The position numbers were made by a program, and so were the translations under genes. Source: Thermotogaceae bacterium (GTDB lineage: Bacteria > Thermotogota > Thermotogae > B21-G9 > HyVt-16). From it: DNA of 40,249 nt. Below, in pieces: positions 1-40,249 of the stretch; the first letter of the stretch is position 1, and the number at the start of each line of letters is the position of its first letter. Under the pieces are notes generated by a model that had not been told where the DNA came from, did not search any database, and worked only from the letters and a program-made list of their open reading frames with translations. The stretch covers positions 1 through 40,249 of the forward strand of contig JARRBB010000011.1 in the NCBI GenBank assembly GCA_029981435.1. Direction: 5' to 3'.

Positions 1-91
1 CATATTCCAAATCCTTGAAATGGATGTGCTTTTTACCAAATTTCTGTAAAAATGTAAAAATAAAACTGAAAATATTTTGTATACCATTACT

Positions 92-108
92 TTCAAGTTA
101 CACTTGAA
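92..108. promoter_or_regulatory. 17-bp palindrome at the rpsT -35 box (possible operator)
   Basis: TTCAAGT-TAC-ACTTGAA is a perfect inverted repeat with 7-bp arms and a 3-bp centre. Its right arm covers the -35 hexamer of the rpsT promoter, so a dimeric repressor bound here would block RNA polymerase. No regulator is assigned. Repeats of this size also occur by chance in 40 kb of AT-rich DNA; the position is what makes it notable. Confidence 0.3.
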
Positions 109-132
109 CTTCACTGAATAAATTGGTAGAAT
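104..132 (+). promoter_or_regulatory. Sigma-70-type promoter of rpsT
   Basis: TTGAAC (104-109), a 17-bp spacer, then TAGAAT (127-132) preceded by TG one base upstream (extended -10). This is about 45 bp before the rpsT start. The rest of positions 1-91 shows no recognisable feature. Confidence 0.6.
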
Positions 133-174
133 ATGATGGTAAAAATTGAAGGAAGATTAAAAGGAGGAAGATAA

Positions 175-450
175 ATGCCGAACATCAAATCCGCAGTGAA
201 ACGAGTAAAAACGAGTGAAAAAAGGAGAGTACTCAATAAGTTCTATCGTGGAAGATTTAAAAATCTTGTTAAGGCTTTGAATAAAGCTATAGAAGCTAAT
301 GAAATTGAAAGAGTTAAAGAACTCTATCCTAAAGCTGTTTCAGCAATTGATAAAGCAGCGAAACATGGAACAATTCATAAAAGGCAGGCAGCAAGAAGAA
401 AATCAAGATTAGCATCAAAAGTTAACAAATTGCTCAGTTCACAGGCTTAA
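175..450 (+). CDS. rpsT: 30S ribosomal protein S20
   Basis: A 91-residue, strongly basic, helical protein of the usual S20 length. It opens with the family pattern [11 protein letters not shown] and has a lysine/arginine-rich C-terminal helix ([19 protein letters not shown]). S20 binds 16S rRNA in the body of the 30S subunit and assembles early. The ATG is preceded by a strong AAAAGGAGGAAG ribosome site. The gene has its own promoter (104-132). The next gene starts 26 bp later and carries a terminator-shaped hairpin at 521-553, which is probably where most rpsT transcripts end. Confidence 0.95.
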
Positions 451-457
451 TTTCAAT

Positions 458-470
458 CCTCTAAAAGAGG
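458..470 (+). promoter_or_regulatory. Small hairpin covering the ribosome site of the next gene
   Basis: CCTCT-AAA-AGAGG forms a 5-bp stem in which the right arm is the Shine-Dalgarno sequence (AGAGGTG) of the gene starting at 477. It could lower initiation of that gene. A short stem in an AT-rich thermophile is weak, so this is tentative. Confidence 0.25.
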
Positions 471-476
471 TGAAAA

Positions 477-1094
477 ATGAGATTTCTACTTGGTAGCCCT
501 TTGCTGATAGAAGAATTTGGCACCGTAGATGTTTTGATCTACGGTGGTTTTTTGCATACTATTTCAGACACAGCCATTACAATTCGTGGTGATGGCTCTC
601 AGGCAGAGATTTACAAGAGTGGCTCCCTAGTCGCAAGACGAAAAACCAGTAAAGATGTAGAGGTTGAAAAACTATTTTTTGAGCCGATAAAGGGTTTTAA
701 GGTTTTTTTAGGAATAAATGATGATTTACAGGATGCTGACAATTTCAGATTGATATTTTATCTTGGAATACCGTTAACGGTTGTTTTCGCCGACAGAATA
801 GCAATAGAACCTCAGGAAGTTTTTGCGAGATTCTGGCCAGTTGCTCAGGATAATTTTTCTGTTGTTGTTTCGTGTCTGAAAGATGATAAGAACAACTCTT
901 TTTTTTACAGTGTTTTCGCCCCAATAGAACTCACTGGTGATAAAACAGGGGTGATCTGTAATCTGCAACCACATTATTACTTCGAGTTCAACTTTTCAAC
1001 TTTGAATCAATTGAAACGTAAAGATCCTGTCTATCTTAAAATGAAAGATCCATCTTATCTTTCGTTTCTGAAAAAACATTTTAAAGAACAGTAA
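477..1094 (+). CDS. Conserved-looking protein of unknown function (205 aa)
   Basis: I do not recognise a family. The 205-residue product has no signal peptide and no long hydrophobic segment. It is rich in beta-strand-like alternating stretches (residues 1-60 and 80-130) and ends in a basic segment (LKRKDPVYLKMKDPSYLSFLKKHF). The ATG has AGAGGTG seven bases upstream, and the gene ends 13 bp before the prenyl synthase start. Codon use matches its neighbours, so it is probably real and cotranscribed. The unusual feature is the strong terminator-shaped hairpin within codons 15-26, which should limit its expression from the rpsT promoter. Confidence 0.75.
   Translation: MRFLLGSPLLIEEFGTVDVLIYGGFLHTISDTAITIRGDGSQAEIYKSGSLVARRKTSKDVEVEKLFFEPIKGFKVFLGINDDLQDADNFRLIFYLGIPLTVVFADRIAIEPQEVFARFWPVAQDNFSVVVSCLKDDKNNSFFYSVFAPIELTGDKTGVICNLQPHYYFEFNFSTLNQLKRKDPVYLKMKDPSYLSFLKKHFKEQ
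521..553 (+). terminator. Intrinsic-terminator-shaped hairpin inside the unknown gene, after rpsT
   Basis: CACCGTAGAT (521-530), loop GTTTTG, ATCTACGGTG (537-546), then G and six T. The 10-bp stem is perfect. It lies 71 bp after the rpsT stop but inside the next reading frame (codons 15-26). By shape this is a full intrinsic terminator; whether it works while the frame is being translated is unknown. Confidence 0.65.
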
Positions 1095-1107
1095 GGGAGT
1101 GTACAAC

Positions 1108-1983
1108 TTGTCTTTCAATTACGAAGACATTGTTCGAAGGTTTAACGAACATATTTTTAAGAAGATTCCGCATTATCTGGAAGATCTTCCTGAAGAATAC
1201 TTCAAGTCCATTGAATACACTCTAAAAGCAGGCGGAAAGAGGATAAGACCCTTGATAATCTTTTTTTCTGGAAAAATGTTTTCATTAAGCGACGAAATTC
1301 TTTTCGATCTGGGCATGCTTTTAGAAATTCTTCACACTGCTTCTTTGATTCACGATGACCTTCCTGCAATAGATAACGACGATTTTAGAAGAGGTGTTCC
1401 AACCTGTCATAAGGTTTTTGGTGAAGCCCTCGCAATACTTGCAGGAGATGGGCTGATATTTCTTTCGTTCGAGATTTTAAGTAAGCTCAGCATAGATTTG
1501 CAGGCCAAAGAAAGACTGGTTAGAGAATTCTCTGAACTCGGTGGATTGAGAGGCATGGTTAGAGGAGAAGTCAAAGATGTTCTTATGACAGGAAGAAGCT
1601 TCTTACTCGAAGAAATTATAAAAATGTACGAAGATAAAACTGGTGCCCTTTTTGGTTTGGCCTTTGAGGCTGCCGCTATATGTTCCAGGGAATACGATAA
1701 AGCACAAAAATTAAAACAAATTGGTAAAAATTTTGGGATAGCCTTTCAAATATTCGATGATATAAAAGATATTGTGGGTGATTTTGAAAAAATAGGCAAA
1801 ACCCCTGGCAAAGATATCAAACAGAATAAGCCGACAATCGTGAAAGTTCTGGGATTGAGTGAAGCGGAAAAATTAGCAAATGATTATTATTCGAAAGCTT
1901 TACAGACCTTAAGTGAATTTCACAATTCACATGATTTGGTTGAATTTCTTAATTCCATAAAATCACTCTTGATTGAAAGGTAG
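1108..1983 (+). CDS. Polyprenyl (farnesyl/geranylgeranyl) diphosphate synthase
   Basis: Catalyses head-to-tail condensation of isopentenyl diphosphate with an allylic diphosphate in the cytoplasm, feeding quinone, carrier-lipid and membrane isoprenoids. The first aspartate-rich motif is LIHDDLPAIDNDD (about residue 85) and the second is FQIFDDIKDIVG (about residue 210). GGKRIRPL near residue 40 binds IPP. About 291 aa, normal for the IspA-type family; chain length cannot be read reliably. I chose the TTG at 1108 because AGGGAG lies eight bases upstream, whereas the GTG at 1099 overlaps that site. The gene overlaps the ribosome region of the next gene, so they are probably cotranscribed. Confidence 0.88.
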   Translation: MSFNYEDIVRRFNEHIFKKIPHYLEDLPEEYFKSIEYTLKAGGKRIRPLIIFFSGKMFSLSDEILFDLGMLLEILHTASLIHDDLPAIDNDDFRRGVPTCHKVFGEALAILAGDGLIFLSFEILSKLSIDLQAKERLVREFSELGGLRGMVRGEVKDVLMTGRSFLLEEIIKMYEDKTGALFGLAFEAAAICSREYDKAQKLKQIGKNFGIAFQIFDDIKDIVGDFEKIGKTPGKDIKQNKPTIVKVLGLSEAEKLANDYYSKALQTLSEFHNSHDLVEFLNSIKSLLIER

Positions 1984-1987
1984 AATC

Positions 1988-4549
1988 ATGAAAAAAATTT
2001 TGAATTTGATTCTCGAAACTTTCCTCAGTTTTTTTCAAAAAATATGGAAAAGAAGATTGATATTCATAATGTTGGTTTCTGTCATCGCTGTAATTGTTGT
2101 AATCCTTAGCTTTACTGTTTTAAATAAAAAAGAGCAGGTGATTGTAAAAGCTTCAGAACAAACACCCGTAAACATAAACAAACTTCAAATCATAGTACCC
2201 AACGGTGCCTTTCCATCCAACAAAAAATTCATAATTAAGGAGATTGACAAAAACTCAGAAATTTATACTTATGCAACCAAAAACGAAGACTTTGTAAGTG
2301 AAATGTATGAGGTTTCTCCTGAAGATGATAAAGAAGAGCTGGCTCTTTTACCTTTGACTTTACGATACAATGTTCCAAAGCAGTATTACCTCGGTGATAA
2401 TTTCCATAATCTTTCCCTTGGATACCTGGATAGAGATACAAAGATTGTAAGGAGATTCTACGGAAGTGAGCTGATAAAGGATGGAGAAAACATTTACATA
2501 GAAGCGAAAACTTTTCACACTTCCATAATAGGATTGATAGCCAAAAAACCTACCAGTGAATCTTTCGGTCTGAAAAAAGTTGTGGACAAACCAGAAAACT
2601 ACAAGCCCTACATACTTGTGGTACCAGGTATTGATGAAAATTTCACTGGAGCAATCCCGAACACCTACTCAGACAATGAACCACTTGGAAAAAACTTCTG
2701 GGAGATTCTTTTTCCAGATAGAAGTATCTGGTTGTATAGATATCCACTTAAAGATTCAAGACCAAACATATATGTTGAAGCTTCAAGAAGTTTCTTTAGA
2801 GAATTTGGTCGAACTGACTACATAGTGTATGAAGCCAAAAGACTTTCAACCGAACTGAAAAGAATTCCGTTCAAATTCGATGTAATAGCTCATGGAATTG
2901 GAGGATTGATAGTAAGGTACGCAATTGAGAGTGATCCAACTATCAAGAATGTCCGAAGGGTTGTATTGATATCCACACCAAATTTAGGGACCAACCTTGT
3001 AAATCCAGTATATTTGAACGCACTTTACGGTAAAAGTGATAGCGCTCTGGCAGAGATCTATGGTTTGAATACTGATAGTATTTCTTATATAAAAAACATC
3101 GTCACCGATTATCTTGAAAAGATAAACGTTTTCTGGGAGTCTCTAAAACCTGGAAGCAAAACACTGGAAGAACTCAATTCTTTTGGAATGAGGAATGATA
3201 TTGATTACCTTGCTTTATGTGGTACATCGATAAACTTTCCTATAAATATCCAAAATTCAGAATTGGCAAAATTCTATCCCGAATTTCTTGAAGGTACTGG
3301 TGATGGAATTGTAACCGTAAGCAGTGCTACTCTCAATGGAAAACTCAAGTCAAAGGTTTTTAACTATTCCTTTCATGAACTTTACCTACAAAAAGATGTT
3401 CTGGAAACTATCAGAGAGTATCTTGAGGATATAGATGTACCAGAACCATATACATTTAAAACCGATGATTTCAAAGAGAAATTACAGAGTGAATCCGAAG
3501 TAAACAGCGAGTTTTTCAGCACGGAGACAACCACAGAAAACACATTAAAAAAGCCAGATATTCCACCTGAAACTTCTCATTCAACTTTCAAGAGTACCAA
3601 CACAGCCATCCAAAGCAAAGTAAAAATAGAGGGATTAAAAAATGATCGGAATTTTAGAAGATTTTACCCTGAAACAGTAAATTTGGCAGAAATAACAGAA
3701 GAATGCAGAAAAATCGCGGTATTGTCAAATCGGATATTCATTCTGTGTAAGGAAAATCTCTACAGATTGGAAAATAAAGGAAAACTCGTAAAACTATCAG
3801 ACACAACACCAGATTCGTTTTTCAACGTATGGAAAAATTCGGTATTTCTGTACAGTGATTCAAAGATAAAAATATTTGATAGAGATGGCAATCTGATATC
3901 AACTAAGAAACTATCAATAGAAGATAACGATTTGTTGGACGTATTTATGACCTCTTTTAGAATATACACATTACTCAAAGAGGACCATGATATTATCTTC
4001 AAAATCTTCGATCATTCAGGTAATTTGATGTCTTCAAAAAAAATCAGAGGAATAAGAGCTCATTTTAAGTATTCAGAGAAATACAATCAGCTATTCATCG
4101 TTTCCAACGATGAGATACTTTGTTATGACGTTTCAAATGATCAAGAAATCTTCGTTAAAACTGAAAGTTCTTTTAGAAAATACGCCTCTTTCTCCAGTGA
4201 AAGAAGATTAGAATTTGTTGATTTAGAAAGAATAAGTGAATGGTTGATAATACTGACAAAAGAATATGAAATCTTTGCAAACAATCTTCTAAACGGAGAA
4301 GTAATAAATCTGGGCTTTGGTGATGTAGGTTCAGAAAAACTCATTTTCGATACGTTAGAAACCATTTACGTTTTAGGAGAAAAAACCATCAATTTTCTGG
4401 ACTTTAAAGAAAACACAGTAAAAAGAGAGGAAAAATATGTGAAGTTTGATGAAAATGTGATTATAAATAGCACTGTCTTTAATAAAGAACTTTATCTGAT
4501 ATTGTCGGAAGGAACAAAAATGAAGGTGGTCAAATTAAAGTTCGATTAG
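1988..4549 (+). CDS. Membrane-anchored alpha/beta-hydrolase-like protein lacking the catalytic serine, with C-terminal propeller-like region
   Basis: 853 residues. One transmembrane helix near the N-terminus (about residues 22-46) follows a basic stretch, so the bulk should be outside the membrane. Residues ~205-480 resemble the PGAP1/lipase-type alpha/beta hydrolase fold: YILVVPGID at the start, FDVIAHGIGGLIVRYAI at the nucleophile elbow, LISTPNLGT after it, an acid position in GTGDGIVTVSSA (Asp ~439) and a His in SFHELY (~463). The elbow normally reads GHSxGG; here the serine is replaced by Gly (~303). A low-complexity Ser/Thr/Glu linker (~495-545) leads to repeated beta-strand units (~560-853) resembling a beta-propeller. 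The ATG at 1988 follows AAAGGTAG; an in-frame TTG at 1973 is less likely. The 3' end overlaps the convergent HTH gene by 4 bp. Confidence 0.7.
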   Translation: MKKILNLILETFLSFFQKIWKRRLIFIMLVSVIAVIVVILSFTVLNKKEQVIVKASEQTPVNINKLQIIVPNGAFPSNKKFIIKEIDKNSEIYTYATKNEDFVSEMYEVSPEDDKEELALLPLTLRYNVPKQYYLGDNFHNLSLGYLDRDTKIVRRFYGSELIKDGENIYIEAKTFHTSIIGLIAKKPTSESFGLKKVVDKPENYKPYILVVPGIDENFTGAIPNTYSDNEPLGKNFWEILFPDRSIWLYRYPLKDSRPNIYVEASRSFFREFGRTDYIVYEAKRLSTELKRIPFKFDVIAHGIGGLIVRYAIESDPTIKNVRRVVLISTPNLGTNLVNPVYLNALYGKSDSALAEIYGLNTDSISYIKNIVTDYLEKINVFWESLKPGSKTLEELNSFGMRNDIDYLALCGTSINFPINIQNSELAKFYPEFLEGTGDGIVTVSSATLNGKLKSKVFNYSFHELYLQKDVLETIREYLEDIDVPEPYTFKTDDFKEKLQSESEVNSEFFSTETTTENTLKKPDIPPETSHSTFKSTNTAIQSKVKIEGLKNDRNFRRFYPETVNLAEITEECRKIAVLSNRIFILCKENLYRLENKGKLVKLSDTTPDSFFNVWKNSVFLYSDSKIKIFDRDGNLISTKKLSIEDNDLLDVFMTSFRIYTLLKEDHDIIFKIFDHSGNLMSSKKIRGIRAHFKYSEKYNQLFIVSNDEILCYDVSNDQEIFVKTESSFRKYASFSSERRLEFVDLERISEWLIILTKEYEIFANNLLNGEVINLGFGDVGSEKLIFDTLETIYVLGEKTINFLDFKENTVKREEKYVKFDENVIINSTVFNKELYLILSEGTKMKVVKLKFD

Positions 4550-4914
4550 ATCAATGATTCTTTTTTCAACTCTTCGAAGGCTTTTTTAGCTATACCTCCG
4601 GCGATATGAAGTGGTTCTTCTTCAGATTCACCATTTATATATTTCAAAGCTTTTTCAGGATCAGAGTTCAAAACATTTCTAACAGTTGTGGTAGCTATGC
4701 CAAGCTCTTTTGCAATTTCATCGATAGTTTTATGCTTCAACTCCTTCAAAACCAGTATTAACGCAGCTTCAAGCAAAGAAGCTACCCAGGTTAATCTCTT
4801 ATAACTCACTATTTTTTTAGGACCTCCAAGAATTTGAATAGATCTCTCAAATATTTTCATACAAAGTTCGTCATCAGATAAAAGGGCATTTTTGTCAGGC
4901 TTGATCTCTTTCAT
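4546..4914 (-). CDS. Small HTH protein, KaiC-partner type (TIGR03879-like)
   Basis: 122 residues. A helix-turn-helix is clear at about 63-83 (KTIDEIAKELGIATTTVRNV), preceded by a hydrophobic helix (WVASLLEAALILVLKEL) that could form a dimer interface or bury against the HTH. The C-terminal HIAGGIAKKAFEELKK looks amphipathic. From family knowledge, a 'probable regulatory domain' next to KaiC-like ATPases is widespread in archaea, and both the sequence style and the adjacency fit it. It has an excellent ribosome site (GGAGGTGAG) that lies in the 15-bp gap after the KaiC-like gene, so the two form an operon. The DNA target is unknown. Confidence 0.7.
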   Translation of the reverse strand: MKEIKPDKNALLSDDELCMKIFERSIQILGGPKKIVSYKRLTWVASLLEAALILVLKELKHKTIDEIAKELGIATTTVRNVLNSDPEKALKYINGESEEEPLHIAGGIAKKAFEELKKESLI

Positions 4915-4929
4915 ATATTTCTCACCTCC

Positions 4930-5787
4930 TCAACTTAAGTTTGTTACTTCTTCCAGGGGTGGTCCCACTCTAACTACTCCACTATCATTTATTTCCAGCA
5001 AATGCGTACGTGGATCATGGCCACAGACTCTACAGCCATCAATCCTTATAGTTCTAATTACATCCCCAATTTTTCTACCATATAGTTGCGCCATTGACTT
5101 TGTATTCACAACCATCTTGGATAGAACAATAGTGCAGTCAGTTATATGAGGCACAGCGTAACCACCAGCAGCCTCAGCAGAATTCTCTTCATGACTACTG
5201 CGCTTTTGAGAAATGAATATGGCAGTTTGATAATGTTTTTTCATGATTTCATAGAGTTTTCTCACAACACTTCTTGCCGCTACTTCTTTGTTTTCATAAA
5301 GCCCGGTTATTGAATCTATAACGGTTGCCGTTATTCTGTTCTCTTCTATAGCCTTTGATATCAAATTGGTAAGATTCAAAACATCTTCACGAATTTCAGA
5401 ATGACTTGCCGCATCTATTATATAAATGTGTTCCTCAACGTTTTCCCAGGGGATTTTCAAAGCTTTTGAACGCTGTTTCAAACTTTGAATGAGAAACGGA
5501 GCAGGAATCTCAACCGTTATGTAAAGCACATTGTAACCCCGTGAAGCCTGATTCAGAGCAAATTGTTCTCCTATAAGTGATTTACCGGTATCGGATATAC
5601 CAGTTAAGTGAACAACAGTAGCCGAGGGAATACCGTTCAAGGAAACTTTTTTTATTTCATCATTCTCATCAAGCTCAAATGTGTAAAAAAGTTCATCCAG
5701 CCCTGGAACACCAGAAGGTATGCCGAACAATTTTGGAACTTTCTCCGATAATTTTGAAGCCTGAACAATCATCTCCTTCAATTCCAT
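4930..5787 (-). CDS. KaiC/RecA-superfamily ATPase (archaeal KaiC-domain type)
   Basis: 285 residues, a single RecA-like domain. Walker A is GISDTGKS at 63-70, the catalytic glutamate region is YITVEIP at ~89-95, and Walker B is TATVID with Asp158. SQKRSS (~193-198) matches the sensor/DNA-loop area of KaiC-like proteins. A C-terminal CRVCGHD (252-258) may bind metal but has only two cysteines. It lacks the second KaiC domain, so it is not a circadian clock protein. Family knowledge (TIGR03880-like, AF_0351 family) links it to signal transduction with the adjacent HTH protein. It starts at ATG 5787 behind AAGGAGGGATGG and is transcribed divergently from the hydrogenase. Likely ancestral transfer from archaea. 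Confidence 0.8.
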   Translation of the reverse strand: MELKEMIVQASKLSEKVPKLFGIPSGVPGLDELFYTFELDENDEIKKVSLNGIPSATVVHLTGISDTGKSLIGEQFALNQASRGYNVLYITVEIPAPFLIQSLKQRSKALKIPWENVEEHIYIIDAASHSEIREDVLNLTNLISKAIEENRITATVIDSITGLYENKEVAARSVVRKLYEIMKKHYQTAIFISQKRSSHEENSAEAAGGYAVPHITDCTIVLSKMVVNTKSMAQLYGRKIGDVIRTIRIDGCRVCGHDPRTHLLEINDSGVVRVGPPLEEVTNLS

Positions 5788-5885
5788 CCCTCCTTGAAAT
5801 ATCTTTTCATATATTTAGACTTTGAATCGAGTGCTAACAGTTTAAAAAAGTTGTATCAAAATTGAGGATGCAAAAAAAAAGGAAT

Positions 5886-5903
5886 TTGTGATATTATTAA
5901 CAT
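5886..5903. promoter_or_regulatory. Rex-like operator upstream of the hydrogenase
   Basis: TTGTGATATTATTAACAT resembles the Rex consensus TTGTTAA-N4-TTAACAA (or TTGTGAA in the left half), mismatching only the seventh and last positions. It lies 29 bp before the hydrogenase start and contains a TATTAT that could be the -10 box. Rex senses NADH/NAD+ and represses fermentative redox genes in many anaerobes, so the context fits. No Rex gene is in this window. Confidence 0.45.
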
Positions 5904-5932
5904 GTAGAAAAATCCTTCGAGGAGGTTATGAA

Positions 5933-7696
5933 ATGGCAGAACTGTTAAAATTTTTTGTTAATGACAGAGAATATACGACAGAAGTTGGTAAGACAGTTCT
6001 TGAGGCTTTGAGGGATAATGGGTTTTATGTTCCAACTTTGTGTTATCATCCATCATTGAGCGCTGTTGGTGCATGTAGGGTCTGTGTTGTTGAAATTGAA
6101 GGCGCAAGAAATCTTTCCACTGCATGTACTACAAAAGTTACGGACGGGATGAAGATTAAAACCAACTCAGAACGTGTGAGAAACGCTGTTAAATTCAACC
6201 TCGGATTGTTGCTCTCAAAACATCCGAACGAGTGTATGACCTGTTTCGTCGATGGTAGATGTGAGTTTCAGTCTCTTATAAGCAGATATAATGTAGAAGA
6301 TATGTTCCCAAAGAGTATTCGCGATTATCCTCTTGATGAATCAAGCCCTTCGTTGTTCAGGGACATGAGCAAGTGTATAAACTGCGGAAGATGTGTGAGA
6401 GCCTGTGAAGAATGGCAGGGGCTTTCCATTCTTTCCTTCGTGGAGAGAGGTTTTGAAACCTTACCATTGCCAGCATTTGGATTTCCAATCGCTGCAACGG
6501 ATTGTATAAACTGCGGTCAGTGTTCAGCTGCATGTCCAACAGGCGCTATTACTGAAAGACAGGACTTTAGAAAAGTTCTCGATGCACTTGAAAAACATGA
6601 TAAAGTCTTGATCTGTCAAACTGCTCCCGCAGTAAGGGTCGGAATAGCTGAAGAATTTGGAGCAGAACCTGGAACAATTTCCATAGGTCAAATGGTAGCA
6701 GCTATAAGAAGACTTGGTTTTGATTATGTTTTCGATACAAATTTTGCAGCAGACCTTACCATAATGGAAGAAGGCAGTGAGTTACTTGAAAGAATCAAAA
6801 CAGGTGGAAAATTCCCAATGTTCACTTCTTGCTGTCCTGGATGGGTGAATTTAATGGAAAAACTTTACCCCGAATACACTGAAAACCTGTCTTCTGCAAA
6901 ATCTCCACACGAAATGTTAGGTGCACTCGCTAAATCGTATTTTGCTGAAAAGATAGGTAAAAAAGCTGAAGATATAATGGTAGTTTCTATAATGCCCTGT
7001 ACAGCTAAAAAAGATGAGGTAACGAGAGAACAATTGAGAGCCAATGGAGTTCCAGATGTTGACGCAGTGCTTACAACAAGAGAACTTGCTAAACTGATAA
7101 AGATGAACGGCATTCCTTTCTTCTCGCTTCCTGAAGAAGAGTACGACCAGCCACTTGGAATCTCCACAGGTGCAGCTGCATTGTTTGCCGCAACCGGTGG
7201 TGTTATGGAAGCGGCTTTGAGAACAGCTTACGAACTCTACACTGGTAAAGAACTTCCAAAATTGGATTTCGATGATGTTAGAGGCTTCAAGGGAATAAAA
7301 GAAAGCGAAGTCGATCTGAACGGTAAAAAGATCAAAGTTGCGGTCGCACACGGTGGAGCGAACGTTATAAATTTGATTGAAAAATTGAAAAGCGGAGAAG
7401 TTTATTATGATTTCATAGAGATAATGGCATGTCCTGGTGGATGTATCGGTGGCGGCGGTCAGCCAAAATCAAGCAAACCAGATGTTCTTCAGAAGCGTAT
7501 TCAGGCAGTATACAGAATAGATGCTGAGATAACACCTATAAGAAAGTCTCACGAAAATCCAGCGATAAAGAAAATCTATGAAGAATATCTCGAACATCCA
7601 TTGAGCCACAAATCTCATCATCTGCTCCATACACACTATACAAACAGGAAAAAGAGGACAGTGGAAAGGCTCAAAGAACTTGTAAAAGATGCTTGA
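5933..7696 (+). CDS. Monomeric [FeFe]-hydrogenase
   Basis: 587 residues, cytoplasmic, reduces protons with electrons from ferredoxin or a similar carrier. Domains in order: an N-terminal [2Fe-2S] domain (Cys37, Cys48, Cys51, Cys65); a NuoG-like His/Cys [4Fe-4S] site (HPNECMTCFVDGRC, ~99-112); two [4Fe-4S] motifs CINCGRCVRAC and CINCGQCSAACP (~145-205); and the H-cluster domain with TSCCPGW (Cys300/301), MPCTAKKDE (Cys356) and MACPGGCIGGGGQP (Cys500/504). The ligand spacing is almost collinear with Clostridium CpI, and the first Cys of TSCC (proton relay) is present, so it should be active. A small-subunit-like tail (ENPAIKKIYEEYL..) closes it. The ATG at 5933 sits 7 bp after GGAGG; an upstream in-frame TTG/GTG extension is rejected. 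It overlaps the convergent ABC gene by 26 bp. Confidence 0.93.
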   Translation: MAELLKFFVNDREYTTEVGKTVLEALRDNGFYVPTLCYHPSLSAVGACRVCVVEIEGARNLSTACTTKVTDGMKIKTNSERVRNAVKFNLGLLLSKHPNECMTCFVDGRCEFQSLISRYNVEDMFPKSIRDYPLDESSPSLFRDMSKCINCGRCVRACEEWQGLSILSFVERGFETLPLPAFGFPIAATDCINCGQCSAACPTGAITERQDFRKVLDALEKHDKVLICQTAPAVRVGIAEEFGAEPGTISIGQMVAAIRRLGFDYVFDTNFAADLTIMEEGSELLERIKTGGKFPMFTSCCPGWVNLMEKLYPEYTENLSSAKSPHEMLGALAKSYFAEKIGKKAEDIMVVSIMPCTAKKDEVTREQLRANGVPDVDAVLTTRELAKLIKMNGIPFFSLPEEEYDQPLGISTGAAALFAATGGVMEAALRTAYELYTGKELPKLDFDDVRGFKGIKESEVDLNGKKIKVAVAHGGANVINLIEKLKSGEVYYDFIEIMACPGGCIGGGGQPKSSKPDVLQKRIQAVYRIDAEITPIRKSHENPAIKKIYEEYLEHPLSHKSHHLLHTHYTNRKKRTVERLKELVKDA

Positions 7697-8372
7697 TTTT
7701 GATGGTTAAATTCTGAATGTAATCGATCTTTCTGTTGAATTTATCAACATCGGGGGTAACTGTTTCTTTTACAGTAGAAGGGTTGCCCCCGATTATTATT
7801 ATTTTGTCACCGAGAATGGCTGCTTCTTCAGGATCGTGGGTAACTATTAAAGCACTTTTTATTTCATTCTTCAAAAGTTCTTTCAAAAACTCTATAAGTG
7901 AAAACTTGGTTTTAAGATCAACCGATGAGAAAGGTTCATCCATGAGGATAAGCTCTGGCTCCGATGCTAATGCCCTTGCAAAGTTCAGTCTTTTCTTCAT
8001 TCCTCCACTGAGTTTTGATGGTTTTGTTTTTTCAAATTTTTCAATACCAACTATTTTGAGTATTCTTCTGGCCTTTGAAATATCTGGAACTCTCATAACG
8101 AAAAGAATATTCTGTATCACATTTTTCCAGGGAATCAATCTATCGTCCTGAAAGACATAGGCTATCTTTTCTGTTTTAAGTTTGACTTTCCCAGAAGTTG
8201 GTATCTCTATTCCTGAAATTATGTTCAATAAAGTTGTTTTTCCACAGCCTGATTGTCCACAAAGCACCACGGTTTCTCCAGATTTAACATTGAAACCGAT
8301 GTTTTTCAAAACTTCTAAAGAGCCAAAACTTTTAGAGACACTTTCTAATACGAGAATCTTTTCTCTATTGAT
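7671..8372 (-). CDS. ABC importer ATP-binding protein (NitT/TauT type)
   Basis: Drives uptake through the permease encoded just upstream. Walker A GQSGCGKTT, Q-loop YVFQDDRLIPW, signature LSGGMKKRL, Walker B LILMDEP and H-loop VTHDPEEA are all present. The first ATG/GTG/TTG in frame is a TTG at 8309, but the 15-20 codons before it encode the expected first strand and A-loop (VLESVSKSFGSLEV), up to a stop at 8385-8387. Between stop and TTG there is no standard start; an ATC at 8370-8372, eight bases after GAGGTG, is the best candidate and is used here. An ATT at 8355-8357 or a frameshift out of the permease are alternatives. It overlaps the permease by 28 bp and hydA by 26 bp. Confidence 0.8.
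   Translation of the reverse strand: MNREKILVLESVSKSFGSLEVLKNIGFNVKSGETVVLCGQSGCGKTTLLNIISGIEIPTSGKVKLKTEKIAYVFQDDRLIPWKNVIQNILFVMRVPDISKARRILKIVGIEKFEKTKPSKLSGGMKKRLNFARALASEPELILMDEPFSSVDLKTKFSLIEFLKELLKNEIKSALIVTHDPEEAAILGDKIIIIGGNPSTVKETVTPDVDKFNRKIDYIQNLTIKIKHLLQVL
7749..7806 (+). terminator. Candidate hydrogenase terminator inside the convergent ABC gene
   Basis: ATCGGGGGTAAC (7749-7760) pairs with GTTGCCCCCGAT (7782-7793) over 12 positions with one G-T wobble. A small inner stem ACTGT/ACAGT lies between the arms, and a T-rich stretch (TATTATTATTATTTT) follows. It begins 53 bp after the hydA stop. The tail is interrupted by A residues, so termination may be partial. Confidence 0.4.
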
Positions 8373-9064
8373 CTCAACAACACCTCACTCAATATTCCAA
8401 GAAACACTAATAATAATGTGTACGCAAAAACATCAACAGTCTCGAGCTTGCTTTTTGCCCATGATATCTCCACACCTATTCCTTTAGATCCCGCCATAAA
8501 CTCAGCAACAACAACGGATTTCCATAAAAGACCACTTGAAACAGAAACAGCCGAAACAATGAACGGCAACAAGGAGCCAAGATAAATATCTCTGAAGATT
8601 TTAATTTTTCTAACTTTGTAAACCTTTGCCATTTCGACAAGTTTTTTGTCGATATTGAGAACTCCTTCATAGACGTTCAAAGCTATTACCGGAAAAAGCG
8701 TTATGAAAACTATAACCACAGGTCCTTTGTTCCCAATTCCCCACCAGAGTATGGCAAGTGCGAGCCAGGAAACTATCGGCACGGACTGAACAATCGATAT
8801 CAAAGGTCTTAATAACTCATAGAATAATTGGTTCAATCCCATCACAAATCCAACTATGAAGCCAAAAAAAATAGCCAGTGCAAAACCTGCAAACGCTTTT
8901 AAAAAAGTGCTCAACAGGGGAGAAAACAACTCCCCTGTTGTTATGAGCTGAATCAATCTCACAATGGTTTTAAAGGGAGACGGTAAAAGCAGTTCAGAAT
9001 TCACCATCAAAGTTGCTATTTCCCATAAAATAAGCGCAATTAAAATCCCAAGTATCTTCTTCAA
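8345..9064 (-). CDS. ABC importer permease (NitT/TauT/SsuC type)
   Basis: 239 residues with about six hydrophobic segments. The EAA loop is recognisable at EMAKVYKVRKIKIFRDIYLGSLLPF (~135-160), the contact with the ATPase, and the SVPIVSWLALAILWWGIG stretch is typical of the SsuC/TauC family. It starts with ATG overlapping the binding-protein stop by 4 bp (ATGA), implying translational coupling. A terminator-like hairpin lies at about codons 41-54. The substrate class (aromatic/sulfonate/pyrimidine/riboflavin-like) cannot be decided. Confidence 0.85.
   Translation of the reverse strand: MKKILGILIALILWEIATLMVNSELLLPSPFKTIVRLIQLITTGELFSPLLSTFLKAFAGFALAIFFGFIVGFVMGLNQLFYELLRPLISIVQSVPIVSWLALAILWWGIGNKGPVVIVFITLFPVIALNVYEGVLNIDKKLVEMAKVYKVRKIKIFRDIYLGSLLPFIVSAVSVSSGLLWKSVVVAEFMAGSKGIGVEISWAKSKLETVDVFAYTLLLVFLGILSEVLLRSIEKRFSY
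8901..8940 (-). terminator. Intrinsic-terminator-shaped hairpin inside the permease gene
   Basis: On the minus strand: CAACAGGGGA (8940-8931), a 9-nt loop, TCCCCTGTTG (8921-8912), AGCAC, then six T (8906-8901). The 10-bp stem is perfect. Flanking GCTC/GAGC could extend it past a 4-nt bulge. It lies 120 bp after the binding-protein stop, so it would make binding-protein mRNA exceed permease/ATPase mRNA. Confidence 0.55.
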
Positions 9065-10008
9065 TCATCATCACCTAAGTAGAAAAAATCTTCATTAGGA
9101 ACCCCACCCACAGCTTCTGGATCTACTTTACTCAGTTCCTTGAAGTACAGTTCTATCTCATCTCTGCAATCTGCCGCATAAATAAACTCGAAATGTGAAT
9201 TTTTCAGCGCATCCTGTAGAACCTTAACAGGGAAATTGCCCATAACTTCTGAAACATATTCCGTTGCCTTGTTTTCATTTTCAAACAGCCAGTTTAAAGA
9301 TTTCTTGTAAGATTCTATGAAGTCCTTGAAAAGTTCGGGATTGTTTTCTAAAAATTCATTTCTTACGAATATCCCTGAAATGGGTATTCTTTCTTTTTTC
9401 AAACCCGTTTCTTTGGCCCATTCACTCTGAATGTCGATGAGTATTTTACTATCTTTTACCTTGAATAACGAAAGGCTTACGAAAGGCTCTGGCAAAAGCG
9501 CATAATTTATTTTTCCTGAAGACAGCAACGCTACAATTTCTGGATTATTGGCGTACTTTACAAAAACATCTTTACCAATTTCCAAACCATATTTCTTGAA
9601 AAAGTATCTCATTATCACATCGCCCGTTTGTCCCGGACCAAAAGGTGTATATACTTCTTTTCCCTTTAAATCTTTTAGACTTTTAATATCATCGGATGTG
9701 CCAACAAGATAAAAAGCCTTCCAGGTCGACACTGCAACAAGTTTCAGTGGAACTTTTTTATTGTAAAGAGTCGCTCCGAGTGATACAGGTAAAAGCGCCA
9801 AATCTGCCTGTCCGCTTACAAGCATTGCTATCGCTTCGTCAGGGGTTTTCCATATTTTTAGTTCAAAATCATTCGTCGGTTTTATTTCACCGGAAAAAAG
9901 CCCAGCTGCTGGTAATAAAGTGGGACCTGCTGGATTTATAAACACACCTTTTGAAAAAGTAATGATACTTAAGATAATCAACAAAAATGTTATTACAAAT
10001 TTTTTCAT
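9061..10008 (-). CDS. ABC importer substrate-binding protein (NMT1/THI5-like)
   Basis: 315 residues. An N-terminal signal peptide (MKKFVITFLLIILSIITFSKG) without a lipobox cysteine suggests a secreted periplasmic protein. The mature part has the NMT1/SsuA-like arrangement: APPxx-like start (INPAGPTLLPAAGLFSG), KTPDEAIAMLVSGQADLALLP, YTPFGPGQTGDVIMRYF and ALLPEPFVSL. Such proteins bind small aromatic or sulfonate molecules, pyrimidines or flavins; the ligand is not identifiable. The true start is the ATG at 10006-10008 behind a near-perfect AGGAGGTGAT; the in-frame GTG at 10015 is part of that ribosome site. It is the first gene of the three-gene operon, with two overlapping TATAAT-like boxes just upstream. 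Confidence 0.85.
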   Translation of the reverse strand: MKKFVITFLLIILSIITFSKGVFINPAGPTLLPAAGLFSGEIKPTNDFELKIWKTPDEAIAMLVSGQADLALLPVSLGATLYNKKVPLKLVAVSTWKAFYLVGTSDDIKSLKDLKGKEVYTPFGPGQTGDVIMRYFFKKYGLEIGKDVFVKYANNPEIVALLSSGKINYALLPEPFVSLSLFKVKDSKILIDIQSEWAKETGLKKERIPISGIFVRNEFLENNPELFKDFIESYKKSLNWLFENENKATEYVSEVMGNFPVKVLQDALKNSHFEFIYAADCRDEIELYFKELSKVDPEAVGGVPNEDFFYLGDDD

Positions 10009-10076
10009 ATAAATCACCTCCTGAATTATATTATACTAGTAAAAAATAGTTTTTACATCGAATCAAAGTGTTCTTA

Positions 10077-10085
10077 TGGTATAAT
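10077..10085 (+). promoter_or_regulatory. Extended -10 promoter of the peptide-type ABC operon
   Basis: TGGTATAAT: TG (10077-10078), one base, TATAAT (10080-10085), 38 bp before the binding-protein start. No convincing -35 at 16-18 bp; TTTACA (10052) is too far. Extended -10 boxes recur in this window (127, 28193, 30056, 34764). Confidence 0.5.
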
Positions 10086-10123
10086 AAATACAAATCCTTT
10101 TAGAAAGAGGGGGTGCGTTTTTT

Positions 10124-11632
10124 ATGAGGAAAATTTTTGGTATTTTTATGGTTTTACTGCTATTTGTTTTTACTGTTTCGTTGATGGGATCTACAGTCAG
10201 AGTTTTGATTCCAATGGATCCAAAAACTCTTTACCCTGCAGATATGAGTGATAATCCATCTGAAGAAATCTGTCGACACATATACGATGGACTTGTTGAA
10301 TTTGATGAAAATTCAAACATCCATCCAGCTCTTGCTAAAAGCTGGGAGCTTTCAGAAGATGGAACGGTTTACACGTTTCATCTCGTTGAAGGAGTGAAGT
10401 TCCACGATGGAACACCATTCAATGCAGAAGCTGTAAAGGTTAATTTTGATAAGATTCTTGCCGGTGGTTTAAGAAGATCATCACTTTTTAAACCAATCGT
10501 GAAAGAAGTAAGAGTGGTAGATGAATACACAGTCCAATTTGTACTCTATGAACCATTTGGTCCATTCCTGAATCACCTTGCACACGGAGCAGGTTTGATG
10601 GTTTCACCCAAGGTTCTTGAAGAGTATCCAAAGGATGAAGTATGGAAGCATCCAGTTGGTACTGGTCCGTTCAAGTTCGTGGAATGGATAAAGGGTGACC
10701 ACATAAAGCTTGTTGCTAACGAAGATTACTGGAAAGGTAAGCCACAGATAGATGAAATAGTTTTCAAAATAGTACCTGAAGATGAAACGCGCGTTCTGAT
10801 GCTCGAATCGGGCGATGCAGAAGTTATAGAAAGAGTACCACCAATTCACGTACCGAGACTTCAGAAATCCAAAAACGTTGATGTAATAATATGGCCAAGT
10901 TTGACAGTTAGATTCGTAGCTATGAACACTACAAAACCGCCTTTCAACGACAAAAGAGTTAGACAGGCTATAGCATACGCAATAAACAAAGATGCTATCT
11001 GTAAAGCACTGTTCAGAGGATACGCAAAACCTGCAGATTCAGTTATTGCTCCGCTCGTCAATGGATACTATTCAACAGGTCTTTATCCTTACGATCCTGA
11101 AAAGGCAAAAGAACTTCTCAAAGAAGCAGGATATCCAAATGGTTTCGAAACAAATCTCTACGTAGCCCCAACTTATCATGATGTCGGAGTTGCGATTCAA
11201 GGACAACTTAAAATGGTTGGCATAGATGCAAAAGTGGTAACACTCGAATGGGGAACGTTCCTCGATGCCATATACACAGACCCAGAACAGGCAGAATGGC
11301 AAATGTTCATAGTTGGATGGAGTCCATCAACTGCTGATGCTGACTGGGTGGTAAGACCTTTGTTCTTCTCAGAAAACAGAGTACCAAAGGGTGATAACCA
11401 TACAGGATATTCAAGCCCAGTAGCTGATGAACTGATACTCGCACAGATGCATGAAACTAACCCTGAAAAGAGAAAGGAATTTTTGAAAGAACTTCAACAG
11501 GTTCTGATGGATGATGCACCATGGGCACCGATTTACGTGCAGGACCAGTTAGTTGCAAAGACCTCCAAACTTGAAAACGTGAAGGTCCTTCCAATAGGTG
11601 TTGTAATAGTCAAATATGCGTATTTCAAATAA
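10124..11632 (+). CDS. Peptide/nickel-type ABC substrate-binding protein (DppA/OppA family)
   Basis: 502 residues with a signal peptide (MRKIFGIFMVLLLFVFTVSLMG) and no lipobox Cys. SBP family 5 features: EICRHIYDGLVEFDEN near residue 45, LAKSWELSEDGTVYTFHL (~70-90), VKFHDGTPFNAEAVKVNFD, VGTGPFKFVEW (~180) and DKRVRQAIAYAINKDAI (~275). Captures oligopeptides or, as in several Thermotoga homologues, oligosaccharides. No glycosidase is nearby, so peptides are a little more likely. It starts at ATG 10124 behind AGAGGGGGTG. A GC-rich hairpin (11659-11682) separates it from its permeases. Confidence 0.9.
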   Translation: MRKIFGIFMVLLLFVFTVSLMGSTVRVLIPMDPKTLYPADMSDNPSEEICRHIYDGLVEFDENSNIHPALAKSWELSEDGTVYTFHLVEGVKFHDGTPFNAEAVKVNFDKILAGGLRRSSLFKPIVKEVRVVDEYTVQFVLYEPFGPFLNHLAHGAGLMVSPKVLEEYPKDEVWKHPVGTGPFKFVEWIKGDHIKLVANEDYWKGKPQIDEIVFKIVPEDETRVLMLESGDAEVIERVPPIHVPRLQKSKNVDVIIWPSLTVRFVAMNTTKPPFNDKRVRQAIAYAINKDAICKALFRGYAKPADSVIAPLVNGYYSTGLYPYDPEKAKELLKEAGYPNGFETNLYVAPTYHDVGVAIQGQLKMVGIDAKVVTLEWGTFLDAIYTDPEQAEWQMFIVGWSPSTADADWVVRPLFFSENRVPKGDNHTGYSSPVADELILAQMHETNPEKRKEFLKELQQVLMDDAPWAPIYVQDQLVAKTSKLENVKVLPIGVVIVKYAYFK

Positions 11633-11658
11633 TATGAACAATTAATACTCGCAATCCG

Positions 11659-11682
11659 ATGGGGGGCTCGTCCCCCCATTTT
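11659..11682 (+). terminator. Intercistronic GC hairpin after the binding-protein gene
   Basis: ATGGGGGG-CTCGT-CCCCCCAT: perfect 8-bp stem with six G-C pairs, followed by only four T. It likely acts as a partial terminator and/or 3' stabiliser, giving excess binding protein over permeases, as is common in ABC operons. Confidence 0.6.
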
Positions 11683-11718
11683 GATAATCTTGAACCTTTT
11701 GAACGGAGGTTAGATTGG

Positions 11719-12636
11719 ATGAAAAATCTTTTGATAAGAAGATTGTTACTCGCAATACCGATTTTGTTTGGAGTTTCAGTTTTGAGTTTTCTTCTTCTTC
11801 ATCTTATACCCGGAGATCCCGCAAGAATAATAGCAGGTATAGGTGCTTCCCCTGAAGATGTGGAAGTCATAAGAAAAGAGTTCAATCTTGATGCCCCTCT
11901 CTACGTTCAATATATTAGTTTCATAACAGGTCTGTTCAATGGTAATTTGAAATCAATAAACACGCAGGATGCTGTCATAAAAGAGATAGTACCGCGCTTC
12001 ATCAATACTTTTCAGCTTTCTCTTTTCAGTATCTTCGTGTCTTCACTCATAGGGATAACTTTTGGAATAATTGCAGCAGTTAAGAGAAACACTTGGATCG
12101 ATAATTTAGTAATGGGTTTTTCGCTTTTTGGTATATCAATGCCAATATTCTGGCTTGGTATCATTTTGATGCTGATTTTTTCTTTGTATTTAGACATTCT
12201 TCCACCCGGTGGAAAAGGTGGCTTGCAGCATTTGATATTACCTGGTATAACACTTGGAATAGCTTCCGCAGCCATAGTTGCTCGTATGACACGCGCAAGT
12301 ATGCTTCAAGTTTTGAATCAGGATTACATAAGAACGGCTCTATCAACAGGATTGCCCAAAAGAAAAGTTATAGTGAAATATGCTTTAAAAAATGCACTTA
12401 TCCCTGTTGTTACAGTGGTTGGCTTGCAATTTGGTTACATGCTGGGTGGTGCCGTTTTAACCGAAAGTGTTTTTGGGTGGCCCGGACTTGGAAGACTGAT
12501 AGTCGATTCTATATTCACCAGGGATTATCCAGTTGTTCAATCGGGAATTCTTTTGATAGCGTTTGTTTTCGTTCTTGTCAATCTTGGGGTGGACCTTCTG
12601 TATGCGGTTTTGGATCCAAGAATAAGAAGAAGATAA
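11719..12636 (+). CDS. dppB: Peptide-type ABC permease, DppB family
   Basis: 305 residues, about six membrane segments. Family signatures: N-terminal IRRLLLAIPILFGVSVLSFLLLHLIPGDPA and the EAA loop DYIRTALSTGLPKRKVIVKYALKNALIP (~205-235), followed by GWPGLGRLIVDSIFTRDYPVVQ. Forms the channel with the next gene's product. I chose ATG 11719, ten bases after CGGAGG; the longer frame to 11659 would run through the hairpin. The gene ends 15 bp before dppC. Confidence 0.92.
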   Translation: MKNLLIRRLLLAIPILFGVSVLSFLLLHLIPGDPARIIAGIGASPEDVEVIRKEFNLDAPLYVQYISFITGLFNGNLKSINTQDAVIKEIVPRFINTFQLSLFSIFVSSLIGITFGIIAAVKRNTWIDNLVMGFSLFGISMPIFWLGIILMLIFSLYLDILPPGGKGGLQHLILPGITLGIASAAIVARMTRASMLQVLNQDYIRTALSTGLPKRKVIVKYALKNALIPVVTVVGLQFGYMLGGAVLTESVFGWPGLGRLIVDSIFTRDYPVVQSGILLIAFVFVLVNLGVDLLYAVLDPRIRRR

Positions 12637-12651
12637 ACAGGGGTGATTGAT

Positions 12652-13506
12652 TTGCCGAAAAGACAGGAAAGCTTTTGGGTTGTCTGGAGAAGGATAAGAA
12701 AAAACAAAATGGCAGCCTTGGGTGCATTCATAGTTGTCGCTATAGTTGTAATAGGAATTTTAGCTCCTTTTATATCACCTTATGATCCAAATGCTCAAGA
12801 TCTTTACAGCAGTCTCGAAGGTCCCAGTTTGAAACATCCCTTTGGTGTCGATCTGTACGGAAGAGATATACTCAGCCGTGTTATATGGGGTGCAAGAATC
12901 TCTTTGAGTATATCTTTTACCGCTGTCCTTATTTCTGGAATTCTTGGGATAATGCTTGGAGCGATCGCTGGATATTTCGAAGGCATAGTTGATGAAATAA
13001 TAATGAGGGCATTCGATATGTTGTTATCGTTTCCAGATATACTCCTTGCAATTGCAATTGTTGCGATTCTGGGTCCCGGAAAAATGAATTTAATTCTCGC
13101 GTTGACAATATATTCACTTCCACAGTTTGCGAGAATAACCCGCGGGAGTGTTATTTCTGAAAAAAACAACGAGTATGTTGATGCTGCCCGATTGGTCGGT
13201 GAAAACAATATCAACATACTCTTCAGATATATACTTCCAAACTGTATTTCTCCGATAATTGTTCAAGGTACCATGAGAATGGCAACGGCCATTCTTGTTA
13301 TCTCGGGTCTGGGATTTCTTGGTCTTGGAATACAGCCCCCAACACCGGAATGGGGAACTGACCTGAGTGTTGCGCGAACATATTTAAGGGTTGCACCTCA
13401 CATGGGTATCTTTCCAGGACTTGCAATATTCATAACTGTTATGGGTTTCAATTTCTTTGGTGATGGTCTAAACGATGCTCTCAACCCAAGACTAAAGGAT
13501 AGGTGA
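12652..13506 (+). CDS. dppC: Peptide-type ABC permease, DppC family
   Basis: 284 residues. N-terminal cytoplasmic RRIRKNKMAALGAFIVV and the LAPFISPYDPNAQD segment are typical of DppC/OppC; the periplasmic LGVDLYGRDILSRVIWGAR follows as LKHPFGVDLYGRDIL. The EAA loop is EYVDAARLVGENNINILFRYILPN (~180-205). The GTG at 12643 is inside the AGGGGTGA ribosome site, so the TTG at 12652 is the better start. Pairs with DppB. Confidence 0.92.
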   Translation: MPKRQESFWVVWRRIRKNKMAALGAFIVVAIVVIGILAPFISPYDPNAQDLYSSLEGPSLKHPFGVDLYGRDILSRVIWGARISLSISFTAVLISGILGIMLGAIAGYFEGIVDEIIMRAFDMLLSFPDILLAIAIVAILGPGKMNLILALTIYSLPQFARITRGSVISEKNNEYVDAARLVGENNINILFRYILPNCISPIIVQGTMRMATAILVISGLGFLGLGIQPPTPEWGTDLSVARTYLRVAPHMGIFPGLAIFITVMGFNFFGDGLNDALNPRLKDR

Positions 13507-13512
13507 TGTTGC

Positions 13513-14502
13513 GTGAACAACGATGAAAAAATTTTAGAAATAAAAAATCTTAAAGTTTATTTTGACACAGAGGAAGGCACAGTAAAGGCACTTGAAAATG
13601 TTAACCTTTTTCTGAAGCGCTCTGAAATACTTGGAGTAATAGGTGAAACTGGTTCAGGAAAATCAGTAACTGCATACACCATAACCCGTCTTTTACCACA
13701 ACCACCTGGAAGAATATTGAATGGAAAGGTCCTGTTCAACGGGGAAGATTTACTGCAAAAAAGCGAAGATGAAATGCTTAACATAAGAGGCAGACAAATT
13801 TCTATGATATTTCAGGAACCAATGACCGCTCTGAATCCGGTGTTCACGGTACAAGAGCAGATGACTGATGTCATATCTCATCATGAAAAAATATCAAAAA
13901 AGCAGGCAATTCCAAAGGCAATAAGAGCACTTGAGCTCGTTAAAATTCCAGACCCTGAACTTGTTATGAAAAAATATCCTCATGAACTTTCAGGTGGAAT
14001 GAGGCAAAGAGTTATGATTGCACTTGCATTATCTTGTGAACCAGAACTGCTTATTGCAGATGAACCAACCACGGCACTTGATGTTACAGTACAGGCTCAA
14101 ATTCTTGCATTGATACTCGAGATGAGAGAAAGGCTCGGCCTGAGCGTTATACTCATAACCCATAATTTTGGTATAGTAGCTGAAATATGTGATTCAGTAG
14201 CAGTTATGTACGCAGGAAACATAGTGGAGTTCTCTTCCATTTTCAATGTCTTTGAAAATCCTTTACATCCTTATACCGACGGACTTTTAAAGGCTATTCC
14301 TCCATTGGATGAAGATGTTGAGAATTTGAACGTGATACCTGGTGTTGTTCCAAACCTCATAAGCCCACCATCAGGTTGTAGATTTCATCCAAGGTGTTAC
14401 AGAAAACTCGATGTGTGTGAAAAAGAGATACCAGAACTGATAGAACTATCGCCGGGACATTTTGTTGCATGCCATAATCCATTGGGAGGTGGTAGTAAAT
14501 GA
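13513..14502 (+). CDS. dppD: Peptide-type ABC ATPase, DppD family
   Basis: 329 residues. Walker A GETGSGKS (~36-43), signature LSGGMRQRVMIALAL, Walker B LLIADEPTTALD, H-loop ILITHNFGIVAEICD. The C-terminal oligopeptide-transporter domain has HPRCYRKLDVCEKEIPEL; the family's cysteines (CRFHPRC...C...C), which in some members bind a [4Fe-4S] cluster, are present. GTG start at 13513 after AGGTGAT. Overlaps dppF by 4 bp (ATGA). Confidence 0.93.
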   Translation: MNNDEKILEIKNLKVYFDTEEGTVKALENVNLFLKRSEILGVIGETGSGKSVTAYTITRLLPQPPGRILNGKVLFNGEDLLQKSEDEMLNIRGRQISMIFQEPMTALNPVFTVQEQMTDVISHHEKISKKQAIPKAIRALELVKIPDPELVMKKYPHELSGGMRQRVMIALALSCEPELLIADEPTTALDVTVQAQILALILEMRERLGLSVILITHNFGIVAEICDSVAVMYAGNIVEFSSIFNVFENPLHPYTDGLLKAIPPLDEDVENLNVIPGVVPNLISPPSGCRFHPRCYRKLDVCEKEIPELIELSPGHFVACHNPLGGGSK

Positions 14503-15470
14503 AGCAAGAAATCCCTCTACTGAAGGTGGAAAACCTTTTGAAAGAGTTCAGTGTTGTAAAAGGATTTTGGGCAAAAAAAGCCAGGATAAAAGCTGTGAAT
14601 AATATATCTTTCAGTATAGATGAAGGTGAAGCGGTCGGACTGGTCGGAGAATCTGGTTGTGGAAAAACCACAACAGGTAGGATGCTTGTTAAGCTTTTGG
14701 AACCAACTGCTGGAAAAATATTTTTTTCAGGTGAAGACATTTCTAACCTTAAGGGAAGCAAATTGAAGACTATCAGAAGAGAAATACAGATGGTTTTTCA
14801 GGATCCCTTTTCTTCTCTCAATCCCAGAATGACTGTTTACGATATACTGAAAAGGCCTCTGGAAATTTTCAAAGTAGCTAAAGGTTCTGATGAAAAGAAG
14901 CAAATAGCGTTGGAAATACTTCAAGATGTGGGATTGAAACCAGAACATTTGACGAGATACCCCCACGAATTCTCAGGTGGGCAACGGCAGAGAATAGCTA
15001 TTGCGCGAGCGTTGATTTTGAAACCAAGATTCATAGTCCTCGATGAACCAACGAGTGCTCTCGATGTATCTGTTCAGGCACAGATACTGAATCTTTTGAA
15101 AAATCTCAGAAAAGAACATTCCTTGACATATCTTTTGATATCGCACGATTTGAGTGTTGTTAGATTTTTAGCAAACAGGATAATGGTAATGTACATGGGG
15201 AAATTAGTTGAGGTCGCTTCAACATCCGAATTGTTTCGTGAACCCCTTCACCCCTATACAAGACTTTTAATGGGTTCTATCCCTAATCCAAATCCACGTC
15301 ACAGGAAAAAATTAAAAATGATAGAGGGTGATATTCCCAGCCTGCTCAATCCTCCACCAGGATGTTTTTTTGCACCAAGATGTCCTTTGAAAACCTCAGA
15401 ATGTGATAAAGCTTTCCCAGAATTGAGAGAAGTTAAAGAAGGGCATCTTGCAGCATGTTTCAAAATTTGA
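14499..15470 (+). CDS. dppF: Peptide-type ABC ATPase, DppF/OppF family
   Basis: 323 residues, partner of the preceding ATPase. Walker A GESGCGKTT (~49-57), signature FSGGQRQRIAIARAL, Walker B FIVLDEPTSALD, H-loop LLISHDLSVVRFLA. C-terminal CFFAPRCPLKTSECDKAFPEL again holds the cysteine set. Translationally coupled to dppD by the ATGA overlap. It is the last gene of the operon; an imperfect TTTCAAAATTTGAAA repeat covers its stop but no T-run follows. Confidence 0.93.
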   Translation: MKQEIPLLKVENLLKEFSVVKGFWAKKARIKAVNNISFSIDEGEAVGLVGESGCGKTTTGRMLVKLLEPTAGKIFFSGEDISNLKGSKLKTIRREIQMVFQDPFSSLNPRMTVYDILKRPLEIFKVAKGSDEKKQIALEILQDVGLKPEHLTRYPHEFSGGQRQRIAIARALILKPRFIVLDEPTSALDVSVQAQILNLLKNLRKEHSLTYLLISHDLSVVRFLANRIMVMYMGKLVEVASTSELFREPLHPYTRLLMGSIPNPNPRHRKKLKMIEGDIPSLLNPPPGCFFAPRCPLKTSECDKAFPELREVKEGHLAACFKI

Positions 15471-15489
15471 AATTCTATGTGAAATACTG

Positions 15490-15498
15490 TGATAAAAT
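15490..15498 (+). promoter_or_regulatory. Possible extended -10 of argS
   Basis: TGATAAAAT 25 bp before the argS start. A TTGAAA lies at 15467-15472 but the spacing (20 bp) is too long for a standard pair. Weak but plausible, because argS begins a new functional block. Confidence 0.3.
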
Positions 15499-15522
15499 CA
15501 AAGAAAAAAGGCGGGATTTCGC

Positions 15523-17178
15523 ATGTTGAGAAAAAGGATAGAAAGTGAAATCGTAGAAACTGTAAATAAACTCTGGGGTGATGAAGTTTTTCAGGCGAAT
15601 TTGAAGAGTTTCAAAGTAGAGATACCGGACGAGAGATTCGGAGAATTTTCTACGAATATCGCAATGATACTTTCAAAACCTCTTAAAACCAAGCCTATAG
15701 AAATTGCCAAAAAAATCGTTGAAAAAATAAAAACTGGGGAACTTTTTGAAAACGTTGAAATCGCTGGCCCAGGATTTATAAACTTCAAACTCAAGAAAAA
15801 TGTGTATACAGAACTTCTTAAAAACATCTTAAACACCGGGGAAAGATATGGAAGAAAAGAACCGAACGGAATGAAAGTCCAGATAGAATTCGTAAGCGCC
15901 AATCCCACAGGACCTCTCACGGTCGGTCATGGAAGACAGGCTGTGATAGGTGACGTTCTGAGCAAAGTTTTCAAAGAGGAAGGATTTGAAGTAACAAAGG
16001 AGTATTATTTCAACGATGCCGGAAGGCAGATGGATTTACTTGCTCAATCACTCTGGGTTAGATACAATCAATTTTTCGGCAAGAAACTGGATATCCCTGA
16101 AGATGGTTATCATGGAGACTATTTGGTAGAACTGGCAAAGGAAATAGCAGGTAAATTCAAAGCAGATTACGTGGGAAAATGGAACGATGAGATAAAAGAA
16201 ATATTCAAAGAAATGGCCAAAGATGCTATGTTCAAACTTATAAAATCAACTCTTGAAAGACTGAAAGTCCAATTCGATATCTTTTTCAATGAAAAATCTC
16301 TCTTGGAAGATGGAACGGTGAATGAAGTCATAGAAATTCTCAAATCGAAAGGTTTACTTTACGAGAAAGACGGTGCCCTCTGGTTCAAAGTTTCCGAATT
16401 CGTTGATGAAGACGATAAAGTATTGATAAGATCCAGTGGAATACCCACCTATTTCATGACAGATATAGCCTATCACTACAACAAATTCAAACGAAAATTC
16501 GATAGAGTCTACGACATATGGGGTGCAGACCACCATGGACACATATCAAGAATGAAAGCAGCGATGAAAGCTTTGGGAATCCCCGATGACTTTTTCAACG
16601 TAATCCTACACCAATTCGTAACCCTTAAAAAAGAAGGAAAAGAAGTCAAAATGTCTACCAGAAAAGGAGAATTTGTGACTCTCGATGAACTTATGGATTC
16701 TGTTGGTGTTGATGCCACCAGGTATTTCTTTGCTATGATAGATCCAAACACCCACATGATTTTTGATATGGACCTTGCCGTTTCTAAAAGCAATGAAAAC
16801 CCTGTTTATTACGTTCAGTATGCGTACGCAAGGATAAAAAGTCTGTTTAGAAAAGCTCGGGAAAAAGGCATAGAGTACAGAAAAGGGGAAAATCTGGATC
16901 TTTTATGTGATATCGATCAGGAAAAACTTCTGGTGAGAGATCTGGATCTTTTCGATGAAACACTCGAAGATACTTTGAGAGACTTGGCTCCTAACAAAAT
17001 AACTAATTATGTTGAGAAATTAGTATCGAGATTTCATAACTATTACACTGATAACATAATCCTTGATACCGATAACAGAGATTTGAGCAATGCGAGGTTG
17101 AATTTGTGCAAAGGATTGGAAACAATACTTTCAAAAGTTTTTGATATACTTGGAATTAGCAAACCTGAAAAAATGTAG
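15523..17178 (+). CDS. argS: Arginyl-tRNA synthetase
   Basis: 551 residues, class I synthetase charging tRNA-Arg. N-terminal Add1 tRNA-binding domain (~1-110); HIGH motif in NPTGPLTVGHGRQ (~125-137); a KMSK-like EVKMSTRKGEF (~380); C-terminal DALR anticodon-binding helices (from ~430). Full family length. ATG 15523 with GGCGGG upstream. 32 bp separate it from valS, so the two may share a transcript. Confidence 0.96.
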   Translation: MLRKRIESEIVETVNKLWGDEVFQANLKSFKVEIPDERFGEFSTNIAMILSKPLKTKPIEIAKKIVEKIKTGELFENVEIAGPGFINFKLKKNVYTELLKNILNTGERYGRKEPNGMKVQIEFVSANPTGPLTVGHGRQAVIGDVLSKVFKEEGFEVTKEYYFNDAGRQMDLLAQSLWVRYNQFFGKKLDIPEDGYHGDYLVELAKEIAGKFKADYVGKWNDEIKEIFKEMAKDAMFKLIKSTLERLKVQFDIFFNEKSLLEDGTVNEVIEILKSKGLLYEKDGALWFKVSEFVDEDDKVLIRSSGIPTYFMTDIAYHYNKFKRKFDRVYDIWGADHHGHISRMKAAMKALGIPDDFFNVILHQFVTLKKEGKEVKMSTRKGEFVTLDELMDSVGVDATRYFFAMIDPNTHMIFDMDLAVSKSNENPVYYVQYAYARIKSLFRKAREKGIEYRKGENLDLLCDIDQEKLLVRDLDLFDETLEDTLRDLAPNKITNYVEKLVSRFHNYYTDNIILDTDNRDLSNARLNLCKGLETILSKVFDILGISKPEKM

Positions 17179-17210
17179 AAAAAACTCTTCTTAATGGGAG
17201 GGAATAAACC

Positions 17211-19829
17211 TTGGAAACGCTTAGTTCAAGATACGAACACAGTGGACTAGAAGATAAATGGTATAGATATTGGGAAGAAAAGGGATACTTCATTCCCAAG
17301 GGTGAAGGTGATAAGTTCTCAATCGTTATTCCCCCACCAAACATAACAGGAAAGATCCACCTTGGACATGCACTCAACATAACTATACAAGATATTATAG
17401 TTCGTTACAAGCGAATGAAAGGATTCGATGTTCTCTGGGTCCCTGGTGAAGACCACGCTGGAATAGCCACTCAAAATGTTGTGGAAAAAGAACTCGCAAA
17501 ACAAGGGAAAAGGAAAGAAGAACTTGGAAGAAATAAATTTCTCGATATCGTTTGGGACTGGGCGAATACCTACAGAAAAGAGATAGCAAAGCAGATAAAA
17601 GCCCTCGGCGCTTCTTGTGACTGGACACGTGAGCGTTTCACTCTGGACGAAAATCTCAACAGAGCAGTCAAAAAGGTTTTTGTAGAACTGTACAGAAAAG
17701 GGCTTATTTACAAAGGAAAGTACATAGTCAACTGGTGTCCGCGATGTGATAGCGTTCTTTCAAATGAAGAAGTAGAATATGAAGAAGAAAATGCAAAGCT
17801 TTATTACATAAAGTATCCTTTTGAAGATGGTAGTGGTCACATAGAAATAGCGACTGTTAGGCCTGAAACGATACTTGGTGATACGGCTGTCGCAGTTCAT
17901 CCAAACGATGAAAGATACAGAGAGTTTATAGGAAAGTTCGTTATACTACCCATAGTTGGTAGAAAATTAAAAATCATTGCTGACAAGTATGTGGATCCAT
18001 CTTTTGGAACAGGTGCAGTTAAAATAACGCCAGCACATGACCCCAACGACTATATAATAGGTCAGAATCACCAACTTGAATTCGTTGAAGTTATAGACAA
18101 AAATGGTGTTATGAATGAAAATGCCGGTGAATATAAAGGGCTCGATAGATTCGAAGCAAGAGAAAAAATCGTTGAAGATCTTGAAAAACTTGGTTATCTC
18201 TCGAAAGTTGAAGATTACAAACATTCTATTGGAAAATGTTATAGGTGTGGAACAGTTGTAGAGCCTGTTTTATCTGATCAATGGTTTGTTAAAATGAAAC
18301 CACTCGCACAACCTGCAATCGAAGTGGTTGAGAATGGAAAGATACAGTTTTTCCCTGAAAAATGGAAAAACTTTTATTTGAGCTGGATGTATGAAATAAG
18401 AGACTGGTGTATATCAAGACAATTATGGTGGGGTCATAGAATACCAGTATGGTACTGTGGAGATTGTGGACATGTAAACGTTGCTGAAAATGAGCCAGCT
18501 GAATGCGAAAAATGTGGTTCGACAAACCTGAAACAGGATAGCGATGTCCTTGATACCTGGTTTTCATCTGCTCTATGGCCTTTTTCCACTCTTGGATGGC
18601 CAGAAGAAACAGAAGATTTGAAAAAATACTATCCAACTGATGTTCTTGTGACAGGCTTTGACATCATCTTTTTCTGGGTAGCCAAGATGATAATCCAGGG
18701 AATCGAATTCATGAAGGAAGTACCCTTCAGACACGTTTATATTCACCAACTTGTCAGGGATAAATTCGGTAGAAAGATGTCTAAATCCCTTGGTAATGGA
18801 ATAGATCCACTTGAAATCATTGAAAAATACGGTGCTGATTCTTTAAGGTTTACACTGGCAATACTTGCCGCACAGGGTAAAGATATAAAAGTTGATGAAA
18901 AGTATTTTGAAGTTTATAAAAGATTTATAAACAAGATCTGGAATGCATCAAGATTCGTGTTTATGAATTGTGAAAATGTTGAAAAACTTGAAGAAGTAGA
19001 ATCTCTGAATTTAAAACTCGTCGACAAGTGGCTGGTTTCCAAGCTCAACAAGACCATCCGAAATTCCACAAACGCTCTTGAAAATTATGAATTCAATATC
19101 GCTGCTAAAGAAATATACGAGTTCTTCTGGGGTGTTTTCTGTGATTGGTACATAGAAGCCTCGAAATCAAGACTGAATTCCGATGATGAAAACGAAAAGA
19201 AAACTGTTCAAAGCCTTCTTTTGAAGACACTTGATAAATCTTTGAGACTACTCCATCCTTTCATGCCTTTCGTTACGGAGGAAATCTGGCAAAAACTTCC
19301 AGAAAGTGGAGAATCCATAAGTATATCAAGCTGGCCATATCCTGAAGAAGTTGCTTATACAGATGAAGAAGAAAAGTTCGAAAAAATCATGGAAGTGATA
19401 AGAGGAATAAGAAATGCAAAAGCTGATATGGATATTCCACAGACAAAAAAATTGAACGTGTCTGTGCTTCAGAAATCCTATAAATTATCAAACGAGGAAA
19501 TTGATTATATTATCAATTTAGCCAACGTTGCTGAAATCAACTTCGTAGACCTCAAACCTCCGAAAACAGTTACAGCATTTATAGATGAAGCCTTTGAAGT
19601 TTATGTGGATATTCCAGGTGATGTCGATTTTGAAGCTGAGAGAAAAAGATTAGAAAACCGTCTGAGAAAGCTGGAAGATGAAAAAAACAAATTAGAGAAA
19701 AAGCTGAGCGATGAGAAATTTTTGAAAAATGCACCCGAGGATATAGTTGAAGAGAAAAAACTTCAATATCATGATCTGACACTCAAGATAGAAAGAATGA
19801 AAAAACTGGTTGAAGACTTAAAGATATGA
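17211..19829 (+). CDS. valS: Valyl-tRNA synthetase
   Basis: 872 residues, class I. HIGH region PPNITGKIHLGHALN (~42-56), CP1 editing domain (~145-330, with ATVRPETILGDTAVAVHP), zinc-binding pairs CPRCDSV and CGDCGH...CEKCGS, WxxS-type DVLDTWFSSALWPFSTLGWP, KMSKS in KFGRKMSKSLGNGIDPLEI (~520). The C-terminal ~65 residues are a coiled coil (ENRLRKLEDEKNKLEKKL) that contacts tRNA. TTG start at 17211, ten bases after GGGAGGG. The stop overlaps folC by 4 bp. Confidence 0.97.
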   Translation: METLSSRYEHSGLEDKWYRYWEEKGYFIPKGEGDKFSIVIPPPNITGKIHLGHALNITIQDIIVRYKRMKGFDVLWVPGEDHAGIATQNVVEKELAKQGKRKEELGRNKFLDIVWDWANTYRKEIAKQIKALGASCDWTRERFTLDENLNRAVKKVFVELYRKGLIYKGKYIVNWCPRCDSVLSNEEVEYEEENAKLYYIKYPFEDGSGHIEIATVRPETILGDTAVAVHPNDERYREFIGKFVILPIVGRKLKIIADKYVDPSFGTGAVKITPAHDPNDYIIGQNHQLEFVEVIDKNGVMNENAGEYKGLDRFEAREKIVEDLEKLGYLSKVEDYKHSIGKCYRCGTVVEPVLSDQWFVKMKPLAQPAIEVVENGKIQFFPEKWKNFYLSWMYEIRDWCISRQLWWGHRIPVWYCGDCGHVNVAENEPAECEKCGSTNLKQDSDVLDTWFSSALWPFSTLGWPEETEDLKKYYPTDVLVTGFDIIFFWVAKMIIQGIEFMKEVPFRHVYIHQLVRDKFGRKMSKSLGNGIDPLEIIEKYGADSLRFTLAILAAQGKDIKVDEKYFEVYKRFINKIWNASRFVFMNCENVEKLEEVESLNLKLVDKWLVSKLNKTIRNSTNALENYEFNIAAKEIYEFFWGVFCDWYIEASKSRLNSDDENEKKTVQSLLLKTLDKSLRLLHPFMPFVTEEIWQKLPESGESISISSWPYPEEVAYTDEEEKFEKIMEVIRGIRNAKADMDIPQTKKLNVSVLQKSYKLSNEEIDYIINLANVAEINFVDLKPPKTVTAFIDEAFEVYVDIPGDVDFEAERKRLENRLRKLEDEKNKLEKKLSDEKFLKNAPEDIVEEKKLQYHDLTLKIERMKKLVEDLKI

Positions 19830-21142
19830 ATTATTTAGAGGCTTTGAATTACCTTTATACGGATAGGAATTTTTCAAAAATTAGACCTGGTTTGAAAAGA
19901 GTGAAAGAACTCTTGGAACATTTCGGGAATCCTCAGAACCATTACCAGATTGTTCACATAACTGGTACTAACGGCAAAGGGAGTACCAGTTATTTCCTTT
20001 ACAGTATTTTAAAAAAGGTAACCGATTTGAAAGTCGGGCTTTACACATCGCCACATTTGAGTTCTTTCAGAGAAAGGATAGTTGTTAATGATGAGAAAGT
20101 ATCCAAAGACTATATAGTGGAATTTGTTAAAAGTGCAATTCCAATAGTTAAAAAGATGGATAGTAAAGGTCCCGAATACATGTCAACTTTTTTCGAATTA
20201 ACAACTGCTATGGCTTTTAAGTATTTCAAGGATATGGGAGTTGACATAGTAGTTCTGGAAGTCGGGCTCGGTGGAAGATACGACGCAACGAATGTGGTTG
20301 AAAATCCTCTGGTAAGTGTTATAACAACTGTAGATCTCGAACATACTCGAATACTTGGAGACACGATCGAAAAAATAGCTTTCGAAAAAGCAGGAATAAT
20401 TAAAGAAAATTCCCTTGTTGTTACTGGTGAAACAAAAGCAGGAGCTCTGAATGTGATAAAGGAAGAAGCAGTAAAGAAAAACTCAAAAGTTTATGTTTAT
20501 AATCAGGATTTCCGATATAAAAACATCAGACTTGCTTTGAATCAAAATCTTTTTGATTACGAAGGGATCAATAGGAAACTCGAAAATATCGAACTGACCA
20601 TGAACGGTAAACATCAATTTCTGAACTGTTCGATAGCACTGGCTGCATTTGAAAACATTGAAGAGCAACTTGGTTTGAGAGTATCAGATGAAAAAATCAA
20701 GGCAGCACTCAAGAACGCGGTATGGCCCGGAAGATTTGAACTAATCGAGTTCAATAGTAAGAGTCTGATAATCGATGGTGCACATAATCCGGCAGCTTTT
20801 AAGAAACTCAGAGAATCTATTGAAATTTATTTTCCAGATAAAAGGAAGATAGCAATCATAGGTATTTTAGATGATAAGGATTATAAAGCCATGCTTCAAG
20901 AAATAAAAGATGTTTTTGAAAAGATGATACTGACCCGACCCCTCAGTAATCGAACAACCAATATTATGGAAATTCACAGATATCTGAAGACTGTAAAACA
21001 ACAATCCGAATACATAGAATCACCTTTAAATGCTTTTAAAAAAGCAATTGCCGATTTAAAAGACGATGAAATACTTGTAGTAACAGGGTCTTTGTATCTG
21101 GCTGGTTATTTGAGAAATTACATCGATACGATAAAACGATAA
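19826..21142 (+). CDS. folC: Folylpolyglutamate synthase / dihydrofolate synthase
   Basis: 438 residues, adds glutamates to folate (and probably to dihydropteroate) using ATP. P-loop HITGTNGKGSTSYFLYSIL (~48-66), the omega-loop TSPHLSSFRERI (~75), LEVGLGGRYDATNVV (~147) and IIDGAHNPAAF (~312) are all family signatures. Starts within the valS stop (ATGA), so its translation is coupled. Substrate range cannot be read. Confidence 0.93.
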   Translation: MNYLEALNYLYTDRNFSKIRPGLKRVKELLEHFGNPQNHYQIVHITGTNGKGSTSYFLYSILKKVTDLKVGLYTSPHLSSFRERIVVNDEKVSKDYIVEFVKSAIPIVKKMDSKGPEYMSTFFELTTAMAFKYFKDMGVDIVVLEVGLGGRYDATNVVENPLVSVITTVDLEHTRILGDTIEKIAFEKAGIIKENSLVVTGETKAGALNVIKEEAVKKNSKVYVYNQDFRYKNIRLALNQNLFDYEGINRKLENIELTMNGKHQFLNCSIALAAFENIEEQLGLRVSDEKIKAALKNAVWPGRFELIEFNSKSLIIDGAHNPAAFKKLRESIEIYFPDKRKIAIIGILDDKDYKAMLQEIKDVFEKMILTRPLSNRTTNIMEIHRYLKTVKQQSEYIESPLNAFKKAIADLKDDEILVVTGSLYLAGYLRNYIDTIKR

Positions 21143-21156
21143 GAGGAGTGTAGAAA

Positions 21157-21774
21157 TTGGTAAAATTCTTGGAAGGAAAGGTTGAAAAGCTAACTTCTGA
21201 AGGATTGATACTGAATGTTTCGGGTATCGGGTTCCTCATAAAAACCAACCAATCTTTTCTAAGAAAACTTGAGAATGCAACCGAAGAAAAGATAAGGGTA
21301 TACGTTTCATTGATATTCAATCCAAATAACTTTTCCTTTGAGCTTTATGGTTTTGAAAATATAGAACAGTGTGAGCTATTCGAAGCTTTGAGAAGTGTTT
21401 CGAAGATCGGTCCAAAGATAGCCATGAAAATCATATCCAGTGTAGAGCCAAAACTCGTTGTTTCAATGATAGTAAACGAAGATGTTGAAAGTTTATCAAA
21501 ATTACCTGGAATAGGGAAAAAAGGCGCGGAAAGGATAGTAATGGAACTCAAAAACAAAATAGATCACGACTTTTCAGAGATCGTATATACAAATAATTTT
21601 TCTGAAGCTATCGAGGCTTTGAAAAATCTGGGGTATTCAAATACAATCGCCAGTCAGGCAGTGAAAACAGTTATGGAAAATTCAAGCGAACCAGTGGATA
21701 CGAGTGTCTTGATAAAAAGAGCTTTAAAGTATATAATGACCCAGGGGGAAAAGAAAAATGGTGGCGTCCCTTAA
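21157..21774 (+). CDS. ruvA: Holliday junction DNA helicase subunit RuvA
   Basis: 205 residues, standard length. Binds four-way junctions as a tetramer and recruits RuvB. Domain I OB fold (~1-65), two helix-hairpin-helix units (SVSKIGPKIAMKIISS ~80-95 and LSKLPGIGKKGAERIVMEL ~110-130) and a C-terminal UBA-like domain III (EAIEALKNLGYSNTIASQAV ~150-170). TTG start at 21157 behind GAGGAG. RuvB is not in the window. Its last 17 bp overlap the next gene. Confidence 0.95.
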   Translation: MVKFLEGKVEKLTSEGLILNVSGIGFLIKTNQSFLRKLENATEEKIRVYVSLIFNPNNFSFELYGFENIEQCELFEALRSVSKIGPKIAMKIISSVEPKLVVSMIVNEDVESLSKLPGIGKKGAERIVMELKNKIDHDFSEIVYTNNFSEAIEALKNLGYSNTIASQAVKTVMENSSEPVDTSVLIKRALKYIMTQGEKKNGGVP

Positions 21775-22255
21775 GTCTTTTAATTTAAATCCAACGCTTG
21801 GCTATAAATTGGATCCGGGAGAACCAGGGCTTGCATACAGCGCACCGGCAAGCAGGAGTATTATTCGAGTTCTGTCGCAGGAAGTTTCAAATCTTATAGC
21901 TTTTAAAAACGAAGCTCTTAGAAAAGGCGGAGTAGTTATATACAGTAAAATATCCTTGGATATGCAGAAAAGAGGAATTTTTCTTGCTGCTGTTGCAGGA
22001 AAAACCGAAGTAAGGATACTGATTCCGGGTGAAAAAGAAGTAATGGAATCGGGAAGACCTGAATCCGAAGACCCTCAGATTCGTCTCGAGAAACTCAAGA
22101 ACGAGATAGAGAGGGAACTTTTGATAGAAAATGATCAAGATAAAGTAGAAGAGCTGAAACAGAAACTGTTAATTTTAAACTCAATACTTAGCAATCCAGT
22201 GCTGAAGAATTCGGACTTTGTTGTTAAGGGATTGATGATAAACGATGTAGTCTGA
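21758..22255 (+). CDS. Protein of unknown function (165 aa) between ruvA and glmU
   Basis: I do not recognise a family. Residues 1-60 contain NPTLGYKLDPGEPGLAYSAP and a helix-like SQEVSNLIAFKNEAL; ~60-90 is a beta-rich stretch (GGVVIYSKISLD.. GIFLAAVAGKTEVRILIPG); ~110-145 is a charged coiled-coil-like helix (IRLEKLKNEIERELL...DKVEELKQKLLIL). No signal peptide or membrane segment. It starts at ATG 21758 inside ruvA, with GGGGGAAAAG as ribosome site, and sits 13 bp before glmU, so it is cotranscribed with housekeeping genes and likely real. Confidence 0.75.
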   Translation: MVASLKSFNLNPTLGYKLDPGEPGLAYSAPASRSIIRVLSQEVSNLIAFKNEALRKGGVVIYSKISLDMQKRGIFLAAVAGKTEVRILIPGEKEVMESGRPESEDPQIRLEKLKNEIERELLIENDQDKVEELKQKLLILNSILSNPVLKNSDFVVKGLMINDVV

Positions 22256-22268
22256 AGGTGGTAATAAT

Positions 22269-23684
22269 ATGTTCAAAGTTTTAATTCTGGCTGCTGGAAA
22301 AGGAAAAAGAATGAAATCTGAAATACCGAAAGTTCTACACAGGCTTTTAAACAGACCTATGATAAGCTGGGTTATAGAAACAGCCAGAAAACTTCATCCA
22401 GATGAGATGGGAGTTGTCTTAGGATACAAAGCTGATGAAGTACAGAAAGTTTTGAGCGAAGATATAAAAGTGTTTATTCAACCAGAACTTCTCGGAACCG
22501 GACATGCAGTTATGTGTGCCGAAGATTTTTTGAATTTTGATGGTGATCTTCTGATACTTTACGGTGATGTACCGAATATAAAAGCCGAAACCCTCGAAAA
22601 AATGCTTTCAAAGCACAGGGAAGAAAGCAACAGTATGACCATTTTAACAGCCTTTTTTGAGAATCCAACTGGTTATGGAAGAATATTGAGAAACGAATCG
22701 GGTAAAATCGTCTCAATAGTTGAAGAAGCCGATGCAGATGAGGAAACTAAAAAAATCAGAGAAATAAACTCTGGGATATACGTTTTTAAAGCTACTCACC
22801 TTTTAAATGGTTTAAAATATCTTAGAAATGATAACAAGCAGAGAGAGTATTATTTAACGGATCTCGTTAAGATCTTTCTTGAATCAGGGCAAAAGGTTGA
22901 AACATTTTTGGTTGATAATCCACGTGAGATCGCCGGGGTAAATGATAGAATACAGCTTGCAAAGGTTGAGAAACTTCTGAGGCTTGAAATAAACTATAGC
23001 CATATGCTCAACGGTGTCACCATAATCGATCCTGAAAGTACTTTTATAGATCCTGAAGTTAAAATTGAAAACGATACGGTTATCTATCCTTCAACTTTCA
23101 TATACGGTAATACCACTATTGGTAAAAAATGTGAAATAGGACCTTTCACAGTTATTAAGGATTGTAAAATAGGTGATAACGTCAGGATAGTTCAATCGAA
23201 CTGTGAAGATTCAGAAATTTTCTCCGGTACCTCCGTAGGACCATTTTCAAGGCTCAGGCCTGGTACAGTGTTAAAGGAAAATACGAGGATAGGTAATTTT
23301 GTAGAAGTGAAGAACTCTATTCTTGAATCGGGTGTTAAAGCAAATCATCTGAGCTACATCGGTGATTCGGAAGTTGGAGAAAACACAAATGTAGGTGCCG
23401 GTACTATAACATGTAATTACGATGGTTACAAAAAACACAGGACACGGATCGGTAAAAATGTATTCATAGGAAGTAATTCGGCACTTGTAGCACCTTTAAA
23501 AGTTGGTGATGGAGCTATAGTCGGTGCCGGTTCAGTGATAACTGAAGATGTTCCAGATGACTCGCTTGGAATTGCAAGGTCAAGACAAATAAACAAAGAA
23601 GGCTGGGCAAGGAAATGGCGCATGAAAAAAGAAAAGGAGGTGCAAGGGTTAAACCCCGAAAAAGAAGATGCCAAGAAAAAGTGA
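22269..23684 (+). CDS. glmU: Bifunctional N-acetylglucosamine-1-P uridylyltransferase / glucosamine-1-P acetyltransferase
   Basis: 471 residues; makes UDP-GlcNAc for peptidoglycan. Uridylyltransferase domain with LILAAGKGKRMKSEIPKVLH (residues 4-24) and LLGTGHAVMCAED (~77) up to ~225. Left-handed beta-helix acetyltransferase from ~250 with hexapeptide repeats and the active-site region VKANHLSYIGDSEVGENTNVGAGT (~355-380). The C-terminal tail (~445-471) is Lys/Glu-rich and overlaps prs by 17 bp; the family usually ends near 450-460. ATG after GAAGGTGG. Confidence 0.96.
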   Translation: MFKVLILAAGKGKRMKSEIPKVLHRLLNRPMISWVIETARKLHPDEMGVVLGYKADEVQKVLSEDIKVFIQPELLGTGHAVMCAEDFLNFDGDLLILYGDVPNIKAETLEKMLSKHREESNSMTILTAFFENPTGYGRILRNESGKIVSIVEEADADEETKKIREINSGIYVFKATHLLNGLKYLRNDNKQREYYLTDLVKIFLESGQKVETFLVDNPREIAGVNDRIQLAKVEKLLRLEINYSHMLNGVTIIDPESTFIDPEVKIENDTVIYPSTFIYGNTTIGKKCEIGPFTVIKDCKIGDNVRIVQSNCEDSEIFSGTSVGPFSRLRPGTVLKENTRIGNFVEVKNSILESGVKANHLSYIGDSEVGENTNVGAGTITCNYDGYKKHRTRIGKNVFIGSNSALVAPLKVGDGAIVGAGSVITEDVPDDSLGIARSRQINKEGWARKWRMKKEKEVQGLNPEKEDAKKK

Positions 23685-24618
23685 ATTCAAAATCTTTTCT
23701 GGTAGTTCCAACATACCCCTTGCAAAAAAAATAGCGGATTACATCGGAGTTGAATTGGGAAAAGTGGAACTCGGAAGATTTGCCGATGGAGAGGTCAACT
23801 TTAGAATTGGTGAAACGGTAAGGGGTTACGATGTGTTCATAATCCAATCAACCTGTAAGCCTGTTAATGAGAACCTTATGGAACTTTTAATAATGATAGA
23901 TGCTTTCAAAAGGGCTTCGGCTGGTTCTATCGCCGCTGTAATTCCGTACTATGGATACGCACGGCAGGACAGAAAGGCTAAAGGAAGAGATCCTATAAGT
24001 GCTAAACTAGTAGCAAATCTTCTTACGGAAGCAGGTGCAACAAGGGTAATAACCATGGATTTGCACAGCGAACAGATTCAGGGATTCTTTGATATACCGG
24101 TTGACAATCTGCAGAGCTTTCCAGTTTTTATAGAGAAGTTTAAGAACAGTGATGATATAGATTTAAGAGAAACTGTCATAGTTTCACCGGATGTTGGTGG
24201 CGTGAAACGCGCGAGAAGACTGGCAGAAAAACTTGGAGTACCTCTTGCAATAATGGATAAAAGAAGACCTGCAGATAATCAGGCCGAAATTTTAAATGTG
24301 ATAGGAGATGTCAAAAATAAAGTTGCCATTCTTTTTGATGATATAATTGACACTGCCAACTCTCTGAAAAAGTCGGCAGAGAAGATAAATGAACTTGGTG
24401 CAAAAAAAATAATAGCCTGTGCCACACATGCTGTTCTATCAGGGAGCGCTGTGGAAAATATAATGGAGTCTCCTATAAGTAAAGTTTACATAACGGATAC
24501 CATTCATAAAGAAAATCTGCCAGTAGAGAAATTTGAGGTTTTGAGTATAGCGAAGCTTTTTGGTGAAGCCATAATGAGGATTGTGAAAAATCTGTCAGTA
24601 AGTATATTATTCAGATAA
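23668..24618 (+). CDS. prs: Ribose-phosphate pyrophosphokinase (PRPP synthetase)
   Basis: 316 residues; makes PRPP from ribose-5-P and ATP for nucleotides, His and Trp. Signatures: FSGSSNIPLAKKIADYIGVELG (N-term), IPYYGYARQDRKAKGRDPIS (~97-116, flexible loop), DLHSEQIQGFFDIPVDNL (~130, metal) and the PRPP-binding VAILFDDIIDTANSL (~215-229). An in-frame stop just upstream fixes the start at ATG 23668, inside the end of glmU. The nearest strong ribosome site (GGAGGTG at 23637) is ~24 bases away, so initiation probably depends on coupling to glmU translation. The glmU-prs order is common in Gram-positives and Thermotogae. Confidence 0.96.
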   Translation: MPRKSEFKIFSGSSNIPLAKKIADYIGVELGKVELGRFADGEVNFRIGETVRGYDVFIIQSTCKPVNENLMELLIMIDAFKRASAGSIAAVIPYYGYARQDRKAKGRDPISAKLVANLLTEAGATRVITMDLHSEQIQGFFDIPVDNLQSFPVFIEKFKNSDDIDLRETVIVSPDVGGVKRARRLAEKLGVPLAIMDKRRPADNQAEILNVIGDVKNKVAILFDDIIDTANSLKKSAEKINELGAKKIIACATHAVLSGSAVENIMESPISKVYITDTIHKENLPVEKFEVLSIAKLFGEAIMRIVKNLSVSILFR

Positions 24619-24641
24619 ATAAATTGTAGGAGGGATACAAC

Positions 24642-25292
24642 ATGGTTCAAGCAGTCGAACTTGAAGTTCTGAAACGTGAAGAATCAAAAACCAGTAAAGC
24701 AAAAAAACTCAGAAGGAAAAATCTTATACCCGGAGTTGTTTATGGACCTGAAACCGAACCTTTGATGATAAGTGTTGATAAGACTAAAGTGGATTCGCTT
24801 TTAGCAAGGGTTAGCGAAACAACCCGTATCAAATTGCTGGTAAAAAGTAACGATGGTGTGATTCAAAAGAATGTATTTGTAAAAGAAATTCAGAGAAACA
24901 AAGTGAATGATTCTGTGATTCACATCGATTTCTATGAACCAGCAAAAGGACACACAATGCATATCCACATACCGTTGCATTTTGTTGGTAAGCCCAAAGG
25001 TGTCGAAAAAGGTGGACTCGAAGATATCATTCATCATGAATTGCCAGTAGAAGTACTACCGGATAAAATCGTTGAACATATAGAAGTAGACGTTTCGCAA
25101 GTTGATTTGGGTGAATCTTTGAGGGTCAAAGACATCCAGTTGCCAGAAGGAATAAAGGTAATGCTTGATCCTGAAGAAGTTATAATGACTATAATAGCTC
25201 CACGTGTTTCTGAAGAAGTAGTGGAAGAAGTTACTGAGGAAGAAGAACCCGAAGTAATAGGTAAAGGTAAGGAAGAAGAGGAGGAAGAATAA
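24642..25292 (+). CDS. rplY: 50S ribosomal protein L25 (general stress protein Ctc type)
   Basis: 216 residues, the long two-domain form of L25 that binds 5S rRNA. N-terminal L25 domain (~1-95, with LRRKNLIPGVVYGPETEPL), C-terminal TL5/Ctc beta domain (~100-190, HIPLHFVGKPKGVEKGG...VEVLPDKIVEHIEVDVS) and an acidic tail (VTEEEEPEV..EEEEEE). ATG 24642 behind GGAGGG. Followed after 2 bp by pth, a common pairing. A terminator-like hairpin 37 bp after its stop lies inside pth. Confidence 0.96.
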   Translation: MVQAVELEVLKREESKTSKAKKLRRKNLIPGVVYGPETEPLMISVDKTKVDSLLARVSETTRIKLLVKSNDGVIQKNVFVKEIQRNKVNDSVIHIDFYEPAKGHTMHIHIPLHFVGKPKGVEKGGLEDIIHHELPVEVLPDKIVEHIEVDVSQVDLGESLRVKDIQLPEGIKVMLDPEEVIMTIIAPRVSEEVVEEVTEEEEPEVIGKGKEEEEEE

Positions 25293-25294
25293 CC

Positions 25295-25870
25295 CTGATA
25301 AAGTTGCTTGTTGGACTGGGGAATCCAGGCCCACGTTATGCTTTCACAAGGCATAACGTGGGTTTTATGGTTATAGATGAAATACTCAAAGGTCACAGAT
25401 TTGATTATATTCAAAGAAATAAAAGTTATGATTTAGGGAAAATAACCATCGATGAAGAAAGTCTGTTTTTTTTGAAACCTTTGACATTCATGAATCTCAG
25501 TGGTACCGTTTTACCAGAGGTTTTAAATATTTTGAAAATCAATTACACTGAAATTCTGGTAATATACGATGATATTGCATTGCCACTAGGGAAAATAAGA
25601 ATTCGAAAAAACGATTCAAGTGGTGGACACAACGGTATAAAATCTGTGATCCAGTATCTTGGAACACAGGATTTTGCAAGGTTAAGGATCGGCATAGGTC
25701 CTAAACCTGAAGGCATTACACTGACTGATTTTGTGCTTGGTGAATTCACAGAAGAAGAATTCGACATATTGAAAAAAGTTCTTAAAATTTCTGTAGAAGC
25801 AATTGAATGTATATTACACAATGGTTTTGAAGAAGCTATGAGGGTTTACAACAGTTTCGAACTTTTTTGA
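25295..25870 (+). CDS. pth: Peptidyl-tRNA hydrolase
   Basis: About 191 residues; frees tRNA from dropped peptidyl-tRNA. Signature residues: Asn in LVGLGNPG, catalytic His in TRHNVGF (~23), LKPLTFMNLSG and Asp in IYDDIALPLGKIR (~94). The only standard start in frame near the beginning is TTG 25304, but it lies 19 bases from GAGGAGG and would cut off the first strand; CTG 25295 gives (M)IKLLVGLGNPG, the family pattern, with spacing of 7-10 to AGGAAG/GGAGG. I chose CTG; ATA 25298 is another option. Codons 12-24 form a 12-bp perfect hairpin. Confidence 0.9.
   Translation: MIKLLVGLGNPGPRYAFTRHNVGFMVIDEILKGHRFDYIQRNKSYDLGKITIDEESLFFLKPLTFMNLSGTVLPEVLNILKINYTEILVIYDDIALPLGKIRIRKNDSSGGHNGIKSVIQYLGTQDFARLRIGIGPKPEGITLTDFVLGEFTEEEFDILKKVLKISVEAIECILHNGFEEAMRVYNSFELF
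25330..25366 (+). terminator. Terminator-shaped hairpin inside pth, after rplY
   Basis: CCCACGTTATGC (25330-25341), a 9-nt loop, GCATAACGTGGG (25351-25362), then TTTT. The stem is a perfect 12 bp, and G-T pairs could extend it. It encodes the conserved GPRYAFTRHNVG of pth, and lies 37 bp after the rplY stop. Shape and place suggest attenuation of pth relative to rplY. Confidence 0.55.
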
Positions 25871-25890
25871 GGTTGAAAAGGGTGATTCAC

Positions 25891-26715
25891 TTGAACATAA
25901 AAAGAATAGGTATATGCTTCAATCCCTTCAAAGAAGAGTTTCTTGATTCATTTGATGAAATAAAAGGTAGCATTGAAAAAATGGGGTTTGAAATAGTATT
26001 TTCTTGTGATATAACAACCGAATCTTCTGGATGTTTTAATAGTGAAAAAATAGATTTATTAATCGCTTTTGGTGGTGATGGCACTGTTTTAAAAGCTTTT
26101 CATTCTGTGAATTTCAAGGTGCCTGTCATGGGAATAAATTTTGGGAAGTTGGGGTTTTTGACACATTATCATCCAGAAGACATTGAACAATCTCTACTGG
26201 AAATTAAAAAGGGAGATTTCAAGTTCGTTGACATTCCTATATACGAGGTTTATCATAATACTGAGAGGTTCATGGGAATAAACGACATCGTTGTCTCAAA
26301 AATTGGAACGAAGATCCTCGATATATCTTTGAAAATAGATGGGTACGAACTTGGTAGAATACCTGCTGATGGTATCGTGGTATGTACTTCACTCGGTTCT
26401 ACAGCTTATAATCTTTCGAACGGTGGTTCTATACTGAGCCCTAAGTGTGGTAAAGTGTTTGAAATATCTTTTTTAGCTCCACATGTGATGACAGCTCGAC
26501 CCATAGTCGTTGATGGAAGTGAAGAAATAACAATCACAACCCATCAGAAAGATTCTAAAGCACATCTTGTGATAGACGGAATAGAGATCGATTTTATGAA
26601 CACTGATGATACTGTAAAAGTGAGTTATTCTTCCAAAACAGCCAAACTACTAACATCTAACAAGAAGAATTTCTATGAACTTTTAAAACAAAAAATTGGT
26701 TGGGGGAAGCGCTGA
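25891..26715 (+). CDS. nadK: NAD kinase
   Basis: 274 residues; phosphorylates NAD to NADP. Motifs: AFGGDGTVLKAF (~58-69, GGDG with catalytic Asp), INFGKLGFLTH (~84), GINDIVVSK (the NE/D motif, ~130) and TSLGSTAYNLSNGGSI (~168-183). I chose TTG 25891 because AAGGGTGAT lies five bases upstream; the TTG at 25867 overlapping the pth stop has no ribosome site. The last gene of the long housekeeping run; no clear terminator follows, only AT-rich DNA to 26807. Confidence 0.93.
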   Translation: MNIKRIGICFNPFKEEFLDSFDEIKGSIEKMGFEIVFSCDITTESSGCFNSEKIDLLIAFGGDGTVLKAFHSVNFKVPVMGINFGKLGFLTHYHPEDIEQSLLEIKKGDFKFVDIPIYEVYHNTERFMGINDIVVSKIGTKILDISLKIDGYELGRIPADGIVVCTSLGSTAYNLSNGGSILSPKCGKVFEISFLAPHVMTARPIVVDGSEEITITTHQKDSKAHLVIDGIEIDFMNTDDTVKVSYSSKTAKLLTSNKKNFYELLKQKIGWGKR

Positions 26716-26807
26716 GTTTTTAATTTAACTTAAGGCAACCTAAAACTCCTTTAAAATTTTGGATTTATTATGTTTTATGAAAACCTATTTTATGGGAGGG
26801 ATGTATT

Positions 26808-28136
26808 ATGAAACGCTTCATGATGTTTGTCTTCATCATCACGTTGATCTCTGTTTTAGCGATTGCTCAGGGTTATGTTAAGAACGTTATCCTGCTTATA
26901 GGTGATGGGATGGGAATTAACCAGGTCCTTCTAAGTAGCTACATCGAAGGTAGAGTTTTGAACATGATGAAAGCACCTTACACTGGATATGTAATCACCT
27001 ACTCTGCGAACAGCAACGTGACAGATTCGGCGGCAGCTGGAACAGCTCTTGCAAGCGGATTCAAGACGAATAACGGTTTTATAGGTGTCTTGCCTGACGG
27101 TACACCTGTTCCAACTATAGCTGAAATAGCTGCATCAAAAGGAATCAACACCGGTATAGTTGTAACATGTAGGGTTACCCATGCCACACCGGGAGCATTT
27201 TATGGACATACAAACGATAGAAATGCTGAACTTGTGCTTGCAGAACAGCTTGTTGAAAGTCCGTTGAAGGTAGTTTTTGGCGGTGGATGGAGTTATTTCC
27301 TGCCCGATACCAAAGGTGGAAGAAGAAAAGACGGGAAAGATTTGATAGAGCTTGCAAAAAATAAAGGATTCGATTATATAACGACCAAAACAGAATTGCT
27401 GAATTATGATGGAGAAAGGGTTTTAGGATTGTTCGCATCCAGTCATATGAGTGCTGTAACTGAAAGAAAACCCGAAGAACCTTTGCTTCCTGAGATGACA
27501 AAGAAGGCCCTTGAGATTCTTTCAAAAGATGGGAAACCCTTCTTTTTGATGGTTGAAGGTTCGCAGATAGACTGGGAATGCCATGGTAACGATATATTTG
27601 GAGTCTGGAAAGAGACCATAGAGTTTGACGACGCTGTAAAAGTTGCGCTTGATTTTGCAGAAAAAAATCCAGATACACTTGTCGTTGTCACAGCGGACCA
27701 TGAAACAGGTGGTCTTGGACTTTCAACTGGTAATTATACATTCGATATAGAGAAAATAAGAAATTACAAGAAAACCGCGGACTGGATAGCCGCCAACTGG
27801 GACAAAAAATCGCCAGATGAATTGAAAGAACTTGTCAAAGAGTACTTCAATGTTGAATTTACCGATGATGAGGTCGAATACGTAATTGCCGAAGCAGGAA
27901 AATCTCGATATGGTGCCGGTAATGCCATCGGAAGATTACTTAGCAACAAAGCACAGATTGGTTGGACAACGTTTGATCATACAGGTGCTACTGTTCCTGT
28001 TTTTGCATTCGGGCCTGGTGCTGAAAACTTCACCGGTATTCTTGACAACACGGAAATACCCAGAATCATTGGAAGACTCGCAGGTTATCCTCTGACCTAT
28101 CCAGTTCACTCTGTGCCTCTTGTCGGAACTCATTGA
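26808..28136 (+). CDS. phoA: Alkaline phosphatase, Thermotoga type
   Basis: 442 residues with a signal peptide (MKRFMMFVFIITLISVLAIAQG), so exported; hydrolyses phosphate monoesters. Metal and catalytic sites: LLIGDGMGINQ (Asp), nucleophile Ser in VTDSAAAGTALASG (~68-82), VTHATPGAFYGH (~124), DWECHGND (~262), TADHETGGLG (~300) and FDHTGATVPVFAFGPG (~389). The positions equivalent to E. coli Asp153 and Lys328 are His and Trp, the pair reported for the cobalt-dependent T. maritima enzyme. ATG after GGGAGGG; single-gene unit ended by the terminator at 28161. Confidence 0.95.
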   Translation: MKRFMMFVFIITLISVLAIAQGYVKNVILLIGDGMGINQVLLSSYIEGRVLNMMKAPYTGYVITYSANSNVTDSAAAGTALASGFKTNNGFIGVLPDGTPVPTIAEIAASKGINTGIVVTCRVTHATPGAFYGHTNDRNAELVLAEQLVESPLKVVFGGGWSYFLPDTKGGRRKDGKDLIELAKNKGFDYITTKTELLNYDGERVLGLFASSHMSAVTERKPEEPLLPEMTKKALEILSKDGKPFFLMVEGSQIDWECHGNDIFGVWKETIEFDDAVKVALDFAEKNPDTLVVVTADHETGGLGLSTGNYTFDIEKIRNYKKTADWIAANWDKKSPDELKELVKEYFNVEFTDDEVEYVIAEAGKSRYGAGNAIGRLLSNKAQIGWTTFDHTGATVPVFAFGPGAENFTGILDNTEIPRIIGRLAGYPLTYPVHSVPLVGTH

Positions 28137-28160
28137 TTTACATCCACAGTAAACACTTTG

Positions 28161-28189
28161 AAATCCCGGAGTTAATCTCCGGGATTTTT
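28161..28189 (+). terminator. Intrinsic terminator of the alkaline phosphatase gene
   Basis: AAATCCCGGAG - TTAAT - CTCCGGGATTT: perfect 11-bp stem running into a T5 tract, 25 bp after the stop codon. Confidence 0.88.
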
Positions 28190-28192
28190 CGA

Positions 28193-28201
28193 TGATATAA
28201 T
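28193..28201 (+). promoter_or_regulatory. Extended -10 promoter of the radical SAM gene
   Basis: TGATATAAT immediately after the preceding terminator and 33 bp before the start. The expected -35 area falls in the terminator and is not a match, so this relies on the TGn extension. Confidence 0.45.
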
Positions 28202-28233
28202 TTTGAAAAACAAGGATATTTTGGAGGTAAAAA

Positions 28234-29451
28234 TTGAAGATAGCGTTCAGAATAAACAAGAATAACAGATACAGTATCATACCACTTGTAACAACGCTTG
28301 AAAAATTCGATTCAGAAGTAGAAATAATGCTTGTAAGGGATTTTGAAACAATTTTTTCTCTTGAGCCTTCCGATACGATCTTGGCTTACAGTTTCACAAG
28401 TATGGACTACGATAATGTTTTTGAAGAAGTTTCCTATTTGAAAAACAAATACACATTGATCGCTGGTGGAGCACACCCCTCAGCGATGCCCCTTGAAACT
28501 CTAAAGATGGGATTTGACTACGTGTTTGTGGGAGATGGTGAAGAAAACATCGTGAATTTTGTAAAAGGCGAAAGACCCAAAAGTAGGATCTTCGATGGTG
28601 TAACAAAGAGGATCAACCTGAACGATTATCCATTTTTCAGCGAAAGGAAGAAGCTTTTTATGCCTTTTGAAATAACAAGAGGTTGCCCATTTTCGTGTGG
28701 ATACTGCCAGACTCCAAGACTTGCAGGAAGAAAGGTCAGACACAGAAAAGTTGAGAACGTAATCTCGCAGGCAAAGATAGGTATCAAAAACGGCAAATAC
28801 ATTGGCAGATTTATAACACCAAATGCCTTTGGTTACGGTTCACCAAATGGTGTGTTTCCTGATGTGGAAGCTATTGAATACCTTCTTAAAAGTCTGAAAG
28901 AGCTCGGTATGAAAGAAATATACTTTGGAACGTTCCCATCGGACGTTAGACCAGAATCGGTTACACCTGAGGTTTTAAAATTAGTGGCAAGATACTGTGA
29001 TAACAACTCAATTGTTCTTGGAGTTCAGAGTGGAAGTAACCGGATCTTGAAACTTATCAAAAGAGGCCATGATGTTGAAACTGCTGAAAAGGCTATAAAG
29101 ATAATACATGAAGAAGGATTCATACCACATGTAGATTTCATATTCGGATTTCCCTTTGAAACAAAAGAAGACGTAGAACAGACCTTTGATTTTATAGACA
29201 AAATAATCGAAAAATACAACGCCAAAATCCACTCTCATACTTTTATGCCACTTCCTGGAACGCCTCTTTCTGTCTTTGGTGCTGGTGTGATAGATCAAAA
29301 AATGCGAAAAAAGATAGGAAGCTATGCACTGGAAGGAAAATTAGATGGTTACTGGCATAAGCAAGAATTAATAGCCAAAAGACTTGAAAAATTGATTTCA
29401 GAATCAAAAGAAAATGTGCTCAATCAAAATTTTCAGACCTATACCGATTAA
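28234..29451 (+). CDS. B12-binding-domain radical SAM protein (methanogen/Thermotoga type)
   Basis: 405 residues. N-terminal (~1-125) cobalamin-binding-like Rossmann region with LIAGGAHPSAMPLETLKMG and VFVGDGEENI. The radical SAM core follows, with the cluster motif RGCPFSCGYCQTPRLAG (CxxxCxxC, ~150-157) and a second-half SxxSD-like region, GVQSGSNRILKLIKRGHDVE (~268-287). The usual DxHxxG cobalamin-histidine motif is not visible, so any cobalamin would bind base-off without His or not at all. Resembles the TIGR04013/TIGR04014 B12-binding radical SAM families; the reaction is unknown (methyl transfer is typical). TTG start behind TTGGAGGT. It overlaps the convergent mntP by 48 bp. Confidence 0.8.
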   Translation: MKIAFRINKNNRYSIIPLVTTLEKFDSEVEIMLVRDFETIFSLEPSDTILAYSFTSMDYDNVFEEVSYLKNKYTLIAGGAHPSAMPLETLKMGFDYVFVGDGEENIVNFVKGERPKSRIFDGVTKRINLNDYPFFSERKKLFMPFEITRGCPFSCGYCQTPRLAGRKVRHRKVENVISQAKIGIKNGKYIGRFITPNAFGYGSPNGVFPDVEAIEYLLKSLKELGMKEIYFGTFPSDVRPESVTPEVLKLVARYCDNNSIVLGVQSGSNRILKLIKRGHDVETAEKAIKIIHEEGFIPHVDFIFGFPFETKEDVEQTFDFIDKIIEKYNAKIHSHTFMPLPGTPLSVFGAGVIDQKMRKKIGSYALEGKLDGYWHKQELIAKRLEKLISESKENVLNQNFQTYTD

Positions 29452-29949
29452 GGTGAGCCCGCCAAAAATCTCGGCATAGGAACTCACTTTTCTACCAATA
29501 TAATAACCAAAACCTACTCCGACAAAAGAAAGAGTGAAGGTCGTTATACCAATTATTACACAAGGAAGGAATATAGATATCCTGAGAACGGCAAATCCTA
29601 AACCAGCAGCAAAGGCATCGATGCTTGTTGCTAACGAAAGAAAAAGCAACTTCCATTCGTTCGGAATTTTTATTTCCTCACTCTCTCTCGATTCGAAGAT
29701 CATGTGGACACCGATAAAGGTTAATAAACCAAATGCTACCCAATGGTCATAATTCTTTATAACCATTAAAAAATTCTTTCCTGCAAAATAACCAATCAAA
29801 GGCATTATAAATTGAAAGAAACCAAAATGAGCAGCAACCCTGAAGGCTTCATAAGATCGTCTTTTTGTTGAACAGTTCAATCCAACAATCGTTGAAACGG
29901 CAAAGGCGTCCATCGAAAGCGCAAAAGCTATTATTAGTATGTTAAGCAT
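29404..29949 (-). CDS. mntP: Manganese efflux pump MntP
   Basis: 181 residues, six predicted transmembrane helices. The duplicated signatures AFALSMDAFAVSTIVGLN (~7-24) and LATSIDAFAAGLGFAV (~103-118) with their membrane aspartates identify the MntP/YebN family, which exports Mn(II). ATG 29949 behind AAAGGATG. Its last 16 codons overlap the radical SAM gene on the other strand. I looked for a Mn-sensing yybP-ykoY riboswitch in the 220-bp upstream region and saw none. Confidence 0.9.
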   Translation of the reverse strand: MLNILIIAFALSMDAFAVSTIVGLNCSTKRRSYEAFRVAAHFGFFQFIMPLIGYFAGKNFLMVIKNYDHWVAFGLLTFIGVHMIFESRESEEIKIPNEWKLLFLSLATSIDAFAAGLGFAVLRISIFLPCVIIGITTFTLSFVGVGFGYYIGRKVSSYAEIFGGLTLIGIGLKILIEHIFF

Positions 29950-30012
29950 TTTTTCTTATCATCCTTTCTGATTTCAAGTTCAGATTCTGGTTCTTTTGTT
30001 GTGAAATTCATT

Positions 30013-30042
30013 CATATATTTCTTTCAAAAAACTCTTGGCAA
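30013..30042 (-). promoter_or_regulatory. Probable mntP promoter, overlapping the divergent promoter
   Basis: On the minus strand TTGCCA (30042-30037), 18 bp, TATATG (30018-30013). Its -35 is the reverse face of the TTGGCA used on the plus strand, so the two promoters compete for the same DNA. The -10 is only a fair match. Confidence 0.35.
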
Positions 30043-30064
30043 CCTTCAAAAATTATGCTATAAT
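30036..30064 (+). promoter_or_regulatory. Promoter of the aldo/keto reductase leader
   Basis: TTGGCA (30036-30041), 17-bp spacer, TATAAT (30059-30064) with TG one base upstream. This is the best promoter in the window. The predicted start (~30071) is about 100 bp before the coding region. Confidence 0.7.
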
Positions 30065-30070
30065 TTTCTT

Positions 30071-30133
30071 GAAAATTCAACCAAGAATACAATTGAATAT
30101 TTTCGAGGTCCTCCGTTTCGGCAGGACTTTTTT
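30071..30133 (+). ncRNA. Structured ~60-nt leader or small RNA ending in a terminator
   Basis: Two hairpins in a row. The first pairs GAAAATTCAA (30071-30080) with TTGAATATTTTC (30093-30104), leaving a 2-nt bulge and a 12-nt loop (CCAAGAATACAA). The second is an intrinsic terminator: GTCCT-CCG-TTT-CGG-C-AGGAC (30108-30127) with six T. The predicted transcript would start at the first hairpin and end at the T-run. I see no antiterminator and no match to a riboswitch class I know. It could be an attenuator for the reductase/dehydrogenase genes or a free small RNA. Confidence 0.5.
30107..30133 (+). terminator. Intrinsic terminator in the leader before the aldo/keto reductase
   Basis: Stem of GTCCT/AGGAC plus CCG/CGG, separated by one bulged C, loop TTT, followed by six T; 38 bp before the GTG start. 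It is oriented to stop transcription coming from 30036-30064. Confidence 0.7.
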
Positions 30134-30171
30134 GTTTAATTATATTACATCGAAAAAAGGGGGTATGAAAC

Positions 30172-31314
30172 GTGAAGTACAGGAAGTTTGGTAAACATGA
30201 TTTTGAGGTATCTTTGCTTGGATTCGGAGCGATGAGATTACCTATAATAGGTAAAGATGAATCAAAGATCGATGAAGACAAAGCCATAGAAATGATAAGA
30301 TACGCGATCGATCACGGAGTCAATTATGTCGACACCGCTTATCCTTATCATCATGGAAACAGTGAGTATCTGGTTGGTAAGGCCTTAAAAGATGGCTACA
30401 GAGAAAAAGTAAAACTCGCAACCAAAAATCCTGTCTGGCTTGTTGAAAAGCACGAAGACTTTGAAAGATATCTTGATGAGCAGTTGAAAAAGCTCGATGT
30501 TGACCACGTGGATATGTACCTTTTGCACGCTCTCAGCAAAGATAGATGGGAGAAAATAAAATCTTTGAATGTTTTCAAATTTCTTGAGAATGCTGTTGCA
30601 AAAAGAAAAGTCAAGTACGTTGGGTTCTCTTTCCACGATGAAAGGCCTGTCTTTATGGATATAGTCGATTCATACGACTGGGACTTCTGTCAGATTCAGC
30701 TCAACTACAGAGATGTTAACTATCAAGCCGGTGTCGAAGGGTTGAAGCATGCTGCTTCAAAAGGTCTCGCTGTCGTAATAATGGAACCTTTAAAAGGTGG
30801 AAAGTTAGCACGTGTTCCAAGAAAAGTTCAGGAAATATTCAACGCTTCGGGTAAAAACTGGAGTCCAGTTGAGTGGTCTTTCAGATGGCTTGCAAACTTT
30901 CCGGAAGTGACAACCATATTGAGTGGTATGAGCACACTTGAACAGGTTAAGGAAAATGTTGAGATAATGAGCAGGCTTGAACCAAATTCACTCACAGACG
31001 AAGAATTTAAAGTTATCGAACAGGTTCAAAGAGCCTTTGATAGCCTGGCGGTTATAGATTGTACTGGTTGTGGTTATTGTATGCCTTGTCCAAATGGAGT
31101 CGATATTCCACGAAACTTTGCAATTTATAACGAGGCTTTCATGTATGAAGACCTGGAAGGTTCAAGAAGGGTTTACAATATTTTCTTCCCTGAAGAAAAT
31201 CGTGCAAACAAGTGTGTACAGTGTGGAGAATGTGAGCCAAAATGCCCACAGGGTTTACCGATAATAGAGCTTTTGAAGAGAGTGGATAAAGAATTAAGCT
31301 GGCAAAATGCCTGA
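30172..31314 (+). CDS. Aldo/keto reductase with C-terminal ferredoxin-like [4Fe-4S] domain
   Basis: 380 residues. N-terminal AKR barrel: LLGFGAMRLPI, VNYVDTAYPYHHGNSEYLVGKAL (Asp/Tyr of the tetrad, ~45-66), LATKNP (Lys), YLLHALSK (His, ~120). C-terminal cysteine sets CTGCGYCMPCPNGVDIP (~300-316) and CVQCGECEPKCPQGLPI (~345-361) should bind two [4Fe-4S] clusters, so electrons can pass between NAD(P)H-type chemistry and ferredoxin-like carriers (COG1453 type). GTG 30172 follows AAGGGGGT. It ends 15 bp before the iron alcohol dehydrogenase; the two form an operon, suggesting carbonyl/alcohol interconversion. Confidence 0.88.
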   Translation: MKYRKFGKHDFEVSLLGFGAMRLPIIGKDESKIDEDKAIEMIRYAIDHGVNYVDTAYPYHHGNSEYLVGKALKDGYREKVKLATKNPVWLVEKHEDFERYLDEQLKKLDVDHVDMYLLHALSKDRWEKIKSLNVFKFLENAVAKRKVKYVGFSFHDERPVFMDIVDSYDWDFCQIQLNYRDVNYQAGVEGLKHAASKGLAVVIMEPLKGGKLARVPRKVQEIFNASGKNWSPVEWSFRWLANFPEVTTILSGMSTLEQVKENVEIMSRLEPNSLTDEEFKVIEQVQRAFDSLAVIDCTGCGYCMPCPNGVDIPRNFAIYNEAFMYEDLEGSRRVYNIFFPEENRANKCVQCGECEPKCPQGLPIIELLKRVDKELSWQNA

Positions 31315-31329
31315 AGGGTGGTGATTGAA

Positions 31330-32493
31330 TTGTTCAACATCAATTTCTTTTTACCAACTAAGTTGATATTTGGGGTTGATTCTCTGGAGAAGCTCCCAAA
31401 GGAAGCAAAGAAACTTGGAAAAAAGGCTTTGATCGTAACTGGAAGAAGCAGCACTAAAAAAACGGGCCTTTTGAACAGAACCGTTGAAATGCTCAAAAAA
31501 GCCGGTATAGAATCCGTAATTTACGACAAAATAGTTCCCAATCCTCTCAGCACTCACGTTGATGAAGCAGGAGAATTGGCAAAGAACGAAGGCGTAGATT
31601 TTGTAATAGGCCTTGGCGGTGGAAGTTCCATCGACAGTGCGAAGTGTATAGCGATAGTCGCTGCCAACAAAGGTAAAATATGGGATTATGTAGATGTAGT
31701 TGGTGGCAAAAAACCAAAGAAAGCATTACCAATTGTAGCCATAACAACCACACATGGAACAGGCACCGAAGCAGATCCGTTTGCAGTTATAACCAACCCA
31801 GAAACAAAAGAGAAGGTTGGGATTGGATATGATGTAACTATTCCGACACTCTCAATAGTCGATCCAAAATTGATGATAACTTTACCGAAGGATCAAACAG
31901 CCTACACATCTATGGACGCTTTTTACCACTCTATAGAGGCATTTTTTAACGTAAATGCAAATCCGTTCTCCGATGTTTTGGCACTCGAGGCTATGAAAAG
32001 AATCATCACAAACCTTCCATGGGCATATACTAATGGAGAGGATTTAGAAGCCCGTACCAACCTTGCATGGGCAAATACAGCCGCCGGTCTAACAGAAACG
32101 ATAACCGGTGTTATAGCTAACCATTCGATAGAACATGCGATAAGTGGTTTTTATCAGGAAGTACCACACGGGTTAGGATTGTGTATCACGGGTCCTTATC
32201 TGTTCGAAAAGTTGTTCAACAAAATCTACAGCAGACTCGCAGTGGTTGGAAGAGAAGTGTTCGGTGTATATGAAACAAATGAAAAACGTGCAGGAATGCT
32301 TGCAATAGAAAAACTGAGGGATTTTCAGGAGAATTTTGGATTGAACAAAAAGCTCAGGGAATTCAAGGTCAAAAAATCCGATTTTGAAGAAATGGCAAAG
32401 GTTGCCTTCAAAATAATGCTTGGTCCTATAAAAGCAACACCAGGGAAATTAAAGGAAAAGGATATCATCGAAATACTTGAAAAGGCATATTGA
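31330..32493 (+). CDS. Iron-containing alcohol dehydrogenase
   Basis: 387 residues, group III metal ADH, NAD(P)-dependent reduction of aldehydes to alcohols. Nucleotide-binding GLGGGSSIDSAK (~95-106), ITTTHGTGTEADPFAV (~140-155) and metal-ligand region DAFYHSIEAFF...ANHSIEHAISGFYQEVPHG (~197-280). I chose TTG 31330, with GGTGAT just upstream, over the GTGs at 31318/31321 that sit within the ribosome site. Resembles butanol/1,3-propanediol-type dehydrogenases; the substrate is not readable. Second gene of the operon with the aldo/keto reductase. Confidence 0.92.
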   Translation: MFNINFFLPTKLIFGVDSLEKLPKEAKKLGKKALIVTGRSSTKKTGLLNRTVEMLKKAGIESVIYDKIVPNPLSTHVDEAGELAKNEGVDFVIGLGGGSSIDSAKCIAIVAANKGKIWDYVDVVGGKKPKKALPIVAITTTHGTGTEADPFAVITNPETKEKVGIGYDVTIPTLSIVDPKLMITLPKDQTAYTSMDAFYHSIEAFFNVNANPFSDVLALEAMKRIITNLPWAYTNGEDLEARTNLAWANTAAGLTETITGVIANHSIEHAISGFYQEVPHGLGLCITGPYLFEKLFNKIYSRLAVVGREVFGVYETNEKRAGMLAIEKLRDFQENFGLNKKLREFKVKKSDFEEMAKVAFKIMLGPIKATPGKLKEKDIIEILEKAY

Positions 32494-32504
32494 TGAAATT
32501 TCAT

Positions 32505-32530
32505 GCCCCGAGTTCATACTCGGGGCTTTT
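32505..32530 (+). terminator. Intrinsic terminator of the alcohol dehydrogenase operon
   Basis: GCCCCGAGT - TCAT - ACTCGGGGC, perfect 9-bp stem, then TTTTCTTTC. The convergent HAD gene ends inside it: its stop codon is in the loop and its last codons form one stem arm. The minus-strand side lacks a T-run. Confidence 0.85.
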
Positions 32531-33203
32531 CTTTCAATTCATCTACCAACTCACAGTTAGAAGTAAAAACTTCATCGGCTACTTCTTCGAATTCTCTTCT
32601 TGATTTCTCAGCAACGTTCACCGCGATAACCTTCATACCCGCATTTTTAGCAGCTTTACAACCATTGATGGAGTCTTCTATCGCCACACAGAATCGAGGT
32701 TCAACATTCAGAAGCTGGGCACATTTCAGATATATGTCAGGTGCGGGCTTTGTTTTTTGAACCTTATCACCCGTTATTATAACTTCAAAATAATCCTTAA
32801 AACCTGTTTTTGAAAGAATTACCATTGCATTATCTGATGCAGTTGAAGTCGCAAGAGCTATCCTGTATCCTGAACTTTTGACAGTTTCAACAAGTTCTTG
32901 GGCGCATGGAACTACAGGTACAGGGTTGTTGATGATGTAATTTCTGAAAGCATTTTCTTCTTCTTTTGCCAGCTTTTCGTGATCTTCGTTTATACCGAGC
33001 TCGTCAACAATGGTTTTCATAGCGTTGACCAACGAACTTCCCTTTATTCTTTCGATTAAACTATCAGTTAAAGATTTTCCATAACGTGCAACGATCTCTT
33101 TTTCTATCTGTAAGTACACAGGTTCGGTATCTGATAGGACACCGTCCATATCGAAAATGACCGCTTCGATTCCTCTGAAAAATTCGCTCAGTTTCAACTT
33201 CAT
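32514..33203 (-). CDS. HAD-superfamily phosphatase / beta-phosphoglucomutase-like protein
   Basis: 229 residues. HAD motif I VIFDMDGVLSD (~15-25), a helical cap (~30-90), motif II LATSTASD (~117-124), motif III Lys in KTKPAPDIY (~150), motif IV VAIEDSINGCKAA (~173-185). The class I cap and the DxDG(V)LxD pattern fit phosphoglycolate phosphatase or beta-phosphoglucomutase-like enzymes; the substrate is uncertain. ATG overlaps the udk stop by 4 bp (ATGA) and has TGAGGAGTGA before it. Confidence 0.88.
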   Translation of the reverse strand: MKLKLSEFFRGIEAVIFDMDGVLSDTEPVYLQIEKEIVARYGKSLTDSLIERIKGSSLVNAMKTIVDELGINEDHEKLAKEEENAFRNYIINNPVPVVPCAQELVETVKSSGYRIALATSTASDNAMVILSKTGFKDYFEVIITGDKVQKTKPAPDIYLKCAQLLNVEPRFCVAIEDSINGCKAAKNAGMKVIAVNVAEKSRREFEEVADEVFTSNCELVDELKEKPRV

Positions 33204-33823
33204 TCACTCCTCAATCTCATATTTATGTATTCCACAATTACCTGTATGGCTTTTTCGTTGAACCCACCTTCAGGAATGATTATATCCGCTTTCCTTTTCG
33301 TCGGTTCAACATAGGCATCGTGCATCGGTTTAACCATTGTAAGATACTGGTTAATAACCGAATCCAGCGTTCTTCCTCTTTCAACAATATCTCTTTCAAG
33401 TCTTCTTATAAACCTGACGTCGCTTTCAGCATCAACGTATATTTTCAAATCATACAGATCACAGATCTCTTTGTAGTAAAGCGCGAATATTCCTTCAATT
33501 ATGATTATATCTTTCGGTTGGAAATCTATGTATTCTTCTTTCCTTGTGTAAATGGTGAAATCGTAATCAGGCAATTTAATCGGTTTGTTTTCCTTCAACA
33601 ACTTTATGTGTTCAAGAAGTAAAGAGGCCTCTATCATATCCGGATGATCGTAATTGAGAGTCTTTCTTTCTTCCAGTGGTATATGACTCATATCTCTGTA
33701 ATAGTTGTCCATCGGTAAAATTTCACACAATTCTTCACCGACGTACTCTTTTATCTTCCTTGCAACCGTAGTTTTGCCAGAACCTGTGCCACCACCTATT
33801 CCAATTAAAAATATAAAAATCAC
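33200..33823 (-). CDS. udk: Uridine kinase
   Basis: 207 residues; phosphorylates uridine/cytidine in pyrimidine salvage. P-loop GIGGGTGSGKTTVARKI (~8-24), DNYYRDMSHIPLEERKTLNYDHPD (~39-62), YDFTIYTR (~86), IIEGIFALY and RRLERDIVERGRT (~145-157). The GTG start at 33823 overlaps the ispD stop (GTGA), so it is coupled; no other standard start lies between it and the P-loop. Confidence 0.94.
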   Translation of the reverse strand: MIFIFLIGIGGGTGSGKTTVARKIKEYVGEELCEILPMDNYYRDMSHIPLEERKTLNYDHPDMIEASLLLEHIKLLKENKPIKLPDYDFTIYTRKEEYIDFQPKDIIIIEGIFALYYKEICDLYDLKIYVDAESDVRFIRRLERDIVERGRTLDSVINQYLTMVKPMHDAYVEPTKRKADIIIPEGGFNEKAIQVIVEYINMRLRSE

Positions 33824-34521
33824 CCACCTTTTAGATTTTTCAAATTCATGAAAAAACTGGCAATTTGTAGATCTTCTTGATAAGTGATTTTTATGTTAAA
33901 TGGATCACCATCTATAAACCTCACTTTTTCACCTTTCAGCAGAACAAGTGAAGAGTCGTCAAATGAATTTCTTATGTTGTTCTTCAAAGCTTCTTCATGG
34001 GCCGATTTTATCGTCTGATAATCGAACCCTTGAGGAGTTTGAACTATTCTGAACTGTTCTCGATTTTCTATACTGAGTACTTCATGCTCAGAAACTCTGC
34101 AAATAGACTCTTTCAACTTCACCACAGGTATACATGCATAACACTCTTCAAGACAATCAAGTATTCTCGTTATAAGACTTTTATCAATCAAAGGCCTTGC
34201 AGAGTCGTGTATCAACACATTCTTCACATCGTACCTTTCAAGATATTTAAGTGCGTTGTACACGGAAAGTTGCCTTTCCTGACCGCCTTCTACAAGTTCA
34301 ATCTTACCAGACAAACTGTACTCTTCAAGTATCCTCTGTGTATCATTTAGAAAAAATTTGTTGTAAACAAAAACAATCCTGTCTATTGCAGGATGCTCTA
34401 AAAAAGAAAAAATCGACCACAAAAATAAAGGCCTGTTTTTAAGTATTAAAAATTGTTTTGGAAGAGATGCACCGAACCTTTTTCCTGAACCTCCACCAAG
34501 GACTATCCCCACGTTCTCCAT
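33820..34521 (-). CDS. ispD: 2-C-methyl-D-erythritol 4-phosphate cytidylyltransferase
   Basis: 233 residues; third step of the MEP isoprenoid pathway. N-terminal nucleotide-binding GIVLGGGSGKRFGASLPKQF (~5-24), VEGGQERQLSVYNAL (~80), LIHDSARPLI (~105), QTPQGFDYQTIKSAHE (~155) and FDDSSLVLL. I chose ATG 34521, one base after the preceding stop (TAATATG), matching the family start; a TTG at 34539 with AGGAA upstream is also possible. It supplies precursors used by the prenyl synthase at 1108. Confidence 0.93.
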   Translation of the reverse strand: MENVGIVLGGGSGKRFGASLPKQFLILKNRPLFLWSIFSFLEHPAIDRIVFVYNKFFLNDTQRILEEYSLSGKIELVEGGQERQLSVYNALKYLERYDVKNVLIHDSARPLIDKSLITRILDCLEECYACIPVVKLKESICRVSEHEVLSIENREQFRIVQTPQGFDYQTIKSAHEEALKNNIRNSFDDSSLVLLKGEKVRFIDGDPFNIKITYQEDLQIASFFMNLKNLKGG

Positions 34522-34522
34522 A

Positions 34523-34744
34523 TTAGGCCGAATAATCAAAATTCATTCCTGCATACATCTGCGAAGCCATTCTTGCGAGTTTCTCCGCCATTCCAAACTG
34601 ATTGTAAGTTATCAAATCCATCAACTTTTGCATGTCTTCCTTACTCATGATCTTAACAGTTTCGTTCGAAGCATGGGTGATAGGATTATCCAATTGAATA
34701 TTGTATGTACTGTATGGTTGATAACCAACAGGAGAGATTTTCAT
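34523..34744 (-). CDS. Small protein of unknown function (73 aa)
   Basis: Unrecognised. The 73 residues start MKISPVGYQPYSTYN, have a helix-like middle (SKEDMQKLMDLITYNQFGMAEKLARMASQMYAG) and no signal peptide, membrane segment or cysteine. ATG 34744 sits behind AGGGGTGAGAG, a strong site, and ispD starts one base after its stop, so it heads the ispD-udk-HAD operon. It is divergent from the pilin cluster across a 61-bp gap. The short N-terminal tail plus amphipathic helix is reminiscent of small motility/flagellar proteins, but that is only a guess. Confidence 0.65.
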   Translation of the reverse strand: MKISPVGYQPYSTYNIQLDNPITHASNETVKIMSKEDMQKLMDLITYNQFGMAEKLARMASQMYAGMNFDYSA

Positions 34745-34763
34745 ACTCTCACCCCTTTGATCA

Positions 34764-34772
34764 TGGTATAAT
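34764..34772 (+). promoter_or_regulatory. Extended -10 promoter of the pilin cluster
   Basis: TGGTATAAT 33 bp before the first pilin start, in the narrow divergent gap. No good -35 is visible. It is the same nine-base form as the promoter of the peptide-type ABC operon. Confidence 0.5.
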
Positions 34773-34805
34773 TTAATACAATTAAAACATTCTGGACGTG
34801 AAAAC

Positions 34806-35237
34806 ATGCCAAAAAAAGGGTTCACTCTGGTAGAACTTTTGATTTCCATAAGCATAACAACTGTTGCTATAATAATAGCACTTATGATTTTCTTCGCAGT
34901 TTTAAGATCAGAAAAAAGCATAACTAAGCTCGAAGAGTTCCATGATTTTGTAACCCGGTTGGATTTGAATCTCATGAACAATTACAACGAATATTTTTTC
35001 ATATACCCTCCAAAGGTAGAAGATGATAGAATAATAGTGTACTACTACGATTATTATACAGAACCTTCGACCGTTTCAAGTCTCACAATTAACATACCAT
35101 CAAATTATAACATCACCATAATCCCTACCTACACTGAATTTATCGACCCACCTACTACGAAAGTTGAGGTTTTCATAAATGCAGTTGAAATATCAACGAA
35201 CGCTTCCCTCGTCTACATAAATCAACCTGCCGATTGA
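34806..35237 (+). CDS. Type IV pilin-like minor protein 1 (class III signal, Glu5)
   Basis: 143 residues. Short basic leader then MPKKG|FTLVELLISISITTVAI, a standard prepilin peptidase site with Glu at +5 and a single hydrophobic helix. The rest (~35-143) is a small beta-rich domain with few cysteines. PilW/GspJ-like in style. ATG 34806; the ribosome site is weak (GGACGTGA). First of five tandem pilin-like genes, 19 bp before the next. Confidence 0.85.
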   Translation: MPKKGFTLVELLISISITTVAIIIALMIFFAVLRSEKSITKLEEFHDFVTRLDLNLMNNYNEYFFIYPPKVEDDRIIVYYYDYYTEPSTVSSLTINIPSNYNITIIPTYTEFIDPPTTKVEVFINAVEISTNASLVYINQPAD

Positions 35238-35256
35238 TATTGTGGGAGATGATAAT

Positions 35257-37197
35257 ATGATAAGGAAAATTTTCTCTAAAGATAGGCGAAATGGCGACGC
35301 ATTGATAACAACTATAATTGTTTTGATGATAATTGTTGTTTTCTTGATAGGTTATCTCAATATCGCCTCTAAAAGAGCAGAAGCACACGCAAATTTCAAC
35401 AAATATGTTGACATGAAAACTTCGATGGCAAATGCCCTTCATGCTGCTCTAATTGTTGCTATAAACAATTATGATGCTCTCAGTGATGTTGCCACAGAAC
35501 TTGAAAATCTTGACTCTGATGAAAGTTTCGAATCAGTCTTTTCTAATCTATCGAAACGCTACAGTTTTTTGAGCCAAGCCAGTCCTACAATCTTTTCAGA
35601 TGTTCAGTACTTAAACACGGTAGAATCTCCTGAAGTTTTTTTCAGAACGGCTTATGGCTATCCGAGTGTTTATTATCTGAAACTGAGTGAAGATTATCAA
35701 GATTTGATCGTTTCCACTATAAAAGACCAAAATGGAAGGATAATGAACTATCTTGTAGGTAGCGTCGAAAAGACTCCGTTTTATGACGAGATGAGGAAAA
35801 AAGTTTACATTGTAAACGATACAGAGTCTGATCCTAACAAGAAATCAAGGTTCCTCCCTGGAGAAGAATTTTACGGAGCGGTCATGACCCAAGGGACTCT
35901 GTTTTTCAACAATAGTAAAGGAAACGGAAAAAAAGATGATGATTACGGTGTTCTCTATTTTTCAATTGCAAATCCCACAATTATTTCTGAGATACCAACA
36001 GAAGTTTTTCTTGAATTCGCTCCTGATTTCAATCACACGATCGTTGCAAGCGGTAGTGAGTACTTATGGGTTGGACCGGGTAATAATTCAATTGCAACAA
36101 CTACTTCTGAAGAAATCGCATCTTTCTTTGCCACAGATAGCACTTACAGCTACGTTGGATACAATTGGCAATATCTTGGGAACAATCTTTCAGCGAATAC
36201 AGTAAAGCCAGAGACTATCTGGAAGGAAATCTGGGATACCAGAGCGAGTACGGTGGCAACTATCGATATAGAGACAGGTTTGTATTTTGATTGGAGTGAC
36301 TACAATTCACCTGAAATCGAGTCAAAAGTTGAGAATGGTTATACGGTCATAACTATTAGTGATTTAAAAGAACAAGGCAATAAAACTGAAAAAGAAAAGC
36401 TATATGAAATAAAAATATTACCTATTTCAAACTCGACGAGCTCAATTTATTCAGAGATAGCAACCGTTACCAAATTCGATGAAGATGAAAAAAAGACCAA
36501 TCGGCTTGTGCTGAAAAATTTTAATTCCACACTTTATTTCCATATTCTTAATGATACTAAAGGTTCAGTAAACAACGATTTAATAATAGATGGTGAAACA
36601 ACGAATTACTCCAACGCCGACCTTAAAATAATAACGAACGATTCGATAAAATTTCAACAGAATTTTTTGATTTATGGTCTCAGCGATGTCGGCACAGATG
36701 TTCACCTTTCTTTGAACGATCCTATAGTAAGCTTTGTTGCAAGCGCGTGTATAAAGTTTGAAAAAAGTGCTAAAGGCAAAAATGATGATATATACAAAGT
36801 TGCAGGTTCTCTTTATGCGTTAAACGGCGCTCTCGCTTATGTTAGGAATAGGAATGGAAATGGAAATGGTGATATGAAACTGTATATGAAACTGTATGCC
36901 TTCGGACAGGTTGTAGAAGGTATAACCATTGAACATAAGGGACTTGGAAGTGGAACAATTGGACAAAGAGATATACCTGATTTGAACCCAAACGAACTTG
37001 TTGCAGGTGGAGGGAGCTTGAAAAACAACATTGAACGGCATTTCTATTACGATCCAAGGCTCTGGTTCGTGGATTACTTTGTAGATGAAAACATAAAAAG
37101 AATATTCATTCCAAGATACAGCATATCAGGCAGGATTTTGAATTTTGTGGGAACTTACGGTTCTGTGATCGTAAGACTCAACTACATGGGCTGGTGA
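35257..37197 (+). CDS. Large PilX-like minor pilin (646 aa)
   Basis: N-terminal RRNG|DALITTIIVLMIIVVFLIGYLN resembles PilX-type class III signals: Gly at -1, hydrophobic helix, no Glu5 (Thr instead). Residues ~40-130 are helical; the rest is a large, Ser/Thr/Asn-rich, beta-type region expected outside the cell. A short Asn-Gly repeat and a duplicated MKLY occur near residues 530-545. At 646 residues it is far longer than ordinary PilX (~150-200), suggesting an adhesive or carbohydrate/surface-binding head, but I recognise no domain. ATG 35257 after GGGAGATGAT; an in-frame GTG at 35242 is within that region. Confidence 0.75.
   Translation: MIRKIFSKDRRNGDALITTIIVLMIIVVFLIGYLNIASKRAEAHANFNKYVDMKTSMANALHAALIVAINNYDALSDVATELENLDSDESFESVFSNLSKRYSFLSQASPTIFSDVQYLNTVESPEVFFRTAYGYPSVYYLKLSEDYQDLIVSTIKDQNGRIMNYLVGSVEKTPFYDEMRKKVYIVNDTESDPNKKSRFLPGEEFYGAVMTQGTLFFNNSKGNGKKDDDYGVLYFSIANPTIISEIPTEVFLEFAPDFNHTIVASGSEYLWVGPGNNSIATTTSEEIASFFATDSTYSYVGYNWQYLGNNLSANTVKPETIWKEIWDTRASTVATIDIETGLYFDWSDYNSPEIESKVENGYTVITISDLKEQGNKTEKEKLYEIKILPISNSTSSIYSEIATVTKFDEDEKKTNRLVLKNFNSTLYFHILNDTKGSVNNDLIIDGETTNYSNADLKIITNDSIKFQQNFLIYGLSDVGTDVHLSLNDPIVSFVASACIKFEKSAKGKNDDIYKVAGSLYALNGALAYVRNRNGNGNGDMKLYMKLYAFGQVVEGITIEHKGLGSGTIGQRDIPDLNPNELVAGGGSLKNNIERHFYYDPRLWFVDYFVDENIKRIFIPRYSISGRILNFVGTYGSVIVRLNYMGW
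36872..36895 (+). repeat. 12-bp tandem duplication in the PilX-like gene
   Basis: ATATGAAACTGT occurs twice head to tail, encoding MKLY twice. It directly follows a GGAATG/GGAAATG run (36851-36869) that encodes Asn-Gly repeats. The length is a multiple of three, so the frame is kept. Confidence 0.8.
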
Positions 37198-37201
37198 TAG
37201 T

Positions 37202-37534
37202 TTGAAAAAAGGCTATTCCTTAGTATCAGTGCTTGTAGCTATAGGCGCTATAGCTATTTTCAGTGTTTTTGCACTGGATATAATTGTGAACATACAGAAA
37301 AATATGCTCCGCTTGAAGAATGCTATTCTACTCGATATAGAATTATCACATGTGAGTGCTCAATTACACAGTTTTGTGGCTACACCAACTATCATTCAAA
37401 CCGTTCAGCTGTCTGATCCATTGACAGAGATATCTATGAATTCAACTTCATCCACGAATATAATTTTTTACACAGTATCAGCCACAAGGCTCGATTACAA
37501 CAGAACCATAAAGATTTTACAGGTACTTCAATAA
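37202..37534 (+). CDS. Small minor pilin without Glu5
   Basis: 110 residues. MKKG|YSLVSVLVAIGAIAIFSVFALDIIV is a prepilin-type signal with Ser at +5 instead of Glu. Pilins lacking Glu5 (as in GspK) usually sit at the tip of the filament, since Glu5 pairs with the N-terminus of the preceding subunit. A beta-rich region follows (~45-110). TTG start at 37202; GGTGAT from the previous gene's end is the ribosome site. Confidence 0.75.
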   Translation: MKKGYSLVSVLVAIGAIAIFSVFALDIIVNIQKNMLRLKNAILLDIELSHVSAQLHSFVATPTIIQTVQLSDPLTEISMNSTSSTNIIFYTVSATRLDYNRTIKILQVLQ

Positions 37535-37537
37535 ATC

Positions 37538-38107
37538 GTGCAGGAAGGTGAGATTACGAATAAGAAAGGGTTTACTCTTGTTGAGCTTCTTATTTCTCTA
37601 TCGATAATAACTATAATTTTAATAATAGTGTCCTTAATATTTGTAAGCACACTAAGTTCTGATAAAACATTCAGTATAGAACATGAGAAAACAATCGCAT
37701 ATTATGGTTTGACCAAAGTGTTGAAAAATTATATAACTTATCTGAACACCGATGAACTGAGCACCACAACATTCAACGGAAACATCGTATTTTACTACAA
37801 AGAAGTAATCCCATCACTTGAGACCATCGAATTGTATCACTGGCTTTATCCATATAATAACGGAAACACTGTTGAATTTTATTCAACAATAACATCTGTA
37901 AATACAACTCCAACCGACGATATAGGGAAATGGGAGAAAATCGTTATACCTTTGAGGACAAATATAGTTTCTTTTTCAGCAACGCCTGTTGAAAACAGGA
38001 ATTTACGATACCAGGCAATCATAAGTTTAAAGAATGCCATCGCTTATATTGACCTAAATTCAGCTACACTGACTGTCGGTGGTATAGCTTATCCTCCATT
38101 GAAATGA
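37538..38107 (+). CDS. Type IV pilin-like minor protein 2 (Glu5)
   Basis: About 189 residues. NKKG|FTLVELLISLSIITIILIIVSLIF is a canonical class III signal with Glu5; the rest is a beta-rich globular part of the PilW/GspJ style. The first standard start is GTG 37538, but a strong AGGAAGGTGAG lies downstream of it (37542-37552), ideally placed for an ACG at 37556, which would give the short leader (M)NKKG. Either GTG via coupling to the previous stop or ACG is possible; the GTG is recorded here. Confidence 0.8.
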   Translation: MQEGEITNKKGFTLVELLISLSIITIILIIVSLIFVSTLSSDKTFSIEHEKTIAYYGLTKVLKNYITYLNTDELSTTTFNGNIVFYYKEVIPSLETIELYHWLYPYNNGNTVEFYSTITSVNTTPTDDIGKWEKIVIPLRTNIVSFSATPVENRNLRYQAIISLKNAIAYIDLNSATLTVGGIAYPPLK

Positions 38108-38122
38108 CGGGGAGATGATACC

Positions 38123-40249
38123 TTGAAAAAAGGTAATATACTGGTTTCAGTATTGTTTTATCTGACTTTTATAACCATAGTTGTTTTTACGATGTTTGGA
38201 AAACTCGAAATAACTAAAAACGAATTTATTGACTTACAAAAAACTGAAAAAGCAAGAATAAACGCCATAAACGCTTCAAATCTTGCAAAAGCTTATATAT
38301 CAAATTATGCTGATTCTGTATTGGGACTGCTCAGAATTGCTGGATTTTCTTCTCATCAGACTCCACCGTCCGATGATATAAAAATTCCAGGTGATTCGAT
38401 TGTCAGTGAAATAATGGCAGAAATTGAGAAAAAAAGTCCCGAGATGATCAGTATATTCAAAGATCAAACAAGAGAAGATCATTACGACTGGATCTGGATC
38501 GCACATAAAAATTTTGTTGATCAGTCGGATCCTCTGAATTCCATCAATCTAATTAGAATAATAAAAAATGATCAAGAGTATGGCATAGAAGATGTGGTTG
38601 AAAATGAAGGTATTTTAGATCTGTTTGCCGTGTTTGCAAAAGACAACAAGAACATTGCCTTGCTACTTTCAAGATCGAAATTCTCGAATAAGAGCTTTAT
38701 AGTTTACAGCCTGGTTGGAAAAGATACACTTGCAAAGTATGGAACTTTTTTAAACTCATGGCCTGAAGATGGTTACTGGACAAGCAATTACAAATTCTAT
38801 GGAGATGTCAGATTAAATGAGGAACCTCTGATACATGGTAATCCTGAAATTTTTGGTGATTACTATGCTCCCGATTTGAATGATGATGAAAAAAATTGGA
38901 GAGGTTCTGGAAGTTTCAAAATAGAAGGAGAAAATTACTTCATCGGTGGAGATGAACTGGAAAAGTACAACTTCGATGGGATAAGCAAAGATTACGGAAA
39001 AGTCCTGGAATTTGGTTCGAGTAAAGGCAACGAATCGGATGAAGGAAATCCATTCACACTTGTAATTGATATTGCAAGAATGAAAGGAGACGCTGACCAT
39101 AAAAAGTGGGTTGAAAACCTCTATAAGTTGATAAAACCTCAAGGGTATATGAAGGGGTTGTGGATCAGGAACAAGATTGTTAGAATTTTAATCCCTGAAA
39201 GATTAAAAGTTGGAAACAGTCATAACGAAATAGAATTTCCTATAAGGGTTTTAGCAGATGTCAACAACGATGGTTTGAATGAACAAGTAGAAATGGCGAT
39301 AGCAGTTGGAGATACAGAATCCAGCAATTTTTCTAATACAGATGAAATTGTAGTAGCATTTAAAGATGATGAAAATTCCCCAGACATAACTTTGAAATTT
39401 CTTGATAAAAACGTGGATACTAATTACAATACCGGTAAGAATTATACAGGTTATTATGTCTATTTCGATAGTTCAACTGGTAACTGGAGAATGTTTGAAA
39501 GTCCTATAGCCACAGTTGCTGCTGGAGAAGCATGGCCGGAAGATCTCGATCCTTCTACTCTTGTCGTATATGATGTTAAACTGTTAGATTCTTCTAACTT
39601 GGACTTGAATCCCTCAAACAAAATTTATGAAATAGTGGATGCAACAGACCATGAAAACAGAACATCTCCTTACTGGAAGAAATTGAGGATTTACACTAAA
39701 GACTTGATAAAAAACAGAGAAAACTTTGTTTTTGAAACTTTTCCATTTCAATTCAACGGTATAATAGACTTCGATAAACACGATGTAATTCTTGGTGATA
39801 TCTCTGGATCAACCAATGAGGATTTATGTCTTGTGAATGGAAAATACACTGTATATACCAAAAATAATATTTATCAAATTTCATCAATAATCTATCAAGA
39901 TTATGCTGAAAAAGTGAAAGAAAAATTTGGAGTGAACTTAAATACTGCTGCTCAAATAATAGATAATTATCCGTATAGTTATGGAATCTACGATCTTGGA
40001 GATGGTAGAGATTTAATTGACTTTTTAAGAAATAATTCAAGTCAAACAGATGATTTTTTGAATCTAATTTGTGAGGGTGATTACTATGTTATAGGTGACT
40101 ACGATTATGATAATGAGGATTCTTTGTTGGTAAAGGAAATAAAAAACAATGACAACATCAAGCTTTTTGGTTCTATCTATGTTATAAGCAGGGATAAAGA
40201 AAATAGACCGAGAAAATTGAGCACGAATTTTCAAGAGGTAAAAATAAAA
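38123..40249 (+). CDS. Very large minor pilin-like protein (partial, open at window end)
   Basis: I read this frame through all of 38123-40249 without a stop: at least 709 codons, 3' end outside the window. MKKG|NILVSVLFYLTFITIVVFTMF is a class III signal without Glu5 (Ser at +5), like the PilX/GspK group. The body is a large Asp/Asn-rich, beta-type extracellular region with conserved-looking repeats of FG-GAP style. DVNNDGLNE (~379-387) matches a Ca-binding DxNxDGxxE loop, and DYDYDNEDS (~659-667) is a second acidic loop. TTG 38123 follows GGGGAGATGA. Continues the pilin operon. Confidence 0.8.
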   Translation, partial: MKKGNILVSVLFYLTFITIVVFTMFGKLEITKNEFIDLQKTEKARINAINASNLAKAYISNYADSVLGLLRIAGFSSHQTPPSDDIKIPGDSIVSEIMAEIEKKSPEMISIFKDQTREDHYDWIWIAHKNFVDQSDPLNSINLIRIIKNDQEYGIEDVVENEGILDLFAVFAKDNKNIALLLSRSKFSNKSFIVYSLVGKDTLAKYGTFLNSWPEDGYWTSNYKFYGDVRLNEEPLIHGNPEIFGDYYAPDLNDDEKNWRGSGSFKIEGENYFIGGDELEKYNFDGISKDYGKVLEFGSSKGNESDEGNPFTLVIDIARMKGDADHKKWVENLYKLIKPQGYMKGLWIRNKIVRILIPERLKVGNSHNEIEFPIRVLADVNNDGLNEQVEMAIAVGDTESSNFSNTDEIVVAFKDDENSPDITLKFLDKNVDTNYNTGKNYTGYYVYFDSSTGNWRMFESPIATVAAGEAWPEDLDPSTLVVYDVKLLDSSNLDLNPSNKIYEIVDATDHENRTSPYWKKLRIYTKDLIKNRENFVFETFPFQFNGIIDFDKHDVILGDISGSTNEDLCLVNGKYTVYTKNNIYQISSIIYQDYAEKVKEKFGVNLNTAAQIIDNYPYSYGIYDLGDGRDLIDFLRNNSSQTDDFLNLICEGDYYVIGDYDYDNEDSLLVKEIKNNDNIKLFGSIYVISRDKENRPRKLSTNFQEVKIK

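Follow-up and report, generated by a model that had tools for sequence, protein, structure and literature searches.

The window, by which we mean the whole stretch of 40,249 nucleotides that was analysed, is a contig of a 1.96-Mb draft genome of the class Thermotogae. The genes and terminator-like structures considered here are listed by position and strand.

175 to 450, plus strand: rpsT, ribosomal protein S20, with a single match per genome throughout the class
477 to 1094, plus strand: ORF 477, a gene after rpsT without a Pfam match, with a homologue at the equivalent place in another genome (G001/L174)
521 to 553, plus strand: terminator-like hairpin (521–546; 10 bp, loop of 6) and T6 (548–553) within ORF 477; the hairpin is missing from the sole homologue
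7749 to 7805, plus strand: hairpin and T-rich tail, 53 nt past the hydA stop codon, within a convergent ABC ATPase gene (7671–8309, minus strand)
8345 to 9064, minus strand: ABC permease of the TauC/SsuC type (PF00528)
8901 to 8940, minus strand: hairpin (8912–8940; 11 bp, loop of 7) and T6 (8901–8906) within the permease gene; not conserved in 19 relatives
9061 to 10017, minus strand: ABC substrate-binding protein, NMT1-like (PF09084/PF13379)
24642 to 25292, plus strand: rplY/ctc, ribosomal protein L25 (PF14693 and PF01386)
25295 to 25870, plus strand: pth, peptidyl-tRNA hydrolase (PF01195), with a probable CTG start (MIKLLVGLGNPG) and AGGAGG upstream
25330 to 25366, plus strand: conserved embedded terminator-like element, comprising the stem CCCACGTTATG/CATAACGTGGG (25330–25362) and T4, in codons for GPRYAFTRHNVGF

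The pth reading frame probably begins at CTG 25295, which gives MIKLLVGLGNPG and lies 2 nt past the rplY stop codon, rather than at TTG 25304. Comparison with the curated families of Rfam gave zero matches in the window. Promoter-like sites were enriched between positions 24500 and 25900 (10 versus 3.8 expected), and one of them, a 10-of-12 match at 25041–25069 inside rplY, could drive pth.

The four embedded structures of the original prediction (521, 8901, 25330 and 7749) all lie where, and in the orientation in which, it had placed them. The hairpin at 521–546 (plus strand) is a perfect 10-bp stem with a 6-nt loop followed by GTTTTTT (−16.5 kcal/mol, z −6.2), while that at 25330–25362 (plus strand) has an 11-bp core, or 15–18 bp counting inner pairs and wobbles, followed by TTTTATGGTT (z −7.9). 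At 8912–8940 (minus strand) a perfect 11-bp stem is followed by T6 (8906–8901) that begins 5 nt past the stem (z −6.0), and at 7749–7793 (plus strand), antisense to the ABC ATPase gene, a 13-bp stem, its inner region 19 nt long, precedes TATTATTATTTT (z −6.1). The permease hairpin is the weakest terminator candidate, because its T6 sits five bases off the stem. When codons were resampled for the same protein, each of the four hairpins exceeded chance (P 0.001–0.003), these being single-site values for sites that had been chosen by eye beforehand. The predicted orientation and spacing past the upstream stop codon (+70 at 521, +37 at 25330 and +120 nt at 8901) were both correct. The idea that the sites share one common geometry is not supported, as the distance between gene start and stem ranges from 26 to 197 nt.

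Conservation of the pth hairpin was assessed across the class, in which pth was recovered from 98 of 101 Thermotogae genomes and 97 genes could be scored. Nearly class-wide in these 97 genes, rplY lies directly upstream of pth, usually 11–25 nt before the GLGNPG codons. The stem, CCCACGTTATG...CATAACGTGGG with an 11-nt loop region, is encoded in the codons for GPRYxxTRHNVG; 10–11 of its 11 pairs are kept in 63 of the 97 genes, and its exact pattern, searched in the 98 genomes with pth, was single-copy and within pth wherever it occurred. The chance of such a stem, given the amino acids and codon usage, is P ~0.001 per genus. Nearly one codon solution is allowed, since wherever a codon could vary, its partner in the stem is a base that the amino acid sequence dictates. 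CGT makes up only 7–16% of Arg codons in the stem-carrying families, and almost every genus uses TTT for the Phe past the stem, including those in which TTC is the common codon. As in an intrinsic terminator, the stem is stable, contains G+C and shows signs of RNA-level selection, and a U-tract follows immediately on its 3′ side. This tract is T6 in Petrotogaceae-type genomes and is short or interrupted in several genera (TTTTATGG in the window, TTTCTTG in some Thermotoga). An exact-pattern scan of all species also returned the same stem, perhaps not above chance, in the pth of three Clostridia (L069, L084 and L088; Eubacteriaceae UBA4266, Levyella and Pseudoramibacter). In those three, rplY was not detected and pth lies tightly behind a gene with a prs-like C-terminus.

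The substitutions within the stem are strand-specific. Among the 63 well-paired genes, 23 wobble-type departures at stem positions were G·U and none was A·C. Changes to the encoded protein were accompanied by compensation on the other arm, with His in place of Arg in G037 (CCCACATTATG/CATAATGTGGG) and Ala in place of Val in G006 and G017 (CCCGCG/CGCGGG), and a compensatory change was also seen in G009 (CCCGCA/TGCGGG). Because G·U wobbles keep an RNA stem yet break a DNA palindrome, this pattern indicates that the pth element acts as RNA on the sense strand.

The position of the element turns over within the class, and it is the genomes lacking the GPRYxxTRHNVG stem that make the strongest case for its role. 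In 82 of 97 genomes, the first 250 nt of pth contain an embedded hairpin with a U-rich tail, versus 5.3 expected from codon shuffles; in 10 of the 15 remaining genomes an intergenic terminator occupies a widened rplY–pth gap, which brings the genomes with a terminator-like element to 92 of 97. In all ten Fervidobacterium-type genomes (genera g13 and g33, so named here from their kinship to named Thermosipho records), an ordinary terminator lies in a gap of 75–171 nt and pth lacks an embedded hairpin. Alternative hairpins were found inside pth in other genera. About 85 nt into the gene, genera g23, g36 and g37 carry TGCTCCCC...GGGGAGCG with a T-rich tail behind it and compensatory outer pairs in 4 of 6 (GG/CC, AG/CT, GA/TC), genus g14 carries ATCCACCTTTT...AAAAGGTGGAT at +82, and g5 and g19 carry a 12–13 bp stem at +159, then TTTT, in the RPLTFMNLSG codons. 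By comparison, an embedded terminator-like hairpin was found at 0–6% of other tight junctions. These comparisons of sequence strongly support a terminator role at rplY–pth that has been kept while its location moves between gene-internal and intergenic. In some genomes of f5 and f7 (L152, L145, L157 and L013), the GLGNPG codons at the pth start themselves fold into a hairpin, GGGCTTGGGAAATCCAGGCCC, which may be one more alternative site.

ORF 477 is, on the alignment, a real gene, since the N-terminal part encoded ahead of the hairpin matches the homologue behind rpsT in the order's one other genome (G001). The rpsT hairpin is absent from G001, the sole homologue, and its position is a variable stretch; in many further genomes, rpsT is followed by an ordinary terminator or by a convergent gene. 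ORF 477 (477–1094) and its counterpart on L174 form a protein family directly behind rpsT that has so far been seen only in this order, and none of the relatives sought in named genomes was confirmed. The permease hairpin is not shared among 19 relatives, some of which have other hairpins. Two of the three named sites, 521 and 8901, show no conservation; as terminators they are plausible, but relatives offer them no backing. Among convergent gene pairs of the same genome, 4 of 70 had a terminator-like site in the facing gene versus 0 of 70 in a deeper control, consistent with the suggestion that the 7749 hairpin may end hydA within the convergent gene.

The frequency of such elements was estimated from stretches totalling 1.38 Mb (583 kb from the same genome, 500 kb from one Thermotoga and 300 kb from others), in which 754 tight same-strand junctions were scored on home-made gene calls. 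The original prediction had proposed comparing embedded stems with codon-preserving shuffles, and this comparison gave a statistical excess: the first 80 codons past tight junctions held 21 sense hits versus 3.7 expected, and successive deeper zones held 8, 4 and 4 versus 2.8, 1.9 and 2.0. After removal of the four pth sites and ORF 477, 16 sense hits were left. Genes without a tight upstream neighbour gave 6 hits versus 2.0 expected, and codon shuffles underestimate hairpins in the 240–465 nt zone (8 versus 2.8). Antisense-oriented hits in the same start zone numbered 10 versus 3.9 expected, so that orientation specificity is moderate and some of the extra hits may be something other than terminators.

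Three further junctions were conserved in 7 of 7 Thermotoga genomes. These are xylose isomerase to DUF192 (stem at +197, with compensatory changes), purine nucleoside phosphorylase to a ZIP transporter (stem at +36, T7, with wobble changes) and POR-beta to HemN (stem at the GGGTPS motif, +174, with compensatory changes). The xylose isomerase gene we take to be xylA from PF01261 and general knowledge of the sequence. The HemN/GGGTPS and post-xylA DUF192 terminator-like hairpins belong to the loci L276 8538–10348 and L280 3848–5817. Taken together, the case for terminators within the start of the next gene is strong at rplY–pth, on class-wide conservation, compensatory changes and positional turnover, and strong too at the three Thermotoga junctions. 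The expected order of a high-demand gene followed by a low-demand gene fits L25/Pth, xylose isomerase/DUF192, PNP/ZIP, POR-beta/HemN and RpiB/PrmA. What had been envisaged as a general system survives in a reduced form: by their sequences, embedded terminators are a real minor class, of the order of 2% of tight junctions in Thermotogae, with three junctions conserved in Thermotoga and two of the originally named sites unconserved.

We think it likely that the pth hairpin is a partial intrinsic terminator of the glmU–prs–rplY operon, one of the ~2% of tight Thermotogae junctions with like elements, and that it favours L25 over Pth. It would be written in the first pth codons because the junction leaves no intergenic room; in T. 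maritima the median intergenic distance is 5 bp, in a study that helped define transcription units with predicted terminators (PMC3636130). The hairpin would end glmU–prs–rplY transcripts at the RNA level, on the sense strand, and most, but not all, polymerases would stop there, leaving L25 in excess of Pth. As the terminator lies downstream of any promoter of its gene, full-length mRNA reads through it, and termination must be partial or relieved. Similar terminators would typically stand behind a highly used gene, where the codons of the next protein permit, at positions movable over evolution, and constitutive partial termination would set how much upstream product is made relative to the downstream one. 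What the sequences show is the hairpin itself, its conservation, its strand specificity, its exchange with intergenic terminators and the excess over shuffles; that polymerase stops there, how efficiently, and how this alters stoichiometry are what we infer.

The original prediction made ribosome occupancy the switch: ribosomes starting the downstream gene right behind RNA polymerase would melt the hairpin, and termination would occur only if the gene were not promptly translated. The hairpin does lie within the coding sequence, every full-length mRNA must cross it, and rplY and pth nearly overlap, which favours re-initiation. Against this, the conserved start-to-stem spacing that would permit ribosome interference was not seen, spacings running from 26 to 197 nt (26–44 nt at pth, ZIP and ORF 477, about 174–197 nt in HemN and DUF192, and about 90–170 nt at the alternative pth sites), and Fervidobacterium-type genomes use an ordinary intergenic terminator instead. 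The classification of bacteria by runaway transcription is said to originate with Johnson et al. 2020. A 2026 paper places Thermotogota among the runaway-transcription bacteria, in which polymerase outruns the ribosomes (PMC13323073). Our data fit this class, since the purine fraction of coding sequence is 0.55 and, in the two genomes sampled best, 44–54% of intergenic terminators are 12 nt or less from the stop codon. In such bacteria, a gene-internal terminator would be expected to work mostly whether or not the gene is being translated. Given the varying spacing, the Fervidobacterium-type swap and the runaway class, constitutive, partial termination is preferred and the ribosome switch appears unlikely. 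A bolder version, in which a class-wide selected terminator in the enzyme motif couples Pth supply to translation, with pth cut off when ribosomes lag and read through when they keep up, we hold to be about as unlikely. If true, the pth junction would be a sensor of transcription–translation coupling for a translation-rescue enzyme.

The hairpin might alternatively be a processing or 3′-end-protecting structure that sets the rplY/pth mRNA ratio post-transcriptionally. The stability of the sense-strand hairpin and the sometimes short U-tract would suit such a role, which is nevertheless improbable given a U-rich tail in nearly all genomes and the textbook terminators that substitute for the hairpin elsewhere. 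A palindromic site in double-stranded DNA for a protein, as a near-invariant stem sequence in single copy per genome could suggest, has largely been ruled out by wobbles that are strand-specific, being G·U and in no case A·C; the stem also gives way to unrelated sequences located elsewhere, and we give this reading very little credence. Coincidence between a conserved protein motif and codon usage seems equally remote. TRHNVG is conserved in Pth generally and three Clostridia pth genes share the stem, perhaps not above chance, but the same amino acids with ordinary codons yield the stem in only about 1 in 1000 draws, and genomes with an rplY–pth intergenic gap lack it.

The proposed partial intrinsic termination at pth has relatives among described systems. 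Like intrinsic (Rho-independent) terminators, including partial intra-operon ones, the pth element has a G+C-containing stem and a U-rich tail just past the gene to be ended; unlike them, it sits entirely within the next reading frame, where the codons of a conserved enzyme motif spell it out, and a whole bacterial class maintains it at shifting positions. ORF-internal 3′ ends have been mapped in Borrelia burgdorferi, for example 148 nt into potB (PMC10319736). Like the putative pth ends, these fall early in a gene further down the operon; unlike them, they were discovered by sequencing and their levels respond to spermidine, and the part of the account drawn on here notes neither conservation nor codon-level selection (PMC10319736). 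A likeness to the ribosome-controlled trp/his attenuators, through coupling of translation and termination, would arise only if gating held; no leader peptide or alternative antiterminator structure was seen at the pth site, where the hairpin lies in a structural gene. Intrinsic terminators and ORF-internal 3′ ends are thus already known kinds. A search of open-licence literature turned up neither a terminator described within pth nor one in a conserved enzyme motif that is class-wide and replaced at other positions.

These results suggest that an additional function at the RNA level can keep the codons for an essential, conserved motif of an enzyme near-invariant, and that the role of a terminator can persist while the element hops between gene-internal and intergenic positions. 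They would help to explain how genomes with almost no room between genes adjust the proportions of their proteins, and embedded terminators would be a concrete confounder for gene annotation and for studies of codon evolution. Thermotoga and Petrotoga may provide a clean test bed for whether gene-internal intrinsic terminators fire when ribosomes lag behind polymerase.

Follow-up and report, generated by a model that had tools for sequence, protein, structure and literature searches.

The question raised by this locus is why a perfect RNA hairpin should lie in the active-site codons of pth, the gene of peptidyl-tRNA hydrolase, directly behind the ribosomal protein gene rplY. We studied it in a stretch of 40,249 nt from a Thermotogaceae bacterium (contig JARRBB010000011.1; “the window” in the following), where the two genes belong to the gene order glmU-prs-rplY-pth-nadK, all on the + strand. 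Comparison with relatives indicates that the hairpin is real and functional, its most probable role being to delimit the message of rplY upstream. The relevant features of the window are:

24642-25292, + strand: rplY (bL25/Ctc; NCBIfam TIGR00731, 138.7 bits against a cut-off of 73.1)
25298-25870, + strand: pth (peptidyl-tRNA hydrolase; NCBIfam TIGR00447, 187 bits; relatives in the PDB), which carries the hairpin
25330-25341, + strand: 5' arm CCCACGTTATGC (Gly third base, Pro CCA, Arg CGT, Tyr TAT, Ala first two bases)
25342-25350, + strand: loop TTTCACAAG, which varies between relatives
25351-25362, + strand: 3' arm GCATAACGTGGG (Arg third base, catalytic His CAT, Asn AAC, Val GTG, Gly first two bases)
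25363-25366, + strand: short U run after the stem (Gly third base and Phe TTT)

A perfect hairpin in the active-site codons of pth

A preliminary description of this DNA had pointed to a perfect 12-bp hairpin with four T's at 25330-25366, 37 bp past the rplY stop, and this is exactly what the sequence holds: CCCACGTTATGC-TTTCACAAG-GCATAACGTGGG-TTTT forms 12 Watson-Crick pairs between 25330-25341 and 25351-25362 around a 9-nt loop, with its onset 37 nt 3' of the stop codon at 25290-25292. As also described, it covers the conserved TRHN(V)G codons, including that of the catalytic His, but the numbering as pth codons 12-24 has to be corrected to codons 9-20 or 11-22, counted from TTG 25304 or ATA 25298, respectively, as the start of the gene. 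The predicted fold lengthens the stem to about 15-16 pairs with a 3-nt loop by inner G.U and A-U pairs (T.G, T-A, T-A). The energy of the stem is -22 kcal/mol at 37 °C, it remains folded in silico at 65-80 °C, and the 141-nt fold around it has a z of -3.4. Such stems had been described as rare by chance in 40 kb, and dinucleotide shuffles of the window indeed give only about 0.08 perfect 12-bp stems per 40 kb (loop 3-20), compared to 2 that were observed. Rfam yielded no gathering-level match anywhere in the window and only far sub-threshold ones at the hairpin site, and a known Rfam element was therefore discarded as an explanation.

The start of pth deserves a separate remark, both in the window (25289-25306) and at L005, L008, L020, L084, L009, L011, and L079 (family f10; we code relatives by family, f, and genus, g). 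In genera g16 and g21 of f10, the rplY stop is followed by AGGAGG...AUA/AUU with no in-frame ATG, GTG, or TTG nearby, so that the gene appears to be without a canonical start codon there. In our genome, ATA 25298 suits the usual MKLLVGLGNPG beginning better than TTG 25304, and a non-canonical AUA/AUU start of pth, like that of infC, is possible.

The second perfect 12-bp stem of the window lies at 19958-19993 in the P-loop codons of folC. Of 29 relatives that share the amino-acid motif, not one has a corresponding stem of as little as 8 bp (0/29); perfect pairing within a conserved motif thus does not by itself entail conservation. An 11-bp stem at 8912-8940 (- strand) is likewise not conserved among relatives. 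More generally, perfect stems of 10 bp or more occur inside genes at four places in the window (521-546, 8912-8940 on the - strand, 19958-19993, and 25330-25362), in each case no more than 135 nt into a gene that is internal to an operon, and in 315 kb sampled from this genome we counted 7 such stems starting no further than 150 nt from a gene start versus 0.85 +/- 0.9 after shuffling of synonymous codons. This genome may thus more widely tend to put operon-internal stem-loops into the downstream gene. Among the window stems tested, only the one in pth was conserved, with a single relative available for 521-546.

Distribution of the stem among relatives

Our sample comprised about 95-97 pth loci from 103 genomes of the Thermotogae class plus 45 loci found by protein search in a wider genome collection, nearly all of them from other phyla. 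It includes one genome of the same order (G001) and none from the genus or family of our bacterium. Members of one family do not count as independent observations, and our claims rest on the pattern between families. The stem, CCACGTTATGY-N9-RCATAACGTGG, is found in 62-63 of about 95 pth genes of the class, covering 23 genera and 8 families, and this despite the fact that the Pth proteins of the relatives are mostly only 40-60% identical to the one studied here. It is missing from G001, whose contig begins at pth, and was not found at the homologous pth position in the other phyla examined. On a tree of L25 and Pth that was built with the stem codons left out, about 8 changes are needed to account for its distribution, which is compatible with an origin early on and repeated later losses.

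Selection on codons and on the sense-strand RNA, and an apparent effect on the protein

The GNPGxxYxxTRHN motif is partly codable as a palindrome, and the unconserved folC stem of the same length may itself be due to chance, so that mere coincidence, brought about by codon usage where the protein is conserved, had to be considered. Our codon null keeps the amino acids fixed and redraws codons from the usage of pth and rplY (not of whole genomes), smoothed for each genus by its family. Stem-bearing genera reach 10-12 Watson-Crick pairs against about 6 expected, with P <= 0.003 in most of these genera independently, and in our genome all 12 pairs were attained in 0 of 4000 synonymous redraws (null mean, 6.0 pairs). 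Pairing in stem-less genera is at the codon-null expectation without any excess, which makes for an all-or-none split. The rare Arg codon CGT, which accounts for 0.6-26% of Arg codons in stem-bearing genera, is used in 60 of the 60 stem-bearing genomes with Arg at this position, and the next Tyr is encoded by TAT in every case. Coincidence is thereby refuted, with practically nothing left to recommend it.

The same conclusion can be read from individual codons. Arg CGT, Tyr TAT, His CAT, and Val GTG show a codon identity of 1.00 across families, and the stem contains all six of the pth codons with the strongest synonymous conservation, none of which stands out in stem-less genomes. For the Pro codon in the stem, CCA (47) and CCG (14) are used but never CCC or CCT. 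Overall, 97.3% of stem cells are paired, compared to 27-55% if the partner is slid. The preliminary description had suggested that the codons seem to be chosen so as to yield the stem, and that the 5' codons of pth be checked for covariation in relatives; the first is strongly supported by the codon null and the uniform use of CGT, and the second revealed compensatory changes at stem pairs 4, 6, and 12. Some of these alter the protein, as in L012, where Arg changed to His (CGT to CAT) together with AAC to AAT, or in L022 and L125, where CCA to CCG is accompanied by Val to Ala (GTG to GCG).

Within the core of the stem (pairs 2-11), G.U occurs in 15 cells and A.C in none. Since G.U is tolerated and A.C absent, the molecule under selection is, as far as these comparisons tell, the sense-strand RNA, and selection on the stem at the RNA level can be regarded as established by them. 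This weighs against a role of the DNA itself, in which the dyad would be bound by a dimeric protein as its operator or serve as a site of recombination. Its symmetric sequence with arms 21 bp apart from centre to centre would suit such a site, but the toleration of sense-strand G.U (CCG opposite T) would not, and the sequence is almost wholly determined by amino acids and pairing. Furthermore, a pattern search allowing up to 3 mismatches in the 103 genomes retrieved a single copy per genome, within pth, and only three further sites, all with 3 mismatches, whose number does not exceed that obtained with the reversed pattern as a control. We therefore consider a DNA-level dyad highly improbable, and a multi-copy regulatory site was discarded on the grounds of the single copy per genome.

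The RNA also appears to have left its mark on the protein. Nearly all stem-bearing genomes have Pro-Arg after GNPG, whereas these residues are varied in stem-less ones, and because of this difference it seems that the RNA stem fixes these two residues of Pth. Relatives that encode the same amino acids without forming the stem, which would speak against tuned codons, were not found among stem-bearing lineages, and the lineages without stem have mostly changed the Pro-Arg residues, too.

Loss and replacement of the stem

If the stem serves the rplY/pth junction, the lineages that lack it are of particular interest. The stem-less genera g13 and g36 of family f10 have 75-171 nt between the rplY stop and the GLGNPG codons, and in 9/9 genomes this interval contains a C5/G5 hairpin and, after it, a run of T's:

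rplY-pth intergenic region of L013, L028, L087, L088, L089, L094, L099, L102, and L114 (f10 g13/g36): C5/G5 terminator-like hairpin

This hairpin was apparently gained upon loss of the in-gene stem, judging from its distribution, and its gain counts as a single evolutionary event. Another four stem-less genera (f3 g30, f5 g10, f5 g19, and f7 g11) instead carry another strong hairpin immediately 5' of the stem position, in the GLGNPGP codons, with about -18 to -22 kcal/mol and z of -2.8 to -4.0, and no U's directly follow it. We observed this second hairpin at L116, L126, L132, L025, and L006 as well as L021, L022, and L002, mostly in lineages without the main stem. No obvious substitute hairpin was seen in stem-less f5 g14/g5, f6, f11 g23/g37/g38, and f4 g4. 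In other phyla, terminator-like hairpins often lie between rplY and pth where the gap suffices (e.g., L032, L042, L043, L048, L064, and L066). The comparison of lineages thus establishes that in some of them the stem has been replaced at this junction by other stem-loops or an intergenic terminator.

The GLGNPGP hairpin invites the idea of a classical attenuator in which it and the main stem would be mutually exclusive and switched by translation of pth or another signal. Family f11 and f7 g7 indeed have a strong upstream hairpin that shares the GGCCCAC segment, but most stem-bearing genera, and our genome with them, pair no better in the alternative stem than the codon null predicts (z near 0), which argues against a conserved antiterminator and makes such a switch improbable. 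The preliminary description had also proposed that pth expression might depend on its own translation. We found no support for this in the form of a conserved alternative pairing or leader or of synonymous constraint upstream. Attenuation or autoregulation of Pth by the stem is possible, but is unsupported because any sign of a conserved antiterminator or leader is missing. One version of it, an attenuator in which the progress of ribosomes on pth (reporting the status of Pth and peptidyl-tRNA drop-off) would set pth and nadK mRNA levels, strikes us as similarly improbable; if true, it would be an RNA feedback loop encoded in the active-site codons of the enzyme itself.

U tail and proposed function

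In all relatives where rplY could be located, it is found directly 5' of pth on the same strand; the only exceptions are L010 and L103, whose contigs begin at pth. The base of the stem lies 28-47 nt downstream of the rplY stop in stem-bearing genomes, where the gap between the two genes is only a few nucleotides, so that the element sits inside pth. This location of the stem is as firmly established by the sequences as the selection on its U tail: the third base of Gly is T in 63% of stem-bearing genomes versus a background of 31%, and the following Phe is TTT in 89% versus 64% (Fisher tests).

A stable hairpin near the rplY/pth operon junction is what an intrinsic terminator calls for. However, the U run (UUUU here) elsewhere comprises 3-6 U and is interrupted by G or C in some families, and a strong intrinsic terminator is less supported for this reason; several members of f8 and f9 have near-zero scores in a terminator formula. 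These short U runs, together with replacement hairpins that are not followed by U's and would suit a barrier better than a terminator, keep an exonuclease barrier in play. As local yardsticks, terminator-like gene-end stems are present in the window at 28161-28187 and 32505-32526 (AAATCCCGGAG..CTCCGGGATTT and GCCCCGAGT..ACTCGGGGC).

Taken together, the upstream position of rplY, the replacements after stem loss, the enrichment of U, and the predicted folding at 65-80 °C lead us to favour an operon-internal 3'-end stem-loop for rplY, which would probably act as a partial terminator and/or exonuclease barrier and set the ratio of L25 to Pth. Between these two modes, partial intrinsic termination would be slightly ahead of a pure exonuclease barrier in what is close to an even balance. 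The stem would fold as RNA polymerase leaves rplY, 28-47 nt past the stop and just outside the footprint of the terminating ribosome. With the stem and U run in place, some transcripts would end there and/or 3'-to-5' exonucleases would be blocked, and the abundant L25 mRNA would thereby be uncoupled from the scarce pth-nadK message. Being part of pth, the element would dictate synonymous codons as well as the Pro-Arg residues after GNPG. What we infer from the comparisons is that transcripts terminate or exonucleases are blocked at the stem and that stoichiometry is affected, and the relatives strongly support the earlier suggestion that the stem could set the L25:Pth ratio.

A device at the level of translation would instead have the stem stall early elongation on pth, with drop-off or a ribosome queue tuning or autoregulating Pth synthesis. 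The stem is positioned just past the initiation footprint and nearly fixed relative to the pth start, some of its carriers have weak AUA/AUU/TTG starts, and Pth acts on early drop-off products according to PMC10192219. Nevertheless, this reading is unlikely, given that it leaves unexplained both the preference for a U tail and the intergenic terminator that f10 g13/g36 gained after rplY upon stem loss, and that neither synonymous constraint nor a conserved leader is seen 5' of the stem. Three further candidates were rejected: sequestration of the ribosome-binding site (the stem is beyond the initiation footprint), a programmed frameshift from rplY (28-47 nt from its stop is too far), and a mimic of the tRNA T-arm bound by Pth (the loop is unconserved and follows codon choice).

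Relation to known systems and significance

The proposed 3'-end stem-loop for rplY shares a GC-containing stem, a U-biased tail, and its operon junction with intrinsic (Rho-independent) terminators, including the rplY/pth one of f10 g13/g36, but is located inside an essential coding sequence and has a U run of only 3-6 nt. The stabilising element of malE is intergenic. Like REP-type malE/malF hairpins, the pth stem would protect the cistron before it and set the proportions of gene products in its operon, but it is codon-embedded and single-copy.

Provisionally, and by analogy, the closest known kind are the protective structures embedded in coding sequences of E. coli operons (Dar and Sorek 2018, PMC5927463, where malEFG decay is also cited). 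That study described structures that protect upstream genes from decay, 17/26 of them within the downstream coding sequence, 107 +/- 56 nt into the gene and with conserved wobble positions; they were compared among enterobacteria, argued not to be terminators, and thought to raise the mRNA of the upstream gene. The pth stem is likewise a stable stem-loop, lies inside a downstream operon gene near its start, and is conserved in structure and wobble positions. It differs by beginning 26-32 nt into the gene, by its selected U tail, by class-wide conservation, and by fixing amino acids. The literature offered nothing specific on rplY-pth terminators, a hairpin in pth, or RNA structures in Thermotogae coding sequences, and the main text of the T. 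maritima transcriptome paper (PMC3636130) mentions neither rplY nor peptidyl-tRNA hydrolase. New here would be how deeply the element is conserved, that it overlies catalytic codons, that it captures amino-acid identities, and that other stem-loops have replaced it.

In Pth, an essential enzyme of deep conservation, the catalytic motif is thus overlaid by an RNA signal that most of a bacterial class has retained. Pro-Arg, free to vary elsewhere, appears fixed by the RNA, which would make this a clean natural case of an RNA function constraining protein sequence. Since the junction has been re-solved several ways, by the in-gene stem, an alternative in-gene stem, or an intergenic terminator, the separation of a ribosomal-protein message from that of a low-abundance enzyme within one operon would be directly testable.
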